Notes under the pieces: model-generated
Seen by the model: only the letters and a program-made list of their open reading frames with translations
Database searches by the model: none
What the model was told of the DNA's origin: nothing
Part shown: in pieces, positions 1 through 64,000 of the stretch
Numbering within the stretch: the first letter of the stretch is position 1
Layout: every line of letters starts with the position of its first letter
Program-made: the position numbers and the translations under genes
NCBI GenBank assembly: GCA_017475485.1
Contig: JAFVFO010000032.1
Span: forward strand, 16,658-80,657
Direction: 5' to 3'
DNA: 64,000 bases
From: Candidatus Gastranaerophilales bacterium
GTDB taxonomy: Bacteria; Cyanobacteriota; Vampirovibrionia; Gastranaerophilales; Gastranaerophilaceae

Positions 1-114
1 TCAAATAAACAGGCTCAAAGTGCGGATATTGATGCTATTAGCAATTTAAAACCCAAAAACAACATACAGAGCTTTAATTTAATGAAGAAAATAGAACATA
101 ATGACAAGCCTTAG
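1..114 (+). CDS. 3' end of an unidentified gene (partial)
   Basis: The first frame of the window is open from base 1 to a TAG at 112-114 and gives a 37-residue C-terminal tail (starting SNKQAQSADIDAIS). It is polar, with no recognisable domain. It overlaps the start of the following TPR gene by 14 bases, which is the tight spacing seen within operons elsewhere here, so it is probably the end of a real upstream gene co-transcribed with the TPR gene. Function cannot be assigned from the tail. Confidence 0.5.
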   Translation, partial: SNKQAQSADIDAISNLKPKNNIQSFNLMKKIEHNDKP

Positions 115-715
115 CGCAAAAGATTATTTTTACAAAAAAGATTACAAATCTGCGCTTGAAGAATTTAAAAAAGAAGAAAATTATTATGGTGCAGGATTAT
201 GCTCCCTTCTTTTGTGTGATACAAAAAATGCGCAAAATTTTTGGTCTGTTAATAAAAATTGCCCTGCAAGCAGGTGGGGTTTGTGTATTTTAGATTATAT
301 ACAATTAAAAACCGATAAAATTCCGACATTTTTTCAAACACGAGCCCAGCTGGAAGTGTATCTATCATTATTTATAGAAAATAATTTAATAGAATGGGCG
401 CAAAATATTGTAAGCTGCTGTGAATTCTTTTTCAGGGCAAATCCTGAAAGTTACAAATTTATTGCAAGAGCTTTGTATGCTAACGGCTATTTTCAATTGG
501 CAATTAATTTTTGCAAAAAAAGTTTAAGGTTCTTCTATTCCGATCCTGAAGCATTTTTAATTATGGCACAGTGTCAATTTTTGCTTGCTGATTTGGCGGA
601 AGCACTTGATAGCGTGAATAGAACCCTTGCCATTGCGCCGAGTTATTATCCCGCAAAATTATTCAGGGGTATTTTATTGGAAGAAATTGAAAAGAAAAGA
701 GCAAAAGAAATTTAA
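101..715 (+). CDS. TPR-like helical repeat protein
   Basis: A 204-residue soluble protein with no signal peptide. It is built of paired helices typical of tetratricopeptide repeats. The clearest ones lie in the C-terminal half, around residues 115-195, with the A/L/Y/A spacing of TPR helices (for example ARALYANGYFQLAINFCKK, then DPEAFLIMAQCQFLLADLAE). TPR proteins act as protein-protein scaffolds, and no enzymatic motif is present. It overlaps the upstream partial gene by 14 bases and ends directly against the stop codon of the convergent symporter gene, with no room for a conventional terminator. Partner unknown. Confidence 0.6.
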   Translation: MTSLSAKDYFYKKDYKSALEEFKKEENYYGAGLCSLLLCDTKNAQNFWSVNKNCPASRWGLCILDYIQLKTDKIPTFFQTRAQLEVYLSLFIENNLIEWAQNIVSCCEFFFRANPESYKFIARALYANGYFQLAINFCKKSLRFFYSDPEAFLIMAQCQFLLADLAEALDSVNRTLAIAPSYYPAKLFRGILLEEIEKKRAKEI

Positions 716-1963
716 TTATTTCACAACAAATTTTTTCATTTTTCCATAATCAAATTCATTTTCCCAGCGAGCTACAACTGTTGTTGCAACGCAATTTCCT
801 ATAAGATTAACTGTGGTTCTGCCCATATCAAGAATTTGGTCAATCCCTAAAATAATTGCAACACCTATAACCGGTAAATTAAAGCTGGTCAGAGTGCCTG
901 TTAAAATAACAAGTGCAACACGAGGAACACCTGCAATGCCTTTTGAAGTCAGCATAAGAGTCAAAATAATTAAAATTTGCTGTTCTATAGGAAGATGAAT
1001 TCCTGCTATTTGAGCGCAAAATAATGTAGCCAAAGTTAAATACATGGTAGAGCCATCCAGATTAAAAGTATAACCCATAGGCATTACAAAGCTGACAATG
1101 CTTTTTGGTACACCAAATTTTTCCATTTGGCTCATTGCCTTTGGCAGTGCGGCTTCTGATGAAGCAGTGGTAAAAGCCAATAGCGCAGGGTCTTTTATAG
1201 CCTTTAATATTCCCGTAAACGGAACTTTTATTATTTTGCAGGCAATAACAAGTACGACAACAACAAAAACTATTAAAGAAAGATATGTTATAGCGATTAA
1301 TTTTGCATAACCAAGCAATATTCCAATGCCGTTTCTGCCTATTGTTGCTGAAATTGCCCCAAATACACCAATTGGTGCAAACATCATAACATATTGGGTA
1401 AATTTAAACATTATATCGCACATGCTTTGTAAAAAATCCAAAACAGGACGTGCTTTTGGGCCGACAGCACAGACGGCAAGTGCAAAAAATATAGCAAAAA
1501 CAACTATCTGCAATAAATTTCCTTCCGCCATTGCGCCAAAAAAGCTCTCCGGTACTGATTCTACAAGCATGTGAACCATAGAGGGGTTATGTGCTGAGGC
1601 TTGCATTTTTTCAACAATTGCCATACTTGCCTGTGAAACTTCAACATTAAAGCCAACCCCCGGCTGTAATACATTAGCCATAATAATGCCGATAATAAGT
1701 GCCAATGTGGTTGCAATTTCAAAATATATTATTGTTTTTAAGCCTATTTTACCAAGATTTTTAACATCCCCATGTCCTGCAATGCCGACTGTTAACGTCG
1801 CAAAAATCAACGGGGCAATAATCATTTTAATCATTCTTAAAAAAACATCTGCCAAAGGCTGCATTTTAACGGCATAGTTCGGAAAAAGCCAGCCGAAAAG
1901 AATGCCAAAGACAAAAGCTGTAAAAATATATAAGGTAAGTTTTCTGCTTTTTGAATCAGTCAA
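716..1963 (-). CDS. Dicarboxylate/amino acid:cation symporter (DAACS family)
   Basis: An inner-membrane secondary transporter of the GltP/DctA type, which imports dicarboxylates or acidic amino acids with Na+ or H+. It is about 415 residues with eight or so hydrophobic segments. The signature elements are present: the serine-rich hairpin loop (TTASSEAALPKAM), the NLDGS cation/substrate motif and the GIAGVPR second hairpin loop. The frame is open to a TTG at 1978, but a TTG at 1963 is preferred because GGAG lies six bases upstream of it, whereas the outer TTG has no suitable site. Substrate (glutamate, aspartate, C4-dicarboxylate) cannot be decided from sequence. It is convergent with the TPR gene. 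Confidence 0.9.
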   Translation of the reverse strand: MTDSKSRKLTLYIFTAFVFGILFGWLFPNYAVKMQPLADVFLRMIKMIIAPLIFATLTVGIAGHGDVKNLGKIGLKTIIYFEIATTLALIIGIIMANVLQPGVGFNVEVSQASMAIVEKMQASAHNPSMVHMLVESVPESFFGAMAEGNLLQIVVFAIFFALAVCAVGPKARPVLDFLQSMCDIMFKFTQYVMMFAPIGVFGAISATIGRNGIGILLGYAKLIAITYLSLIVFVVVVLVIACKIIKVPFTGILKAIKDPALLAFTTASSEAALPKAMSQMEKFGVPKSIVSFVMPMGYTFNLDGSTMYLTLATLFCAQIAGIHLPIEQQILIILTLMLTSKGIAGVPRVALVILTGTLTSFNLPVIGVAIILGIDQILDMGRTTVNLIGNCVATTVVARWENEFDYGKMKKFVVK

Positions 1964-2009
1964 AACATGCTCCAGCAAAAATGATTACTACAATTATATT
2001 ATAAAAATG

Positions 2010-4361
2010 CTATATCTCCAACATCTGCTGAAACTCTTTTATATCGCAGTTTAGAAGTGATTTTTTAAATTCCAAAATATTTGAAAATTCTTCTTTTAAT
2101 AATTCATACATTGAATCTTCTTTAAAATCAGCATAGTTAAACGGTTTTATATATTCAATTTTATTTATATCTAAAATATTAATAGAGCCGATGTTCTCCA
2201 ATATTTCAAGGGTAATATGTAAAAAATTCTCGCTGACACCGAGTGCACTTGCAAGGCGGTGCATTTCGACTGCACCTTGAAGATGATTTGCGCAATATTT
2301 TATCATACCTAACGCTTGTTTAATATAGTTTTCAAGGTTTTCATCCACTTTGTAATTCATTAAATGAATTTTTGAAGGTTTTACTTTGGCTATAATTTCT
2401 TTTAACTCATCAATAGAGCTTGGATAATCAAAAAGCATTAAACCGTTATGTTCGTTGATTTTTTCTATGAAATTATCTTTTATTTTTTGATATTTTCCAA
2501 GAATTTCTTTTGTGGAAATAGTTTTTGCCCAAACGGCAATATCTAAGCCTTCACGTTCCAAATATTGAGAAATTTGTTCTAAAATTCCTGTTTTTTTTCT
2601 GTGGTCAAAAATTTTATATTCATTTTCGGGCTTTTTGAGCCCCTCGCAATACATATCAACAATTTCAAACTGCACGCTTTTCACGTCATTAAAAACATTT
2701 AAACGAGGATAGAAAGCTATATCGCATTTTTGTCCCTGAGGAATTAAAAGCTCTGTTTCAGACCATTTTACAGCCTGAAATTTCTTATCTTCGCACGATA
2801 AAATAAGCCTTAGATGATTTTGCTCTTTTCCTATTGTTTTAAATTCTTCCAAAGTCACATTAAACATTGCAAACAAAGGCGGCTCATTATTCTGCCCGAA
2901 GGGTTCAAGTTTATCAATGGTTTCAAGCATACCTAAATCAATATCTTGAGCCTTAACCTCAATATCGGCATAAAGAGTATTGTCGGGCTTTTCATCCTTA
3001 GAGGCTTCATTTATGGTTTTTAAAAGAGCTTCTTTTACATCTTCAAACTTCTTTTGAGATAAATCGAAAGAACATCCCCCTGCAAGTTTATGCCCGCCAA
3101 AGCCAAGGAATAACTCTTCATTTTCTTTTAAAATTTCATATACATTGATTAAATCATTGCTTCTGATTGAACACCTTTCATTATTTTTGTCGTCTGCCGT
3201 CATTAAAAAGCAGGGCTTATTATATTCTTCAACAATTTTAGAAGCAACTATACCGATAATTCCTATATGCCATGATGAATTCATTAAGATTACGGCAGGT
3301 TTTTTGGTTTCTTGGGGATTTTTCTTAAGATAATCTTTTATTTCATTATATGTTTCAGCACACTTTGCCTGTCTTATTGCATTATAGCTGTCTAATTTTT
3401 CAATAATTATATCAAGCATATTTTCATTATCTTCATTTAAAAAGTCAAAAGATAATTTTGCATTTGCCAATCTTCCGACAGCATTAATTCTCGGTGCTAA
3501 AATGAAAGCTACATCAGTTGAATTAATATCCCTATCTTTTATATTTTTTGATAACAGCTTATAAATTCCAAGGTGAGATTTTTCTTTTTTATTATTTATT
3601 AATTCAAGTGCATGTTTCACCATTGCACGATTTTCCCCCAAAAGGGGTACTACATCTGCAATAGCACCGCATGATGCAATTAATAACAGTTCATCTTTTA
3701 AATTTTTATTATCAATATCTTCCAGTATTGCCATTGCAAGTTTGTATGCAACAATTGAACCCGAGTTATAGGTTAAATAAGTGATATTATCTGCCGATAA
3801 TTCAGGATTTATTGCGCCTTCAACCTGCGGATTTATTATTGCGTATGCCATTGGAAGTTCTATATCGGTGCTGTGGTGGTCAGTCAGAATCGTATCAACC
3901 CTTAAACTCTTTAGAAGGCTGATTTCTTTTATATTCGAAATTCCGCAATCGACGGTTATAACAAGTTTAACATTTTCTTTTGATACAAAAGTTAATAGTT
4001 CCTTAGAATTTAACCCATGCCCATGGAGTAACCTATCGGGAATAAAGGTTAAAACATTTGCTTTTAGTTCTTTTAAGGCTTTAAATAAAACGGTGCTTGA
4101 CGTTACACCGTCACAATCAAAATCGCCCCAAATCAGAATTTTTTGTTTTTGCTCAATTGCTTCTTTAATTCTTTTTTTTGCTTTTTCCATATCTAAAAAA
4201 GCATAAGGAGAAATAAAATCATTTATTGTTGGATTTAAAAACTTTTCTATATCTTTTTCTTTTGTAATATTTCTTGCGGATAAAAGTTCATCTAATAAAG
4301 AATCTTTAGATGAACTTTTAATTTTATCAAATTTTTTTATGGCAATTTTTCTGTAATTCAT
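2010..4361 (-). CDS. recJ: Single-stranded-DNA-specific exonuclease RecJ
   Basis: A 5'-3' ssDNA exonuclease used in recombinational and mismatch repair. It is a DHH-superfamily enzyme: the metal-binding GDFDCDG motif is at about residues 79-85 and DHH at 161-163, followed by the DHHA1 domain with GFGGHKLAGG. At 783 residues it is longer than E. coli RecJ (577). The extra C-terminal region (about 560-783) resembles the long RecJ type of Firmicutes and ends in a helical segment that looks winged-helix-like. The upstream Bax1-like gene stops six bases before its start, so they form one transcription unit. Confidence 0.93.
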   Translation of the reverse strand: MNYRKIAIKKFDKIKSSSKDSLLDELLSARNITKEKDIEKFLNPTINDFISPYAFLDMEKAKKRIKEAIEQKQKILIWGDFDCDGVTSSTVLFKALKELKANVLTFIPDRLLHGHGLNSKELLTFVSKENVKLVITVDCGISNIKEISLLKSLRVDTILTDHHSTDIELPMAYAIINPQVEGAINPELSADNITYLTYNSGSIVAYKLAMAILEDIDNKNLKDELLLIASCGAIADVVPLLGENRAMVKHALELINNKKEKSHLGIYKLLSKNIKDRDINSTDVAFILAPRINAVGRLANAKLSFDFLNEDNENMLDIIIEKLDSYNAIRQAKCAETYNEIKDYLKKNPQETKKPAVILMNSSWHIGIIGIVASKIVEEYNKPCFLMTADDKNNERCSIRSNDLINVYEILKENEELFLGFGGHKLAGGCSFDLSQKKFEDVKEALLKTINEASKDEKPDNTLYADIEVKAQDIDLGMLETIDKLEPFGQNNEPPLFAMFNVTLEEFKTIGKEQNHLRLILSCEDKKFQAVKWSETELLIPQGQKCDIAFYPRLNVFNDVKSVQFEIVDMYCEGLKKPENEYKIFDHRKKTGILEQISQYLEREGLDIAVWAKTISTKEILGKYQKIKDNFIEKINEHNGLMLFDYPSSIDELKEIIAKVKPSKIHLMNYKVDENLENYIKQALGMIKYCANHLQGAVEMHRLASALGVSENFLHITLEILENIGSINILDINKIEYIKPFNYADFKEDSMYELLKEEFSNILEFKKSLLNCDIKEFQQMLEI

Positions 4362-4367
4362 TTAAAA

Positions 4368-5093
4368 TTAGTTTCTTTTGTTTAACTGAGCTAAAAGCCT
4401 TAAAACTTCGAAATATAACCAAATTACGGTAACAAGCAAAGATAAACCCGCATACCATTCAAAGTAATCAGGTAGTGTGTTTTCAGCTCGTTCTATAAAG
4501 TCGAAATCTAAAATAAAGTTTAAAGCGGCAATAACACAAATAACCGCACTTATGAATATACCGTATAAACCGCCGTTAAATACGGTCATGGGATGTCCTA
4601 AAAGAGAAGCAACAAAACCTACAAGATAAAATATTGCAATTGCTATTGTTGCAGTTACAACTACTTTTCTAAACACAGGTGTTGCTTGAATTACTCTTGT
4701 TTTATATAAAAATAACATTGTTAATAATGCTAAAAATGTTATTGCAAGCGCATTTGTAATAATCCCTTGATACATGGCATTGTATCCAAAACTTACGACA
4801 CCAACTAAAATGCCTTCACAAATTGCATAAGCGGGAGCTGTAATGTGTGAAGATTTTGGATTAAGAAATGCGATAAATGCCAAAATCATACCGCCGATTA
4901 CTGATATAATCATAAGTATATGAATCCTATCTATAAAACCTTTTGCGCAAATTTCCCAGCCTAAATATGCAAATAGCGCAGTAATACCAATTAATATCAG
5001 CGTTTTATTGATTGCGCCTTGAATTGTCAAAGGAGCGCTGTCCATAATTGCTTCTTGTATTTGAGGATTTCTCACCATTGGATTAGATGTCAT
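4368..5093 (-). CDS. Bax inhibitor-1/YccA-like membrane protein
   Basis: A 241-residue protein with about seven hydrophobic helices and a polar N-terminus of about 30 residues. Its pattern fits the bacterial Bax1-I family: LNPKSSHITAPAYAICEG after the third helix, the charged DFDFIE loop and the C-terminal EWYAGLSLLVTVIWLYFEV. Members are thought to be pH-sensitive Ca2+ leak channels or modulators of membrane proteases, but the bacterial role is mostly uncharacterised. Its ATG has GAAGGGG upstream, and it is the first gene of the unit with recJ. Confidence 0.85.
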   Translation of the reverse strand: MTSNPMVRNPQIQEAIMDSAPLTIQGAINKTLILIGITALFAYLGWEICAKGFIDRIHILMIISVIGGMILAFIAFLNPKSSHITAPAYAICEGILVGVVSFGYNAMYQGIITNALAITFLALLTMLFLYKTRVIQATPVFRKVVVTATIAIAIFYLVGFVASLLGHPMTVFNGGLYGIFISAVICVIAALNFILDFDFIERAENTLPDYFEWYAGLSLLVTVIWLYFEVLRLLAQLNKRN

Positions 5094-5157
5094 AATAACC
5101 CCTTCTATAATTATATTTCAATTGAATTATACTATAATTTTAAGTTAAAATAAAGGT

Positions 5158-5682
5158 ATGCAAAAATTAGGTTTAACAGGTAACATTTGCGCGGGTAAAT
5201 CGCAAGTTGAAGCAATTTTAGAAAAAAAAGGCTATAAAGTAATTGACCTTGATAAAATTTCTCATAAATTTTTAGAAAATAATGAAGAAATAAAAAACCA
5301 TTTTAAAACTTTAGACAGAAAAATTATTGCAGGAATTGTTTTTTCGGATTCCTCTGAGAAAAAATTTTTAGAAAGTATCATCCATCCGCTTTTATATAAT
5401 TATATTTTGGAAGAATTTAAGAAAGATTATGAAAAGATAGTGATATCGGGTGCTTTGTTATATGAAGCAGGGTTTGATAAATTATTTGATAAAATATTTT
5501 TTGTTGACGCGCCTTATGATACAAGGCTTGAGCGTTTAATGAAAAGAAATAATTTAAGTCAAAAAGAGGCTGAAAAAAGGCTTCAGGCGCAAAATACGAA
5601 TTATAAAAACCATGCCGATTATATTATCGAAAATAATTCCTCATTAGATGATTTAGAGAAAACTATAAACTCGATTTTATAA
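5158..5682 (+). CDS. coaE: Dephospho-CoA kinase
   Basis: Catalyses the last step of coenzyme A synthesis, ATP-dependent 3'-phosphorylation of dephospho-CoA. The P-loop is at residues 8-15 (GNICAGKS, a slightly unusual version of GGIGSGKS). It is followed by the VIDLDKISH motif that binds dephospho-CoA and by the lid region RLERLMKRNNLS. At 174 residues it is shorter than the common 200, with a short C-terminus. A TATAAT at 5133-5138 lies 19 bases before the ATG. An AAAGG is almost in contact with the ATG, so the start signal is weak. Its 3' end overlaps the convergent comEC gene by 20 bases. Confidence 0.88.
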   Translation: MQKLGLTGNICAGKSQVEAILEKKGYKVIDLDKISHKFLENNEEIKNHFKTLDRKIIAGIVFSDSSEKKFLESIIHPLLYNYILEEFKKDYEKIVISGALLYEAGFDKLFDKIFFVDAPYDTRLERLMKRNNLSQKEAEKRLQAQNTNYKNHADYIIENNSSLDDLEKTINSIL

Positions 5683-8161
5683 AATCCTGAACATATTTTG
5701 TTTTATTAAACGGCAGGTTTTCATATTTGTCAAATGAAACAGGTACTATTTTCTTTGTATTTTTATCAAAATGGTAAAATTTTATTTCATTGTTAATTAT
5801 AATTTTTACAAAACCATAGTTCTTTGTAAGTATTGTCTTGACATTATTTTCACTAAGTACATTAATTGTGGAATAATCGGGATGACCAAATTTATTAATC
5901 CCTGTTGAAATAAGCGCATAATCAGGTTTTAAGTTTTGAAGCATTTCATGATTAACAGTATTTTTAGCGCCATGGTGGCCTACTTTTAAAATATTAATTT
6001 CAGGCAGATAATTTTTTATTTTTTCATAGCCTAAAAGTCCGGAATCTGCCATAAACAAAATATTCTTATCTTTATATGTTAAAAGAGTGATGATAGAATC
6101 TTCATTTTCATCTTCAAGCCCTGATTTAAAAGTTTTAATTTCTAAATCAGGCTCTTTATATATTGTTTCATTTTTTGCAATTTTATAATTTAATTTATTT
6201 TCTTTTAAATAATTGACTGTTAAAGAAGCGCTATAAGTATCAGTATCAAGTTTTTGAATAATAACATTATCAACTTTGTTGTTTTTTAATACATCAAGTG
6301 CACCGCCTATATGATCTAAGTCATAATGAGTTAAAATTAAAGTATGGAGATGAATTATTCTTTCATTTTTCAAATAGCGGTTAATTATGGCTTCGCCGTC
6401 TGAAAACCCTTTAAAGGTTTTCTTTCCTGTGTCAATCAGGATATATTTATGTTTTGGGGTTTTAATCAAAAAGCTGTCCGCGTTACCAACGTCAAACATT
6501 GCTATTTCAAGGTCTTTGGTGAAATATGAAGGTTTTATAAAGCTAATTATAAAAATTACAACAGCAACAGCAAGAATTATGTTCTTTTTCTTTTCTTGAA
6601 AATTATTCTTTAAATTTTCAAGAAAAATTAATATAATTATCCAAAATGTAAATATTTGAAATACATTTAAACTTATAATTGAAATTAAAGAGTATTTGAA
6701 CCCTGAAAATATTGTGCTGATTTTGATTAATAACGTTAAAAGCGGGTTTGCAACCATATCAAATATGAATACCATAAAATTATTAATAAAAGGAATTAGC
6801 GCAATAATAGAACTTATAAAACCGATAAAACTCAATATCCCGATAAAAGGCACAACCGCAATATTTGCCAATATTGATAAAGGCGTAAAATTGTTAAAAT
6901 AGTGCATTTGCAAAGGTACTACCCAAATTTGTGCAATCAAAGGTACGGCGATAATTGAAACAATTGAAATTGGTGAAAATAAGAATAAAATATATTTTTG
7001 AAAACGATTTAAGTTTTTATATTTTTCTTTAAATTTTTCATCCATTGTTTTGAATTTGGATATTATGACCTCGACCCCTGTTGTAAGTCCGAATGTTACC
7101 GCAAAAGAAAGCTGAAAACCAATATCAAAAATCATTTTGGGTTGGAATAATAAAATTAAAAATCCGACAAAGAATATTAACCCGACACTATCTGCGGTTC
7201 TATCTATCATTTTACCGATTAATACAAATAATATCATTAAACTTGCCCTTAAAATAGAAGGCGGAAAACCGGTCATGAAAGTGTAGAAAATAATAAAAAT
7301 ACAACCTATTATAATTGAAAAATTGTATGGTAGTTTTAATAAACTTGCGCACCAGCACCAAATTCCGTAAATGAGCGCAACATTCAATCCTGAAGCTGCC
7401 AATAAATGTAAAAGTCCTGATGATTTAAAACTTTCTTTTATATTTTCATCAGGGTTAATGGTTTCATTACCAAATACAATACCGCCAAGTATTTCAAGGC
7501 GCGGAGATTTTATATTTTTTGCATGGGTTTTGATAATTTTATTTCTGGTATCTTCAAATTGCCTTAAAATAAAATACCAGCTATCCTCGTAATTTTTTGC
7601 AAATTCCACTTGTGAAGTTTTGATTAATGTATTTTTATCGCCATATAAAATATAATTACAATCATTATTGTGAAGGTAATTACTATAATCAAATTGATAC
7701 GGATTTGCAGATTTTCTTGGGGTTCTTAATTTCCCTTTTAATTTAACGTAGTTTCCGATTTTGATTTTGTTTAAAATTTCATCGTCTAAATCAAGACTTA
7801 TTAATATTTTCTCGTTATTTAAAAAATTTGAATTTTCCCTTAAATAAAATTTAACTTTGTTATTTTTAAGGTTTATATCTGCTGATGTTATGATTTTACC
7901 CTGTAATAAAATATCATTGATATGATATTCTTTAACATTGTGTACGATTTCCGCCCTTGATATTCCAAGAAAAAATAATAAATACAAAATTATGGATTTT
8001 TTAAAACCCAAATTGGAATAAAATGTCAGAAATATTAAAATTAAAAGACAAATAAAACAATATAAAACCTGATGATTATAAAAAGAGCCCAATAAACCTA
8101 AGACATAAAATATAGTGATTAAAACAGTGAAAAGTTTTGTATGTGTAAAATCAATTTTCAT
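5663..8161 (-). CDS. comEC: ComEC/Rec2 DNA-uptake channel protein
   Basis: An inner-membrane channel that passes single-stranded DNA into the cytoplasm during natural transformation. The protein has 832 residues in three parts. These are N-terminal helices with a DUF4131-like domain, a central multi-helix Competence domain carrying the conserved LLAASGLNVALI, and a C-terminal metallo-beta-lactamase-like domain. That domain has MFDVGNADSFLI, THYDLDHIGGA (the HxxxDH metal motif) and VGHHGAKNT. All hallmark segments are present, so this looks like a full-length gene. It starts 12 bases after ftsY. dprA and a ComEB-like deaminase occur elsewhere in the window. Confidence 0.92.
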   Translation of the reverse strand: MKIDFTHTKLFTVLITIFYVLGLLGSFYNHQVLYCFICLLILIFLTFYSNLGFKKSIILYLLFFLGISRAEIVHNVKEYHINDILLQGKIITSADINLKNNKVKFYLRENSNFLNNEKILISLDLDDEILNKIKIGNYVKLKGKLRTPRKSANPYQFDYSNYLHNNDCNYILYGDKNTLIKTSQVEFAKNYEDSWYFILRQFEDTRNKIIKTHAKNIKSPRLEILGGIVFGNETINPDENIKESFKSSGLLHLLAASGLNVALIYGIWCWCASLLKLPYNFSIIIGCIFIIFYTFMTGFPPSILRASLMILFVLIGKMIDRTADSVGLIFFVGFLILLFQPKMIFDIGFQLSFAVTFGLTTGVEVIISKFKTMDEKFKEKYKNLNRFQKYILFLFSPISIVSIIAVPLIAQIWVVPLQMHYFNNFTPLSILANIAVVPFIGILSFIGFISSIIALIPFINNFMVFIFDMVANPLLTLLIKISTIFSGFKYSLISIISLNVFQIFTFWIIILIFLENLKNNFQEKKKNIILAVAVVIFIISFIKPSYFTKDLEIAMFDVGNADSFLIKTPKHKYILIDTGKKTFKGFSDGEAIINRYLKNERIIHLHTLILTHYDLDHIGGALDVLKNNKVDNVIIQKLDTDTYSASLTVNYLKENKLNYKIAKNETIYKEPDLEIKTFKSGLEDENEDSIITLLTYKDKNILFMADSGLLGYEKIKNYLPEINILKVGHHGAKNTVNHEMLQNLKPDYALISTGINKFGHPDYSTINVLSENNVKTILTKNYGFVKIIINNEIKFYHFDKNTKKIVPVSFDKYENLPFNKTKYVQDFIKSSL

Positions 8162-8173
8162 AGTTTATTTATC

Positions 8174-9106
8174 TTAATCAAACAGAGCATTTATAAAATC
8201 ATTTTTATTAAATTCGCAAATATCATTAATGCCTTCCCCTATCCCGATTAATTTTGTGGGAAGATTATATTTTTGTGCAATTGAAATTATTATTCCGCCT
8301 TTTGGTGTTCCGTCTAATTTAGTAATTGCAATAGATGTAACATCAACCGCTTCATTAAATACCTGTGCCTGACTTAAGCCGTTTTGCCCTTGCGTACCGT
8401 CTAATACAAGGATTGTTTCAAGGTTAGCTTCACCTTTATTTTTATCTATTACACCTTTTACTTTTTTTAATTCTTCAATTAGGTTGAATTTATTTTGTAA
8501 TCTGCCTGCGCTGTCAATAATTACGACATTATAACTTTCTTCTTTGGCGCGCTTTAGGCCTTTATAAACAACGGCAGAACTCTGAGCTTTATCTTCTCTT
8601 AAAATATCAACATTAGCTCGCTTTGACCATATATCAAGCTGTTCTTCAGCGGCTGCTCTAAAGGTATCACCCGCAACAAGAAGAACTTTATTTCCTTCCT
8701 GCTTGAATTTATTGGCTAATTTGCCTATTAAAGTTGTTTTTCCGGCACCGTTTACCCCTGTAACAAAATATATATTTAATTTATCTTTGTCATATTTTAG
8801 GGCATTGGTTTCCGTTTTTTCTAAAATAGAACTAAATTCCTGTTTAAGAAAATTTTTTAATTCTGATGATTTTATTTTTTGCGTTTTTATTTTTTCAACA
8901 AGTTCAACTGCAAGTTCAATTCCTAAATCTGCCTTAATAAGGTTAGATTCAATATCTTCAAGCTCATATTCATCCGGCAGATTGTTATGCACCCCTTGAA
9001 TAACACTATTTACAAGGGAATCTGCGGTTTTAGACAAGGCATTTTTTAAAAAATCAAATGCCCCTTGTTTTTTTTCTTCATCTTTTTTCTTGAAAAAATT
9101 AAACAT
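8174..9106 (-). CDS. ftsY: Signal recognition particle receptor FtsY
   Basis: The SRP receptor GTPase that docks ribosome-nascent-chain complexes at the inner membrane. The protein of about 310 residues has a short charged N-terminus, a four-helix N domain (about 20-95) and the G domain: P-loop GVNGAGKT at 117-124, the DTFRAAAEEQL insertion-box motif, DSAGR and TKLDGTPKGG. The acidic A domain of E. coli is missing, as in many bacteria. The ATG at 9106 is preferred over an upstream TTG; it overlaps the nusB stop, implying translational coupling. comEC follows 12 bases downstream. Confidence 0.94.
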   Translation of the reverse strand: MFNFFKKKDEEKKQGAFDFLKNALSKTADSLVNSVIQGVHNNLPDEYELEDIESNLIKADLGIELAVELVEKIKTQKIKSSELKNFLKQEFSSILEKTETNALKYDKDKLNIYFVTGVNGAGKTTLIGKLANKFKQEGNKVLLVAGDTFRAAAEEQLDIWSKRANVDILREDKAQSSAVVYKGLKRAKEESYNVVIIDSAGRLQNKFNLIEELKKVKGVIDKNKGEANLETILVLDGTQGQNGLSQAQVFNEAVDVTSIAITKLDGTPKGGIIISIAQKYNLPTKLIGIGEGINDICEFNKNDFINALFD

Positions 9107-9752
9107 AACGTTCAACTACTCTTGCTAAAATTCCATTTATAAATGAGGGTGAATCATCTGTTGAATATTTCTTAGCAAGCTCAAGTGCTTCATCTATAAC
9201 TACTTTGTGAGGCGCATCTTTTATAAATACAAGTTCTGTTATTGAAATTCTAAGAATATCTTTATCTATTTTGAATAATCTTTCAATATCCCAGCCAAAG
9301 GCAAATTCGCTAATCATTTTATCAATTTCATCTTTGTGGGTTCTGTATTCTTTGCAAATTTGCGAAATATATTCTTTAACATCACTATTTGAAGATAATG
9401 TTGCTAATTCTGCTATATCTAGTGCCCCAAGAGTTTTTTCGGCACTTTGAAGCATTTTATCGACTTGCGCTTCAAAATCAGAGGTAAGTTTAATTTTAAC
9501 GGGAATATTATCTATATCAATGGGCCTTTGCAGGTTGTCGGGGTGATTGTTTTCATATTCGATAATTTGATTTTTGATTTCATTTAATTCAGAAGCCACT
9601 AAAGATATTTCATCACTTGAAGATGAAATTAAAGTTCTTACCGATTTTAAAACAATAGAATCAAAATCTTCATCTTTATATTTATCAATGTTTTTATCTA
9701 ATTGTGAAAATAAAATTAAAGCTAATTCTCTGCTTGCTCGTCTTGCTTGCAT
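9099..9752 (-). CDS. nusB: Transcription antitermination factor NusB (extended)
   Basis: NusB with NusE (S10) binds BoxA RNA and promotes antitermination, chiefly of rRNA operons. The N-terminal arginine-rich segment (MQARRASRELALILFSQLD) and the C-terminal core (about residues 160-215, ISITELVFIKDAPHKVVIDE then YSTDDSPSFINGILARV) are typical. At 217 residues it carries a central charged insertion of about 70 residues compared with the usual 140. Cyanobacterial NusB proteins are also long, which fits the proposed lineage. AAGGA lies upstream of the ATG. It overlaps ftsY by eight bases. Confidence 0.9.
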   Translation of the reverse strand: MQARRASRELALILFSQLDKNIDKYKDEDFDSIVLKSVRTLISSSSDEISLVASELNEIKNQIIEYENNHPDNLQRPIDIDNIPVKIKLTSDFEAQVDKMLQSAEKTLGALDIAELATLSSNSDVKEYISQICKEYRTHKDEIDKMISEFAFGWDIERLFKIDKDILRISITELVFIKDAPHKVVIDEALELAKKYSTDDSPSFINGILARVVERYV

Positions 9753-9797
9753 ATTTTGTTTCCTTCTTGCTGTTTAAAATAATTATAATATAAAAAT

Positions 9798-10901
9798 TTA
9801 TTTTTCAAATGTACCCGCAACACAATTTTGCATAATTTCAAGATATTTTGAAATAATTTTTTCTTTTTCGTAATTTTTTATATTTTCGATAGTATTTTTC
9901 ATTATTTCAGACATATTTTCATAATCTATATTTTCTAAAATATTTTTAATATCAAAAGAATTATTAACCAAAAAACCGTTAAAATTATTTGTAATTATAT
10001 CATCCATACTTTCGGATTTTTTGGCTATTGTAATAAGCCCGCGTGCCATTGCTTCAATGTAGCATAGCCCAAAGGTTTCATCCTTTGAAGGAAGTATAAA
10101 AATATCCGATTTATCTAATTTGTGATTAATAACATGGTGATTAATGCGCCCTTTGAGTTTTATTTTGTCTTGAAGCTCATATTTATTAATCAATTTTTCT
10201 AAATATCTTTTTTCAGGCCCAATTCCGTATATTTCATATTCAAAATCACGCTTTAAATCCTTCAGGGCATTAATAACCATATCTATATTTTTTCTTTTGA
10301 TTAGACGTGAAATAGTGATTAATTTTAATTTATAATTCGGCTCTTTGGTTTTTATAATATCTTCTTTATCTACAAATGAAGGCAGGGTAAAATCAAGATT
10401 TAGTTTGTTTTTCAGGTTTGAATTGCGCGCTCCGATTATATCCGAATTATTAAGCGCATTAATTAACCTGTTTTTAAAATAAAAAGAATATTTTCTGTCA
10501 TACAAAACCCTGTAATCGCTTTGATGAACAACGGATATGCGCGGAAGGTTTAATTTTTTATTTAATAAATCGGCATATATATGCCCTGAGGGCATGTGAG
10601 AAATTATTAAATCATATTTGTCATCAGGGTAAAAATTATTAAAAATAAAAGGCAGAAAAAAGTTTCTGTTAAATATTTTAATGCCTTTTCTTTCGTATTC
10701 TCCCTGTTGATATATTTTATGTTTTCTGATTATTGTATTAATTAAAAAATTAGGGCGGATAACGGTAATTTTCAGCCCAAATTCCATTAAAGCAAGGGCA
10801 AAATTTTCTATTGCCAGAGGAATATCGGGTTCATCTTTAATCGGATAAAGGTCTGTTATTAATAATATCCTATTCGGGTAATTTAATTGAACCTCTGACA
10901 T
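9798..10901 (-). CDS. Glycosyltransferase family 4 protein
   Basis: A 367-residue cytoplasmic GT-B enzyme that would transfer a sugar from a nucleotide donor to an envelope glycan or lipid. The N-terminal half carries the acceptor-side Rossmann fold (RILLITDLYP, ISHMPSGHIY). The C-terminal half has the donor-binding region with SRLIKRKN and the EX7E-type motif in ILPSKDETFGLCYIEAMARGL. The ATG is preceded by AGGAATTAACAAAG and overlaps the VWA gene by 32 bases, so the two are co-transcribed. Donor and acceptor cannot be assigned. Confidence 0.85.
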   Translation of the reverse strand: MSEVQLNYPNRILLITDLYPIKDEPDIPLAIENFALALMEFGLKITVIRPNFLINTIIRKHKIYQQGEYERKGIKIFNRNFFLPFIFNNFYPDDKYDLIISHMPSGHIYADLLNKKLNLPRISVVHQSDYRVLYDRKYSFYFKNRLINALNNSDIIGARNSNLKNKLNLDFTLPSFVDKEDIIKTKEPNYKLKLITISRLIKRKNIDMVINALKDLKRDFEYEIYGIGPEKRYLEKLINKYELQDKIKLKGRINHHVINHKLDKSDIFILPSKDETFGLCYIEAMARGLITIAKKSESMDDIITNNFNGFLVNNSFDIKNILENIDYENMSEIMKNTIENIKNYEKEKIISKYLEIMQNCVAGTFEK

Positions 10902-11628
10902 CTTTGTTAATTCCTACAGTTTCAAATAATGAATCGGATAAATCTTCCTCGGAATCAGCCGTTAAGAATTTTCCGCTGGTCATTAATGCGGTGCATCTTA
11001 ATTGGTTATTTGCTTCAATATCTTGAACATCAAATGCAATTACATCTATTTTCACGTCATTTCTTGTTTTCATAAGGTTAATAACATAAGTACAAGGGCT
11101 TTCATCGCAATTTTCACCGCCGTCTGTTAAAAGAATTATATGTTTTTTGCCTGTAGTTCCGTTGAAATCGTTGTTTATGGCTTGTTTTAGAGAATATGTT
11201 ATAGGTGTCCAGCCGGTTGCTTTTGTGGAATAAAGGCTGGATAAAATATTTTGTGCATTATTAACCCCTAAAGGTACGGTTAAATTAGAAGCACTGCAGC
11301 CTTGAACATAGGTAAAGCCTGCTTTGTGGCCATATACTCTCAAGCCTGTTTTTATGTTTTTGGGAATTTTTGGTAAAATTTCAGCTAAAGTTGTTCTTGC
11401 GATTTCAACTTTTGTTTTGCCGTTTATTGTATCATTCATGGAATTTGAAAAATCCACTATGAAAAGAATTTGGCTGTCAGGCTTTGCGCGCTCAACGCTT
11501 TTTGAAACTTCCGTTAAATTCTCGGGATTATAAATTTTGTAATCATAATTTGTTTCGCTTGTACCTTTAAGATTAAATAAAAGCGCAATTAAAAGAGTGA
11601 GTGAAGATATTGTTATTGTTTTTTTCAT
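10870..11628 (-). CDS. Secreted von Willebrand factor A domain protein
   Basis: A 252-residue exported protein. An N-terminal signal peptide (residues 1-24, hydrophobic core SLTLLIALLFNL) is followed by one VWA domain with an intact metal-dependent adhesion site: DFSNS at 59-63, a downstream Thr and the LLTDGGENCDES loop. Several cysteines suggest disulfides. VWA domains of this layout mediate periplasmic or surface protein binding. The frame is open to an ATG at 11637, but that ATG lies within the TATAAT promoter box, so the ATG at 11628 is chosen. The glycosyltransferase gene overlaps its end. Confidence 0.8.
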   Translation of the reverse strand: MKKTITISSLTLLIALLFNLKGTSETNYDYKIYNPENLTEVSKSVERAKPDSQILFIVDFSNSMNDTINGKTKVEIARTTLAEILPKIPKNIKTGLRVYGHKAGFTYVQGCSASNLTVPLGVNNAQNILSSLYSTKATGWTPITYSLKQAINNDFNGTTGKKHIILLTDGGENCDESPCTYVINLMKTRNDVKIDVIAFDVQDIEANNQLRCTALMTSGKFLTADSEEDLSDSLFETVGINKDVRGSIKLPE

Positions 11629-11635
11629 AATTTGC

Positions 11636-11641
11636 ATTATA
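11636..11641 (-). promoter_or_regulatory. -10 box for the VWA gene (leaderless type)
   Basis: On the minus strand TATAAT is followed by seven bases (GCAAATT) and then the VWA ATG. No Shine-Dalgarno sequence fits between, so the transcript would begin at or beside the start codon. This is the same layout as in several other genes of the window, one base longer. Confidence 0.5.
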
Positions 11642-11666
11642 TATTGTAATTCCTTTTTAAAATACC

Positions 11667-12140
11667 TTATTTCATGCTAACCAAAGCGTCGTTAGACAGT
11701 TCATTTTTTATATCCGAAGCACTTACTACCAAAAGAGATGAAAATTCATCTTTTTTCAGGTATATTTTTTCAATTCCGGATTGCACAATAAATCTTTTAC
11801 ATAAAATACAGATAAAATCATGACCCCAAATATACATTGATGAACCCATACATCTATCTTGCCCTGCTTGAATAATGGCATTTTGTTCGGCGTGAATTGA
11901 ACGACAGGTTTCATATCTTGTTCCTGATTGAATGTTGTTTTTAATTCTGTAGCATTCCCCTAATTCCATGCAGGAAACTACCTTAGAAGGTACACCATTG
12001 TAGCCTGTGGCTTTTATTTTTTTGTCTGTGCCGACAATTACGGCCCCGACTTGCGCTCTTAGACAATTGGAACGCTTTGCAACAGTGCGGGCAATTTCTA
12101 TAAAATAATCATTCCAATCAATAGGTTTAATATTTTCCAT
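11667..12140 (-). CDS. dCMP/CMP deaminase family protein (ComEB-like)
   Basis: A zinc-dependent cytidine/deoxycytidylate deaminase of 157 residues that would convert dCMP to dUMP for dTMP synthesis. The catalytic HAE motif is at 83-85, and two cysteines in ICILC (111 and 114) complete the zinc site; the proline usual before the first Cys is replaced by Ile. The insertion rich in Cys (SCMELGECYRI) matches the dCMP deaminase subfamily, where it forms a second zinc site. The ATG is preceded by GGGAGAAGAA. ComEB of Bacillus is the same family and is found in a competence operon. Confidence 0.88.
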   Translation of the reverse strand: MENIKPIDWNDYFIEIARTVAKRSNCLRAQVGAVIVGTDKKIKATGYNGVPSKVVSCMELGECYRIKNNIQSGTRYETCRSIHAEQNAIIQAGQDRCMGSSMYIWGHDFICILCKRFIVQSGIEKIYLKKDEFSSLLVVSASDIKNELSNDALVSMK

Positions 12141-12325
12141 TTCTTCTCCCTTTTATAATAATTTAACATAACTTTAGCTAAAAAGCATGCCCTTAAATTA
12201 AAAAATATTCACAATAGCAGGTAATATTAAGAAATATTACATTTATACAATCATGCTAAAACATGGTCTAATTCATGATTTCAGCATGATTTTAAAAAAC
12301 TAAAAAATACGGCTTAATTAATTTT

Positions 12326-12353
12326 TTGCACCCTTAAAATAATAACTTATAAT
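12326..12353 (+). promoter_or_regulatory. Promoter of the yggS-sepF unit
   Basis: TTGCAC (12326-12331) and a perfect TATAAT (12348-12353) separated by 16 bases form a good sigma-70-type promoter. The expected transcription start is at or near 12360, which is itself an ATG opening a five-codon reading frame. Confidence 0.65.
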
Positions 12354-12359
12354 TGAAAT

Positions 12360-12377
12360 ATGAGCAAAAAGGAGTAA
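12360..12377 (+). other. Five-codon leader frame before yggS
   Basis: The frame reads ATG AGC AAA AAG GAG TAA (MSKKE). It begins exactly six bases after the TATAAT box, so it could be translated from a leaderless transcript. It contains the only GGAG near yggS and ends 14 bases before the yggS ATG, in a different frame. It may couple translation to yggS or may be chance. Confidence 0.3.
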
Positions 12378-12391
12378 TTAGAACTTTTAAA

Positions 12392-13033
12392 ATGTCAGTT
12401 AGGGAAAACTTAAATAGAATTTTAAAAGATATAGAAAATTACGATACAACGCTCATCGCAGTAACCAAATACTACGATATAGAAAAAATGATAGAAGCAT
12501 TTAATGCTGGGTTGAGGAATTTTGCTGAGAGCAAGGCAATTGAGAGTATTGAAAAAATCAGCAAAATAGATGATACAACAAGAAATCAATCGGTATATCA
12601 TTTTATTGGACATCTACAAACGAATAAAGTCAAATATGTTGTGGGGAATTTTGATTATATACATTCCGTAGATAGCCTAAAACTCGCACAATGTATAGAT
12701 TTAGAAGCTCAGAAAAAAGGTATTATTCAAAAAATCCTTATACAGGTGAACAATGCAAATGAGGAGCAAAAGTTTGGAATAGAGCCAAAAGAACTTGACA
12801 ATTTAATAAACGAAATGGCAAAGCTGAAATCCATTGAGCTAAAAGGACTTATGAACATAGCGCCATATTGTGTGCAGGAAAATGAATTGAGAAAACTATT
12901 TAGCGAAATGCGAGAACTCAAAGAAAGATACGGACTTCAAGAACTTTCAATGGGCATGAGCAATGATTACAAAATTGCACTTGAATGCGGAGCTACAATG
13001 ATACGTTTAGGCAGAATTTTATTTGAAAATTAA
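12392..13033 (+). CDS. yggS: YggS/PLPBP family pyridoxal-phosphate-binding protein
   Basis: A fold-type III PLP protein that helps keep the free PLP pool and amino-acid/keto-acid balance in order. About 213 residues. The PLP lysine lies in LIAVTKYYD. Also present are FAESKAIE, HFIGHLQTNKVKYV, IHSVDSLKLA, VNNANEEQKFGI, the phosphate-binding LSMGMSNDY and the C-terminal GATMIRLGRILFE. The frame is open to a TTG at 12353, but that codon overlaps the -10 box, so the ATG at 12392 is chosen; its GGAG is an unusual 17 bases upstream. sepF follows ten bases after the stop, the ylmE-ylmF order of Gram-positives and Cyanobacteria. Confidence 0.9.
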   Translation: MSVRENLNRILKDIENYDTTLIAVTKYYDIEKMIEAFNAGLRNFAESKAIESIEKISKIDDTTRNQSVYHFIGHLQTNKVKYVVGNFDYIHSVDSLKLAQCIDLEAQKKGIIQKILIQVNNANEEQKFGIEPKELDNLINEMAKLKSIELKGLMNIAPYCVQENELRKLFSEMRELKERYGLQELSMGMSNDYKIALECGATMIRLGRILFEN

Positions 13034-13043
13034 AGGAGATAAG

Positions 13044-13538
13044 ATGGCACTTTCAGAAAAAATCAAGGAAATTATTGGGGCATTGACCGAAACCCTAAAT
13101 CCAAGCGACGATTACATTGATGAATCAGATGTACAGGATGAGTTTTCACCTGAATATCCTACAGACAGCAATGCTGCATTGAAACCTGTGTTTACGGAAA
13201 CAAACCCGATTAGAAAAAGAGCAAACCTGAGAGTATTACCACAGCCTAAATCAGGAGCTTATGAAGTTGTAGTTATTGAGCCAAAAGCATATAACGAATC
13301 AATTTCAATTGTTGAAGCTCTAAAAGAAAGAAAAACAGTTATTTTAAACCTTCAATTATTAGACAGAGAACAATCTCAAAGAATAGTTGATTTCTTATGC
13401 GGTTGCACACATGCTCTTGACGGTTCGCAAAGAAAAATCGGCGAAAATGTATTCATCTTTACTCCATCAAATATAAACATTTCGCAAGAAATAATGAACT
13501 CTAAATTATCATCCGACGCCATGTGGACAAAAGCGTAA
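13044..13538 (+). CDS. sepF: Cell division protein SepF
   Basis: SepF polymerises on the membrane and links FtsZ to the division site. The 164-residue protein has an N-terminal amphipathic helix (MALSEKIKEIIGAL), an acidic linker (about 20-60) and the SepF core (about 75-155), with VVVIEPKAYNESISIVEALKE, RKTVILNLQLLD and DFLCGCTHALDGSQRKIGENVFIFTP. The ATG at 13044 is chosen because GGAG lies five bases upstream; the frame extends to a TTG at 13023 inside yggS. Its presence with yggS and without ftsA nearby fits a cyanobacterial-type division system. Confidence 0.93.
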   Translation: MALSEKIKEIIGALTETLNPSDDYIDESDVQDEFSPEYPTDSNAALKPVFTETNPIRKRANLRVLPQPKSGAYEVVVIEPKAYNESISIVEALKERKTVILNLQLLDREQSQRIVDFLCGCTHALDGSQRKIGENVFIFTPSNINISQEIMNSKLSSDAMWTKA

Positions 13539-13779
13539 GCCAGAGTGAAGTAAATTAAAACGTCGAGTTTTAATTTACGAAACAATTGATAGGCGACGTT
13601 TCAATGCCGTAAGCGAAGAATGAGCTGTGCGAATATGTGACGCAGAGTGCGGGTAATCGAGGCTGTGAGGAAGCAGTCGAACCCGGGTGAAATATGAAGA
13701 TGAAAAAATTTTAAAAGAACAAACAAGCCAAAGTGTTGGTTTGAATTATTTACGGAAAAATAGAGAGTTAAATTTTAAC
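13539..13779 (+). other. Structured, GC-richer intergenic element after sepF
   Basis: About 240 non-coding bases begin right after the sepF stop. A near-ideal hairpin occupies 13550-13578 (12-base arms GTAAATTAAAAC, five-base loop GTCGA). AACGTCG at 13559-13565 can alternatively pair with CGACGTT at 13594-13600. The following stretch to about 13690 is visibly more GC-rich than the genes around it and contains the AGGCGACGT motif seen in other intergenic elements of this window. It may be an RNA element, a repeat-family member or a 3' UTR. The last 80 bases are ordinary AT-rich DNA. Confidence 0.45.
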
Positions 13780-13810
13780 AAGGGATACAAAATTGTATCC
13801 CTTTTATTTT
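13780..13810 (+). terminator. Rho-independent terminator of yggS-sepF
   Basis: AAGGGATACAA and TTGTATCCCTT form an 11-base-pair stem with a two-base AA gap (13780-13803), followed by a T-rich run. It separates the sepF unit and its 3' element from grpE. Confidence 0.8.
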
Positions 13811-13889
13811 ATAAACTTTTTATAATTCCATGGGCACTCGACATTAATAATTCATAATTTATAATATAATTAAATAAAGGAGAATTATA

Positions 13890-14480
13890 ATGAATGACAC
13901 AAAAAACCCTTTTAAAGAACAACTAAAAGAAGATATCGTGCAGGAAGAACAAAATCCTGCAGAAACAGATAACCTTGAAGAAATCGAAGAAGAAACCAAT
14001 GAAGAAATTGTTGATGAAACAAATGAGCCTTCTCGGGATGAAAAATATGAAGAATTAAACAATAAATACATTCGTCTTGCCGCTGATTTCGATAATTTCA
14101 GAAAAAGAACTGCAACGGAAAAAGAAGAACTTTCAAAATATACTACAGCGGAAGTTTTGAAAAAATTAACCGCTTCGCTTGATACTTTTGACAGGGCAAA
14201 AGAAAGCCTTAAAGATATTGATAATCCTTCTACAATTAAAGAAGGCTACGAAGTTGCATATAAACAATTAACAGACGCATTAACAAAAATCGGTCTGGTT
14301 GAAATTGAAGCCTTAGGCAAGCCCTTTAATCCAAATGAGCATGAAGCAATTACGCAGGTTCAAACGGATGAATTTGAGCCTGATACAGTCGCTGTAGTTG
14401 CCCAAAAAGGATATAAATATCAAGATAAAATAGTTAGACCCGCACTGGTTGGAGTTGCAAGAAGCAAGGAAAATGAATAA
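13890..14480 (+). CDS. grpE: Nucleotide exchange factor GrpE
   Basis: GrpE releases ADP from DnaK in the Hsp70 cycle. The 196-residue protein has a long acidic, disordered N-terminus (1-55). A coiled-coil follows with the conserved [18 protein letters not shown] (about 63-80), then the beta domain with [24 protein letters not shown] and [31 protein letters not shown] precedes the ATG. dnaJ overlaps its stop codon by eight bases. dnaK itself is not in the window. Confidence 0.95.
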
Positions 14481-15606
14481 AACAATGGATTATTATGAAA
14501 TACTGGGAGTAGATAAAAATGCCACAAAAGATGAAATAAAACACGCATTTCGTCAAATGGCAAGAAAATATCACCCCGATGTAAACAAAGAAGAAGGCGC
14601 TGCCGATAAATTTAAAGCAATAGGCAAAGCCTATGAAACTTTATCTGACGAAAAAAAACGTGAAATCTACGATAGATATGGCGAAGAAGGCTTATCGAAC
14701 GCAGGGTTTAACACCGGTGGTTTCAATATGGAAGATATTGACCTTTCTGATATATTTTCCTCGTTTTTTGGCGGCGGTTTTTCAGGTTTTTCGTCCGGTT
14801 TTCAGGAAACTTCCCAAAGACCCCATAGGGGAGATGATTTAAGGCTGGATATTGAAATAGATTTTCTTGAAGCATGTTTTGGTGTTGAAAAAGAAGTGCA
14901 GATTAGACACCTTGAACCCTGTGAAAGCTGTAATGCTACGGGTATGGATAAAAATGCAAAAGACACCGTCTGCCCGACTTGCCATGGGCAGGGCAGAGTA
15001 CAGCAAAGCACAAGAACAATTCTCGGTTCTTTCACATCTGTTACAACATGTCCTAATTGTCGCGGTACAGGAAAAAATCCCAAGGCATACTGCAAAACTT
15101 GCCATGGGATAGGCGCTGTTGAAAAAAATAAAACTCTTACCGTAAAAATTCCCCATGGAATTGAACATGGTTCTAAAATGCGTGTGGCACATGAAGGGAA
15201 TGCCGGTCATAACGGCGGTATGAGCGGAGATTTGTATATTGTTGTACATGTAAAACAGTCAAAAGAATTTGTACGCCAAGGTTTTGATATTTATTCCAAA
15301 ATTTCAATTACAACCCCTCAAGCTGTATTAGGGGATGAAATGGAAATTAAAACAATTCATGGTACAAAAGTTATCATTATTCCTTCAGGCACTCAAAACG
15401 GCGATAAAATTACCCTGAAAGGCGAAGGTGTGCCTTATCTCGGCTCAAATACTCAAAGAGGCAATCATTATGTGGAAGTACATGTTGTAGTTCCTAAAAA
15501 ATTATCTCAAGAAGAAGAAAAACTATATAAAGAATTATATATGATTTCAAAAACTCAGCAATCAAACAATATACTTGATAAAATGAAGCAGGCGCTTAAA
15601 AAATAA
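14473..15606 (+). CDS. dnaJ: Chaperone protein DnaJ
   Basis: An Hsp40 co-chaperone that delivers substrates to DnaK and stimulates its ATPase. The protein of about 377 residues has a J domain (HPD motif in RKYHPDVNK), a G/F-rich linker (residues about 75-120) and a zinc domain with four CxxCxGxG-type repeats ([32 protein letters not shown]). C-terminal substrate-binding domains with [14 protein letters not shown] follow. The ATG at 14473 overlaps the grpE stop. A second ATG at 14485, giving the common DnaJ start MDYYEILGV, is also possible. Confidence 0.95.
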
Positions 15607-15617
15607 AGGAGAATAAA

Positions 15618-17069
15618 TTGAATATCAAAAAAAGTATTATAGGGTTTTTATTGCTTACTTTCTGTTTGATTTCAGGGGCAGACGCTTCTAAACTGCCTGA
15701 TGATGTCTGGAAATATATTAAATCAAATCTTCCTGACGCAAAACAAAGATTTGACAGCGTTGTAACCCTTAAAAATGATATTATGTATATTCCTTTATAT
15801 CCGCCCGCTTTAAAGGAAGTTGAAAAAATAGAAACAGAATACACTTATCCGCTTGCAACACCTTTGAAACAAATGCCTGAGGTTGTGCTTTTTAACAATG
15901 GATACGCTCTTTTAAAGGTGTTTAAAGATGAAAACGGCAATTATACTTTAACAAAAAAAGATGACCTTCCGATTAAAGTAAGACTTGGTTTAATGCCTCA
16001 GGATATGCGTACTCCCGTCGGTTTAAAAATGCCTGAAAGCCTTAAATTAACCTTAGGCGACCTTTTAATCCCTTCAAAAGATGAAACATCCCTAACAAAA
16101 CTTGACGATAATCAAAAAAGCCCTTATTCGCCTGCAATCAAAAGAAATGAATTTATTTCGGGTGCGGAATTTAAAGATAAAAAAATATTCATCAATCCCA
16201 AAAATTCAAAATTTTTAGAAGTGTATGATAATTCATCCGTTAATCCTTTGTATGAATTGAAATTATCCGCAATGCCTCAAAAAATTATCACAAATTCATC
16301 AAATGAAGTTGCTCTTATAATATATTGGAATTCTAAAGATATTGATATTATTAACCTTAAAGATGAAAATGTTATTGCAAAAATAAACGTGGATAATATC
16401 CCGAATGACGCAGTTTTAAACAAAAAAGAAAATATTGTTTATGTAGCTTCTTCTTTGGGACAGGCTGTTTATGTAATTGATTTAAACTCTGCAAAACTGT
16501 CAAAAGTAATTAAACTTGACCAAAAACCTTTTAAAATAGCGTATTGCGAGCTTGATAACAGTATTTCGTTTTATGATGAATATTTATCGCGTGTTTTTAA
16601 TTTGACAAAAGGTGTCAGCGACTATGTGGTTCAACCTATAGGCGAAGTTAAAAACTTATCGGTAATTTTATCGGATGTTGCAAATATTTACGGAATTTCA
16701 AGAACAGACAGTGAAATACATGTTTTTGATAAAACTCAGGCAAAATTTATACAATCATATTCAATTGATAAAAAACCGACTGACGCTATTTTTTATGATA
16801 ATAAAATTTATGCCTTATGCTCAAAAGAAGGTTATATAGATGTTTTTGATACATTAAAAAATAAAGTTATAACGCGCGAAAAACTGCCTGAAGGTGAATT
16901 TTATTCTAAACTAACCATAATTCCGGATGAGAAAAATATTTTAATTACGGGTTTAAGTGCAAAAAATTACTTGATTTACGATATAGAAAATATAAAATTA
17001 TCTAAAAAACAAGATTCTTATGTTAATGTTTCAAATATCATCATAACAAATAAAAACCAAGGACTATAG
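15618..17069 (+). CDS. Secreted beta-propeller-like protein, function unknown
   Basis: A 483-residue exported protein. It has a signal peptide (residues 1-24, cleavage probably after GADA), then an alpha/beta region with LPDDVWKYIKSNLPDAKQRFD. From about residue 190 there are repeated beta-strand units of the YVTN/NHL propeller kind, such as NIVYVASSLGQAVYVIDL and KLSKVIKLDQKPFKIAYCE. Propellers of this type usually bind ligands or proteins in the periplasm. It starts with TTG, preceded by AAAGGAGAATAAA, 11 bases after dnaJ, and is followed within two bases by the O-methyltransferase gene. No family assigned. Confidence 0.6.
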   Translation: MNIKKSIIGFLLLTFCLISGADASKLPDDVWKYIKSNLPDAKQRFDSVVTLKNDIMYIPLYPPALKEVEKIETEYTYPLATPLKQMPEVVLFNNGYALLKVFKDENGNYTLTKKDDLPIKVRLGLMPQDMRTPVGLKMPESLKLTLGDLLIPSKDETSLTKLDDNQKSPYSPAIKRNEFISGAEFKDKKIFINPKNSKFLEVYDNSSVNPLYELKLSAMPQKIITNSSNEVALIIYWNSKDIDIINLKDENVIAKINVDNIPNDAVLNKKENIVYVASSLGQAVYVIDLNSAKLSKVIKLDQKPFKIAYCELDNSISFYDEYLSRVFNLTKGVSDYVVQPIGEVKNLSVILSDVANIYGISRTDSEIHVFDKTQAKFIQSYSIDKKPTDAIFYDNKIYALCSKEGYIDVFDTLKNKVITREKLPEGEFYSKLTIIPDEKNILITGLSAKNYLIYDIENIKLSKKQDSYVNVSNIIITNKNQGL

Positions 17070-17071
17070 TT

Positions 17072-17656
17072 ATGCTGAAATTTGATTTCGATACGGAAAA
17101 TATTTTGGCTGAACTTGAAAAAACGCAAAAAGATTTTTGGAACTTAGATAGGCCTTGTGCTAATTTTTTATATTTATTAATTTTATTAAAAAATGCCAAA
17201 AATGTGTTAGAAATTGGCACATCAAACGGTTATAGCGGAATTTGGATTTTAAAAGCACTTGAAAATACAAAAGGAAAATTAACCACAATTGAATTTTGGG
17301 AAAAAAGGCAAAGTGTTGCAAGGAAAAACTTTGCTTCTTGTATTAAAAATGCAAAGGTAGAGCCTAAAATCGGCTCAGCAGTTGTTGTTTTGGAAGATTT
17401 AGTGCAAGAAGTTGAAACAAATAAACGTGAAAAATATGATTTTGTTTTTATTGACGCAAATAAAACGGAATATTTAAGTTATTTTAAACTTGTTGATAAG
17501 ATAATTTCAGATAATGGTGTTATTTTGGCGGATAATATTTTATCTCACAAGGAAAAAACAGCCCCTTATGCAGAAGAATTATTTAATAACGAAACATACG
17601 CTTCGCAAATCCTTGAAATGGGTGCAGGGATGATGTTGTCTTGTAAAATCAAATAA
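17072..17656 (+). CDS. SAM-dependent O-methyltransferase (family 3 type)
   Basis: A 194-residue class I methyltransferase. The SAM-binding motif I is VLEIGTSNGYSG (about residues 46-57), the acidic motif II is LTTIEFWEKR, and DFVFIDANKTEY with ILADNIL carries the metal-binding aspartates typical of the COMT/CCoAMT-like O-methyltransferase family. Substrate unknown. It follows the propeller gene by two bases and is the last gene before a strong terminator, so grpE-dnaJ-propeller-methyltransferase probably form one transcript. Confidence 0.85.
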   Translation: MLKFDFDTENILAELEKTQKDFWNLDRPCANFLYLLILLKNAKNVLEIGTSNGYSGIWILKALENTKGKLTTIEFWEKRQSVARKNFASCIKNAKVEPKIGSAVVVLEDLVQEVETNKREKYDFVFIDANKTEYLSYFKLVDKIISDNGVILADNILSHKEKTAPYAEELFNNETYASQILEMGAGMMLSCKIK

Positions 17657-17682
17657 AAAGGCTCTTTTCAAAAGAGCCTTTT
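17656..17682 (+). terminator. Rho-independent terminator
   Basis: AAAAGGCTCTTTT and AAAAGAGCCTTTT pair perfectly over 13 bases with a one-base C between (loop in practice larger). The palindrome works on either strand and separates the grpE unit from the minus-strand small genes. Confidence 0.85.
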
Positions 17683-17749
17683 ATATAGTCTAGTAGCTTA
17701 CGCCCTGTATAATGTATCTTTGGGTTAAATCTTATAAGTGAAATCTTTT

Positions 17750-17890
17750 TTATGCGCTAAATGCGGAAATCGCTGTTGGAATCTGCATTTGGTTTGTGCT
17801 GGCTAATGTGTTTATTGTCCAAAAAAACATTGTTGCTGTTAGAATTATTATTGTTATGAGCAAGCAGTTTGATATTTTTGCTTCCGTCAT
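17750..17890 (-). CDS. Small single-pass membrane protein (46 residues)
   Basis: A short frame on the minus strand beginning MTEAKISNCLL. Residues 8-25 are strongly hydrophobic (Ile/Leu/Thr-rich), followed by a polar tail ending AISAFSA. The start is supported by GAGG and AGAG just upstream of the ATG. It could be an inner-membrane peptide or a signal peptide with a short secreted product. It lies 53 bases downstream of the PETAGS-repeat gene on the same strand, so the two are probably co-transcribed. No family recognised. Confidence 0.5.
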   Translation of the reverse strand: MTEAKISNCLLITIIILTATMFFWTINTLASTNQMQIPTAISAFSA

Positions 17891-17943
17891 TTTCTCTTTT
17901 CCTCGTCTGATTGTTTAATTTTAAGAAGCCGTTCGTTTGTTTA

Positions 17944-18138
17944 TTAAGCGATTGCTACAGTTGAACCGCAAGAAGAACCGGTTGAAGAAGAAGAACCTGT
18001 TGAAGCAACTGAGCCTGCTGTTTCAGGAACTGCTTTGAATAATTGAGGTTTTGCGTTGTATGCGATTGAACCAGCTGTTTCAGGTCTTTTGAAGTTTTGT
18101 TTTTGAGAAGTTAAACCTAAGAAATTAACGTTATACAT
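17944..18138 (-). CDS. Small repeat protein with two PETAGS motifs (64 residues)
   Basis: A 64-residue protein with no signal peptide. After the N-terminal YNVNFLG segment it carries two near-repeats, RPETAGSIAYNAKPQLF and VPETAGSVAST, and a Ser/Gly-rich tail with one Cys ending GSTVAIA. AAAAAGGAGCTACAAA before the ATG is a strong ribosome-binding site. The repeated core followed by a Ser/Gly/Cys tail is reminiscent of modified-peptide precursors, but no maturation enzyme other than a nearby methyltransferase is evident. Function unknown. It is followed by a 46-residue membrane peptide gene. Confidence 0.65.
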   Translation of the reverse strand: MYNVNFLGLTSQKQNFKRPETAGSIAYNAKPQLFKAVPETAGSVASTGSSSSTGSSCGSTVAIA

Positions 18139-18371
18139 TTTGTAGCTCCTTTTTGATTTCGTCTTACACTTATATAAAAACGATATAAAGTTTACGATTT
18201 CAGTATATACTTTTTTTGTTACATAACTTTACATAATTTGTAAAAATAGGCAATTTTATTGGATTTTGTGTTTTACATTGCAAAATAAAATTTTATATAT
18301 AATATTATATAGTATATACTTTGTATATATTATTAACAAATATTACAAAAAAATTGTCGGATGTTAATTTT

Positions 18372-18400
18372 TTGCGAAAAAAATACTTTTAATATATAAG
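18372..18400 (+). promoter_or_regulatory. Possible promoter of the 18.4 kb helical-repeat gene
   Basis: TTGCGA (18372-18377) and TATAAG (18395-18400) are spaced by 17 bases, 24 bases ahead of the TTG start. The 286-base gap 18139-18424 between the divergent genes is otherwise very AT-rich, with several TATA-like runs. Confidence 0.4.
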
Positions 18401-18424
18401 AATTATATAAACATGGAGTAAAAA

Positions 18425-19339
18425 TTGATACAGTTACAGGTAGATTTTACTTTATTAAATAAATTCTTTGGTATTTCCCTGAATAAAATTCCTCAATATG
18501 CGAATAAAGATCTTGAGGAAATAATGGAAATAGAAGCAGCCCAGGGTAATACCAAGGCTGAAAACTATAAAAAAATCTTATCAGACCCTGATAAGCTGTA
18601 TGAGATTTTCCAATTATCCAATGTTGAAAATAAATTCATTATATTGCAAAATATGTCCGAAGGCGATATAGATGACCTTTTGCCGTTATTAGAACAAGAT
18701 GATTTGATGAACGGTTTAAATTTCTTTACGGATGAAAAACTTGTTACAATGTGTCAGCACCTTCCGATTGAAGCTCTTGCGGATATGATGCTTCAAAAGT
18801 TTAACTTAACGGATGTCTTATCCTTAATGGGTGATGATGCAATGGATAAGTTTATACAACAGCCTGATGTAGATAGAAAGTATGCTCAGGAATATTTTGC
18901 CGGCTTGCAGGGCGAAGAATTAAAGAAAATTTTAACAAAATATTTAGGCCCTGAATTTGAACACAAAAGCCAAAAAGACGGGCTTCAACATCTTGAAGAT
19001 ATGAATGATTCAAAATATCAGCAATTTATTTTGTCGTTAGATAGACAAGACAAAATGAATATGATAGATGGAATTGCCGCCCAAAACGAAGATTTGGTAT
19101 ATTTATTTGAAAATAGCGATATGGTTGCGCCGATGAACCTATTGCTAAAAGAAGATAAGGTCAAATTAATGGGTAATCTTGATAAGGAATTTATGATTCC
19201 TATGATTGAAGAATTACCTATGGATTTAACCCAAATAGTATTAACACAAATTGATTCTCGAGAATTCTCGGAAATTTTGGCAAGAGATTTTCAGGATATT
19301 TTATCTTCCGTTGTATTGTTTTCAACCCAAATGGGCTAG
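18425..19339 (+). CDS. Helical-repeat protein, MgtE-N/FliG-like
   Basis: A 304-residue, acidic, all-helical cytoplasmic protein without membrane segments. Short repeated helix pairs such as IDDLLPLLEQDDLMNGLNFF, LPIEALADMMLQKFN and LPMDLTQIVLTQIDSREFSE resemble the right-handed superhelix of MgtE N-terminal domains and the FliG middle domain. No MgtE channel or FliG C-terminal charged torque helix is present. The start is TTG with GGAG six bases upstream. It ends four bases into the convergent lptF/G-like gene. Function unknown; a flagellar link is possible but unproven. Confidence 0.5.
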   Translation: MIQLQVDFTLLNKFFGISLNKIPQYANKDLEEIMEIEAAQGNTKAENYKKILSDPDKLYEIFQLSNVENKFIILQNMSEGDIDDLLPLLEQDDLMNGLNFFTDEKLVTMCQHLPIEALADMMLQKFNLTDVLSLMGDDAMDKFIQQPDVDRKYAQEYFAGLQGEELKKILTKYLGPEFEHKSQKDGLQHLEDMNDSKYQQFILSLDRQDKMNMIDGIAAQNEDLVYLFENSDMVAPMNLLLKEDKVKLMGNLDKEFMIPMIEELPMDLTQIVLTQIDSREFSEILARDFQDILSSVVLFSTQMG

Positions 19340-20508
19340 ATTTTATAGGCTTTTTTATAAAATAACCATAAGCCTGTGGCGCTTATTATAATAACAGGAA
19401 GCCATGCGGCTAAAAATGGTGCAATTTTGCCTGATTCTCCAAGATTTAGCGATAATGCTCTTATAACATAATAAATAAAAATAATTACTATACTGAATAA
19501 AAAACCTCTGTTATATCTGACTCTTGGCGGAGTAATTCCCAAGGGCAGTCCTATCAAGGCAAGTGCCAAGGTTGTAATCGGAAGTGCTAATTTATCATAT
19601 AAATTAATTTGATATTCAAGGTAAACCTTTTTTTCAAGGTTTTGCTTCTGATTTTTAATATGTTTTAAAAGTTTAAAGAAATTAAATTCGCTTGTGCTTT
19701 CTTTAACCATTTCATTAACATCGCCAATTCCGAATGTAACGTCAGATTCTTCAAAAAGACTTGTATTAAAGAGTTTATCACCCTTTTGGGTATCTTTTGA
19801 AATTGTATATACAACGCCTTCTTTGAATTTCCACCCGTAATCAGAAGTTGTACCTTTTTTTGCTTGAATAATTTGAATATTGTTTGGTTTTGAAATATCA
19901 ATAACCGTAACATTGTTAAGAGTTTTATCTTTGCACCATTGCGCATAGAATAATCTTTTTAAAACCCCGTTTTTACTGATATCTTTAACCGTAAAATTCA
20001 TTTTATTTTCAGGGATATGCTTCTGCTCAAGCGAATAAATAGCCAAAGACTTTGACTGTATTGAAGTTGCGGGAACAATAAATTCATTAATAAAGAAACT
20101 TACAAACATCATAACAACGGCAAAGCAAAATATGGGGCGGGCAATGCGTTCTATGCTTATTCCGCAGGCTTTAAAAATTGTGATTTCCGATTTTAAACTT
20201 AAATCGTTAATTGTCATAACCGTTGCAAATAACATTGAAATAGGTATAGTTAAAACAATTACTTGAGGCAGGTTTAAAATTATCATCATTATTGCAATAT
20301 GAAAAGGAATTCCGTATAGGGAAATTTGTTTAATTAATTGGGTAAATGTTTCAGAGGCAAAAATAATAGATGTGAAAATAATAATGCCAAGCGTAAATAC
20401 GCTTAGAAGCTGGTTTAGAATGTATCTATCTAAAATGCTTAATTTATTAAATTCTTTTTTTATTCTTTGTTTTACGGAATAATATCTTTTTCTAAGGTTT
20501 AAAAACAT
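19336..20508 (-). CDS. LptF/LptG family LPS-export permease
   Basis: An inner-membrane permease of the YjgP/YjgQ family. With LptB it extracts lipopolysaccharide for transport to the outer membrane. The 390-residue protein has the family layout: LSILDRYILNQLLSVFTLG opening, two N-terminal helices, the conserved cytoplasmic LKSEITIFKACGIS segment, a periplasmic beta domain (about 150-280) and the final helices with ALPITTLALALIGLPLGI. The frame is open to 20577, but the ATG at 20508 is chosen because AAGGA lies four bases upstream; it overlaps the end of tyrA. It supports an outer membrane in this organism. Confidence 0.88.
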   Translation of the reverse strand: MFLNLRKRYYSVKQRIKKEFNKLSILDRYILNQLLSVFTLGIIIFTSIIFASETFTQLIKQISLYGIPFHIAIMMIILNLPQVIVLTIPISMLFATVMTINDLSLKSEITIFKACGISIERIARPIFCFAVVMMFVSFFINEFIVPATSIQSKSLAIYSLEQKHIPENKMNFTVKDISKNGVLKRLFYAQWCKDKTLNNVTVIDISKPNNIQIIQAKKGTTSDYGWKFKEGVVYTISKDTQKGDKLFNTSLFEESDVTFGIGDVNEMVKESTSEFNFFKLLKHIKNQKQNLEKKVYLEYQINLYDKLALPITTLALALIGLPLGITPPRVRYNRGFLFSIVIIFIYYVIRALSLNLGESGKIAPFLAAWLPVIIISATGLWLFYKKAYKI

Positions 20509-21292
20509 TTTGTCCTTGCTCATTATACATTTTTGAACGTTCTTTGGAAAGTTCCTTAAATATCTTGATTTTCTCATTATAAGATAAATTTTTCAAGTAA
20601 TTTAATTTTTCAATCATATTATTAAGGGCATTATCTATATTGTCCTTATTTAATTCCAGCATATCAGCACTCATTAAAGGGTTTGAAACTAATCTTGTCA
20701 TATCGCGAAAGCCTGATGAAGCTATATATTTTGAATTATCGTCAGCGCAGGAAAACAGGCCGTAAGCTAAAAACATTGGCAGGTGAGATATCATAGCACA
20801 CATATAATCATGCTTATTCATATCGGTTATAACCATATTAGCACCCGTATCTTCAATTATTTTTTTAGCAAGAGGATTGTCCTTTTCAACAAGCCATTTT
20901 GCCCCTTTAAATAAAAATTCTTCCGACGCCTCAAAACCCGTTTTTTCGCGCCCTGCCATAGGATGCGACATTATAAAATTATAATTAAATTTTTTATTTA
21001 AGAAATCTTTTTTAACGGAAGCGCAATCAAGCACTATGCAATCTTTTCTAACAATATTTTCTAATTTTTCCAGCATTTCAAGAGTTTTTGAAATAGGAGA
21101 ACATACAAAAACAATATCGCAATCTTTAATTATTTCAAGATTATCGGAAATATTTTCAGAATAATTAAATGCCTCTTTGGCTAAAGATGTTGAATAGCAA
21201 TATAAGTCGTATTTTTTACATAAGGCTTTTAAGATAGAACCGCCTATTAAACCGAGCGAAATAACTCCAACTTTTTGCACATTTTTTTCCAT
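20492..21292 (-). CDS. tyrA: Prephenate dehydrogenase
   Basis: Oxidative decarboxylation of prephenate (or arogenate) in tyrosine synthesis. 266 residues: N-terminal Rossmann domain with VGVISLGLIGGSILKAL, VFVCSPIS and IVLDCASVK, then the conserved MSHPMAGREKTGFEAS substrate-binding segment and a helical dimerisation domain (SHLPMFLAYGL). No chorismate mutase or ACT domain. The frame runs to a TTG at 21310, but that codon lies within the promoter, so the ATG at 21292 is chosen. lptF/G overlaps its end by 17 bases. Confidence 0.9.
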   Translation of the reverse strand: MEKNVQKVGVISLGLIGGSILKALCKKYDLYCYSTSLAKEAFNYSENISDNLEIIKDCDIVFVCSPISKTLEMLEKLENIVRKDCIVLDCASVKKDFLNKKFNYNFIMSHPMAGREKTGFEASEEFLFKGAKWLVEKDNPLAKKIIEDTGANMVITDMNKHDYMCAMISHLPMFLAYGLFSCADDNSKYIASSGFRDMTRLVSNPLMSADMLELNKDNIDNALNNMIEKLNYLKNLSYNEKIKIFKELSKERSKMYNEQGQNVFKP

Positions 21293-21298
21293 AAAAAA

Positions 21299-21304
21299 AT
21301 TATA
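21299..21304 (-). promoter_or_regulatory. Extended -10 promoter of tyrA (leaderless)
   Basis: The minus strand reads TGTTATAAT, a perfect TGnTATAAT extended -10, then six T bases, then the tyrA ATG. No ribosome-binding site can fit, so a leaderless mRNA is expected. Confidence 0.6.
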
Positions 21305-21328
21305 ACACAATTATATGATTAACTATGT

Positions 21329-21760
21329 TTAATCTTCATCAAAAAATGATTTTACAATTTCAATTCTTGTGCCGTCAGGAAGGTATTCATAGTGCACATC
21401 ATCCAGCCTGAATCTTTTAATCGGAGTGCCGTCAGGAAGGTATTCATCCGCTTCTTCATCTTCGTAAAAAGATTTAACAAATTCAATTTTTGCACCATTT
21501 GGCAGATAGCATACATCTTCTTTATCTGTCTGCATATCTATATAACAAGGCAAAATTGCCACATGGCTTCTTTTAATATTTTTTGGGTTTCGTTTTTCTT
21601 TATATTTTTGAACCATTTCGCAAGCGTCATCATCATTATTTAAGTCTGCAATTTTAGAATTTTGTTTTGCCTGCAATCTTTTAAGCATGCTGTTCGCACG
21701 CTTTTTACAATTGTTATCGTCAGATGATTTATTTACAAAATAAAACGCTTTAATGGGCAT
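21329..21760 (-). CDS. Uncharacterised protein with three YLPDGT repeats
   Basis: A 143-residue soluble protein with a basic, helical N-terminal half (about 1-70) and a C-terminal half built of three repeats of about 20 residues: CYLPNGAKIEFVKSFYEDE, EYLPDGTPIKRFRLDD and EYLPDGTRIEIVKSFFDED. Each repeat looks like a beta-hairpin carrying an acidic tail. No signal peptide. Only a weak ribosome-binding site precedes the ATG. Family not recognised. It lies between tyrA and a membrane glycosyltransferase. Confidence 0.55.
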   Translation of the reverse strand: MPIKAFYFVNKSSDDNNCKKRANSMLKRLQAKQNSKIADLNNDDDACEMVQKYKEKRNPKNIKRSHVAILPCYIDMQTDKEDVCYLPNGAKIEFVKSFYEDEEADEYLPDGTPIKRFRLDDVHYEYLPDGTRIEIVKSFFDED

Positions 21761-21824
21761 AGGGAAACTTTCTTTTCTTTGTTTTAATATAAAACCTATG
21801 AATTATATTTTTTGCGCGGTAATT

Positions 21825-23186
21825 TTATTTATTTGTAATTTTGAAAAGGCATAAATCCGTTTTCTTATCGTAATAACAGGTATATTTTGCGTCAGGATTT
21901 GATTTATCGGGTTTTAATAAGGTTGTGTAAATTATTGCCTGTTTATCATTTAATAAAATTTCCGAAATTTTATTTTGAACATTTTTTTGAAGTTCGTTTT
22001 TATTGACGGGAAAAGTTGTAACATTAATATTTTCATAGCCTTTTGATATATCAAGATAACTTTTTGTAATAATTCTTATGATTACATAATTATGTTCATT
22101 ATTTTCAACCATATCAAATATTTTATTTTCCAATTTATACATAGGACGCATATCGGTAATTTTTGTACCATATTGAATTGAAACCAGCCAAATTAAAAAT
22201 AAGCCTATATAAAATTTATTTTTATAACTTGCAAAAATTATTGATAAATACGCAATAAATATAGGTATTAAAAAACAAAAATAACGCTCTGTTATCATAG
22301 GCCTTATGATATACGATAAAATTATGCTTAAAAATAATGTGAAAATAATCACATAGAAAAAATATAAACAAAATAGTTTTGTTTTGGATAATTTTGTTTT
22401 TTTAAATAAAGTTATAAAGAAAAATACTACTGAAAATATAAATGATATTATTCCGCCGAAAATAAATTCAACCTGTCTTTTAATCAAAGGAAAAGAGATA
22501 TCTTCAAGCCATGAATTAAAGCCCTTATCAAGAATTGCGCCTTTATATGATACCAGAATAAAAAACGGCATAAAGGATAATAAAATTAAAGAATTTGTTA
22601 AAATAAATTTTAAAATATCCTTTTTTCTCTTTTTAAGATAAAAAATTCCAAAAATAAAATTTAAAAATAAAAAAATAGCTTCATAATAATGTGTATTTAT
22701 GGCAATTATACCTAAAAGTGCGTAGATAAAGTAATATACATTTTTTCTTTTTTGTATGGTTTGAAAGAAAAAATAAAATAATAGAGGGCTTAAAAACATG
22801 CAAAAGCTGTAACAGCGTATTTCATGCGAAAAATATATCATTATTAAATTAATTGATGATAAAAAAAGAGCAATATTTGCAATATTTATATTAAATTTTT
22901 TCTTTAAAAAATACCATAAGCCAATCATAGCGCCTATATTGAAAATTAAAGAAGTTAATTTAAAGCCTAAAGTATTAAAATGAAAAATTAAATATTCAAG
23001 TTTTATGATTAAAAAATAGAAAAAAGGATTTCCGAAATCATAAAATATACTTGAAAATAGTGGGTTTTTTGCAATATAGAGCGAATATACCTCATCTCCA
23101 AGCGCAATATTTTCAATTCCTTGAAGCCTTAACAGACAAGAAAAAATAATTATTATATAAAATAAAGCCATTTCAATATTTATCAT
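21825..23186 (-). CDS. Membrane glycosyltransferase, GT-C (ArnT/PMT-like)
   Basis: A 453-residue integral membrane protein with about ten hydrophobic helices and a soluble C-terminal tail of about 100 residues. The first loop carries GDEVYSL, matching the catalytic acidic DE motif of polyprenyl-phosphate-dependent GT-C enzymes (GT39/GT83). The conserved ISFSHEIRCYSF-like loop (here IYFSHEIRCYSF) also fits. It would transfer a sugar from a lipid carrier on the periplasmic face. Upstream sequence has TGTTATGAT on the minus strand, but the start is not supported by a clear ribosome-binding site. Confidence 0.75.
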   Translation of the reverse strand: MINIEMALFYIIIIFSCLLRLQGIENIALGDEVYSLYIAKNPLFSSIFYDFGNPFFYFLIIKLEYLIFHFNTLGFKLTSLIFNIGAMIGLWYFLKKKFNINIANIALFLSSINLIMIYFSHEIRCYSFCMFLSPLLFYFFFQTIQKRKNVYYFIYALLGIIAINTHYYEAIFLFLNFIFGIFYLKKRKKDILKFILTNSLILLSFMPFFILVSYKGAILDKGFNSWLEDISFPLIKRQVEFIFGGIISFIFSVVFFFITLFKKTKLSKTKLFCLYFFYVIIFTLFLSIILSYIIRPMITERYFCFLIPIFIAYLSIIFASYKNKFYIGLFLIWLVSIQYGTKITDMRPMYKLENKIFDMVENNEHNYVIIRIITKSYLDISKGYENINVTTFPVNKNELQKNVQNKISEILLNDKQAIIYTTLLKPDKSNPDAKYTCYYDKKTDLCLFKITNK

Positions 23187-23333
23187 AACATGTCAATTAA
23201 ATCTTTAGGTTTATTTTTCTTTGAAAAATACATCTTTTGGTTGATGGGATTTATATAAGAAATAGTCTATATTATTGATGTAAGGATGTAATTTCTTAAA
23301 CTGGACAATGGTAAGAGGTAGATAGAATTAGAA

Positions 23334-24062
23334 ATGGCACTGGGAAGTATTTCTTCTAGCCTTAATATGACGCTTTCGCGTCTTAGCTCGATTGAAAGTA
23401 ATTTTCAAGCGTTAAATAATATTGCCTTTGAAATTGATTTAAAACAAAATCAAAATGTTCAAAATACGCAAAAATCCGACTTTAAAACTATTTTAGACGG
23501 AAAAATTAATAAAAATGAACCGAAAGAAGAACTACAGCCTGTAGCACAGCAAGCTCAGCAGGAAGAAGAACTGCCCGTTAAAATGGACGAAGAAGAACTG
23601 CCCTTAATTGAAGAAATTAAAAAAGAAGCGGTTCATTTGAAATCCAAAATAAATTTAAAAGCTAAAAAAACAGATATAAATGACATAATTGAAACTTTTT
23701 CAAATAAGTATAATGTGGATTCTGATTTTAATAAGGCAATTATTAAGCAAGAATCAGGTTTTAACCCAAAAGCCACAAGCAAAAAAGGTGCTATGGGTTT
23801 AATGCAGTTAATGCCTGCAACAGCAAAAAGCCTTGGGGTGAATGACGCTTATAATCCAACGGAAAATATAGAAGGCGGGGTTAAATATTTAAAAGGCTTG
23901 TTGGACAGATACAACAATAATCACGAATTGGCGCTTGCAGCCTATAACGCAGGTTCGGGTGCAGTGAAAAAGTATGGCGGAATACCGCCTTATAAAGAAA
24001 CTCAAAATTATGTAAATGCGATTATGTCTGCATATAACAGAGCGAAAGAGGCAAAAATATGA
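23334..24062 (+). CDS. Flagellar-operon lytic transglycosylase (SLT domain)
   Basis: A 242-residue protein. The C-terminal SLT domain (about 125-240) has the catalytic Glu in [10 protein letters not shown], then [13 protein letters not shown], and [15 protein letters not shown]. It would cut peptidoglycan to let the rod pass. The N-terminal 120 residues are low-complexity and contain no signal peptide, so export through the flagellar secretion apparatus is likely. The separate FlgJ here lacks a hydrolase domain, so this protein supplies that function. It is the first gene of the flagellar operon; its stop overlaps the flgF start. TAGAAT lies five bases before the ATG, with no good ribosome-binding site. 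Confidence 0.85.
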
Positions 24063-24916
24063 TAACAAGAGGAATTACAACACTTTCAAAAGGTATGCAG
24101 GCAATGATTGATTTTCAAGATGTAACTGCCCACAACCTTGCAAACGTAACTACAGACGGATTTAAGAAAACAAAAGTTACTTTTCAGGATATTCTTCAAT
24201 CCGGTGTAAATACAAAAAATGCAGAAAATAAAACCAAAGAAGTCGGTTCTTTGAGCATAGGTTCAAGAATAGACAGAACCTATATAGATTTTTCCCAAGG
24301 TGCACTTGTACCTTCCGACAGAAATATGGATGTAGCTTTTCAAGGTGACGGATTTTTCAAAGTTCGCTACAATGATATACCTGATAACGCGCCATATAAC
24401 GAAAAAAATTACTATTATGAAAGAACGGGACATTTTAAATTAGATGATCAAAATTATCTGATAAATCGTGAAGGCGATTATATTATGGATACACAAAACC
24501 GCAGAATTAGAATTACGCGTGACCCTGACGCTAAAGAGCTTGATGAAATCAACAGATTTGACCTGACTAAAGATATGCTGATAGGCGAAAACGGGCAAAT
24601 TGAATTGAACGCGGCAGACTACAGGGTTACATTGCAAAAAATTCAAGTTTGCGATTTTGAAGATAAAACAAAAATTTCAGGTATAGGACAGGGTAAATAT
24701 TTGCCTATATATGGGCAAGATGCCGGACTATACGTTAAAAAAGACGGTACATTTAATATCCAGCAAGGATTTAATGAAGCGTCAAATGCTAATACAATCA
24801 ATGAAATGCTTAATACCATTAACGTTTCTCGCGGTTATGAAGCCATGAGCAACATGTTAAGAACGCAGAGCGAATCATTGCAAGGTGTAATAAGCCTTGG
24901 AAATCTTTCGGCCTAA
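24059..24916 (+). CDS. flgF: Flagellar rod protein FlgF
   Basis: A proximal-rod, FlgG-family protein of 285 residues. The N-terminal flagellar basal-body rod motif is clear ([20 protein letters not shown]), as are the central beta-rich FlgE/F/G domain with [12 protein letters not shown] and the C-terminal coiled segment with [18 protein letters not shown]. It differs from the following FlgG by insertions in the middle region, and its position before flgG supports FlgF rather than FlgG. Start overlaps the upstream stop (ATGA). Confidence 0.85.
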
Positions 24917-24929
24917 TAAGGAGTAAATA

Positions 24930-25715
24930 ATGTTAAGAGCACTTACAACAGCTGCAACAGGGATGATTGCACAGCAAAATAATTTAGATGTTATATCTCA
25001 CAATATAGCCAACCTTTCAACCTACGGATACAAAAAGGTAAGGGCTGAATTTCAGGATTTGTTAAGCCAAATCCACAGAACTCCGGGTGCTCAAATGGGG
25101 CAGGGAACTTATCAGCCCGTAGGTATAGAAGTAGGTCTTGGTGTAAAAACTTGTGCTACGACAAGAATATTTTCTGTAGGAACTCTGCAATCTACGGATA
25201 GACAGCTTGATATGGCAATCGCAGGGGATGGATTTTTCCAAATAACACTTGATGACGGTTCTACCGCATATACTCGTGACGGCTCTTGGCAAATGGACGC
25301 TAACGGGCAAATTGTAACATCAGACGGTTATCAACTCCAACCGCCCATTACAATTCCGGTTAATGCTAAAGAAATTTCTGTTTCTCAAGCAGGGATTGTA
25401 TCTTGTACAACAGGAACAAATTCGGAGCAAACTCAATTAGGGCAAATTCAACTTGTACGTTTTCAAAATCCTTCCGGTTTAATGGCAATAGGGCATAACC
25501 TTTACCGCGAAACTCAAGCGTCAGGTACACCTCTGCAAGGTACAGCAGGCGAAGAAGGCTACGGAACAATTGAACAATGCTTTATAGAAGGTTCAAATGT
25601 ACAAACAGTTGAAGAATTAATCGGCTTAATTAAAACAGAACGTGCTTATGAATCAAATTCAAAAGTAATTACGGCAGGCTCTGATATATTAAGGCAAACA
25701 AACCAGATAATATAA
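24930..25715 (+). CDS. flgG: Flagellar distal rod protein FlgG
   Basis: A 261-residue distal rod protein. It has a canonical N-terminus (MLRALTTAATGMIAQQNNLD, then SHNIANLSTYGYKK) and the FlgG-specific GDGFFQI and TAYTRDGSWQMDANGQIVTSDGY (paraphrased from about residues 97-122). The C-terminal helix carries NVQTVEELIGLIKTERAYE. Length and motifs match E. coli FlgG (260). AAGGAG precedes the ATG. A 54-base tandem repeat starts four bases after its stop. Confidence 0.95.
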   Translation: MLRALTTAATGMIAQQNNLDVISHNIANLSTYGYKKVRAEFQDLLSQIHRTPGAQMGQGTYQPVGIEVGLGVKTCATTRIFSVGTLQSTDRQLDMAIAGDGFFQITLDDGSTAYTRDGSWQMDANGQIVTSDGYQLQPPITIPVNAKEISVSQAGIVSCTTGTNSEQTQLGQIQLVRFQNPSGLMAIGHNLYRETQASGTPLQGTAGEEGYGTIEQCFIEGSNVQTVEELIGLIKTERAYESNSKVITAGSDILRQTNQII

Positions 25716-25719
25716 TAAA

Positions 25720-25844
25720 TAGTGCCGCAGGGGCAACTTGATGGAAGTTGACCCGAGGTACACCTAACTAACATAGTGCCGCAGGGGCAACTTGATGGAA
25801 GTTGACCCGAGGTACACCTAACTAACATAGTGCCGCAGGGGCAA
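25720..25844 (+). repeat. 54-base tandem repeat between flgG and flgA
   Basis: Two identical 54-base units start at 25720 and 25774, and a third, truncated after 17 bases, starts at 25828. Each unit contains TAGTGCCGCAGGGGCAA and a hairpin made of CAACTT and AAGTTG around GATGG, extended by GGG/CCC. A small AGGT-AC-ACCT palindrome follows. It is more GC-rich than the operon around it and sits in an otherwise nearly gap-free operon. The truncated copy runs into the flgA ribosome-binding site. Confidence 0.9.
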
Positions 25845-25855
25845 TAGAGGTATAG

Positions 25856-26596
25856 ATGTATAGAAGTATGAAGACAATAAATAAATTTATAAGGCAAAGC
25901 CTTTTTGCCTTATTGCCATATTGTTTCATTGCTTTATTAACCCAAAGTGCATTTTGCTATACATTATCAAGCGATGAATTAAATAAAATAATATCAAATA
26001 AAATAAATTCTGAAACAAAATCGGTGCTTAAAGATATTGAATATAAAATTAATATTCAAGGAATAATTCCTGAAATAACCACAAACGAAACAATTGCTTT
26101 AAAAGTAGAATTATCGGCAGTTGATAGCTTTAACCCTATTTCATACAGAAGGGTAACACTTAAAGATTCTTCAGGGAATGTTGTTAAAATTTTCCCTATA
26201 AATGTTCATACATCAATTTATCAAAATGTTTTAGTTGCGACTGATACAATTCCTTTTAATAAAGAAATTAATTCCATGAACACAAAACTTGAAAAAAGGG
26301 AAATTTCAAAATTTTATGATAAAGTTTTAACCGCGCTTCCTGAAAATTCTATTTCAAACAGAAATATTGTGAAAGGTGCCGTTATTCAAAAAAGCTCAAT
26401 TAAACAAAAGGCGCTGATTGAAAAAAATCAAAATGTAGATATTGTATTTAAGGGAAAAGGTATTCAAGTGACTCTCAGGGGAAAAGCCTTAAAAGAAGGT
26501 GCAATTGGTGAAAGTATTCCGGTGCGCTCCGATAAATATAATAAAATTTATTCAGGTTTAATAGATTCAAATTCAAAGGTGACAGTAAGGATATAA
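25856..26596 (+). CDS. flgA: Flagellar P-ring assembly chaperone FlgA
   Basis: A periplasmic chaperone required for P-ring (FlgI) polymerisation. 246 residues: N-terminal signal peptide (about 1-33, core LFALLPYCFIALL), then a SAF-like beta-clip domain (about 165-246) with ISNRNIVKGAVIQKSSIKQK, VDIVFKGKGIQVTLRGKAL and IGESIPVRSDK, typical of FlgA C-termini. GAGG five bases before the ATG supports the start. flgH follows after one base. Confidence 0.9.
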   Translation: MYRSMKTINKFIRQSLFALLPYCFIALLTQSAFCYTLSSDELNKIISNKINSETKSVLKDIEYKINIQGIIPEITTNETIALKVELSAVDSFNPISYRRVTLKDSSGNVVKIFPINVHTSIYQNVLVATDTIPFNKEINSMNTKLEKREISKFYDKVLTALPENSISNRNIVKGAVIQKSSIKQKALIEKNQNVDIVFKGKGIQVTLRGKALKEGAIGESIPVRSDKYNKIYSGLIDSNSKVTVRI

Positions 26597-26597
26597 T

Positions 26598-27206
26598 ATG
26601 AAAAAAGTCTTATTTTTATTAATAATATCTGGTTTTATAACTCAAGTTAATGCTGAAAGTTTATTTTCCTTGAATGCCTCACAAAGCGCATTAATTGAGC
26701 CCAGAGCATTATATTCTTCCGTCAGAGCAAGGGGTGTCGGGGATTTGGTATCTATAGTTATTGATGAAGCACCTGCAATGACTGATAACGGTACATATTC
26801 AACCGAAAAAACAAGTTCACTGGCAGAAAATTTTACCAACGCATTTAATCAGATTTTTAAAACAAAATTAAAAGGTGCGCTGAACGGAACAAACGGCAAT
26901 TTAAGCGTTGACGGCTCAACTCAGGTTTCAAGGAATTTAACCTTATCTGATACAGTTGTAGCACAGGTTGTACAGGTTTTACCAAACGGAAATTTGCTTG
27001 TACAAGGTAAAAAAAGCCTTGTTAATCAAAATGAACGTGTAGATTTAATTATTTCAGGGATAGTTGACCCTAAGTGGATTAATCAATCAGGAGAAATAAA
27101 TTCATCTCACGTTGCTAACTTGCAATTTGCAATGAACGGTGCAGGTACTGTTTCAAGAGGTCAAAATGAAGGTGTTCTTGATAGGGCAATCAGAACGCTA
27201 TTTTAG
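26598..27206 (+). CDS. flgH: Flagellar L-ring protein FlgH (no lipobox)
   Basis: FlgH forms the outer-membrane L-ring bushing. 202 residues, a little shorter than E. coli (232). RARGVGDLVSIVIDEAP, VAQVVQVLPNGNLLVQGKK and GIVDPKWINQSGEI are the conserved core elements. The signal peptide (residues 1-19, ending QVNAES) looks like a signal peptidase I type. The protein contains no cysteine at all, so it cannot be lipidated as classical FlgH is. AAGGATATAAT precedes the ATG. Confidence 0.93.
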   Translation: MKKVLFLLIISGFITQVNAESLFSLNASQSALIEPRALYSSVRARGVGDLVSIVIDEAPAMTDNGTYSTEKTSSLAENFTNAFNQIFKTKLKGALNGTNGNLSVDGSTQVSRNLTLSDTVVAQVVQVLPNGNLLVQGKKSLVNQNERVDLIISGIVDPKWINQSGEINSSHVANLQFAMNGAGTVSRGQNEGVLDRAIRTLF

Positions 27207-27246
27207 GTAAGATACTGAAAATTTTAAATTATAGAAAAAGGTGACA

Positions 27247-28356
27247 ATGAAGAAAAAAATTAGTTTAATACTTGCAATAATTATGGCTATATTTAATTTA
27301 TTACCGGTTTTGGCAATATCAGAGCAAACAGTAAGAATTAAAGATATAACCCATATTAAAGGTGTCAGAGAAAACCAAGTTGTCGGCTACGGACTTGTTG
27401 TAGGCTTGCAAAATACCGGCGATAATTCTCGTCATACCCAAATGACTTCTCAACAAATGCTGCAAGCATTAGGTACGGTTGTTGACCAATCCAATTACAT
27501 TCAAAAAGGTACATCAGCAGCGGTTATTGTAACGGCTAATATTCCGCCTTTTGCAAAAGAAGGTGATAAAATAGATGTCACTGTTTCTGCTATGGCAGAT
27601 GCTAAAAGCCTTACAGGCGGAGTTTTGGTACAAACCCAATTAAGAGCGCCAAACGGAGAAATTGTGGCAGTTGCCCAAGGTCCTGTTTCAACAGGCGGTA
27701 TAAGAGCGTCAGGCGGGGGCGCAAGTGCTTCTAAAGGTGTAACTACAACCGGCAGAGTGCCAAACGGCGCAATAATTGAAAGAGATATTTTATCAAACAT
27801 AGGGGATGAAACATCTTTAACATTATTACTTGATAAGGCGGATTACACCATGGCTTCTCGTGTTGCAAAAACGGTTTCCGTTCGCGTTGCACCGGCTAAG
27901 GCAGTTGACGGCAGTGCAGTTGTTGTAACAATACCGCAAAAATACAGAAATGACAGAGTTACTTTTTTATCTATAATTGAAAACCAAATTGTAGGTGCGG
28001 TTTCAGAGAAAGCAAAAGTTGTTGTAAATGAAAGAACAGGAACAATTGTAATAGGGGGAAATACAAAACTGCTGCCCGCAGCTGTTGCCCATGGGGGTAT
28101 AACGGTTACAATTCAGGTTGAAACAGAAGTTGCTCAGCCTGAACCTTTTACACAGGGAAATACAGAGGTAATTCAAAACGGAGCAGTACAGATAACAGAA
28201 CATGAAGGCTCGTTGATACAAATGGAAGCAAATTCAAATTTATCTGATTTAGTTAATGCCTTAAATAATATCGGCGTAACTCCGACAGATTTAATTGCAA
28301 TATTGCAGGCATTGGCAACAGCAGGAAGTTTGCAGGCGGAGTTGGAAATAATCTAA
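27247..28356 (+). CDS. flgI: Flagellar P-ring protein FlgI
   Basis: Forms the periplasmic P-ring around the distal rod. About 369 residues, with a signal peptide (LILAIIMAIFNLLPVLA) and highly conserved blocks: RIKDITHIKGVRENQVVGYG, GLQNTGDN, VIVTANIPPFAKEGDKIDV, and the C-terminal VVVNERTGTIVIGGN and ALNNIGVTPTDLIAILQAL. The ATG at 27247 is chosen over a GTG at 27241 because AAAGGTG then has usable spacing. It overlaps flgJ by one base. Confidence 0.95.
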   Translation: MKKKISLILAIIMAIFNLLPVLAISEQTVRIKDITHIKGVRENQVVGYGLVVGLQNTGDNSRHTQMTSQQMLQALGTVVDQSNYIQKGTSAAVIVTANIPPFAKEGDKIDVTVSAMADAKSLTGGVLVQTQLRAPNGEIVAVAQGPVSTGGIRASGGGASASKGVTTTGRVPNGAIIERDILSNIGDETSLTLLLDKADYTMASRVAKTVSVRVAPAKAVDGSAVVVTIPQKYRNDRVTFLSIIENQIVGAVSEKAKVVVNERTGTIVIGGNTKLLPAAVAHGGITVTIQVETEVAQPEPFTQGNTEVIQNGAVQITEHEGSLIQMEANSNLSDLVNALNNIGVTPTDLIAILQALATAGSLQAELEII

Positions 28357-28691
28357 TGAACAATTATATCGGTAATATAGGACAAAGTTATTATTCTACA
28401 AGTTCAGATTTTGCGGCAATTGAAAACATTAAAAAAGGTACAAAATCGGAAAAAGAACAGTTGAAAAGAGTATCAACCGAATTTGAATCAATTTTTGTGG
28501 CTAAAATGCTTAATGAATTAGATAAAACGGTTGACAAGGAAGGTTCAATGTTTCAAGAATCTAAATATTTAGATAATTTGAAATCATTTATGTATAATGA
28601 TATTGCAAGAGAAATTGCTTCAAATCCGCAAAGTTCTCTCGGCATTGCAAAACAAATGTATCAACAACTTGAAAAAACCGTAAAAGGATAA
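28356..28691 (+). CDS. flgJ: Rod-binding protein FlgJ, N-terminal domain only
   Basis: A 111-residue protein matching the rod-cap domain of FlgJ: VSTEFESIFVAKMLNELDKT, a GSMFQESKYLD loop and the C-terminal DIAREIASNPQSSLGIAKQMYQQL. The muramidase domain present in enterobacterial FlgJ is missing, as in many other phyla, and the hydrolase is encoded separately at the start of the operon. Confidence 0.88.
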   Translation: MNNYIGNIGQSYYSTSSDFAAIENIKKGTKSEKEQLKRVSTEFESIFVAKMLNELDKTVDKEGSMFQESKYLDNLKSFMYNDIAREIASNPQSSLGIAKQMYQQLEKTVKG

Positions 28692-28694
28692 TAA

Positions 28695-28976
28695 ATGGAA
28701 ATTAATGCTAATGTATCAAATACCGTTGCAGCTTCAATTTCAAAATTGAACTTAAATACGGCCAGACGTGCCTTTGAAGCACAAAAACCCGAGCAGGAAG
28801 AAAATATACCGGAAGAAAAAGAAATTCAACCCATTGATGAACCTGTTAAAAATTTGGGTGTTGACGTTGAAGATATTCAAAAATACGCTAAATATATGGG
28901 TGAAAATTTATCAATAGATGATATAAATTATGGATTAATGTATGGAAGAAGTGTAATAGCCGATTATTCCATATAG
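28695..28976 (+). CDS. Small protein in the flgM position
   Basis: A 93-residue protein with a disordered acidic middle (EEKEIQPIDEP) and a C-terminal region VEDIQKYAKYMGENLSIDDI ending in YGRSVIADYSI. It lies between flgJ and flgN, where many operons carry the anti-sigma-28 factor FlgM. FlgM proteins are of similar size, largely disordered and with a helical C-terminus, but the sequence here does not clearly match FlgM. It has a good ribosome-binding site (AAAGGATAATAA). Treat as unassigned with a FlgM-like regulator as one possibility. Confidence 0.5.
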   Translation: MEINANVSNTVAASISKLNLNTARRAFEAQKPEQEENIPEEKEIQPIDEPVKNLGVDVEDIQKYAKYMGENLSIDDINYGLMYGRSVIADYSI

Positions 28977-28989
28977 ATAGGGGAAGTTT

Positions 28990-29382
28990 ATGTATCAAGA
29001 GGTTTTAGAGGCCTTTAGCGAGTTGAAATCGTTATTAGAAAGAAAAAAAGAAGCAATCATTCACAAAAATTTAGATGAATTAGCTCGCTGTGATGAAGAT
29101 ATCGTTATTTTAAGCGAAAAAATCAATAAATTTGATATTAATGCCCTAAAAGACACCTTCGGCGAAGAACAAAAACAAGAACTGAAAAAATTAGGTGAAA
29201 GAATCAAAGTTCTTGAAGAAAATAACGAAATATTAATAAAACACTCAATCGGTGTTATAAACAACATATTATCTGGTATATTAAATATAGCAGCTAATGA
29301 CAAAACTTCCTATAATGCAAAAGGGGTAAGCTGTACAGATAGCGAAACTTTAGATATATCATCTATCACGGAAGAAGCATAA
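28990..29382 (+). CDS. flgN: FlgN-like flagellar export chaperone
   Basis: A 130-residue protein, mostly one long charged coiled coil (about 1-100: LKSLLERKKEAIIHKNLDEL, LGERIKVLEENNEILIKHS) and a polar tail. FlgN chaperones the hook-junction proteins FlgK and FlgL before export. Their genes follow directly, which supports the assignment more than sequence alone. AGGGGAAGTTT precedes the ATG. Confidence 0.75.
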   Translation: MYQEVLEAFSELKSLLERKKEAIIHKNLDELARCDEDIVILSEKINKFDINALKDTFGEEQKQELKKLGERIKVLEENNEILIKHSIGVINNILSGILNIAANDKTSYNAKGVSCTDSETLDISSITEEA

Positions 29383-29397
29383 TTAAAAGGATTTATT

Positions 29398-30939
29398 ATG
29401 TCGCTAAATCAAAGTTTAAGTATATCGCTTGATTCTATGAGAAACAACCAGATGGCTCTGGCTGTAGTTTCGCATAATATTGCAAACCTTAATACCGAAG
29501 GTTATGCGCGCGAAAGGGTTAATTTTACGGAAGACAGGGCTTCCGTAAATTCAAACAGTGTTATTGCAAAAATCGCGGCAATGCGCGGTGCTGATATTTC
29601 TTCAATATCCAGCTATGTTGATAATGCTGCATTCAAAGGGTTGATTAATTCTAATTCAGACGCTTCATATTATAACGGTTTAAAAGATGCACTGTCTGAT
29701 CTTGAAAATGTGGCGGATGACCTTGGGGATAACGGGCTTAATGCGTTATTAAATGACTTTTTTAAGGCTTCTTCAAACTTAGAACAATTCCCGACAGATT
29801 TATCTATCCGCCAGCAATATGTTATGTCTTTAGATAGCGTTTGCGATAAATTTAACTATATCACAGACAGATACGATTCTATACAGGATGATAAATTTAA
29901 TGAAGTTGAAACAAGCGTATTTAATATAAATAATTTGTTCTCTAACCTTGCTACTGCTAATTTGGCACATATTAAAAACGGTCAGGGTGCTTCTACTCAA
30001 ATGGAAATTAATTCGATTTTATCTGAATTATCTAATTATGCCGATGTGCATTATGATCAGAATGATAACGGTTCATACAACCTCTATGTTGCCGGTATTG
30101 CGGTTGTACAAGGTACGGAGCAGGTATATGAACTTAAAACTAATTATGACAGCACTCAAGATGAACCTTTAACAATATCGCTTCAATCTTTAAAAGATTC
30201 AAGCAAAATTGTAAATATTAACGATACAATTACAACAGGCTCTCTTAAAAGTGCGGTTGATTTTCTTAACGGAACAAGTTCAAATGTTGGTTTTACAACC
30301 GTAAAAGATATGAAGAATGCTATAAAGAGTGCGGAAACCGCCTTTAAAGACGCACTTAATGCAATTCAAACATATTCAGACCCTGCAAATAATGAATATG
30401 CTGCATATATTACATCAAGCGGGGGTAATCTTGTTTTGGCTTCAGACGGTAATGACCCGAACATGCCTTTAACTCCGCCGGATATATTAGTTTGGGATTC
30501 TAACGGCAAATTAGCGGTTAATTCTCAGGTAATGGAAAATCCTTTTTATGTTGCAGCGGCAAGAGTTGACCTTGATAATTATCAAGCAGGCGAAGACTGG
30601 ACTCAATCAATAGGTAATGCTGATAATGCAGGCTTTATTACGGCATTGCAAAATGAAAAAATATGTTCATTCGGCGGAGGTACAAATAATTGCACTTTAT
30701 CGCAATTTTTGATAAACAATGCCGCAAAAAACGGTATGGATTTGGCTTCAATGGAAAATAAAGCCGAATTATATCAGGGAATTGCCGATTCCAGCGCGCA
30801 AGATTACGCTAATATGACCGGTGTTAATCTTGATGAAGAATTGGCGGATATGATTAGATATCAAAGGGCCTACGAGGCGTCTGCCGCAATATTTTCCGCG
30901 GTTAATAATATTATGCAGACGATAATAGCTATGATTTAG
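29398..30939 (+). CDS. flgK: Flagellar hook-associated protein 1 (FlgK)
   Basis: First hook-filament junction protein. 513 residues with the rod/hook-type N-terminus (SLDSMRNNQMALAVVSHNIA, NLNTEGYARERVNF) and the conserved FlgK C-terminal helix (VNLDEELADMIRYQRAYEAS). The variable surface domain lies in between. AAAAGGATTTATT precedes the ATG. flgL follows after nine bases. Confidence 0.93.
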   Translation: MSLNQSLSISLDSMRNNQMALAVVSHNIANLNTEGYARERVNFTEDRASVNSNSVIAKIAAMRGADISSISSYVDNAAFKGLINSNSDASYYNGLKDALSDLENVADDLGDNGLNALLNDFFKASSNLEQFPTDLSIRQQYVMSLDSVCDKFNYITDRYDSIQDDKFNEVETSVFNINNLFSNLATANLAHIKNGQGASTQMEINSILSELSNYADVHYDQNDNGSYNLYVAGIAVVQGTEQVYELKTNYDSTQDEPLTISLQSLKDSSKIVNINDTITTGSLKSAVDFLNGTSSNVGFTTVKDMKNAIKSAETAFKDALNAIQTYSDPANNEYAAYITSSGGNLVLASDGNDPNMPLTPPDILVWDSNGKLAVNSQVMENPFYVAAARVDLDNYQAGEDWTQSIGNADNAGFITALQNEKICSFGGGTNNCTLSQFLINNAAKNGMDLASMENKAELYQGIADSSAQDYANMTGVNLDEELADMIRYQRAYEASAAIFSAVNNIMQTIIAMI

Positions 30940-30948
30940 AGGTAAGTT

Positions 30949-31896
30949 ATGCGTATTTCAGATTCGGTTTTAACAAACATGGTAATGGGTTCAATGGGTG
31001 GCAATTATGACACCTATGTTAATACAATTCAAAAAATTGTTTCAAATAAAAATTTTTCAAAAGTGTCTGAAAACCCTACAGACGCTACTAAAGTTTTAAA
31101 ACTTGATAATCAAATTTCGCAATTAAATATTTATCAAAGTAATATTGAAGCCGCTACAAATGAAATGAATTATACCTATGATACATTAGGCGGCATGCAG
31201 GATGAATTATCTGCCATAAATTCTTTGATTGTTGAAGCTGCAAATGCTTCAACTTCTCCCGAATCGGCTAAAGCTATAGCTACCGAAATAAGTGAAAGGG
31301 TAAAAACCGTTCAAGATAAATTAAATGCAAAATATCTTGATAATTATATTTTCTCGGGTACTTTTACCGGTGTGCAAGCCTTTCAAACAGTTGGTGACGA
31401 TATTGTTTATAAGGGAAGCTCGACTAATGCGGGAGATAGAAAATTAACAATTGCGGAAGGTATGCCTCCTTTTGTATTTAATATTGCAGGCGATAAGCTG
31501 TTTGGTGAACAAACATATTACCTTAAAGATGATAATGGCGATACTCAGCCGGTTACATCCGATTTCTTCTCTCAGATGAAAGATTTAAACACTTTATTGA
31601 ATGCCGATACTCTTGATTACGATAAGATAAGAGAAAAATTACAAGTTACAAACCAAGCAATAACAAATGTTACACAGCAGCAAGGTACGATTTCCGCTCA
31701 GGTTTCTAAATTAGATACTACTAAAAATCTTAACGAAAGCACAATTTTGAATTTAACGGAAAATAAAGCCGATTTAGAAGAAGTAGATATTATAAAAGCT
31801 GCATCTGACCTTGCAAATGCACAAACCGCAATGCAGGCAAGCTACTTATTAGGTACAAGAGTATTAAACAACGTATCATTGCTTGATTATCTATAA
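30949..31896 (+). CDS. flgL: Flagellar hook-associated protein 3 (FlgL)
   Basis: Second hook-filament junction protein of 315 residues, flagellin-like. N-terminal helix with NTIQKIVSNKNFSKVSENPT (the SxNPxD-type turn) and YTYDTLGGMQDELSAINSLI; the short variable domain includes FSGTFTGVQAF. The C-terminal coiled coil ends ADLANAQTAMQASYLLGTRV. AGAGGTAAGTT precedes the ATG. Last gene of the operon, followed by a terminator. Confidence 0.92.
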   Translation: MRISDSVLTNMVMGSMGGNYDTYVNTIQKIVSNKNFSKVSENPTDATKVLKLDNQISQLNIYQSNIEAATNEMNYTYDTLGGMQDELSAINSLIVEAANASTSPESAKAIATEISERVKTVQDKLNAKYLDNYIFSGTFTGVQAFQTVGDDIVYKGSSTNAGDRKLTIAEGMPPFVFNIAGDKLFGEQTYYLKDDNGDTQPVTSDFFSQMKDLNTLLNADTLDYDKIREKLQVTNQAITNVTQQQGTISAQVSKLDTTKNLNESTILNLTENKADLEEVDIIKAASDLANAQTAMQASYLLGTRVLNNVSLLDYL

Positions 31897-31925
31897 TAAT
31901 CAATAAAAAAGTATAACTTACCATT

Positions 31926-31957
31926 GCCCGCTTAAGAAATTTAAGAGGGCTTTTTAT
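31926..31957 (+). terminator. Terminator at the end of the flagellar operon
   Basis: GCCC-CTTAA and TTAAG-GGGC form an interrupted stem at 31926-31950 (one G/A mismatch), followed by TTTTTATTTT. It ends the flg transcript just before the convergent FAD-protein gene. Confidence 0.75.
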
Positions 31958-31958
31958 T

Positions 31959-33335
31959 TTATTCTCTGTTTGCCATAACGCGTGCCACATAGACACCTGA
32001 AGCCGATGCTTGGATTAATCCTCTTGTTACGCCTGCGCCATCTCCGATTGCAAATAAATTTTTAACCCCCATGGTTTCAAGCTCATTTGAAATCAATACT
32101 CTTGCAGAATAGAATTTAACTTCTACACCATACAAAAGAGTATATCTTGAAGCTACACCCGGAGCTATTTTATCAAGGGCATAAAGCATTTCAATAATGC
32201 TTTGAAGTTGTCTGTACGGCAAAACGAGGCTTAAATCCCCGGGAGTTGCGCATTCTAATGTCGGTTGAATTATGGATTCTTTAATTCTTTGAGGGGTTGA
32301 GCGCCTGCCATCTAATAAATCGCCAAATCTTTGAACTAAAATACCGCCTGACAGCATATTTGCTAATGACGCAATATGTTGACCATATTTAATCGGTTCG
32401 TGGAAAGGCTCTGTGAACTTTTTAGAAACCAAAAGCGCAAAGTTAGTATTCGGGGTCTTTTTATCTGCATAAGAATGACCGTTAACGGTTGAAATGCCGT
32501 TATAATTTTCATTTACTACTTCACCGTTAGGATTCATGCAAAAAGTTCTGACTTCATCACCGAATGTTGGTGCATGGTAAATTAATTTTGATTCATATAA
32601 TCTTGATGTAATGGGCTCCATAACCGCAGCAGGTAATTCTACACGAACACCGACATCAACAGCATTATTAACCATATCAATTTTATGCTTGATAAATTGT
32701 TGCGAAAGCCAATCAGCGCCTTCTCTGCCGGGGGCTACAACAACATATATTGCAAGATATTCTTTTCCTTGATGAGTTGTAAAGCCCTTGATTACCTTAT
32801 CTTCGATAATTAAATTTTCAACTTGTTCATTGTTTATTATATCAATTCTATCCATTAAATAATCTTGCATAGATTTTAAGACAGATAAAGATTTTTCCGT
32901 TCCCAAATGGCGAACAGGAGAATGTACAAGTTTTAATTCAGCCAATGTTGCAGCGCGTTCTATATCGGCAAAATCTGCCTTATTTGAACCAAAAACGGTT
33001 GTCGTTGCGCCATGGTTTAAGTATATATTATCGCAATATTCAATTAATTTTTCAACATCATTATACGGCATATAATCAACCAAATGACCGCCTACTTCGG
33101 GTGTTAGGGTTAATTTGCCGTCAGAAAATGCACCTGCACCGCCCCAGCCGCACAATAATCCGCATGTCGGACAGCATAAGCATTTTTTAACCCCTTCTCT
33201 TAAAGGGCATTTTCTGCGTTCGATTTTTGAACCTTTTTCAATAAGTAAAACTTTCCAATCAGGCTTAAGTTTTGTAATTTCTAAAGCCGTAAAAATTCCC
33301 GCAGGGCCACCGCCGACTATTGCAACATTGTACAT
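31959..33335 (-). CDS. FAD-dependent dehydrogenase (COG2509-type)
   Basis: A 458-residue flavoprotein of the family of uncharacterised FAD-dependent dehydrogenases. Dinucleotide-binding VAIVGGGPAGIFTALEI is at the N-terminus. Next comes the family-specific Cys-rich stretch RKCPLREGVKKCLCCPTC with GWGGAGAFSDGKL, and the C-terminal FAD site FAIGDGAGVTRGLIQA closes the protein. Substrate unknown. AAGGAATTAAAA supports the start. It stands alone, convergent with the flagellar operon. Confidence 0.85.
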   Translation of the reverse strand: MYNVAIVGGGPAGIFTALEITKLKPDWKVLLIEKGSKIERRKCPLREGVKKCLCCPTCGLLCGWGGAGAFSDGKLTLTPEVGGHLVDYMPYNDVEKLIEYCDNIYLNHGATTTVFGSNKADFADIERAATLAELKLVHSPVRHLGTEKSLSVLKSMQDYLMDRIDIINNEQVENLIIEDKVIKGFTTHQGKEYLAIYVVVAPGREGADWLSQQFIKHKIDMVNNAVDVGVRVELPAAVMEPITSRLYESKLIYHAPTFGDEVRTFCMNPNGEVVNENYNGISTVNGHSYADKKTPNTNFALLVSKKFTEPFHEPIKYGQHIASLANMLSGGILVQRFGDLLDGRRSTPQRIKESIIQPTLECATPGDLSLVLPYRQLQSIIEMLYALDKIAPGVASRYTLLYGVEVKFYSARVLISNELETMGVKNLFAIGDGAGVTRGLIQASASGVYVARVMANRE

Positions 33336-33436
33336 TTTTAATTCCTTAAATATCTGATAAACTGGCGGGAAATAAATCCTATCTTATTTTACTATAAATG
33401 ATTTATTTTAGGTACAAATGTTTTACAAAAGTTTAT

Positions 33437-33892
33437 CTATAGCGCGATTTTTACAATAATTTTTTTAATTTGCTGTTCTTTGTCGGCATATAGCATAGGT
33501 GCATGTACGTCATTTGGGTAAAATATAACAAAATCATTAGTACAAACATTGACATAGTTGTATTTTCCTTCATCTAAAAAGGCAACATCTTTAGTTGCGT
33601 CATAAGGGGTTATTGTCTTTTTAAAATCTTCTAAAATCCCATACCCCATTACTTCTGAACCTTTTATAACATATTGAATATCAATGTATTTTCTGTGTAC
33701 TTCCCATTTTTGTTCTGAAATAGGCTTTGTTGTGAGGGTTTGAACATTTGCATAGATTGTATCGCCCTCAATTATATGTTTACCTTCTTTTAAATTTGCC
33801 AAATCAGAATTTAATAAAAAATCAAACCCTTTTTTTAGCTTTTCATTAAGTGAATAATATTGTTTTGCGTTATTTAACCTGTCAAAAATCAT
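33437..33892 (-). CDS. YhcH/YjgK/YiaL family cupin protein
   Basis: A 151-residue beta-sandwich protein of the YhcH family (the group that includes NanQ and EbgC). Conserved EVHRKYIDIQYVIKGSE, VCTNDFVIFYPNDVHAP and the C-terminal KKIIVKIAL are present, including the metal-binding His and Glu residues. Family members act on or anomerise sugars such as N-acetylneuraminate. It begins one base after the stop of the GH57 gene with AGGAGTTTAAA ahead of its ATG, so the two form a carbohydrate unit. Confidence 0.85.
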   Translation of the reverse strand: MIFDRLNNAKQYYSLNEKLKKGFDFLLNSDLANLKEGKHIIEGDTIYANVQTLTTKPISEQKWEVHRKYIDIQYVIKGSEVMGYGILEDFKKTITPYDATKDVAFLDEGKYNYVNVCTNDFVIFYPNDVHAPMLYADKEQQIKKIIVKIAL

Positions 33893-36139
33893 TTAAACTC
33901 CTAAGCTGATTAAAACATCCTGCGGATAAACTTCGTTAATTAATTCATTCGTTGCATCAATAATAAAGAATGATAAGTCGCCAAATTCAACACCTAAATC
34001 TTTAAATGGTATTTTTAATTCAACAACATCTTTATATACAATTTTAGAGCCTTTAGATACAACTTGTGACCATAAACCCCACTGGGTTGCTTTGTTAAAG
34101 AACATTTTGGATATTTTTTTGCTGTCTATAACAAATCTTATTTCATGTGAAAAATTATTTTTAATTATAGGGTAAATTATATTTTCATTTTTGCTGACAA
34201 AACGAATTGGAGAATAGTTTTGAGCATTATTTACGGCAAAATATATCGCGATTTGATTTTCTAAATTATCAATAGACATTTTTATGGAATTTTTATTTAA
34301 TTCCAATCTGAAATATACATTTTCTTCGTCACATCCGAAATAAATATTTTTAATTAAACGCGTAACATTGGATGTGGGGCTGTCGGGTACGAAAATTAAC
34401 CCTGCATGCTCCCATTCATTATTTTTATCTTGTACATCACAAGCCAAACTCGGTGTAATATGCCCCGATGGGCTTCTTAAGGGGCGAGTAGCCGTTGTAA
34501 CAAGCGGGCTTAGCAGGCATTCAGGTACATTCAAGCCTAAAATTTCATAAACATTCATTAAATGACGTCTGAATAAGTAATCGAAAACATCATCATTTTT
34601 TGATTCGTTTGGTTCTCCGTACCACCAGTACCAATCAGAGCCTTGAGCTATCAGGAGCTCTTGATATGCAAGGCGGATTTTATCTTTAATTTTCAGTTTT
34701 TCTTCGCGGGATTTATCATCAGTAAAAACGGAATTTTTATATTTTTCCCAATCTTTATGGGCCTGTGATAAATAAAGCCAAGCAATGTTTTTAGTACCTT
34801 CACCAATCCAAAGGTCAAAGTTTCTGTTTATCCATGAACCAGGTTTTAAATTATCAAGGATTTCAGGCGGGTTGTTATCAATAAAATCGCTAACCGTAAC
34901 TGTTTGCAAGGTGTCATCAGAACAAATTAAGCCATAGAGCGTATCTAAGAATTCGCTTCCGTCATTAAGATATGTTTCCCAGCAATTTTCCCCGTCAAGT
35001 GCAATTGTTAAGATGTGATTTTCGCGGGGTGAATTTTGCAATTTTGATTGAATTGTTTTTATTTTTTCATACATATCATTTGCGGCAATTTTGTAATCAT
35101 AGTTGCCGTAGCCGAAGTTCAAAAGATTTGCAAAAAATGAATCTGCAAACAAAAGATTTAAAGGATTTTTATTTTTTGTTTTGTAGTTAATATTAAGGTT
35201 GTATGGATTTTCAAGATTTCCTTCAAAATCTCTTATAAATTCTTTTTTTAAAGATTTTGATAAAATTCCTTCATCTAATACACTCCATTTAAACCCTGAT
35301 TTAGAAAGTAATTCCGCAGTTTTAGAACAAACGCACTGCTCGGATAGCCACATTCCTTTTGGTTTTCTGTCAAATATTTCAACATATTTTGTAATAGCGC
35401 GCTCGATTTGTTCTTTTGCGTCATTCGGGTATGAAAAATCCGATGGCAGATTTTCAAAATTTTTAATTTCTTTATGTTTAAAATCAAGTAATAGCGGTAA
35501 AATAGGGTGATAATAGGGGCTTATTGAAACTTCTATTTTATTTTCTTCTTGATATTTTTTATATTCGCTTAGAATTCTTTTGATTATATCCAGTTGAATT
35601 TCATAGATTTTTTTTCTGTCAGATAAATTATAGCCTTCTTGTTTGTTTAATAATTCGCCTAATTCCTTATAATCTGCTATAAACATATCATCTATCCAGC
35701 ATAAGGTATAATTGGCCATAATATCTGAATATTCTTGAAGTGAAAAAATATTTGTATTTAAATCGCGTGCATTTGCTCTTTTGTTATATAAATCAGTGAA
35801 ATAAGGCCTTTTGAGCACCATGTTTTTGTAATTCAAATCAAAATAATTATTTAAAATAAAAGTTTTATCTTTTTCATCTAAATCTTTTTCATCTTTTAAA
35901 AGAAGTATTTGATGAATATCCTGAGCGCCGTTTGCATATTTTTGCAAAGAATTTAACAAAATAGGAGAAAAATTAAAATTCAGCTTCAAATTAGAAAACT
36001 TATCCATTCTTTTAAGCATATCCAGATAATCCTTTGAAGCGTGCAGTCTTACCCAGGGCAATAAAAATTCACTTGTATAATTTTGCTGGTAATTTGGTTG
36101 GTGAAAATGCCATATAAATGCTATGCTTAATTTCTTCAT
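33893..36139 (-). CDS. Glycoside hydrolase family 57 protein
   Basis: A 748-residue GH57 enzyme (alpha-amylase, amylopullulanase or 4-alpha-glucanotransferase type) acting on alpha-glucans. Region 1 WHFHQPNY is at residues 10-17. The nucleophile region KGMWLSEQCV has Glu267, and the acid/base region ALDGENCWETY has Asp382. The C-terminal 200 residues form an additional beta-rich domain of the kind found in GH57 amylopullulanases. No signal peptide, so probably cytoplasmic and concerned with glycogen; glgC is elsewhere in the window. The frame extends six codons further to a TTG inside the promoter, so the ATG at 36139 is chosen. Confidence 0.9.
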   Translation of the reverse strand: MKKLSIAFIWHFHQPNYQQNYTSEFLLPWVRLHASKDYLDMLKRMDKFSNLKLNFNFSPILLNSLQKYANGAQDIHQILLLKDEKDLDEKDKTFILNNYFDLNYKNMVLKRPYFTDLYNKRANARDLNTNIFSLQEYSDIMANYTLCWIDDMFIADYKELGELLNKQEGYNLSDRKKIYEIQLDIIKRILSEYKKYQEENKIEVSISPYYHPILPLLLDFKHKEIKNFENLPSDFSYPNDAKEQIERAITKYVEIFDRKPKGMWLSEQCVCSKTAELLSKSGFKWSVLDEGILSKSLKKEFIRDFEGNLENPYNLNINYKTKNKNPLNLLFADSFFANLLNFGYGNYDYKIAANDMYEKIKTIQSKLQNSPRENHILTIALDGENCWETYLNDGSEFLDTLYGLICSDDTLQTVTVSDFIDNNPPEILDNLKPGSWINRNFDLWIGEGTKNIAWLYLSQAHKDWEKYKNSVFTDDKSREEKLKIKDKIRLAYQELLIAQGSDWYWWYGEPNESKNDDVFDYLFRRHLMNVYEILGLNVPECLLSPLVTTATRPLRSPSGHITPSLACDVQDKNNEWEHAGLIFVPDSPTSNVTRLIKNIYFGCDEENVYFRLELNKNSIKMSIDNLENQIAIYFAVNNAQNYSPIRFVSKNENIIYPIIKNNFSHEIRFVIDSKKISKMFFNKATQWGLWSQVVSKGSKIVYKDVVELKIPFKDLGVEFGDLSFFIIDATNELINEVYPQDVLISLGV

Positions 36140-36145
36140 AGCCTG

Positions 36146-36151
36146 ATTATA
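36146..36151 (-). promoter_or_regulatory. Extended -10 promoter of the GH57 gene (leaderless)
   Basis: Minus strand: TGTTATAAT, then CAGGCT, then the GH57 ATG. The six-base spacing puts the transcription start at the start codon; the bases TTGTGTTATAAT are identical to those before tyrA. Confidence 0.6.
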
Positions 36152-36255
36152 ACACAATTGTAAACTTTTGTAAAAAAAACTTTATAAATACTAAAGTTTC
36201 ATTAAATATTACCCGTAAACCTACATGTAAACAAACAATGGAGGCGATGACAATA

Positions 36256-37407
36256 ATGGGTATGGCAGCAAGTCAGGCTAGGTTCTTAGGATTAACAGCC
36301 AGAAAGAGTAATGTTGAATATCAAGGTCAGCAAATTAACCAACAAAGAACATCTTTAGCTAATGAAAGTGCGAACCTGTATAATCAAATGTTGGAATTGA
36401 CGGTACCAACACCGCCTTCAACAACCGATTTTTATAAGACAACTTACGTTTTAGACGGTTCACAAGAATCTTACGCAACAGATTGTTATAAAATAGCTAA
36501 CGTAGCAAAAACTTACGTTAGAGAAAACGAATATAAAGTAACTTTAACTTATAACGAAGAAAAAAGAAACGGTAAAATTTCTTCATACCGTGCTAATCCT
36601 TCAGTTATAGAAGCAGGTAAAGGTACTCCTATTCCGGCTGAAGAAGAAGGTGGCGAAGCAACACCTACTGATAAATATACTTTCAGCTTCTCAACAGTAG
36701 CTTCTTCAGGTAATACTTTTACAACTAAATTAACTTATGATGAAGGTGATACTGACCCGTTTAAAACAGATGATAAAGGTCAAAAATCATTATCTATATC
36801 TAATTTTCAACTTTATAAATTAGATGAAAACACGGGTGTTGAAGGTTATGAGGCTTGGTACAATGAATTATCGTCAGCAGAAAAAGAATCAGCAGGCCAA
36901 TGCTATTTCTACAGAGATAAAAACGGTAATAACTATTTCTTAACAGAAACTGCATTTGACCAATTAAAGAAAGGCGAAGATGAACAATCTTCAGATGCCA
37001 GAGTTGCAATTGGTACAAGCTATGTAACTTATAAAGAATATTCAACAGACGTTATTGCAGAAATTGAAACTTCTTCAACAGGTCGTTACAGCTCAATTAC
37101 AATTTCCGATGATGATAAATATTCTTCATTATTAAAAGGTTCAACATTCACCATTTCAACAACTCAAGAAATGGATGAAAACGCTTACAATGACGCTTAT
37201 AACGATTATGAATATGAAAAAACAAAATACGAAAAAGCAATAGCTGATATCAACGCTCAAACTGAAGTAATTCAAAATGAAGACCAACAATTAGAATTAA
37301 GATTACAACAGTTAAATACTGAACAAAATGCAATTTCTACAGAAATGGATTCAGTATCTAAAGTTATCGAAGATAACGTTGATAAAACCTTCAAAGTATT
37401 TGCATAA
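36256..37407 (+). CDS. Uncharacterised protein with flagellin-like terminal helices
   Basis: About 383 residues. The N-terminus (MGMAASQARFLGLTARKSN, then a Gln-rich helix with QQINQQRTSLANESANLYNQ) and C-terminus (EDQQLELRLQQLNTEQNAIS, then VIEDNVDKTFKVF) are long polar helices. The middle (about 60-290) is beta-rich and Thr/Ser-rich. This helix-beta-helix layout resembles axial flagellar or filament proteins, but no known family is matched. No signal peptide. GGAGG at 36240-36244 favours the ATG at 36256 over those at 36238 and 36247. A GC-rich repeat begins directly after its stop. Confidence 0.6.
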   Translation: MGMAASQARFLGLTARKSNVEYQGQQINQQRTSLANESANLYNQMLELTVPTPPSTTDFYKTTYVLDGSQESYATDCYKIANVAKTYVRENEYKVTLTYNEEKRNGKISSYRANPSVIEAGKGTPIPAEEEGGEATPTDKYTFSFSTVASSGNTFTTKLTYDEGDTDPFKTDDKGQKSLSISNFQLYKLDENTGVEGYEAWYNELSSAEKESAGQCYFYRDKNGNNYFLTETAFDQLKKGEDEQSSDARVAIGTSYVTYKEYSTDVIAEIETSSTGRYSSITISDDDKYSSLLKGSTFTISTTQEMDENAYNDAYNDYEYEKTKYEKAIADINAQTEVIQNEDQQLELRLQQLNTEQNAISTEMDSVSKVIEDNVDKTFKVFA

Positions 37408-37750
37408 CCTGAGCCGAGCGCGCCGTAGTCCGACGGACTAGGCAAGCGAAGGCGAAGGCAAAAGAGTGTGAAGCACCTGCACGGCGCGGATGACGCGGCG
37501 GACAGGTGCGTAACCGTTCTCAGGCGACGTGGGCGCTTGCGCCCTCAGGAGCAACCTGAGCCGAGCGCGCCGTAGTCCGACGGACTAGGCAAGCGAAGGC
37601 GAAGGCAAAAGAGTGTGAAGCACCTGCACGGCGCGGATGACGCGGCGGACAGGTGCGCAACCGTTCTACCAGAGCCGAGCGCGCTTAGCTACAGCTTAGC
37701 AAGCGAAGGCGAAGGCAAAAGAGTGTAGGATAAAGGCACTAAGGCTCTAG
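37408..37750 (+). repeat. GC-rich tandem hairpin element (three copies)
   Basis: Copy 1 starts at 37408, copy 2 at 37555, and a diverged partial copy 3 at 37669. Copies 1 and 2 are identical over about 110 bases except one T/C change; copy 1 has 33 extra bases containing the palindrome GGGCGCTTGCGCCC. Each of copies 1 and 2 has a hairpin GCC(G)TAGTCC-GAC-GGACTAGGC and flanking CACCTG...CAGGTG arms. In copy 3 the hairpin sequence is replaced by GCT(T)AGCT-AC-AGCT(T)AGC at the same place. Shared single-strand segment: AAGCGAAGGCGAAGGCAAAA. Far more GC-rich than the genes around it. The rest of the gap to 37795 shows nothing else. Confidence 0.9.
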
Positions 37751-37795
37751 GGCTTTAAAATCACCATACATAATATAGCGCCAACAATACCACAT

Positions 37796-38569
37796 CTATA
37801 TAAGCGGAATATTTAAAAATTCGTCCACATTAAACTTCATAAATGCTTCTGCGAAGTCACATTTTGTTTGAATAGAGCGAAATGCGTTCAACCCTATTGT
37901 TTTATCAATTAATCCGCTAAACTTATCAGGCGGATAATAAATATTAAGCATACGCTTTTTAGTTTCAATAATATGGCTTATATCAACATAGCAATCATAA
38001 GTACACAAAGAAAAATCAGACTCGAACATTATAATTTTCAAATCTTCCTTGTGTTCTTTTTCTTGTAAAATCTTTTTAAAATGTTCTAAAAGCGCAAGTG
38101 TATCCTTATTGTTGTCATATACGCTCGGTATAAAAATATAATCAACCTCTGAAATATCAATTTTTTTAAATGTTGAATAGTGATTTTTTAAGGTATTTGT
38201 ATCAATATCAAAAATCTTATAACCTTTTGTGCGCATAGTGCGCATAACTTCCTGAAACTGCTGTTTTTTAATGCTTGCAGATTCAACAGGGTCAAATTCG
38301 GGAAGTGCATTTGAACCGTTTGTCAAACATAAAACTTCAAAATTTTTAGGAAACTGTGCAATCAGCCCGCCAAGCCCCTTGATTTCCGCGCCCGGATATT
38401 GCGATAATACAAGACATTTGGTATTAATATTTACCTTGAATTGTTCAAAAGAAGATTTAACCCCGAATAAAAAATAAAAAATCAGTTTATTATAGTTCAA
38501 GTCCTTTGCTATACTTGAATTTTTTAGCAAGTCGAGAGTTTTATTTTTTAAATTCACTATTGAATCCAT
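37796..38569 (-). CDS. PIG-L-like protein lacking the zinc-site motif
   Basis: A 257-residue protein with the outline of the PIG-L/LmbE deacetylase fold. A first strand-loop CLVLSQYPGAEIKGLGGLI is followed by VLCLTNGSNA, VMRTMRTKGY and a C-terminal KKRMLNIYYPPDKF. In active enzymes the first loop reads AHPDDE and a later loop carries another His for zinc. Here these are QYPGAE and IPSVYDNNKD, so the metal ligands appear absent. It may be a non-catalytic member or a different activity. The ATG at 38569 is preferred to the one at 38575 because it stands six bases after a TAAAAT box. Confidence 0.6.
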   Translation of the reverse strand: MDSIVNLKNKTLDLLKNSSIAKDLNYNKLIFYFLFGVKSSFEQFKVNINTKCLVLSQYPGAEIKGLGGLIAQFPKNFEVLCLTNGSNALPEFDPVESASIKKQQFQEVMRTMRTKGYKIFDIDTNTLKNHYSTFKKIDISEVDYIFIPSVYDNNKDTLALLEHFKKILQEKEHKEDLKIIMFESDFSLCTYDCYVDISHIIETKKRMLNIYYPPDKFSGLIDKTIGLNAFRSIQTKCDFAEAFMKFNVDEFLNIPLI

Positions 38570-38575
38570 CTTCAT

Positions 38576-38581
38576 ATTTTA
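38576..38581 (-). promoter_or_regulatory. -10 box of the PIG-L-like gene (leaderless)
   Basis: Minus strand TAAAAT, then ATGAAG, then ATG at 38569. This is the same six-base spacing as in front of tyrA and GH57. The first of the two ATGs would be only at the edge of the transcript. Confidence 0.4.
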
Positions 38582-38643
38582 AATTGTAAATAAAAAAGCA
38601 ATTTTTTTCAATAAAAATACTTTATAATATTAGGGATAAGGGA

Positions 38644-38649
38644 TATAAT
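38644..38649 (+). promoter_or_regulatory. -10 box of the 38.6 kb small gene (leaderless)
   Basis: TATAAT is followed by TTTTGT and then the ATG at 38656. The six bases contain no ribosome-binding sequence. Confidence 0.55.
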
Positions 38650-38655
38650 TTTTGT

Positions 38656-38817
38656 ATGAGAGAACACAAGGTTAAGTCTTTCAAAGAATATGCGCTTGAA
38701 AAAAAAGCCAAGAAGAACTTTGATATTGCAAAAAAATATCAAAGCAATCCTATTCAGGCTAAGTTTCAGGCATTTCGACAAACAAAAAAAGAAATAACTA
38801 TAAAAGATTTATTTTAA
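38656..38817 (+). CDS. Small basic protein upstream of prmC (53 residues)
   Basis: A 53-residue, lysine-rich, probably helical protein beginning MREHKVKSFKEYALEKKAKK and ending KKEITIKDLF. Nothing in it identifies a family; its charge would suit nucleic-acid or ribosome binding. Its TAA shares a base with the ATG of the next gene (TAATG), which argues that both are translated. It is preceded by a leaderless-type promoter. Confidence 0.55.
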   Translation: MREHKVKSFKEYALEKKAKKNFDIAKKYQSNPIQAKFQAFRQTKKEITIKDLF

Positions 38818-39305
38818 TGCAAAATATCAAATCATCCCTTTTTGTATATTTAACACCTCGCCAAAAGTCGCAACTATTGGGCACTTTGAAGTCTTATTTT
38901 AAAAAATTTGCAAATTTATCAAATAATGAACTCTGTGTTAAATTTTTGGAAGATGAAAAATATTATTTGGAAATAAATAATCCGCATTTTGAATTTTTGG
39001 ATGAATATTTGGAAAATGATGATTTTTATAAAGATTTAAAAAAATTTTTTGAATTTTGTGAATATGAAAAATGCGAAAAAGAAAAGTTAAAGCCATATTT
39101 TGAACACAGGAAGGAATTGGCAAAACTTGCACGCAAAAAAGCAAATGACTACAAAATGTCTAAATTAAAGCCCACACAAAAACAATTAAATTACTATGAA
39201 AAAATCTCAAAAGCACATAATATTAAAAAACACGATACTCAAAACGCTTCAAGACTGGATTTAAGAAATTGGATAATGGAAATAATTGATGAATATAATA
39301 AATGA
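38817..39305 (+). CDS. Uncharacterised helical protein in the prmC operon
   Basis: A 162-residue charged, helical protein. The N-terminal part contains VYLTPRQKSQLLGTLKSYF. The C-terminal part KPTQKQLNYYEKISKAHNI followed by ASRLDLRNWIMEII resembles the small motif found at the ends of various DNA-associated proteins in which a TxKQxxYxxxL helix is followed by a second helix. No enzyme motif. It overlaps the 3' end of the upstream small gene by one base and the start of prmC by 17 bases. Confidence 0.55.
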   Translation: MQNIKSSLFVYLTPRQKSQLLGTLKSYFKKFANLSNNELCVKFLEDEKYYLEINNPHFEFLDEYLENDDFYKDLKKFFEFCEYEKCEKEKLKPYFEHRKELAKLARKKANDYKMSKLKPTQKQLNYYEKISKAHNIKKHDTQNASRLDLRNWIMEIIDEYNK

Positions 39306-40131
39306 AGTTGAAAACATACTAAAAAAAGGCGGTATAGAAGAATATAAAAAAGAAGCGCGCATTTTAACATGCGAAATTTCAGGCCTTAATATTGAAGATA
39401 TTATTCTTGATAAACCGATTGAAAATCCGAAAAAAATTATTGCTCTGGCTAAAAAACGTGCAATGGATAGAATTCCCATTCAGCATTTAATCGGATACAG
39501 TTTTTTTATGGGGGAAAAATATAAAGTTGATAAAAATGTTTTAATACCTCGTGATGAAACAGAATTGCTTGTTTTGAAGGCTTATGAGCTTTTAAAAAAC
39601 AGGGAAGATAAAATTAATATTTTAGATATAGGAACGGGTACGGGCTGTATTGCCTGTGCTTTAGCAAAAAAATTAGCAGATAAAAATATTGAAATTTTAG
39701 GAGTTGATATTAGCTCTGACGCGTTGATTGTTGCGCTTGAAAACATTAATAATTTGAATTTGGAAAGAAAAGTAATTGTCAGAAAATCAGACTTATTTTC
39801 AAAAATAAGACCTCAGGAAAAGTTTGATTTAATTATATCAAACCCGCCTTATATTCCCGTAAAAGAAAAAAATAATCTGCAATTTGAGGTAAAAAATTTT
39901 GAACCGGAACTTGCGTTATTTGCTCAAGATGATTTAGGAATTGAATTTTATAAAAAAATCATTTTGAATTCACCAAAATTTTTAAAATTTGACGGTTTTT
40001 TAGCTTTTGAAGCAGGATTTAACCAAGCACAGGAAATAAAAAATCTGTTAAAAAAAGATTTTAAAGATATTGAAATAACTCCTGATTTAGCCGGAATTGA
40101 ACGTGTTATTTGCGCAAAAATAAATAATTAA
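39289..40131 (+). CDS. prmC: Peptide chain release factor N5-glutamine methyltransferase
   Basis: Methylates the GGQ glutamine of RF1/RF2. 280 residues: N-terminal helical domain (1-75), SAM motif ILDIGTGTGCIACALAKKL, acidic ILGVDISSDAL, and the catalytic NPPYIPVKE. QHLIGYSFFMGEKYKVDKNV (about 68-87) is the typical PrmC linker. The ATG at 39289 is used; a TTG just before it is less likely. It overlaps the previous gene by 17 bases and is followed by a bidirectional terminator. Confidence 0.93.
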   Translation: MNIINEVENILKKGGIEEYKKEARILTCEISGLNIEDIILDKPIENPKKIIALAKKRAMDRIPIQHLIGYSFFMGEKYKVDKNVLIPRDETELLVLKAYELLKNREDKINILDIGTGTGCIACALAKKLADKNIEILGVDISSDALIVALENINNLNLERKVIVRKSDLFSKIRPQEKFDLIISNPPYIPVKEKNNLQFEVKNFEPELALFAQDDLGIEFYKKIILNSPKFLKFDGFLAFEAGFNQAQEIKNLLKKDFKDIEITPDLAGIERVICAKINN

Positions 40132-40136
40132 AGTTA

Positions 40137-40163
40137 AAAAATTGGGGCTTAATGCCCCAATTT
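40137..40163 (+). terminator. Bidirectional terminator between prmC and thioredoxin gene
   Basis: AAAATTGGGGC and GCCCCAATTTT form an 11-base-pair stem around TTAAT. The A and T runs on both sides make it usable for both convergent genes. Confidence 0.85.
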
Positions 40164-40181
40164 TAAATATTGCTACAGCTT

Positions 40182-40706
40182 TTATTCAGCTTTACCAATA
40201 AGTTCTAATGCTTTTTTAGATACAACTTCTGCGCTATCAGCATTAAAGAAAGTATTGTTATCTAATTGGGTTTTTTTGCCTTGTTCATCTATAACAAAAA
40301 CTGTCGGAAAACCTTGAACATCATATTCTTGCATTAATTTTTGGTTTTCTTCTTTTTCGCAGTTTACATAAGCAACGGCAAAGTTAGATTTGAATTTTTT
40401 ATCTTTTGTAATTTTGCCGAAAGTTGGCGCAAATTTTTGGCAGAAACCGCACCAATCAGTGTAGAAAAATACAATAATCGGTTTTTTAGTTTCTTGAGCT
40501 TTTGCTAAAGATTGACCTTTGTCATATTCTGTTGAAATAACAACTTTTTTGCCTTCAGAAGCTGCACTATCACCTGCTGTTGTACCTTTATTAAGTACAT
40601 AAATTGAAGTAGTTAAAGCAGCAACTGAGAAAAAGAATGATACAATTGTCAAAAATAAAATGACTAATTTGCATTTGCATGGTTTTTTGTTTTGTTCTTC
40701 TGACAT
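40182..40706 (-). CDS. Membrane-anchored thioredoxin-like protein
   Basis: A 174-residue protein with a short Lys/Cys-rich N-terminus (PCKCK), one membrane segment (about 14-37) and a thioredoxin domain. The active site WCGFC has Cys86 and Cys89, and the cis-proline is in QGFPTVFVID. The domain would face the periplasm and reduce or transfer disulfides. The ATG at 40706 is chosen because AAGGAG lies in front of it; the frame continues upstream to 40766, which would overlap the next gene. Confidence 0.88.
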   Translation of the reverse strand: MSEEQNKKPCKCKLVILFLTIVSFFFSVAALTTSIYVLNKGTTAGDSAASEGKKVVISTEYDKGQSLAKAQETKKPIIVFFYTDWCGFCQKFAPTFGKITKDKKFKSNFAVAYVNCEKEENQKLMQEYDVQGFPTVFVIDEQGKKTQLDNNTFFNADSAEVVSKKALELIGKAE

Positions 40707-40752
40707 TTTAAAACTCCTTAAACTTTTAATAAATCCTTTATAGCATAAAATC

Positions 40753-42006
40753 TTAATTTTTACCACAACAATTTTTATATTTCAGCCCCGAACCGCAAGG
40801 GCAAGGTTCATTTCTGCCTATGTTTTTATTTTCGGGTTTTTTCTCGTCTTTTAAACCTATTAATTGCGAAAATAATTCCGAATTAAATAATACACTGACA
40901 GGCGAAAATACACCACTGTCAATAAATGCGGTTTTTGTGTTAAATAGCACTTCTTCTAATGTTTCAAATTTGGTATTTAATACGGAATTAATAACTTCAA
41001 AAAAGTTATCGTATTTGTTTTGTGCATATTTTAAAACACTCGGCGGAATTTTATCGCTTGTTAAAAATTCCTTAATACATTCAATTTTTCCCGTTGGTTC
41101 TTTTGTAAAACAGTTAAAGAAGGTATTTAGGAACGGAATTATATATAAACCGCGCTTAGAATCCATCCATAAGCCGACATCATATATTTCTTTATGAGAT
41201 GAAAACCCGCCTATAGCATTTTGCATAAATGTTTCATCATCACAATTAAATTCATCAATATTCAAATATCTGTATTCTTCAACTTCTTCTATAAGCTCTT
41301 TATAATCAATTTTTTGCGAATTTTCTCTATATTTATTAAAGGCTTCAATCAATAAATCTACCTTTTTATTTGTTGTAACTATAAAATCACATCCAAAGTA
41401 TTCCCTAAATTTTGTATTAAAATCTTCAATACTTTTTTCTATAACTTCCTTTTTGCCTTCATTTTTGAAATACGCGCTTTTCGGATTTAAAAGCATGTAT
41501 CTTATAGCTTGAACAGTTGCACTGTAAGGATTATATTCAGATATAACATCATAAATTTCCAAAATATATTGAACATTATCTAATTCTAAAATTCTTGCCT
41601 GAATATAATCATATCTGCCCACTTGTTTAAGATGAGTCATTTTAACCATAGGAATTAAGGTTAAATTAGCGCCTGACGTTAAACATGTAACCTCATAAGC
41701 ATTGGATAAGATTTTATCCACCTTAAAAACAGAACAAAAAGAATTCTGCAGAGCATCTATTATCTCATCATAACTTTTTGAATTTCTGCGGTAATATTCC
41801 AGTACCCTGAGGCCGTTTTGCATTTTCATATCAAGCATATATTGAATTATGATATTATTAAAATCACGCTCTGTTTCTATTTCAATATTATTTGCCTCAA
41901 GATATTGCTGAAAATCATTAGAAAGAGTTTCGTCATTTGCTACAAAATCAAGAATATTTTCCATGGTTGAACTTATCAGGTTCAAGCTGTCAACTACACT
42001 TGGCAC
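40753..42006 (-). CDS. SEC-C motif protein, function unknown
   Basis: A 417-residue cytoplasmic protein with a large helical region of no known family and a C-terminal SEC-C zinc motif (NEPCPCGSGLKYKNCC), the ligand set also found at the end of SecA. Such tails often bind ribosomes or zinc. It starts with GTG, preceded by AAAAAGGAGATTTTAA, and lies one base after tlyA, within the tatD-tlyA unit. Confidence 0.7.
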   Translation of the reverse strand: MPSVVDSLNLISSTMENILDFVANDETLSNDFQQYLEANNIEIETERDFNNIIIQYMLDMKMQNGLRVLEYYRRNSKSYDEIIDALQNSFCSVFKVDKILSNAYEVTCLTSGANLTLIPMVKMTHLKQVGRYDYIQARILELDNVQYILEIYDVISEYNPYSATVQAIRYMLLNPKSAYFKNEGKKEVIEKSIEDFNTKFREYFGCDFIVTTNKKVDLLIEAFNKYRENSQKIDYKELIEEVEEYRYLNIDEFNCDDETFMQNAIGGFSSHKEIYDVGLWMDSKRGLYIIPFLNTFFNCFTKEPTGKIECIKEFLTSDKIPPSVLKYAQNKYDNFFEVINSVLNTKFETLEEVLFNTKTAFIDSGVFSPVSVLFNSELFSQLIGLKDEKKPENKNIGRNEPCPCGSGLKYKNCCGKN

Positions 42007-42777
42007 TTAAAATCTCCTTTTTAAATAAATCAAGTATTCAATATTTTTGCTTTTTGCTCCCTGTATCGGGCTTTGAATAAGGCCTAAAGTATCAAAACCT
42101 ATTGAATTGCAATAGTTTTTAATATCTTCAATTATTTTGAGGCGCACTTTTTCATCTTTTACGACCCCGCCTTTGTCAATATCTTCTCTATTTGCTTCAA
42201 ATTGCGGTTTTATTAAAAGAACGCAATGCGCGTCGTTTGATATTAAATTTTTACAATTTTCAAGTACTTTTTTAATTGAAATAAAAGATAAATCCATACT
42301 CATAAACGAAGGTAATTCATCATTTTCTTCAAATATTTCATCAAAAGTGCAATTTTTAACATTTATTTTTTCAATAGATTTAATTCTTTTATCATTTTTC
42401 AATTTCCAAGATAATTGGTTGTATCCGCAATCAAGTGCATATACGAATTTAGCGCCAAATTGCAGCATGCAATCAACAAAACCGCCTGTTGAAGCCCCCA
42501 TATCAATGCAGATTTTATCTTTTAAATCTATTTGAAATTCCTTAAGTGCCGCTTCAAGTTTTAACCCGCCTCTTGAAACATAAGGCATTATATCAAGTTC
42601 TATTTTTGCGGGGTTTAATTCATTGAATAACTTTGCCTCATCAAATTGTTCGCCTGCTTTTGTAACAACTTTATCGTTGATTTTGACATTACCTGCAAGA
42701 ATAGAAGCGCTTGCGGAATTTTTAGACTCAAAAAAACCATGTTCAAATAAAATTAAATCTAATCTTTTTTTAGCCAT
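42007..42777 (-). CDS. tlyA: TlyA family rRNA methyltransferase
   Basis: A 2'-O-methyltransferase for 16S/23S rRNA, formerly called haemolysin. 256 residues: an N-terminal S4 RNA-binding domain (RLDLILFEHGFFESKNSASA, ILAGNVKINDKVVTKAG), then an FtsJ-like domain with SRGGLKLEAALKEF, CIDMGASTGGFVDCML and MDLSFIS, and KPQFEANREDIDKGGVV. Its ATG shares a base with the preceding gene's stop. Confidence 0.92.
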   Translation of the reverse strand: MAKKRLDLILFEHGFFESKNSASASILAGNVKINDKVVTKAGEQFDEAKLFNELNPAKIELDIMPYVSRGGLKLEAALKEFQIDLKDKICIDMGASTGGFVDCMLQFGAKFVYALDCGYNQLSWKLKNDKRIKSIEKINVKNCTFDEIFEENDELPSFMSMDLSFISIKKVLENCKNLISNDAHCVLLIKPQFEANREDIDKGGVVKDEKVRLKIIEDIKNYCNSIGFDTLGLIQSPIQGAKSKNIEYLIYLKRRF

Positions 42778-43034
42778 TATTCCTGAACTAAATATCTTTC
42801 TTCCTGAAGTGCAACACCTACAATTCTGTCAGACAAAATTGAAGCCTTCCTAATTGGGCCAATAGGTTCAAATTCAAGCATTTTAACTTCCGTAGAATTT
42901 ATTATTGCCTTAAGGTCATCATAAATTTTTTGTGCATTATCAAAATACAATACTATTGGGGTTGCCATATCTTTGCAAAATACCAAGACAGCATTTCTCA
43001 CCTGTATTTTTCCTTGAACCTGCTGTTGAGCCAT
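42777..43034 (-). CDS. Conserved-looking small protein between tatD and tlyA
   Basis: An 85-residue protein: KIQVRNAVLVFCKDMATPIV, LYFDNAQKIYDDLKAIINS, then KMLEFEPIGPIRKASILSDR. The alternation of beta strands and a helix suggests a small alpha/beta domain. GAGGAGGAAATATA is a strong ribosome-binding site. It overlaps tatD and tlyA by one base on each side, so it is part of a tightly coupled unit. Function unknown. Confidence 0.6.
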   Translation of the reverse strand: MAQQQVQGKIQVRNAVLVFCKDMATPIVLYFDNAQKIYDDLKAIINSTEVKMLEFEPIGPIRKASILSDRIVGVALQEERYLVQE

Positions 43035-43807
43035 TATATTTCCTCCTCGATTTTATCACTTAATCTAAAAAATTTTCTTGCATTGTTTGAAGTTGCAACA
43101 CAAACACTATCATAAGTTATATTTCTTAATTTAGCAATTTCTTTTGCTGTAAAACCAATATATTTCGGCGAATTTTCCTGTCCCCTGAACGGGTGCGGGG
43201 TCAAATAGGGGCAGTCTGTTTCAAGCATTAAATCGTTTATATCCACTTCTTGAGCGACACGCTTGGGCTCAAGCGCATTTTTAAAAGTTACAACCCCGCC
43301 AAGAGCAATTTTATAACCTAAAGAACAACATTCTTTCATAAATTCAACACTTCCGGAATAGCAGTGCAGTAAGACGTTTTGTGCATTTGTCGATTTTAAA
43401 ATTTCCAAAGTATCAAAATGTGCATCTCTATCATGCACTACAATCGGCAAATTAAGCATTTTAGCTATTTCAATTTGATTTATAAAACAATTTTTTTGTA
43501 TATCTTTATTTTCCTTGCTGTAGTGATAATCCAGCCCGATTTCGCCAATTCCTACAACTTTCTCGTCTTTTGCAAATTCTATTATTTTTTTGGCTGTTGA
43601 ATCACTGAATTTTTCACAATCTTCAGGGTGCACTCCTAAAAGTGCATAAGTTTTATCAAACCTGTGGCACAGGTCTAAAATAGGCTCAAAATCAGCTTCG
43701 GAAGCACTTGGAATAATTATTTCATCAACTCCTGAATTGCGCGCTTCGATAATACCCATTTCAGGGTTTTCAAGCATATAAATATGTGCGTGTGTATCTA
43801 TTAACAT
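43034..43807 (-). CDS. tatD: TatD family metal-dependent DNase
   Basis: A 257-residue TIM-barrel nuclease. Metal-binding DTHAHIY is at residues 4-10; GIGEIGLDYHYSKENKDIQK, PIVVHDRDA, LHCYSGSVEFM and LETDCPYLTPHPFRGQENSP supply the other ligands. It acts in DNA repair or quality control. It is first in the tatD-small gene-tlyA-SEC-C unit and has a leaderless-type promoter. Confidence 0.92.
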   Translation of the reverse strand: MLIDTHAHIYMLENPEMGIIEARNSGVDEIIIPSASEADFEPILDLCHRFDKTYALLGVHPEDCEKFSDSTAKKIIEFAKDEKVVGIGEIGLDYHYSKENKDIQKNCFINQIEIAKMLNLPIVVHDRDAHFDTLEILKSTNAQNVLLHCYSGSVEFMKECCSLGYKIALGGVVTFKNALEPKRVAQEVDINDLMLETDCPYLTPHPFRGQENSPKYIGFTAKEIAKLRNITYDSVCVATSNNARKFFRLSDKIEEEI

Positions 43808-43813
43808 AATTAA

Positions 43814-43819
43814 ATTTTA
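43814..43819 (-). promoter_or_regulatory. -10 box of tatD (leaderless)
   Basis: Minus strand TGCTAAAAT (extended -10 form), then TTAATT, then the tatD ATG. Confidence 0.55.
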
Positions 43820-43827
43820 GCACAAAA

Positions 43828-45207
43828 TTAAACTTTTATTCTTAATTCAAAAGAACGATTCCAAGGAAGCGAATATTCAATTTTTTGAGGTTTGTAATTT
43901 AAAAATGCGGATATTTTTTCGCTATCTAAGTTAAGTTTTTGTGTAATTTCATCTAAACCTTGCGCAAAATCAGGTGCTGATTTTCTTACATGTTTTCTGT
44001 TTTTTGCCTGATATGACCAATCATCCAACAATCTGATAAATTGCAGTTTTTTAAAAGCTAAATCATTATAAGAATTATTTTTTAGGGCAAAATATTTTAC
44101 AATAGCACTTAAAACCACACAGCCTATTGTATTTGCGGAAGTATTATATCCGCAATATCCAAAGAAATTATCCGTTTTTTGTTTAAGTAATTGCTCTATA
44201 AATTTATCATCCGCGCCGTTTGCATTATTCACATCTGCAATAAAGTAGGGGGTTTTAGGAAAATTAATTTCTAAATCCGTATTATTTACAACATCACCCA
44301 AAACAAGGTCGCCTTGTTCTTTTTTGAAATTATTTATAAGCATTTCTATATCCGAATTAATATTTATCTGCGCCCCGGCAAGTGATAGTTGAGAATAAAC
44401 GCAATCAATACGCGCGATATCTTCATATTTTGAAATTAAATTAATGCTGTTTTTTTCAAGGAAAATAGGGTTTATTTTTATATTCTTATCTTTTGTAATT
44501 GCGCGCGCTAAAAGGGCCAAGGGGATTTCATCCGCGCCTGTTTTTACAAATACATTTTTTATATTATCGCGTTTAGCAAGATGCTCAAGCGCCCGCGCTT
44601 CTTTAACATTCAAGCCAAATTCCGCACAATCATCTTTAGAAAAAATTAAAGTATCAAAAAAGCCTTCTTTGGCTAAATTAAGATATAATTTATTTATTTC
44701 AAAATTTCTTTTTCTGGTATCTGAATAATCTTTTATAATTTCAGGGGGTATGTCGGTTTCAATTTCATAACCTAACTTATGAGATTTATATGACCAGTCA
44801 AAAATCTTTTTACCATATAAAGACCAGTATTCCTTTTCTTCTTCATTTATATTGTTGTTTGAAATGCGCATTATAGAAGAAAAAGCAAGGATTTTTGTTT
44901 TTTTGGGGATAATTTTTTTCAACTTTTCCACACGTTTTTTAATTGTATCAAAATCATCCTCTGTTCTTCTTGATGTAACCAATCCGCCATAGGCCAGCGT
45001 ATCAAGAGAAATTATAAAATAATCAATATCAGATAATTCTTCTATAAAATTAAAAACCCCTTCAATATCGGAACAACGACAAAGCCCGCCTAAAAGACTT
45101 AGGTCGGGCATAAGTAATTCTATATTATTATCAATTGATAATATATCTTGGATTAAATCATAACAGATTGGCCTGTTATCAATTGGTATAACTGCAATTC
45201 TAATCAT
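43828..45207 (-). CDS. DUF4127 family protein
   Basis: A 459-residue protein matching DUF4127 in its opening (MIRIAVIPIDNRPICYDLI), the DYFIISLDTLAYGGLVTSR block and FSSIMRISNNNINEEEKEYW. The fold is probably a Rossmann-like alpha/beta domain. Its enzymatic role is unknown; members occur in many bacteria and sometimes near sugar-degrading genes. The ATG at 45207 overlaps the last codons of the pilin-like gene; the frame runs back to a TTG at 45231. Confidence 0.8.
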   Translation of the reverse strand: MIRIAVIPIDNRPICYDLIQDILSIDNNIELLMPDLSLLGGLCRCSDIEGVFNFIEELSDIDYFIISLDTLAYGGLVTSRRTEDDFDTIKKRVEKLKKIIPKKTKILAFSSIMRISNNNINEEEKEYWSLYGKKIFDWSYKSHKLGYEIETDIPPEIIKDYSDTRKRNFEINKLYLNLAKEGFFDTLIFSKDDCAEFGLNVKEARALEHLAKRDNIKNVFVKTGADEIPLALLARAITKDKNIKINPIFLEKNSINLISKYEDIARIDCVYSQLSLAGAQININSDIEMLINNFKKEQGDLVLGDVVNNTDLEINFPKTPYFIADVNNANGADDKFIEQLLKQKTDNFFGYCGYNTSANTIGCVVLSAIVKYFALKNNSYNDLAFKKLQFIRLLDDWSYQAKNRKHVRKSAPDFAQGLDEITQKLNLDSEKISAFLNYKPQKIEYSLPWNRSFELRIKV

Positions 45208-45850
45208 GCTGGAACATTGCACGCTGAGCAACTATACCGAACGGATAAGCGTTAACATCAGTTATGATGATAGGAAATACGTCAAGAATTTTTGATCTAC
45301 CTTTTGTAGAAGGTACTTTATAAGAATCCCTTGCTTTTCTTGGGTTTGGTTTTCTTTCACCGTTAACATCAACAATAATTAAGCAAGGTAAATTCCTGAC
45401 TTCACCGGCATCATCCTGAATGTTCATACCGTTTCTTGCACATTGGCTGTTATCTGTAGAAAAACTGCCACCGTGCATGTTGTTTGGTGTGTCCGGAAAT
45501 TCATATCTCATACCGTCAGCTGTAAAGAAAGCATAATTTTCAGTACCGCCGCCGTTATACTTTTCAGATGTCGAAATAACATTCATTCTTGCTCTAAAGA
45601 AATTATAGATTGAATCTTCATTATCCATTCCAGGTAATATTTCAATAGGGCCATAACCTTCTAATGCTATGTTTAATTCTATAACCTGATTAAGTGCAGA
45701 CAATGCTTTTTTTAATGAGGATTTATATTCGTGTTGTTCTGTATTCACCAATATCGCGGGGATTGTTAAAGCTGCGATAACCCCAATGATAACCAAGGTT
45801 ATGAGTGCTTCCGCCAATGTAAAACCTCGTGTTTTAAATCCGTAATCCAT
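45200..45850 (-). CDS. Type IV pilin/pseudopilin-like protein
   Basis: A 216-residue protein with a prepilin leader of nine residues ending in Gly, cut before Phe10. The mature N-terminus is FTLAEALITLVIIGVIAALT with Glu at position +5, a long hydrophobic helix, and a C-terminal globular domain with two Cys (QCARNGM, NLPCLIIVDV) and KPNPRKARDSYKV. It may be a major pilin, a minor pilin or a type II secretion pseudopilin. AAAGGATATT precedes the ATG. DUF4127 overlaps its end. Confidence 0.85.
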   Translation of the reverse strand: MDYGFKTRGFTLAEALITLVIIGVIAALTIPAILVNTEQHEYKSSLKKALSALNQVIELNIALEGYGPIEILPGMDNEDSIYNFFRARMNVISTSEKYNGGGTENYAFFTADGMRYEFPDTPNNMHGGSFSTDNSQCARNGMNIQDDAGEVRNLPCLIIVDVNGERKPNPRKARDSYKVPSTKGRSKILDVFPIIITDVNAYPFGIVAQRAMFQHD

Positions 45851-45953
45851 AATATCCTTTTAATTTTACACTCTAGTTATATCATAACATCACTATATAT
45901 TAAATTCCAAGCAATGTAAATATTGTAACAAAAAATATTATTCATTTGATGTA

Positions 45954-46814
45954 TTATTTCATTAAAAATTCTTCCAGCGCAGCTATTTTCATTGATTTAT
46001 AATCGGGTTTTTGCCCAAACCAGATTTCACATGCTCTTACGGCTTGAAATATAAGCATATCAAGCCCTGTAATGTATCTTTTATTATATTTAATTGCTTT
46101 TGAAATTAAAGCTGTTTTTAAAGGATTGTAAACAATGTCATAAACAATCGCATTCTTAGGCAAAGTTTCAATATTTTTATCATCAACCGCCGATGAATCT
46201 TCATCAAAATTCTTCATTCCGATTGGTGTTGTATTAACTAAAATATCAATATTTTCAAGCCCTTGCATCATGGATAATTGTATAGCTTTAAATTCTATAT
46301 CAGGAAACCTGCTTCTTAAAGTATCCATGGTGTTTTTTGAATCTACAATGTTTCTTGTATAAATGTCAATTTTTTTTATTCCGAGCTTATATAATCCCGC
46401 GCACACTGCACGCGCAGCCCCGCCCGTGCCTACTATTGCCGCAAATTTGCCTTTTAAATCAACGTTTTTTGGAATTGCTTCCATAAAACCCCAAACATCA
46501 GTATTAAAGCCTGATAACGATAAATCTTCTTCTATTTTAATTGTATTTACGGCACCCGTTAAATTAACAAATTCATCATATTTTGATAAAAATAATGTCA
46601 TGGGCACTTTATGGGGTATTGTAACATTAAATCCGAAATATTTATTTATTCTCAGATATTTAATTCTGTTGATTAAATCTTCGCTTTCTGTGGGCAATAT
46701 TTCATAGCTGCCCGAAATCCCTAAATCTTGAAATGCCGTCTTATACAATATGGGACTTAGCGAATGACTTAGAGGATAGCCGATTAAAGCCAATTTATTT
46801 AATTCATTTTCCAT
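45954..46814 (-). CDS. aroE: Shikimate dehydrogenase
   Basis: Reduces 3-dehydroshikimate with NADPH in aromatic amino acid synthesis. 286 residues; N-terminal substrate domain with LIGYPLSHSLSP and FNVTIPHKVPM (catalytic Lys), LTGAVNTIK, then the Rossmann motif AAIVGTGGAARAVCAGL and NTTPIGM. TGLDMLIFQAVRACEIW closes the fold. Two bases after topA, so co-transcribed. Confidence 0.93.
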   Translation of the reverse strand: MENELNKLALIGYPLSHSLSPILYKTAFQDLGISGSYEILPTESEDLINRIKYLRINKYFGFNVTIPHKVPMTLFLSKYDEFVNLTGAVNTIKIEEDLSLSGFNTDVWGFMEAIPKNVDLKGKFAAIVGTGGAARAVCAGLYKLGIKKIDIYTRNIVDSKNTMDTLRSRFPDIEFKAIQLSMMQGLENIDILVNTTPIGMKNFDEDSSAVDDKNIETLPKNAIVYDIVYNPLKTALISKAIKYNKRYITGLDMLIFQAVRACEIWFGQKPDYKSMKIAALEEFLMK

Positions 46815-46816
46815 AA

Positions 46817-49075
46817 TTACTCATCTTCCATGGGTCTTGAATATTTGCAATTTTTATTCGAGCAGGCAATTTTATTGCCTCGTTTTAAGAATTTTTTAAC
46901 CAATAAACTTCCGCAATCAGGGCATTTTTCGCCTGTCGGCTCTGCCCACAGGGCAAAGCTGCAGTCAGGGTATTTTGAACAGCCGTAGAAAAATGTTCCG
47001 TAGCGCGATTTTCTTTTTACTAATTCGCCTTTACCGCATTGCGGACAAGCAACTCCGGTTGATTCAACAATAGAAAATCTTTTTTTGCATTTATCATTTA
47101 AGCATTGATAATATTTTCCGTAAGGCCCTGTTTTAATTACCATATCACCGCCGCATTTTTCGCATTTTTTATCAGTCGGTTCATCTTCAGGAATTTCTTT
47201 AGCTTGGTTATCACCTTCTAAGGGGAGTGCTGTTTTACATTCGGGATAGCCTGAGCATGCTAAAAATTGTTTTCCATAGCGGGACAATTTAACAACCATT
47301 TTCTTGCCGCAATTAGGGCAAACCTTATCGGTTTCAACATCAACACGCTTCATATTTTTTTGAGCTTCCTCTAAGGTGACAGAAAAAGGCTTCCAAAAAT
47401 CATTTAAAAATTTAACACCGTTTTGCTTATCTTCCGCAATTTCATCAAGCCCTGCTTCCATTGAGGCAGTAAACTTATAGTCCATAATTTGGGTAAAATA
47501 TTCATTTAATTGCTTACAGATTGCTCTGCCTAAAGGTGTCGGCTTTAAGGCTTTGGTTTCTGTTTTTTCAACATAATTTCTTTGCTGAATTTTAGTTATA
47601 ATCGGAGCATAAGTAGAAGGTCTTCCGATACCGTATTCTTCTAATTGTTTTACAAGGCTGGCTTCTGAGTATCTGCTCGGGGGTTGAGTAAAATGCTGTT
47701 CAGGGCTTAATTTTTCAAGGTTTAAAATATCGCCTACCGATAAATCGCCTAATTTTTTTGCAACCTCAATTGTTTCATCATCGGAATATATTTTTGTAAA
47801 ACCGTCAAATACTACTTTTGATGAACCCATTTTGAAAATATATTTATCAGCCGTAACATCAACTGTTAAATTTTTTACCTTGGCACTTGTCATTTGAGAT
47901 GCCATGAATCTGTCCCAAATCAACTTATAGAGCTTATATTGTTCGGCTGTTAGATATTTTTTAATACTATCGGGCGTTTTATCAATATAAGAAGGGCGGA
48001 TTGCCTCATGGGCGTCTTGGGTATTTTGTTTATTTTTTACATAGACATTTGGTTTTTCAGGGTAATATTTTTCCCCGAAATTATCTAAAATATATTCTTT
48101 AGCACTCGCTTGCGCGTCAGGTGAAATTCTTGTAGAATCGGTTCTCATATATGTAATTAAACCGACAGAACCGTCGCCTAAATCGATACCTTCATATAAT
48201 TTTTGCGCTATCTGCATGGTTTTAGATACGCCGTAACCAAGTTTAGAACTTGCTTCTCTTTGCAGGGTTGATGTTATAAAGGGCGGCTGAGGTTTTCTTT
48301 GAGTATCGCGGGGAGTGATTTTAGATACTTTATATTCTTTTCCTTCTAAATTTTTCAAAACCTCTTTAACTTCTTTTTCGTTATGAAGTTCGATTTTTTC
48401 ATCTTTGCCGTTTTTTATAACGCGCGATAATTCAGCGGTGTATTGTGAATTATTTTTATTTAAAAGAGCTTCTATATTCCAATATTCGCTTGGTATAAAG
48501 GCTTCTATTTCATCTTCTCTTTCGCAGATTATTTTAAGTGCAACCGATTGAACTCTGCCCGCCGAGAGCTTATAATTTTTCATTTTTTCCCATAAAATAG
48601 GGCTTATTTTAAAACCTACAAGTTTATCCAGAATTTGCCTTGTTTTTTGAGCTTCAACCTTAAGCATATCAATTTCATGCGGGTTTGCAACCGCGTCTTT
48701 TATGGCATGGGGTGTGATTTCGTTAAATACAATTCTAAATATTTTATCTGAAGGAAATTTCAAACATTCCCTCACATGCCAAGCTATTGCTTCCCCTTCT
48801 CTATCAGGGTCTGATGCAAGATAAATTTTATCAACGGTTTTGGCAAGTTTATTTAATTCGGTTATTACTTTTTTCTTCTCAGGAATTACTTCAAAAGTAG
48901 GCTTAAAATCATTTTCAATATCAAACCCCAGACCTTTAGATGCTAAATCGCGCACATGACCCATTGAAGCCTGTATTATATAATTACTTCCTAAAATTTT
49001 TCCTATTGTTTTCGATTTAGCCGGGGACTCTACTATAACTAGTGTCTTTTCCTCTTTTTTTGATTTAGTTACCAC
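46817..49075 (-). CDS. topA: DNA topoisomerase I
   Basis: Relaxes negative supercoils. 752 residues: Toprim domain with TLVIVESPAKSKTIGKIL and LASDPDREGEAIAWH, the active-site Tyr in LITYMRTDSTRISP, and IGRPSTYAPII. The C-terminus has four tetracysteine zinc motifs (CPNCGKK, CEKCGGD, CPQCGKG, CPDCGSL), one more than E. coli. It starts with GTG. It lies between dprA and aroE in the same direction. Confidence 0.95.
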   Translation of the reverse strand: MVTKSKKEEKTLVIVESPAKSKTIGKILGSNYIIQASMGHVRDLASKGLGFDIENDFKPTFEVIPEKKKVITELNKLAKTVDKIYLASDPDREGEAIAWHVRECLKFPSDKIFRIVFNEITPHAIKDAVANPHEIDMLKVEAQKTRQILDKLVGFKISPILWEKMKNYKLSAGRVQSVALKIICEREDEIEAFIPSEYWNIEALLNKNNSQYTAELSRVIKNGKDEKIELHNEKEVKEVLKNLEGKEYKVSKITPRDTQRKPQPPFITSTLQREASSKLGYGVSKTMQIAQKLYEGIDLGDGSVGLITYMRTDSTRISPDAQASAKEYILDNFGEKYYPEKPNVYVKNKQNTQDAHEAIRPSYIDKTPDSIKKYLTAEQYKLYKLIWDRFMASQMTSAKVKNLTVDVTADKYIFKMGSSKVVFDGFTKIYSDDETIEVAKKLGDLSVGDILNLEKLSPEQHFTQPPSRYSEASLVKQLEEYGIGRPSTYAPIITKIQQRNYVEKTETKALKPTPLGRAICKQLNEYFTQIMDYKFTASMEAGLDEIAEDKQNGVKFLNDFWKPFSVTLEEAQKNMKRVDVETDKVCPNCGKKMVVKLSRYGKQFLACSGYPECKTALPLEGDNQAKEIPEDEPTDKKCEKCGGDMVIKTGPYGKYYQCLNDKCKKRFSIVESTGVACPQCGKGELVKRKSRYGTFFYGCSKYPDCSFALWAEPTGEKCPDCGSLLVKKFLKRGNKIACSNKNCKYSRPMEDE

Positions 49076-49083
49076 TTTTTGAC

Positions 49084-50208
49084 CTATTTGTTTTTAAAAT
49101 ATTTACCGTTTGATTGTTTAATTAAACCGTTTAATTCAAGCTCTGTCAAGCATATCATAACAGAAGCAGTATCCATTGTACATTTTTGAATAATTTCATC
49201 AAATGTTGTTTCTTCAAAAGATATTATATCTAAAATTTTTTTCTGAGTTTCAGTTAATTTTAAAGTTTTATCTTTCTTATTATGTATCATATCCCAACCT
49301 AAATTATTTAACAAATCCCTTGCGGTTGTGACAATTCCGGCTCCATTTTTAATTAAATGATAAATTCCTGATGTATTAGGATTCAAAATATTCCCCGGAA
49401 TACACATTAATTCTCTATTGTAATCAAGGGTTAAATTAGCACTAATCATAGCCCCTGATTTCATTTGCGCTTCGGCAACAAGCGTTCCTTTTGACATGCC
49501 TACAACAATCCTGTTCCTTTGAGGAAAATTCATGGGGTATGGCTCTGTTTTTAAATGATATTCGCTAAATATTATACCGCCTTTTAAAACAATATCCGAA
49601 TACAATTTTTTATTTTGTGCGGGATACTGAAAATCAAGTCCGGAACCTATAACAGCGATTGTTGTTAAATTATTATCAAGTGCCGCTTGATGTGCTGTTG
49701 CGTCAATTCCATAGGCAAGCCCTGAAACAATTACGATATTTGTTGAATTTAATTCAGATACTATTGAATTCAGTGCACCTTTTGCGGTATTTGTAGCACG
49801 TCTTGAACCTACAATTGCAAGCATACAGGTATAATCAATGTTTGATAAATCACCCAAATAATATAAACACAAAGGAAAATCAGGGATTTCTCTTAATAAA
49901 GGGGGATATTTTTCATCTTCATAGGTTAAAATTTTAACCCCTTCAAGATTAAGCGCGTTTTTTAAACAAACGTCAGGATCAAGCTGTGCTTTTTTTGAAA
50001 AAAAGCCCCTCGGGATAGGGATGTTATACATTTCCTGAAAATCGGCAAGCTCTTTTTTTTCCGCTTCAAAACAGCGTTTTATATCGTAATCAAAATATTC
50101 AAATAATTTTGCTTTAAACAAAGGTGTGCAGTATAAGTAGCTGAATGAAGCATAATATTTTGAATTGTCTTCTTTTTTCAGATTTATTTTTTGTTGGATA
50201 TTCTTCAT
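49084..50208 (-). CDS. dprA: DNA processing protein DprA
   Basis: Protects incoming single-stranded DNA and loads RecA during transformation. 374 residues: N-terminal SAM-like helices, the Rossmann-like core (AIVGSRRATNTAKGAL, VSGLAYGIDATAHQAAL, FPQRNRIVVGMS, VAEAQMKSGAMISANL) and a C-terminal winged-helix domain (about 300-370). Four-base overlap with the upstream TPR gene. With comEC it points to competence. Confidence 0.93.
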   Translation of the reverse strand: MKNIQQKINLKKEDNSKYYASFSYLYCTPLFKAKLFEYFDYDIKRCFEAEKKELADFQEMYNIPIPRGFFSKKAQLDPDVCLKNALNLEGVKILTYEDEKYPPLLREIPDFPLCLYYLGDLSNIDYTCMLAIVGSRRATNTAKGALNSIVSELNSTNIVIVSGLAYGIDATAHQAALDNNLTTIAVIGSGLDFQYPAQNKKLYSDIVLKGGIIFSEYHLKTEPYPMNFPQRNRIVVGMSKGTLVAEAQMKSGAMISANLTLDYNRELMCIPGNILNPNTSGIYHLIKNGAGIVTTARDLLNNLGWDMIHNKKDKTLKLTETQKKILDIISFEETTFDEIIQKCTMDTASVMICLTELELNGLIKQSNGKYFKNK

Positions 50209-51125
50209 TTTATTTTACTCAGCTCCAATTTAACGGCCTTTTGGCTGAAAGTAAGAGTATTGGTGTTATCAAGAGCAAGAGTCAAACAGTTTTTATATTC
50301 TTCTTTTTCACCCATTAGCTCAAAAACTTTAGCAGAAAGGTAATACACATCTCCATTAGCCATTGCCTGCATTGCACTTGTTAAAAGGGCCATAGCGTCA
50401 TCTATTTTGGATTGTTTTATTAAAATTTGAGCCAAAAGTTTTATGGCATCAGTATCTTTCGGGTTTTTTTCAATTGTTTTTTTAAGCATTGTGATTGAAT
50501 CATCAACCCTGTTTAATTCCCAATATATTTGCGCAATATTATAATAAGCCCAGGAATAATCGTTAGATAATTCCAAAACTTTTCTGTATTCCGATAGTGC
50601 AAAATCGTATTCGTCTATTTTTTTATATTCACCCGCAAGGTAAAAATGGGCAAAATAATCACTATAGTTATATTCTATTGCCTTTTTAAAACATTTTATT
50701 GCGGTTTTGGGGTCATTTTTCTTGGAATATAAAATACCTATTGAGAAAAACGCATTAGCGTCTTCATCTTTAAAATATATAACTTTTTTCAAATTGTGCA
50801 TTGCTTCATCTATATCGCCTTTAATTTCATATAAAAGTGCAAGATTATACAAAAAATCAGGCTCATCAGGCTGCAATTCAACGGCTTTTTGGTACGCTTT
50901 AAGGGCGCTATCGGTATCTTTCAACATTTCATAGCAAATGCCCGTATTGAAATACAAATTAGCATCATTCGGGAAAATTTCAAGAAGATATCTTATATGT
51001 ACCAATGCAGCTTCTTCAAACCCTAAATCAAGGCAGAGCATGATTAACTCCCTGCGGGCTTGAAAATTTTTAGGATTTAATTTGATTGTAGTTTGAAGAT
51101 TTTTAAATCTTTCCGTATCATTCAT
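50205..51125 (-). CDS. Tetratricopeptide repeat protein
   Basis: A 306-residue protein with no signal peptide, made almost entirely of TPR units (about seven), for example LYFNTGICYEMLKDTDSALK, FLYNLALLYEIKGDIDEAMH and AYYNIAQIYWELNRVDDSIT. It would be a soluble scaffold. Between dprA and the SRWYD-repeat gene with overlapping starts and stops, so in the same transcript. Confidence 0.88.
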   Translation of the reverse strand: MNDTERFKNLQTTIKLNPKNFQARRELIMLCLDLGFEEAALVHIRYLLEIFPNDANLYFNTGICYEMLKDTDSALKAYQKAVELQPDEPDFLYNLALLYEIKGDIDEAMHNLKKVIYFKDEDANAFFSIGILYSKKNDPKTAIKCFKKAIEYNYSDYFAHFYLAGEYKKIDEYDFALSEYRKVLELSNDYSWAYYNIAQIYWELNRVDDSITMLKKTIEKNPKDTDAIKLLAQILIKQSKIDDAMALLTSAMQAMANGDVYYLSAKVFELMGEKEEYKNCLTLALDNTNTLTFSQKAVKLELSKIK

Positions 51126-51582
51126 TGTCTATATCATGTGTTGCTATAGTATTATTATCCAAATCCAAATCTACCAGTTTTCCGCCGAATTCAAAGCTGA
51201 CACCGAGTTCTTCTTCGCGCTCCAGTTCATCTTTATCTTCATCTTGAATTATTTTTTCTATAACAATTTGCGCCATATCAAGTGCAACTTTTTTCTTGGT
51301 TTCACTCGGACATTTTTCAAGCATTTGAATTGCTGTTCTAACGGTTGAATCTATGTCATACCAGCGCGAATGCCCTCTTTGAATACGACCGTCTTCAACT
51401 GCAGACATAATATCTTCAACATTTTCATACTGATTATCTTGAATATTATGTTCGATTATAACTTTGATTAAATTAAGCGCAACCGCAATTTGCCTTTCAT
51501 CTGATGAACTGGCTAATGTCTTCATAGACATTGATAATACAGGATCTTTATCATACCACCTTGAAAAAAATTGATTACTCAT
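51118..51582 (-). CDS. Uncharacterised protein with duplicated SRWYD unit
   Basis: A 154-residue soluble protein containing two copies of a unit of about 45 residues. One starts FSRWYDKDPVLSMSMKTL and ends VIIEHNIQD; the other starts HSRWYDIDSTVRTAIQML and ends IVIEKIIQD. The tail is acidic. The ATG at 51582 has AAGGAG in front; an upstream in-frame start at 51624 overlaps fixX and lacks such a site. Function unknown; no metal or catalytic motif seen. Confidence 0.65.
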   Translation of the reverse strand: MSNQFFSRWYDKDPVLSMSMKTLASSSDERQIAVALNLIKVIIEHNIQDNQYENVEDIMSAVEDGRIQRGHSRWYDIDSTVRTAIQMLEKCPSETKKKVALDMAQIVIEKIIQDEDKDELEREEELGVSFEFGGKLVDLDLDNNTIATHDIDNE

Positions 51583-51598
51583 ATTTGCTCCTTCAAAA

Positions 51599-51889
51599 TC
51601 AACTATTCTTAAACACAACCCCACAGCCTGCTGACGGATAGCGCCATTCTATATTTTTTTTAGGGCATGCTATTTTACACGCACCGCATTCTAAGCAGTT
51701 TTCATATTGTACCACAAGTTGCCCCGTATTTTCATCTTGTATATAAACATCTGCAGGACAAATAAATGTACAGGTTTTTTCCTTGCATTTAGCGCATATT
51801 TCCTGATTAACAGATAAATGAGAGCTATCTGCACAATTATATTTTACGGTTGTTAATTTTTTTTGTATTTCTTTTGAATTTTTTTCCAT
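51599..51889 (-). CDS. fixX: FixX-like ferredoxin
   Basis: A 96-residue ferredoxin-like protein. CAKCKEKTCTFICPADVYI and CLECGACKIACP provide the cysteines for one or two Fe-S clusters in the FixX pattern. It passes electrons between the flavoprotein FixC and quinone-linked chemistry. GGAAAATAACC precedes the ATG at 51889, two bases after fixC. Confidence 0.88.
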   Translation of the reverse strand: MEKNSKEIQKKLTTVKYNCADSSHLSVNQEICAKCKEKTCTFICPADVYIQDENTGQLVVQYENCLECGACKIACPKKNIEWRYPSAGCGVVFKNS

Positions 51890-51891
51890 GG

Positions 51892-53220
51892 TTATTTTCC
51901 AAAAAATACGTCCAATGCGCATTTTAAAAATGCAAACATATCTTTTATTGTATCAAGCGGATTTCTGCCGAATATAAAATTATACGCAAATTTCCTTATT
52001 TGTGAAGATTTTGAAGTGCAATTAGCACTTGTTATTATTTCAAAAAATTCTTTTATTTTGTTGGGATAATAAACGCTTAATGAATTTGAGCGTTTATACA
52101 AATTGTTAATTATATTTCTGTAAGAATATAAATCTTTTAAAATAAATGAATTTTCTAAATATTTTCTGTAAACAGACAATGTTGAAGCACTGAAATCTTC
52201 TTTTTCAAGGGCATGGAGCGCCGCTTTTCCTGCAAGTTTGCCCGAAATTAGCGCAAAATTAGTTCCTTCAAAATGAACCCCGTTGACAAAGCCTGCGGCA
52301 TCCCCCGCTACAATTACACCGTCAGAATATAAGGCGGGAACTTTTTTATATCCGCCTTCCGGAATTAAATGTGCACTATATTCTATCATTTCGCCATTTT
52401 CAATTAACGGTGCGATATGTGGGTGTTTTTTTACTTCATCTAAAACATCTGAAATATTTAATTTATTTTTAGATAAATCTTCTAAATTTACCCCCACACC
52501 AAGTGCAACAGAATCCTTAAAGGTATATAAAAAGCTCATCATAAAAAGATTTTTGTAGCCTTTTAATTTTCCGAAATCAGAACCGAAGTATTGCTTATTA
52601 ATTCCGTTTGAAAGGTCTTCTTTTAAGTTAAATTTTGTTTCTATTGTTTTTTTATCAAATTTATAAACTTCTTTTGCGCTTAATATAAAATCATGACGCT
52701 TGAAATCTTGCCTTAGACCGATTTTGCGCGCTAATAAGGAATTAACACCGTCAGCTAGAATTACAACAGGCGCTAAATATTCTTCTATACTTGTTTTAAC
52801 GCCTATTACCCTGTTTTCATTTGTCACTAAATCAACAACTAAAGTATCGGGGCAAAAATAAACTCCTTTTGATTTGACAAGCTCGATTAATTGTTTTTCT
52901 AAGTTAAATCTTTTTATTGCATAAGCATGGTTATTTGATGAATTTTTATAGGTTAATTCAAATGAAGAATCTTCTGATAAAAATGCCCAAGTGTGAGAAT
53001 TAATAACCCTTTCATAAGAAATTTTATCAAAATCTTCTTGGAAAACTTCTTTTAAGGCATGGGTATAAACAGCGCCCCCATACATATTCTTAGAACCCGC
53101 ATAGTGAGAACGCTCTAATAATACTACTTTGCGCCCTGCGCGTGCAACTTCAAGCGCCGCTGAAATCCCTGCCGGCCCGCCGCCTACAACTATAACATCC
53201 GCATTATATTCTATATTCAT
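51892..53220 (-). CDS. fixC: FixC-like electron transfer flavoprotein-quinone oxidoreductase
   Basis: A 442-residue FAD protein of the ETF-QO/FixC family. N-terminal VIVVGGGPAGISAALEVARA, KNMYGGAVYTHAL, and C-terminal VIVAGDAAGFVNGVHFEGTNFA are family hallmarks. It would accept electrons from an electron-transfer flavoprotein (FixAB) and, with FixX, reduce quinone or ferredoxin in bifurcation. FixA and FixB are not in this window. The leaderless-type promoter lies directly upstream. Confidence 0.88.
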   Translation of the reverse strand: MNIEYNADVIVVGGGPAGISAALEVARAGRKVVLLERSHYAGSKNMYGGAVYTHALKEVFQEDFDKISYERVINSHTWAFLSEDSSFELTYKNSSNNHAYAIKRFNLEKQLIELVKSKGVYFCPDTLVVDLVTNENRVIGVKTSIEEYLAPVVILADGVNSLLARKIGLRQDFKRHDFILSAKEVYKFDKKTIETKFNLKEDLSNGINKQYFGSDFGKLKGYKNLFMMSFLYTFKDSVALGVGVNLEDLSKNKLNISDVLDEVKKHPHIAPLIENGEMIEYSAHLIPEGGYKKVPALYSDGVIVAGDAAGFVNGVHFEGTNFALISGKLAGKAALHALEKEDFSASTLSVYRKYLENSFILKDLYSYRNIINNLYKRSNSLSVYYPNKIKEFFEIITSANCTSKSSQIRKFAYNFIFGRNPLDTIKDMFAFLKCALDVFFGK

Positions 53221-53226
53221 AGTTTT

Positions 53227-53232
53227 ATTTTA
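53227..53232 (-). promoter_or_regulatory. -10 box of fixC (leaderless)
   Basis: Minus strand TAAAAT, then AAAACT, then the fixC ATG; no ribosome-binding sequence between. Confidence 0.5.
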
Positions 53233-53271
53233 CAGGTTACTAACTCAAAAAACAATAGAAAAATATATAAT

Positions 53272-53925
53272 TTATTTTGTTTCGTGGTAATCCTTTTCGG
53301 TATTAACATTCCATATTTCATTTTTATTGTTTATTTTTTTAACAATACTTTTTGCTGCTAAAAAACCTGTCATCATACTATGATCCATATTGTTATATCT
53401 ATGTTGTCCGTTTCTGCCTATACAATACAAATTGTCTATCGAATTAAGATAATTAATCACTTTATCAATATCTTTATAAGAACCGAAATATGCAGGATAT
53501 GCTTTTTCAACGCATTCTCTATGAAAATCAATTATATCTTCTTTTGAATTAATTATTTTCATTTTAATTAATTCTTTTGCCGCAAAATCGAGGGTTTCAT
53601 CTTCACTCATATTCCAGAAATCGTCATTTTCTCTACAAAAATATTCAAGTCCAATCCATTGCGTATTTTTATAATCTTTGACCAAATAAGGAGACCAATT
53701 GTTAAAAAACTGCATTCTTCCCATTTTAACATTTTTATCTTGAACATATATCCAGCAATCAGGGATTCTGTTATTTAGAGTTTTTATTTTAGTTTCATTT
53801 TTTAAATTAATATCTTTAACTAAAATTCCAATTGTAACAAAATCTCTGTAAGGCAAATTTTGTGCAATTTCTTTAATGTTATCCGGTGCGTTATTAATCG
53901 CAGTAATTAAATCCTTTAGAGGCAT
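53272..53925 (-). pseudogene. C-terminal part of a flavoprotein split by a stop codon
   Basis: 217 residues from MPLKDLITAINNAP to the natural stop. They continue, in the same frame and without a gap, the protein encoded by the preceding 53926-54816. The C-terminus carries the second FAD-binding loop (LYCIGRNGQHRYNNMDHSM). The ATG stands directly behind the TAA, so re-initiation could make a separate chain. On its own it lacks the FAD-binding fold. Either the gene is inactivated, or two chains assemble. Confidence 0.6.
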
Positions 53926-54816
53926 TTAAGAAATAATATAATCGGTATTTAGCGTTATTTTTTTATTATCCGAATTAATATATGAAATATTTTTACTTTC
54001 AAAGTTTAATTCAACAACATTAGAATTAAATATTATTTTACCGCCCGCCTGCTCAATTTTTTTGGCAACTTCTTCCCATAATTGTCCGGGGCCAAATTTT
54101 GGATACATAAATTCTTCAATTAAAGAGGTTTCAACTTTATGATTAAAAAACGGGAATATTTTATGGAATATATCTTTTAAAATACCGAATATAGATAATC
54201 CCTTAACCCTTTGACGGCCCCAATCGGGAGAAATATCTTTAGGATGTATTCCCCAGAGTTTTTCTGTGTAATTTTCAAAAAACATTGAGTATAATTTTTG
54301 TCCGAAGCGATTTATATAAAAATCTTCAAGCGAGTTTTCTTCTCTTTTAAAAATAACCGATTTTAAATAACTGAATCCTGAAAGAATAGTTGTTATAAAC
54401 CCCATATTTTTTATGGTTTTAAAATTAATTTTAACGGGGTAATCAAAAAATTTTCTGTTAAAAAAAATTCTTGAAACCCTTTGCCTTTTAAGCATTACTT
54501 TATCTTCTTTTTCCGGATTTAAACCGTTTAGGGGTAGTTGCTTTTCTCTTTTTAATAAAATATCATCAAAAGTTTGACTGTTCTGCATAGGTAAAATATT
54601 AAGCCACCATTTAACAATATTTTCATCTTTTGAAAAAAATCTATGCCCCCCGATATCCATTCTGTTGTCTTTGTGGCAAACGGTTCTTGAGATACCTCCT
54701 ATGGTATTTGTTTTTTCAAGTATTACGACATCATAATCCGATGATTGTTTTAATATTTCATAAGCTGCGCTTAGCCCTGCAGGGCCTGCACCGATTATAA
54801 CGATTTGTTTTTTCAT
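53926..54816 (-). pseudogene. N-terminal part of an NAD(P)/FAD amine-oxidase-like flavoprotein, cut by TAA
   Basis: 296 residues. Dinucleotide-binding [19 protein letters not shown] is at residues 5-23, then GGISRTV and [11 protein letters not shown] of the protoporphyrinogen oxidase/UDP-galactopyranose mutase-like group, and [12 protein letters not shown]. It ends ...DYIIS-TAA and the next codon is ATG for MPLKDL. Related proteins usually read through as IISSMPL, so TAA probably replaces a Ser codon (TCA to TAA, one base). Restored length would be about 514 residues. It overlaps the GT-C gene by four bases and belongs to a glycan cluster. Confidence 0.7.
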
Positions 54817-56528
54817 TTATTTTTTCCTGATTTTTCCCATGCTGTCATAATTTTTATCGTTATTTTTTTTGCTAAATGACGTAAATCGTAACATCTTTCG
54901 ATATAGCGTGGTTCAATTTCTTTTAGGTTTAGTTTTTTAGCAAGTTCTTTTTCGACCAATATATTTAAAACACGAATTCGCCCTACAGTTCCTTTTTTAA
55001 TTACCGAGTCATTATTGCTATATACAACTATATATTCTTGTTTATTTGATTCATCTTTATAAACTGCTCTATAATCGGCATCTCCGACAATAACATCCGG
55101 CAGGCCGTGATTTCTCCATTTTTTATATTCATTTTCTATTTGCTTTTTGGTATTTAACCTGCTATAAGCATACTGTTTTTTAGAATCTTTATCATTAAAA
55201 TTATAAAATATATTTTTATCAAAATAAGGTAATATTAAAACCCCTGCCCCCAGGAGATTTGTTGAATATTCATGTTCATAATTCCAGCCCACAAGAATAT
55301 TATATTTATCAAGGTTGTATTTTTTGATAAACATTGCTTCTTCTTTTCCGATATAGTATCTTAAAAATACATCTAAAACGGAAGATTTTATAGACCAAAA
55401 CAAACTTGTAACCAAACTAATTGCTATAAATAGGGTAAATAGCTTATTAATTGTATTGTTTTTGCGATTTTTATTATCTGTTTCTTTTTTATTTTGGAAT
55501 ATTAACCAAAATATAAATATAAAATATGGAGCAAATACACCAATATGCTGCATTGAAAAATACTTTGTGATAATCAATGCAGTCGGAATATAAGTAATTA
55601 GAAATGTTTGCAATATAAAATCTTTATTTTTTGAATAAAAATATATAAAACCCCAAATTAAAATTCCGATAGGTATATTTAAAATTAATTCATAAAATGC
55701 AAATTGATGAAATTCAAGAGCATCGCACACATCTGAAAAAAAACAATCAACAGGTAAAATGAAGAAAGTATATAAAATTTTTATAAAAATAGAATTTTCG
55801 CTTTTTACATTTGCAGCAATTGTGTCAGAAGCCGGAAAGATTGTTGAAACAATTAAAACATAACAAATTCCAAGTATTATGCAGGAAATATAAAATTTTG
55901 AAAATTTAAAACATTTCTTTTTTATTGCCTCAAGAAACCATGCCAAAGCCAAGAATGAAGATATAACAAATGAATAAGGATGAGTTAAGGCAAGAAATAT
56001 AAGTGCAATAGAATATGTAATCGGTTTTTCATGTCTTTTTTTATAAAAAATTGCAATAGCGCAAAATGCAAGCATGACCATACAATACGGCCTTGAAATA
56101 ATACCGTTTTGATAAAAAAGAAAATAAGTATATGGTAATAAAACCCTTATAATTCTTGAAAAAGGGCTTTTAAGAATTATAAAAAACGTTGCTGTATATG
56201 AAAAAACAAAAGAAACAGATAGCAATGTTGTTTCGTAGGGAAAATTGTTTTTTGCAAATATAGATAATATCAAATGCCATAATGGCGGATGTCCTTCGTA
56301 ATGCGGTAAGTAAAATAATATATCATGATATGATGCCGATTTTGCAATCTGCCAGGCTTGTGCTTCGTCATACCAGGGTTCATGGAAATATCCGAAAAAG
56401 AAAAATAAAACAGGAAATAGAACTAATGCGATTATTTCAGGAGTATAATTCGATATTTTTTCAAAATTTTGTGTAAATTTTTGAATTTTATCTATAAACC
56501 CGATAACAATAGAATTCTTTTCAGACAT
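54813..56528 (-). CDS. Large membrane glycosyltransferase-like protein (GT-C)
   Basis: A 571-residue protein with about ten to twelve hydrophobic helices and a soluble C-terminal domain (about 410-571). The first loop [18 protein letters not shown] holds the acidic pair expected at a GT-C catalytic site, followed by [14 protein letters not shown], a conserved feature of this group. It probably transfers a sugar from a polyprenyl phosphate. First gene of the minus-strand unit with the split flavoprotein, divergent from the GT2-GtrA gene. Confidence 0.75.
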
Positions 56529-56534
56529 AGATAG

Positions 56535-56540
56535 ATTATA
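56535..56540 (-). promoter_or_regulatory. -10 box of the GT-C gene (leaderless)
   Basis: Minus strand TATAAT, then CTATCT, then ATG. One of two divergent leaderless-type promoters in a 65-base intergenic region. Confidence 0.6.
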
Positions 56541-56581
56541 TTACAATGAATTACTATATTGCAACTTGATTAATATAATTA

Positions 56582-56587
56582 TAAAAT
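56582..56587 (+). promoter_or_regulatory. -10 box of the GT2-GtrA gene (leaderless)
   Basis: TAAAAT, then TATTCT, then ATG at 56594. It faces the GT-C promoter in the same short intergenic region. Confidence 0.5.
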
Positions 56588-56593
56588 TATTCT

Positions 56594-57682
56594 ATGCAAA
56601 CTCTTAGCTTAGTTATACCTGTTTATAATGAAGAAAAATCGCTTAATGATATTGTTGGGCAAACATCAGAGCTTCAAGAAGATTTAGAAAATATAAAACT
56701 TGAAATCATTATAGTTGATGATTGCTCAACAGATAACAGTTATAAAATTGCAAAAAGCCTTGAAGGGGAAAATATTAAAGTTTTTCGCCACTTTAAAAAC
56801 CAAGGAAAAGGAGCTTCCTTAAAAACCGGTTTTTTGCATGCAACGGGCGATTTTATAGGTGTGCAAGATGCGGATATGGAATATAATCCAAAAGATTATC
56901 TTAAATTATTAAAACCGTTATTGGAAAATAAAGCTGATGTTTGCTACGGTTCAAGATATTTATTGCGTGATGAGCGCAGAGTTTTGTATTTTTGGCATAC
57001 GTTTATGAATAAATGTTTAACATATTTAACAAATATGTATTCAAACCTTGATATAACAGATATGGAAACCTGTTATAAATTATTCAAAAAAGATGTTATA
57101 AAAAGTATTCTTCCAAAATTAAAAGAAAAACAATTTGGCTTTGAACCGGAAGTTACAATGTATGTTGCGCAAGGAAAATATAGAGTTTATGAATGTGCAA
57201 TTCATTATAACCCAAGAACCTATGAAGAAGGTAAAAAAATAAAGCCTAAAGACGGATTTCACGCGCTTTATTGTATTTTGCATTATGGAGCTCATATGGC
57301 GTCCGTTCCAATGCAATTTATTTTATATGTTATAATAGGCGGAATTTCGGCCGTTATAAATATTTTATCATTTTTAATATTTATAAAAATAGGTTTATCT
57401 GTATTTATAAGCGTGTGGAGTGCTTTTATAGCTGCTTCTGTTGCAAATTACCTTTTATGTATTGCATTGTTATTTAAACATAAAGCAAGATTTTCAACAT
57501 TTAATGAAATTTTAGCCTATATACTTACTTTGATTATTATGGGAAGCATTGATTATTACTGCACATATTTGCTTTTAATGCTAAGTTTTAATAATTTTTG
57601 GGCAAAAGCATTCTCAAGCCTGATAGGTGTTATAGGCAACTTTTTATTCAGAAAATATTTTGTATTCGGAAAATTAAAATAA
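56594..57682 (+). CDS. GT2 glycosyltransferase fused to a GtrA domain
   Basis: 362 residues. The N-terminal GT-A domain (1-225) is DPM1-like, with SLVIPVYNEEKSL, IIIVDDCSTDNSYKI, NQGKGASLKTGFLHATGDF and the metal-binding QDADMEYNP. The C-terminal 120 residues are four hydrophobic helices of the GtrA type (VIIGGISAVINILSFLIF ... NFLFRKYFVFG). It would make a polyprenyl-phosphate sugar and help flip it across the membrane, supplying the GT-C enzyme encoded divergently. Such fusions are known but not universal. Confidence 0.88.
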   Translation: MQTLSLVIPVYNEEKSLNDIVGQTSELQEDLENIKLEIIIVDDCSTDNSYKIAKSLEGENIKVFRHFKNQGKGASLKTGFLHATGDFIGVQDADMEYNPKDYLKLLKPLLENKADVCYGSRYLLRDERRVLYFWHTFMNKCLTYLTNMYSNLDITDMETCYKLFKKDVIKSILPKLKEKQFGFEPEVTMYVAQGKYRVYECAIHYNPRTYEEGKKIKPKDGFHALYCILHYGAHMASVPMQFILYVIIGGISAVINILSFLIFIKIGLSVFISVWSAFIAASVANYLLCIALLFKHKARFSTFNEILAYILTLIIMGSIDYYCTYLLLMLSFNNFWAKAFSSLIGVIGNFLFRKYFVFGKLK

Positions 57683-57683
57683 T

Positions 57684-58922
57684 TTAATCTACAATAGCAC
57701 CCTTTGGTACAACCGTTACACCGCTTTGAGATACATAAAATCCGCGTTTTAAATCTTCTTCTTTATTGTAGCCGATTTCCGTATAAGGCGGAATTTCAAC
57801 ATTTTTATCTATTATTGCTTTGTTAATTTGCGAATGACGCCCTATTGTGACATTTTCCATTAAAATAGAATCATATACGCTTGAATAGCTGTTAATCCTG
57901 ACTTTTGGAGATAATACACAGCCTGAAATCATACCGCCTGAGATAATACAGCCTTCAGAAACTAATGAATTCTTTGCTACACCAACTCTTTCATCTTCGT
58001 CCCAGATGAATTTAGCAGGCGGAAAATTGTAGTTATATGTTCTTAAGGGCCAATCGGGCGAATACAAGTCAAGCTCAGGTTCATAAGCCAATAAGTCCAT
58101 ATTTGCCTGCCAATAGCTATCTACAGAACCTACATCTTTCCAATAGCCTTGTTCTGCTGGCTTTGCACCTTCTATATGATTTGTTGAAAAATTATAAATA
58201 TATACTTTTGAACCATTTTTCAGCATATTTGGAATTATATTTTTGCCGAAATCATGGCTTGATTTGTCATCTGTTGCGTCTTTTATAAGCTCGCTGACCA
58301 ATTTATCGGGTTTGAAAATATAATTACCCATAGAAACAAGACATTTAGTAGGGTCATCAGGGATATGTTTCGGGATAAAATCAGGTTTTTCAATAAAACC
58401 GGTTAAACGCCAATCATCATCTACTTCTATTACTCCATACTCACTTGCAAGCTCAATCGGTACAGGAATAGCAGATATTGTTAAATCCGCTTCTTTTTCA
58501 ATATGGTAGTTAAGCATTTGCCTAACATCCATTTTATAGATATGATCGCCTCCAAAAACGCACACATGGGTAAAATTTTCATCTGTTATTTGATTAACAT
58601 TTTGATATATCGCATCAGCTGTTCCTTTGTACCAGTTGCCGTCAGTTCGCATTTGAGCGGGAACTAAATCAACATATTGATCTATTGAAGGGCACAAGCT
58701 CCAACCGCGCGAAATATGTTTATTAAGAGAATCTGATTTATATTGAGTTAAAACTTTAATTTTATGAAAACCCGAATTAACAAAGTTATTTAAAACAAAG
58801 TCAATAATTCTGTATCTGCCCCCAAAAGGCACAGCAGGTTTTGCTCTGTCACGCGTTAAAGGGTAAAGCCTTTTACCTTGGCCGCCTGCTAAAATCATTG
58901 CTAATACTTTGTTATGATACAT
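57684..58922 (-). CDS. glgC: Glucose-1-phosphate adenylyltransferase
   Basis: Makes ADP-glucose, the committed step of glycogen synthesis. 412 residues: AMILAGGQGKRLYPLTRDRA, KPAVPFGGRYRIIDF, WYKGTADAIYQN, GDHIYKMD, then FIEKPDF and SMGNYIFKPD, and a C-terminal left-handed beta helix. The ATG at 58922 is chosen because AGAGG precedes it; the frame reaches 58970. Convergent with the GT2 gene, one base apart. Confidence 0.94.
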   Translation of the reverse strand: MYHNKVLAMILAGGQGKRLYPLTRDRAKPAVPFGGRYRIIDFVLNNFVNSGFHKIKVLTQYKSDSLNKHISRGWSLCPSIDQYVDLVPAQMRTDGNWYKGTADAIYQNVNQITDENFTHVCVFGGDHIYKMDVRQMLNYHIEKEADLTISAIPVPIELASEYGVIEVDDDWRLTGFIEKPDFIPKHIPDDPTKCLVSMGNYIFKPDKLVSELIKDATDDKSSHDFGKNIIPNMLKNGSKVYIYNFSTNHIEGAKPAEQGYWKDVGSVDSYWQANMDLLAYEPELDLYSPDWPLRTYNYNFPPAKFIWDEDERVGVAKNSLVSEGCIISGGMISGCVLSPKVRINSYSSVYDSILMENVTIGRHSQINKAIIDKNVEIPPYTEIGYNKEEDLKRGFYVSQSGVTVVPKGAIVD

Positions 58923-58978
58923 TTTTTTACCTCTTATAATTATTTTAAAGGCTAAAATTATTAAAAGCAATAATTCAA

Positions 58979-61624
58979 TTAGCTTAATAAATTAATAATT
59001 TCATTTTGAGTATTTAACAAAACATCATCAATTCCGTTTTGAGTTTTGCCCATGCCTGTGGCCATTTGCGGACGGCCTCCGCCATTTCCGCCTAATGCTC
59101 TTGCAATATTGCCGACAATCTTACCTGCCTGCACTTTTTTAGAAATGTTATCGGAAACTTTTGTTGTGATAAATACCGTTCCGTCTTCTTTCATTGAACA
59201 AAGCACAATAACGCTTTCGCCTAATTTATCCGCTAAAAGCTCTATTCCGGATTTAATGGCATTTGGCGCAAAATCTTCTATTTTTGTTAATAAAATTTTT
59301 GTTGAACCGATTTCTTTTGCCTTTGAAATAAAGGTGTTAAAGCTGTCTTTAGCGCGCATTGCCTCTAAATCACCAAGTTTTGAAGATAAATCTTTAACTT
59401 CCTTATCTAATTTATCAAATTTTTCTTGTAATTGATTAGCGGGCATTTTATTTTTTATTGATAATTCGTCTAAAATATTTGATTTTTCTTCTAAATAATT
59501 TATTGCAGAATCCGAACAAATTACTTCAATCCTTCTGACGCCTGCGGATGACGCTGATTCAGAGATTATTTTTGCTAATCTTAAATCTTTTGCATTATCA
59601 ACATGACAGCCTGCGCAAAGTTCTTTGGAATAACATTTTTCATCATCTGAAAAACTTACAACGCGGACTGTTTCGCCATATTTTTCACCAAAGAGCGCCA
59701 TAGCACCCGTTTGGTTTGCTTCTTCTAAACTCATCACTTCCGTGGTTCTGTTTAAACCTTTTTTAATCCAAGAATTAATTAAATCTTGAACTTTTTTAAT
59801 TTCAGAAGGGCTTAAAGCCTTATCATAAGTAAAATCATAGCGTGTTTTATCGGCTTCAACCTGACTGCCCGCCTGATGAACTTCTTTGCCTAAAACATTT
59901 TGCAATGCCGCTTGTAAAAGATGAGCTAACGAGTGATGTTTTGTAATTTCAGCTCTTTTTTCGCAATCTATTTTTGCAAAAACCACATCCCCTTTTTTAA
60001 TAGGCATTTCTTTTACAATAGCGCGATGAACATAGATATTTTGAACCTTAAAGGTTTTTACTATTTCAATTTTTTCATTATTTAAAATAAATTCACCGCT
60101 ATCGCCTATTTGTCCGCCGCATTCTGCGTAAAACGGGGTTTTGTCTAAAATAATATCAAAAACACCATCTTGAGCGCTTTGCGTATTTTTACCTTCCAAA
60201 TCAACTATAGAAAGAACTTTTGCCTCTGTTTGCGATTGCTCATAGCCTATAAATTCACTATCGGGATTATTTAAGTAATTAAGGTCATTTGTAATAACAA
60301 CTTTTTGAATAGAGGCTCTGGCTCTGTCTTTTTGCTCCTGCATGGCATTCTTAAAGCCTTCTTCATCAACCTTAAAACCTTTTTCTTGTGCAATTTCTTT
60401 GGTTAATTCGTAAGGAAAGCCAAAAGTATCGTATAATCTGAATGCGTCTTTACCTGTAATTTCTTTATTGTCAGATTCCAAAAGCTCTCCGATAAGTTTA
60501 TAACCGTTATCAAGAGTCAATTTGAAGCGTTCTTCTTCTTTTAAAATAGTTGATTTTATTTTTGCTTCCTGTTCTTTTAATTCAGGATATTGAGCGCAGT
60601 ATTTTTTAATAACTTCATCAACAACAGGCTCTAAAAACGGCAATTCAAGCCCCAGTAAATACCCATGGCGCAATGCACGTCTTAAAATCATTCTTAAAAC
60701 ATAACCCCTGCCTTCATTAGAAGGTGTTATGCCGTCTGCTATCATAAATGATACACAGCGTGCATGGTCTGTTATTATTCTAAGAGAAATATCCGTTTTT
60801 TGATTTTCTTTGTATTTTTTTCCTGAAATTTCACATACTTTATTTAAAATGTGTTTTAAAATATCGGTTTCAAAAGTACTTTCAACACCCTGACACACCA
60901 TTGCGATACGTTCTAAGCCCATGCCTGTATCAACATTCTTTTTGTCAAGCGGGGTTTGATTACCTTCTTCATCTTGGAATAATTCGGTAAATACCATATT
61001 CCAAATTTCAACCCAGCGGTCGCATTCGCACGTTGCAATAGAACAATCGTCAGAACATTTCAAATGTTCGCCAAGGTCATAATGAATTTCGGAACATGGC
61101 CCGCAAGAACCCGTAGGCCCCGGAGGCCCCCAGAAATTATCTTTTTTTCCTTTTCTTATAATTCGTTTAGGGTCGATATCTGTTTCATTTTTCCATATTT
61201 CAAATGCTTCATCATCAGTTTCAAAAATAGTTACCCATAACCTGTCTTTATCTAAGCCAAGATATTCTTTACTTGTAACAAATTCCCAAGCCCAGGGGAT
61301 AACTTCTTTTTTATAATAATCGCCCCATGCAAAATTCCCGAGCATTTCAAAAAACGTATGATGACGGGGGGTTCTTCCTACATTTTCAATATCTGAATCC
61401 TTACCGCCTGCGCGGGCACATTTTTGACAACTGCAGGCTCTTGCAGGGTTGTAAGGCGGCTTTTCAAGTCCCAAATAATACGGCACAAACTGTACCATAC
61501 CTGCGCTCGTTAATAATAACGTAGGATTATCGGGAATTAAACTTGAACTTTTAACGCGTGTAGAATTATGTTTTTTTTCAAAAAAACTTAAAAAACCTTC
61601 TCTTATTTCATCAACTGTTTTCAT
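58979..61624 (-). CDS. alaS: Alanyl-tRNA synthetase
   Basis: About 881 residues, close to E. coli (876). Class II catalytic core with FLSFFEKKHNSTRVKSSSLI, GRTPRHHTFFEMLGNFAWGD and GMGLERIAMVCQG; the editing domain has HSLAHLLQAAL (HxxxH) and CAGCHVDN; a DHHA1-type C-terminal domain ends the protein (GGNGGGRPQMATGMGK). The ATG at 61624 is chosen since AGAGG precedes it; the open frame begins earlier. Confidence 0.96.
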   Translation of the reverse strand: MKTVDEIREGFLSFFEKKHNSTRVKSSSLIPDNPTLLLTSAGMVQFVPYYLGLEKPPYNPARACSCQKCARAGGKDSDIENVGRTPRHHTFFEMLGNFAWGDYYKKEVIPWAWEFVTSKEYLGLDKDRLWVTIFETDDEAFEIWKNETDIDPKRIIRKGKKDNFWGPPGPTGSCGPCSEIHYDLGEHLKCSDDCSIATCECDRWVEIWNMVFTELFQDEEGNQTPLDKKNVDTGMGLERIAMVCQGVESTFETDILKHILNKVCEISGKKYKENQKTDISLRIITDHARCVSFMIADGITPSNEGRGYVLRMILRRALRHGYLLGLELPFLEPVVDEVIKKYCAQYPELKEQEAKIKSTILKEEERFKLTLDNGYKLIGELLESDNKEITGKDAFRLYDTFGFPYELTKEIAQEKGFKVDEEGFKNAMQEQKDRARASIQKVVITNDLNYLNNPDSEFIGYEQSQTEAKVLSIVDLEGKNTQSAQDGVFDIILDKTPFYAECGGQIGDSGEFILNNEKIEIVKTFKVQNIYVHRAIVKEMPIKKGDVVFAKIDCEKRAEITKHHSLAHLLQAALQNVLGKEVHQAGSQVEADKTRYDFTYDKALSPSEIKKVQDLINSWIKKGLNRTTEVMSLEEANQTGAMALFGEKYGETVRVVSFSDDEKCYSKELCAGCHVDNAKDLRLAKIISESASSAGVRRIEVICSDSAINYLEEKSNILDELSIKNKMPANQLQEKFDKLDKEVKDLSSKLGDLEAMRAKDSFNTFISKAKEIGSTKILLTKIEDFAPNAIKSGIELLADKLGESVIVLCSMKEDGTVFITTKVSDNISKKVQAGKIVGNIARALGGNGGGRPQMATGMGKTQNGIDDVLLNTQNEIINLLS

Positions 61625-61730
61625 ATTGCCTCTAATTTTACTGTATAAAAATATTAACATAAACAAGATTTTTAAGGGCAAAATTTTAGTTTTGTGCAGT
61701 TTTAAATAGCATATAGAAGATTTTTTCAAT

Positions 61731-62687
61731 ATGAATAAAATAAATTATATATTTCAAAAAAATAATTATTTGAGCACAAAGCAAAAGCATTTAAGGCAAT
61801 CAGGCCCGGCGCAAAAGCATAAATCAACACTATCAAAAACTTTTGCGCTGGCAATAAGCGTCTTGGTTTTGGGCGGAATATTATATAAAAATAAAATTAA
61901 TAAAAAAATAATTACACCAAATGATAAGTACGCAAATATTCCGGAGACCTTTTTAAATGTTGAACATATTAATTTTAAAGAAGGCGCAACAATAGAAGAA
62001 GCTATGAAATTCGGATATGAAAAGCTCGGAATTATTGAATACAAGGGATTTGATGCAAAGGATATTGATGTTATAAATTGGGTTAATGAAGGCATTGTGA
62101 ATGTTTATAATAAATCAAAAGGCAAGGCGGTAATTCCTTATATAATACAATATGAAGCATTTGCCCAAAAAGAAGAATCGATTGTTTTGGCTAATATTAA
62201 TTCTTACGGTTCAACCATGAAGATAAATAAAAATTTTGTTGAAGAATTAAAAGAGCATGTTGCAAACAGAATTATGCTTATTAAAGAACGTTTGCCCAAT
62301 AAAAAATACCAAGAAATGATTGATGATTTTGAAAAAGGAAAAAATAATTTAAAATATCATTTTGATTTTGCCAAAGATGTCAGCACTTCGCGATTTGAAA
62401 CAATTTATCACGAAATGGGGCATTATCAGCATTATATTAATGCCGGAGCGCAAATGTATAACGATTTGGCTAATCCAGGCAAAATCAAAGATGAAGCTGA
62501 ATATTCAAAAATAATTAAATTGATAGAGCTGTTTCATAAAACAGATACTGCCGCTAAAGTTTCCGAATATGCTTCAACTTCACCTTTGGAATTTGTTGCC
62601 GAGGTATATGCCAAGTTATGCGAAGGAATTGAACTTAGTGATAAGATTCTTGATTTATACAAGAAATTAGGCGGGGTTTTGATATAG
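61731..62687 (+). CDS. Membrane-anchored putative zinc metallopeptidase
   Basis: 318 residues. One membrane segment (about 36-53, FALAISVLVLGGILY) follows a basic N-terminus, so most of the protein is outside. The HExxH motif HEMGH is at 227-231, and the later SEYASTSPLEFVAEVYAKL (278-296) supplies a Glu as likely third zinc ligand, the layout of gluzincin-type domains. Family not identified. Its stop touches that of the convergent Cys-rich gene. Confidence 0.6.
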   Translation: MNKINYIFQKNNYLSTKQKHLRQSGPAQKHKSTLSKTFALAISVLVLGGILYKNKINKKIITPNDKYANIPETFLNVEHINFKEGATIEEAMKFGYEKLGIIEYKGFDAKDIDVINWVNEGIVNVYNKSKGKAVIPYIIQYEAFAQKEESIVLANINSYGSTMKINKNFVEELKEHVANRIMLIKERLPNKKYQEMIDDFEKGKNNLKYHFDFAKDVSTSRFETIYHEMGHYQHYINAGAQMYNDLANPGKIKDEAEYSKIIKLIELFHKTDTAAKVSEYASTSPLEFVAEVYAKLCEGIELSDKILDLYKKLGGVLI

Positions 62688-62963
62688 CTATATTGATAAA
62701 TGCAGTGAAGCACCAATTCCCCTGCGGTGATTTCTATTGTTTAAGTGTTTATGATAATTGTTCCCAATGCTAACACTTACGGCACTTGCAGGATAGTAAT
62801 TTTTATGGTGTCTATGCCCGCTATAGTGTACAATAGGCGGTCTGTAACGATAATTATAGCGATAATCGCAACAATCACAGCAATCACAGCAATCACAGCA
62901 CCTTGCAAATACTGTACCGGATAAAAGCAATGTCATGCTTAAAAATAATACCTGCTTTTTCAC
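62688..62963 (-). CDS. Secreted Cys-rich protein with CCD repeats
   Basis: 91 residues. Signal peptide (1-20, VLFLSMTLLLSGTVFA), then RCCDCCDCCDCCDYRYNYRY with four CCD units, and a His/Tyr/Asn/Arg-rich tail (HYSGHRHHKNYY). Eight cysteines and many histidines could bind metal. It starts with GTG; GAAAGGGGAAA precedes it. The tandem TGxTGYGAT-type codons suggest repeat expansion. Function unknown. Confidence 0.6.
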   Translation of the reverse strand: MKKQVLFLSMTLLLSGTVFARCCDCCDCCDCCDYRYNYRYRPPIVHYSGHRHHKNYYPASAVSVSIGNNYHKHLNNRNHRRGIGASLHLSI

Positions 62964-63125
62964 ACTTTCCCCTTTCTTTTTTCACCCTTCAATTTGTAAA
63001 ACGCATTTTTTATAAAATTGTTCAATTAATTATCAGTTGTATTACAAATGTAAATTTTTAAAATTTTTACTATACATTTTTTTTGTTTAGCAGCATTATA
63101 TAAATACAGAAATGAGGAAAAAATT

Positions 63126-63521
63126 ATGAATATAGGAAAAATTGCAAACACTAATTTTAAAGGAAATCTTGTAATAGGGCCAAATACCGACTTGTCTTTA
63201 GTAAATATTAAAAAAAGAGAAGTAAGCCCTTTTTTACTTACGGAAGATGATAAATTTGAAAAAGGCAAAGAAAAATACTCGGATTTATCTTCTGATGAAT
63301 TAAATATTGTAATATCGGCAGGAGATGTTAAAGAAATATACGGTTTTCCGAATGATTTCACAAGAAATGCCTGCCCACATAAAGACTACGTTCAAGGTAT
63401 AACTTTCTATGATTCTGAAATCGATGCAGATGTCACACTTGAATCCACTTGCTTTTTAGATAATCTAAAAACCGCATATACTGCAGCAAACGCAGGCCAA
63501 AATATAGATATATGTATATAA
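63126..63521 (+). CDS. Uncharacterised protein with NFKG N-terminus
   Basis: A 131-residue protein beginning MNIGKIANTNFKGNLVIGPN; the rest is acidic and alpha/beta in appearance, with two cysteines near residues 84 and 109. No signal peptide. AGGAAAAAATT precedes the ATG. The short NF-x-G start recalls the one in the 17.9 kb PETAGS protein. No family recognised. Confidence 0.6.
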   Translation: MNIGKIANTNFKGNLVIGPNTDLSLVNIKKREVSPFLLTEDDKFEKGKEKYSDLSSDELNIVISAGDVKEIYGFPNDFTRNACPHKDYVQGITFYDSEIDADVTLESTCFLDNLKTAYTAANAGQNIDICI

Positions 63522-63617
63522 ATTATTTTAAGAAGCTAATCAATGCAAGATTGGCTTCTTAAAAATTTGCTTGATTATTTTTTTTGATATAGTATTATGA
63601 AATAGCAAAGCAACTTT

Positions 63618-63689
63618 GCGGGAGTAATTCAGTGGTAGAATGCTTCCTTGCCAAGGAAGATGTCGCGAGTTCGAGCCTCGTCTCCCGCT
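63618..63689 (+). tRNA. tRNA-Gly (anticodon GCC)
   Basis: Cloverleaf: acceptor GCGGGAG/CTCCCGC, D arm around TTCAGTGGTAGAA, anticodon arm CTTCC-TTGCCAA-GGAAG with GCC, T arm GCGAG-TTCGAGC-CTCGT. No CCA is encoded. A strong UUCG-loop terminator follows directly. Confidence 0.95.
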
Positions 63690-63725
63690 AATTAAAAAGA
63701 GTCACTTCGGTGGCTCTTTTTAATT
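63690..63725 (+). terminator. Terminator after tRNA-Gly
   Basis: AATTAAAAAGAGTCAC and GTGGCTCTTTTTAATT pair over 16 positions (one T-G pair) around a TTCG tetraloop. Palindromic and usable in both directions. Confidence 0.85.
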
Positions 63726-63866
63726 ATAGCGAAACAGGTCAAGAACGAGCGACGTCGCGATGCTTTAGCTGTTTGTGAGCTATAGCGAACAAATACAGAT
63801 AAAGTACATCGATAAAACGTAGAAAATCGGACTGCAAGTCCTGATTTTCAAGTTTTGAAGATCGGA
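63726..63866 (+). other. Structured non-coding element between two tRNA-Gly 3' ends
   Basis: No gene. A nested fold is possible from ATAGC at 63726-63730 with GCTAT at 63779-63783, with AAACAG pairing CTGTTT and the GCGACGTCGC palindrome inside. A second hairpin lies at 63822-63849 (GAAAATC, GGACT, loop GCA, AGTCC, then GATTTTC with one bulged T). The GCGACGT motif is shared with the elements after sepF and at 37.4 kb. Confidence 0.5.
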
Positions 63867-63890
63867 GAGCCTCGTCTCCCGCTAATTAAA
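63867..63890 (+). repeat. Direct copy of the tRNA-Gly 3' end
   Basis: 24 bases (GAGCCTCGTCTCCCGC followed by TAATTAAA) are identical to 63673-63696, which span the end of tRNA-Gly and the start of its terminator. The preceding bases do not form a T arm, so this is a fragment, not a second tRNA. It has the form of an attachment-site repeat. Confidence 0.75.
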
Positions 63891-63919
63891 GAGGATACCG
63901 ATTGGTATCCTCTTTAATT
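63884..63919 (+). terminator. Second terminator-like palindrome
   Basis: AATTAAAGAGGATACC and GGTATCCTCTTTAATT pair perfectly over 16 bases around GATT. It starts inside the copied tRNA end, as the first terminator starts at the end of the true tRNA. Confidence 0.8.
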
Positions 63920-63940
63920 ATTTTGGAAATTGAGTTTTGA

Positions 63941-63976
63941 GAACTCGCATAATGCGTTAGCATTATAGGCGAGTTC
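63941..63976 (+). other. Long hairpin at the end of the window
   Basis: GAACTCGC (63941-63948) pairs GCGAGTTC (63969-63976), and ATAATGC pairs GCATTAT inside, with a two-base AG bulge and a GTTA loop. Fifteen base pairs; no T run follows, so not a standard terminator. The last bases of the window are again GC-rich. Confidence 0.6.
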
Positions 63977-64000
63977 GGCGGATTTTGACTAGGGCGGAAC

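Follow-up and report, generated by a model that had tools for sequence, protein, structure and literature searches.

Candidate leaderless genes behind -10 boxes six bases before ATG in a Gastranaerophilales genome

Introduction

Initiation by the 70S particle is the mode of translation of known leaderless mRNAs. In the TA-led class of leaderless genes, a TANNNT motif located some 12 bp upstream of the start is read as the promoter's -10 box, and in low-GC genomes this signal becomes TAtAAT (Zheng et al. 2011, PMC3160421). That survey reported leaderless genes in 207 of 953 genomes; the list of groups given there does not name Cyanobacteria, and many cyanobacterial genomes are described as using neither Shine-Dalgarno sequences nor leaderless genes. 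Leaderless transcripts are nevertheless known in the phylum, with 19 start sites judged leaderless in a map of Synechococcus elongatus UTEX 2973 (PMC6091082). A survey of non-Shine-Dalgarno initiation cites reports of a high leaderless fraction in Cyanobacteria; it rests on nucleotide biases, which it says are not simply attributable to leaderless mRNAs (PMC5397173).

Here we analysed a 64-kb stretch of a Gastranaerophilales genome (the window), in which an earlier note had described a -10 box exactly six bases before the ATG of several genes. The FixC protein places the genome in Candidatus Gastranaerophilales. The signal, its position and its low-GC form with TG in front are the same as in TA-led leaderless genes (PMC3160421); the kind of system is already known, and what would be new is its occurrence in an order related to cyanobacteria. 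The predicted transcripts would resemble those of Deinococcus and Mycobacterium in having a 5'-terminal AUG and no leader, alongside leadered genes in the same genome, although the leaderless share is above 20% and up to about 60% in those genera (PMC9031893) and an estimated 7–11% here, at low GC. Unlike the cyanobacteria said to use neither mode (PMC3160421), this related order appears to use both, and in place of nucleotide biases (PMC5397173) the evidence consists of a promoter signal that is tied to one position and whose spacing is conserved. The earlier note knew of no description for this lineage, and we likewise found none of leaderless genes in Melainabacteria, Gastranaerophilales or Vampirovibrio in the open-licence papers that we searched.

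Results

Enrichment of the box at gene starts

All ten sites named by the earlier note match letter for letter, with a gap of six bases in nine and of seven in the VWA gene. A scan against chance and control patterns showed the box to be enriched at called starts, both in the window and in a 462-kb genome sample made up of the window and 20 further stretches. In the window, TAWAAT lay six bases 5' of the ATG at 8 of 55 called ATG starts against 0.35 expected (P 2e-10); among all 2029 ATGs on both strands, 13 carried TAWAAT at -12, and 8 of these 13 were called starts. In the sample, 30 of 367 called ATG starts had TAWAAT at -12 against 2.3 expected (P 6.5e-26). Across the whole genome TATAAT-N6-ATG occurred 117 times, compared to 49 for a reversed-pattern control and 62 for TATAAT-N10-ATG. 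The loose pattern TANNNT-N6-ATG was not enriched across the window (64 occurrences, shuffle mean 71.9), and its raw count was dropped as evidence; the enrichment is a property of gene starts.

Among first-of-unit genes, TAWDAT peaked at -12 with 23 of 200, against a mean of 4.4 at offsets -45 to -20 (P 4e-10) and a highest count of 8 at any other offset except -13; offsets -11, -14 and -15 held 2, 0 and 1 boxes. The -13 class is weak by itself (9 against 4.4, P 0.037). When the final 22 nt were shuffled 2000 times by mononucleotide, the mean was 2.7 and the maximum 9, against the observed 23; Zheng et al. used dinucleotide shuffles. The box prefers genes that stand first or alone in their unit, as only 2 of 138 intra-operon genes were boxed at -12, near background. 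The remaining 8 genes boxed at -12 were among 58 with intermediate gaps, to which tyrA, tatD and fixC belong. Internal in-frame ATGs carried a box in 13 of 2353 cases. The box before ATG is confirmed as a real signal, far above chance. An exception in the window is the gene 53272-53925, which is intra-operon (gap 0) and whose box, at -13, is probably due to chance.

The earlier note had called such genes widespread, a word that overstates their share. A Shine-Dalgarno core was the commonest signal overall and also at first-of-unit genes (90 of 200), compared to 32 of 200 with a box at -12 or -13, about 9 of which are expected by chance; among divergently transcribed genes, 31 of 118 were boxed with about 5 expected. 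These counts would put the leaderless share at about 7–11% of genes, Shine-Dalgarno-led genes forming the largest single class. As for the further statement that the gap contains no Shine-Dalgarno sequence, a core occurred in 0 of 43 boxed genes, but this is nearly forced: the box sits where the Shine-Dalgarno sequence would, so its absence is not independent evidence, and the mutual exclusion of the two overlapping sites was discarded as an argument. ATG was the start codon of 41 of the 43 boxed genes and of 326 of 353 others; a preference for AUG in leaderless genes is reported for some species (PMC9031893).

Promoter features

Extended -10 promoters of the sigma-70 type carry TGn directly 5' of the -10 box, and a TTGACA-like -35 element lies at about 17 nt. 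TGn preceded the box in 19 of 43 boxed genes, compared to 6.7% of 6538 boxes (P 1e-11), and TTG stood upstream at spacing 17 in 16% of boxed genes against 2.4% of background. A mixed control, made up of boxes that lie 20–50 nt ahead of Shine-Dalgarno genes, was intermediate (TGn 11 of 69, TTG 10%). T occupied -1 in 38 of 43 boxed genes; among first-of-unit genes it did so in 40 of 90 with a Shine-Dalgarno core and in 32 of the remaining 78. The boxes thus look like sigma-70-type promoters, with extended -10 features present; a TG peak in front of the box has also been reported in several low-GC genomes (PMC3160421).

Orthologues

Loci were taken from the 30 best matches, with L009-L011 left out of the counts; the family matches read outside the genus were the best 27 of 49 for fixC and the best 27 of 55 for tyrA. 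Within the genus, own genome included, the box was kept in 19 of 19 members for both genes, at a spacing of 6 (17) or 7 (2) for tyrA and at -12 (13) or -13 (6) for fixC. In six tyrA loci (L128, L129, L134, L139, L142, L145) the ATG lies about four codons later, and the box is shifted later as well. For tatD, 10 of 18 genus members carried TANNNT at -12, 4 had a Shine-Dalgarno core and 4 had neither; the stricter TAWDAT left 5 of 18.

Orthologues of fixC occur in two states. Outside the genus, 28 of 38 examined had a Shine-Dalgarno core, and in 23 of these 28 the nearest box lay 18–37 nt before the start. The start codon was ATG in all 19 boxed genus members and GTG in 8 of the 28 Shine-Dalgarno-led genes outside it. 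On a tree of 57 FixC proteins the leaderless label requires at least four changes, and 21 of the 25 rows with that label fall on one supported branch of 22 rows. This main clade and L201 are counted as firm; of the other leaderless rows, L204 and L206 have uncertain starts and L179 has a TTG start and a doubtful box.

Other genomes of the family and phylum

TATAAT at spacing 6 exceeded spacing 10 in 99 of 104 genomes of the family (11965 against 7846 sites), and the order was reversed in the rest of the phylum (3555 against 4727, 126 genomes). The genus itself was mixed: spacing 6 was higher in 5 of 7 genomes, with 73 against 96 in G089 and 92 against 94 in G093. Its position profiles are small, 5 of the pooled 11 coming from G089, and the peak was slight or absent in G095 (1 at -12 against 0.8) and G120 (2 against 1.1). 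Two lineages of the phylum outside the class were picked because spacing 6 outnumbered spacing 10 in them, both giving samples too small for a decision: G170 had no box at -12 in 11 first-of-unit genes, and G174 had 2 TANNNT at -12 in 48 genes against 0.46. TATAAT-N10-ATG is in excess in G089 and in G202/G204.

Interpretation

These observations very probably reflect leaderless transcription driven by -10 boxes at -12, both in this genome and, to an extent that varies, in its family; position, promoter anatomy and orthologue conservation together make the support strong. The promoter would be of the housekeeping (sigma-70) type, its TATAAT or TAAAAT box often extended by TGn and sometimes preceded by a TTG-like -35, and would be positioned to make the A of the ATG the first transcribed base. 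The last base of the box would then lie seven bases before the start point, with T at -1 and A at +1. Such a transcript would have no leader, and the ribosome would start at its 5'-terminal AUG, presumably as a 70S particle. For fixC, the state may switch when a short Shine-Dalgarno leader is gained or lost between a promoter that is kept and the start codon.

Alternatively, the transcripts could carry ultra-short leaders of 1–6 nt with no Shine-Dalgarno sequence and a loosely constrained spacing, a reading that overlaps ours. It may apply to GH57, which keeps its box at varying spacing in the genus: 8 of 19 members are at 6 or 7, the 11 others mostly have the box 5–12 bases away, and a Shine-Dalgarno core occurs in 0 of 19, suggesting a drift toward short leaders. 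The -13 boxes and the gap of 8 in L209 fixC fit it too. As a general account it is unlikely, given the sharp peak at -12 with offsets -11, -14 and -15 nearly empty, the T(-1)A(+1) pattern that fits a start at the A, and the constancy of fixC and tyrA in all 19 members. Start calls are computational, so the boxes could also be promoters of genes translated from a downstream codon, the first ATG being misassigned; this we regard as very improbable, because orthologue starts coincide with the ATG (18 of 19 genus rows at d=0 for fixC, 13 of 18 for tatD). Among the 43 boxed genes none had a later start codon preceded by a Shine-Dalgarno sequence, which discriminates weakly with a control of only 1 of 90. 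Chance TATAAT-like words near ATG in a 32% GC genome, with which the unenriched loose pattern would agree, can practically be discounted, being contradicted by a position profile in which the enrichment is restricted to the starts of non-operon genes and to what is essentially a single offset, and by G251, a member of the phylum but not of the class, which at 33.8% GC showed no enrichment at -12/-13 (2 against 3.2 expected).

Leaderless transcription would extend this mode of initiation to an order related to cyanobacteria, and gene-start callers that rely on Shine-Dalgarno sites may choose the wrong start codon in genomes of this type. fixC offers a natural experiment: the gene has what appears to be a single promoter, is predicted to be leaderless in one clade and has a Shine-Dalgarno leader in neighbouring ones, so that the cost and the control of either mode could be tested. 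It is possible, if on balance doubtful, that the leaderless state is gene-specific, inherited and selected in Gastranaerophilales, switching by insertion or deletion of a short Shine-Dalgarno leader downstream of a fixed promoter, and that this non-photosynthetic order keeps both initiation modes while photosynthetic cyanobacteria largely gave up both. Of the 43 boxed genes, 8 of the 9 inside the window and 20 of the 34 outside it were scanned with Pfam, which gave cysteinyl-tRNA synthetase, adenylosuccinate lyase, MnmE, CoaE and TyrA as housekeeping candidates.

Individual sites in the window

Table 1. Boxes and associated elements in the window (coordinates of the whole stretch)
Feature	Position	Strand	Context
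coaE box TAAAAT, purine-rich gap AAAGGT	5146..5151	+	at -12 of ATG 5158; Pfam CoaE
VWA gene box TATAAT	11636..11641	-	seven bases 5' of ATG 11628
Box TATAAT, likely yggS promoter	12348..12353	+	followed after six bases by the ATG of a five-codon frame
tyrA -10 box TATAAT, TGn in front	21299..21304	-	at -12 of ATG 21292; gene 20492-21292; Pfam PDH_N/PDH_C
GH57 box TATAAT, TGn in front	36146..36151	-	at -12 of ATG 36139; gene 33893-36139; Pfam Glyco_hydro_57
Box TAAAAT, gene 37796-38569	38576..38581	-	at -12 of second ATG 38569
53-residue frame box TATAAT	38644..38649	+	at -12 of ATG 38656
tatD box TAAAAT, TGn in front	43814..43819	-	at -12 of ATG 43807; gene 43034-43807; Pfam TatD_DNase
fixC box TAAAAT	53227..53232	-	at -12 of ATG 53220; gene 51892-53220
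GT-C-like gene box TATAAT	56535..56540	-	at -12 of ATG 56528
Palindromic TTGCAA, -35-like hexamer of the divergent GT-C-like/GT2-GtrA pair	56559..56564	.	consensus match only
GT2-GtrA gene box TAAAAT	56582..56587	+	at -12 of ATG 56594; Pfam Glycos_transf_2 + GtrA

The coaE site had been overlooked by the earlier note. The TTGCAA hexamer is spaced 18 nt from the box on the minus strand and 17 nt from the one on the plus strand, in a region with 27 promoter-like sites against a shuffle mean of 25.9. Pfam scans of the GT-C-like protein and of the 53-residue frame returned no match, and the name "PIG-L-like" for 37796-38569 found no Pfam support, the one match being BAAT_C below the cutoff. In the VWA gene an earlier ATG at 11637, picked by the start caller, overlaps the box; the protein read from 11628 would begin with MKK and a hydrophobic stretch resembling a signal peptide.

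The mini-frame at 12360, also listed as a leaderless site, looks like a coincidence: its five codons are absent from all 18 genus relatives, and a leaderless upstream frame before yggS was rejected. The start of yggS itself is at 12392. In the relatives a box begins 54–71 nt 5' of yggS in 17 of 18, and 13 of 18 have a Shine-Dalgarno core. Outside the genus 9 loci were compared, and in two that are nearly identical (L282, L283) a box-N7-ATG occurs at -74, which we read as chance.

A box six bases before the start codon marks some gene starts in the window

The host genome is a draft of 1.72 Mb in 66 contigs (89.67% complete, ~32% GC), assigned by a single protein to the Gastranaerophilales, cyanobacterial relatives that lack photosynthesis and live mostly in the gut; this protein, the FixC encoded in the window, shares 68% identity with FixC of a named Candidatus Gastranaerophilales genome. 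All ten sites at which the earlier note had reported a TATAAT-like -10 box six or seven bases ahead of ATG were found letter for letter. The excess over shuffled sequence did not appear for the bare pattern TANNNT-N6-ATG in the window (64 matches vs a shuffled mean of 71.9, sd 8.2). The stricter TAWAAT-N6-ATG occurs at 13 sites in the window, 8 of which are called gene starts, where 0.35 was expected; the box excess sits at gene starts, not in the window at large. A gene caller with a minimum of 60 residues passed over two of the nine six-base sites first listed, the mini-frame before yggS and the 53-residue frame; coaE is a boxed start missing from that list.

Coordinates of boxed features
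Feature	Sequence	Position	Distance apart (bp)	Box
coaE start (ATG)	window	5158		
Divergent GT-C/GT2 pair	window	56528-56594	65	
Two divergent genes	L025 (sampled stretch)	17257-17298	40	TATAAT at -12 of each

Box position and frequency in a genome sample

The gene sample comprised the window plus 20 stretches (398 kb), in which a script blind to upstream signals called 397 genes; the 396 with sufficient upstream DNA were kept. Among 200 first-of-unit genes (divergent, or with a gap ≥60), TAWDAT began at -12, leaving a six-base gap, in 23 and at -13 in 9, where offsets -45 to -20 averaged 4.4 each; every offset besides these two held at most 8. The -12 box was found in 2/138 intra-operon genes (gap <20) and in 8/58 genes with intermediate gaps, the class to which tyrA, tatD and fixC belong. 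Shine-Dalgarno cores, carried by 90/200 first-of-unit genes and 201/396 of all genes, had their maximum at -9 to -13 in first-of-unit and intra-operon genes alike. Overall, 43/396 genes carried a box at -12 or -13, with ~14 expected by chance (7.0 per offset at -40 to -20), so that ~7% of genes are boxed beyond chance; offsets -14 and -15 suggest a local background near nil, with which the share would reach up to 11%.

Boxes at -12/-13 were frequent in genes of divergent pairs (31/118) and nearly missing at co-directional gaps of 60–400 bp (1/73), with 7/41 at gaps of 20–60 bp (window and stretches L012–L031). Both members were boxed in 4 of the 59 divergent pairs (4.1 expected by chance).

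Promoter anatomy points to the ATG as the likely transcription start

A TGn motif precedes 19 of the 43 start-proximal boxes. Its frequency was 6.7% across the sample's 6538 hexamers of this type and 11/69 for boxes placed 20–50 nt ahead of Shine-Dalgarno genes. Of the 43 boxes, 16% have TTG at a distance of 17 nt upstream; the same controls gave 2.4% and 10%. The base at -1 of the start codon is T in 38/43 boxed genes vs 40/90 and 32/78 in the remaining classes of first-of-unit genes. Transcription from sigma-70 promoters usually starts at an A (+1) that follows a pyrimidine (-1) and lies seven bases past the box. The T(-1)/A(+1) of boxed genes, seven bases past the box, matches this start point, which argues that the ATG itself is likely the transcription start.

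In the divergent GT-C/GT2 pair, a palindromic TTGCAA (a consensus match only) lies between the genes at -35 distance from both boxes (18 and 17 nt), as if two leaderless promoters had one -35 element in common. The pair in L025 forms a very compact double promoter.

Conservation and variation in orthologues

Upstream DNA was read for orthologues of tyrA, fixC, tatD and GH57 from 30 relatives, own genome counted in. For tyrA, whose proteins share ~47–56% identity within the genus, the box stood at spacing 6 or 7 in 19/19 genus members, and in six of them, where ungapped placing puts the ATG ~4 codons further in, it was still six bases ahead. For fixC, it was likewise present in 19/19 (13 at -12, 6 at -13). 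Among 18 genus members, tatD had TANNNT at -12 in 10, a Shine-Dalgarno core in 4 and neither in 4. GH57 retained a TATAAT-like box near the ATG, at spacing 6 or 7 in only 8/19 genus members and mostly 5–12 bases away in the remainder; a Shine-Dalgarno core was found upstream in 0/19. Exact spacing is therefore gene-dependent, firmly kept in some genes and loose in others.

Outside the genus, 38 fixC orthologues (the best 27 of 49 wider-family matches and 11 from other families) comprised 28 with a Shine-Dalgarno core, 6 leaderless by a lenient rule and 4 with neither. Of those 28 with a core, 23 had their nearest TAWDAT 18–37 nt ahead of the start. In three fixC orthologues (L197, L212, L213), a leader containing a Shine-Dalgarno core comes between the word TTGTATAAT and the gene; TTGTATAAT in two others (L187, L208) and ATGTATAAT in L201 stand directly ahead of a six-base gap and ATG. 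In a tree of 57 FixC proteins, one supported branch separates 21 of 25 leaderless rows together with one other row, and the leaderless label needs at least four changes, two of which are judged firm here. The 38 tyrA orthologues outside the genus (27 in the family, the best of 55 matches there, plus 11 in other families) were 14 leaderless, 15 Shine-Dalgarno-led and 9 other.

A new instance of a known signal

Zheng et al. 2011 (PMC3160421) define the -12 box signal and its meaning as leaderless genes, describe a TG peak for low-GC genomes and do not include Cyanobacteria among the groups with leaderless genes. A cyanobacterial start-site map judged 19 transcripts leaderless (PMC6091082), and the StartLink work (PMC9581028) put leaderless transcription in 21.6% of surveyed bacterial species, citing Cyanobacteria as an example of unknown initiation mode. 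No paper linking "leaderless" with Melainabacteria, Gastranaerophilales or Vampirovibrio was found in an open-licence paper collection, in agreement with the earlier note, which knew of no description for this lineage. Going by these papers, this is therefore a known type of system in a new instance, the signal and its meaning being already described.

Extent across the family, order and phylum

TATAAT-N6-ATG outnumbered TATAAT-N10-ATG in 99/104 family genomes, 5/7 within the genus, 3/4 further genomes from the order or class, and 30/126 in the rest of the phylum. In a separate draw, N6 matches were present in all 146 genomes of the order, with no excess over the reversed pattern in some other families (f2, f4). 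Gene-based profiles gave 11 boxes at -12 vs 3.8 in the genus pool, 5 of the 11 from G089 alone, with the peak slight or missing in two genomes (G095, G120), and 10 at -12/-13 vs 4.7 in a family genome (G124). With offsets picked post hoc, G013, a genome from a different family in the order, had TATAAT 4 times at -13 vs 0.42 (TAWDAT once at -12), and two f8 genomes of the same class had 4 at -12 vs 0.73, with 3 at several adjacent offsets. G251, from the phylum outside the class (33.8% GC), showed no box excess (2 at -12/-13 vs 3.2). The signal is thus secure in this genome and for the conserved genes, probable throughout the family and no more than suggested outside it.

N10 exceeded N6 in G089 (96 vs 73), G202 (83 vs 25) and G204 (110 vs 26), which may reflect another promoter spacing or a repeat. 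In six genomes of the phylum outside the class (G152, G154, G166, G170, G174, G254), the spacing 6 count was at least 1.5 times that at spacing 10, the gene samples of G170 and G174 being small.
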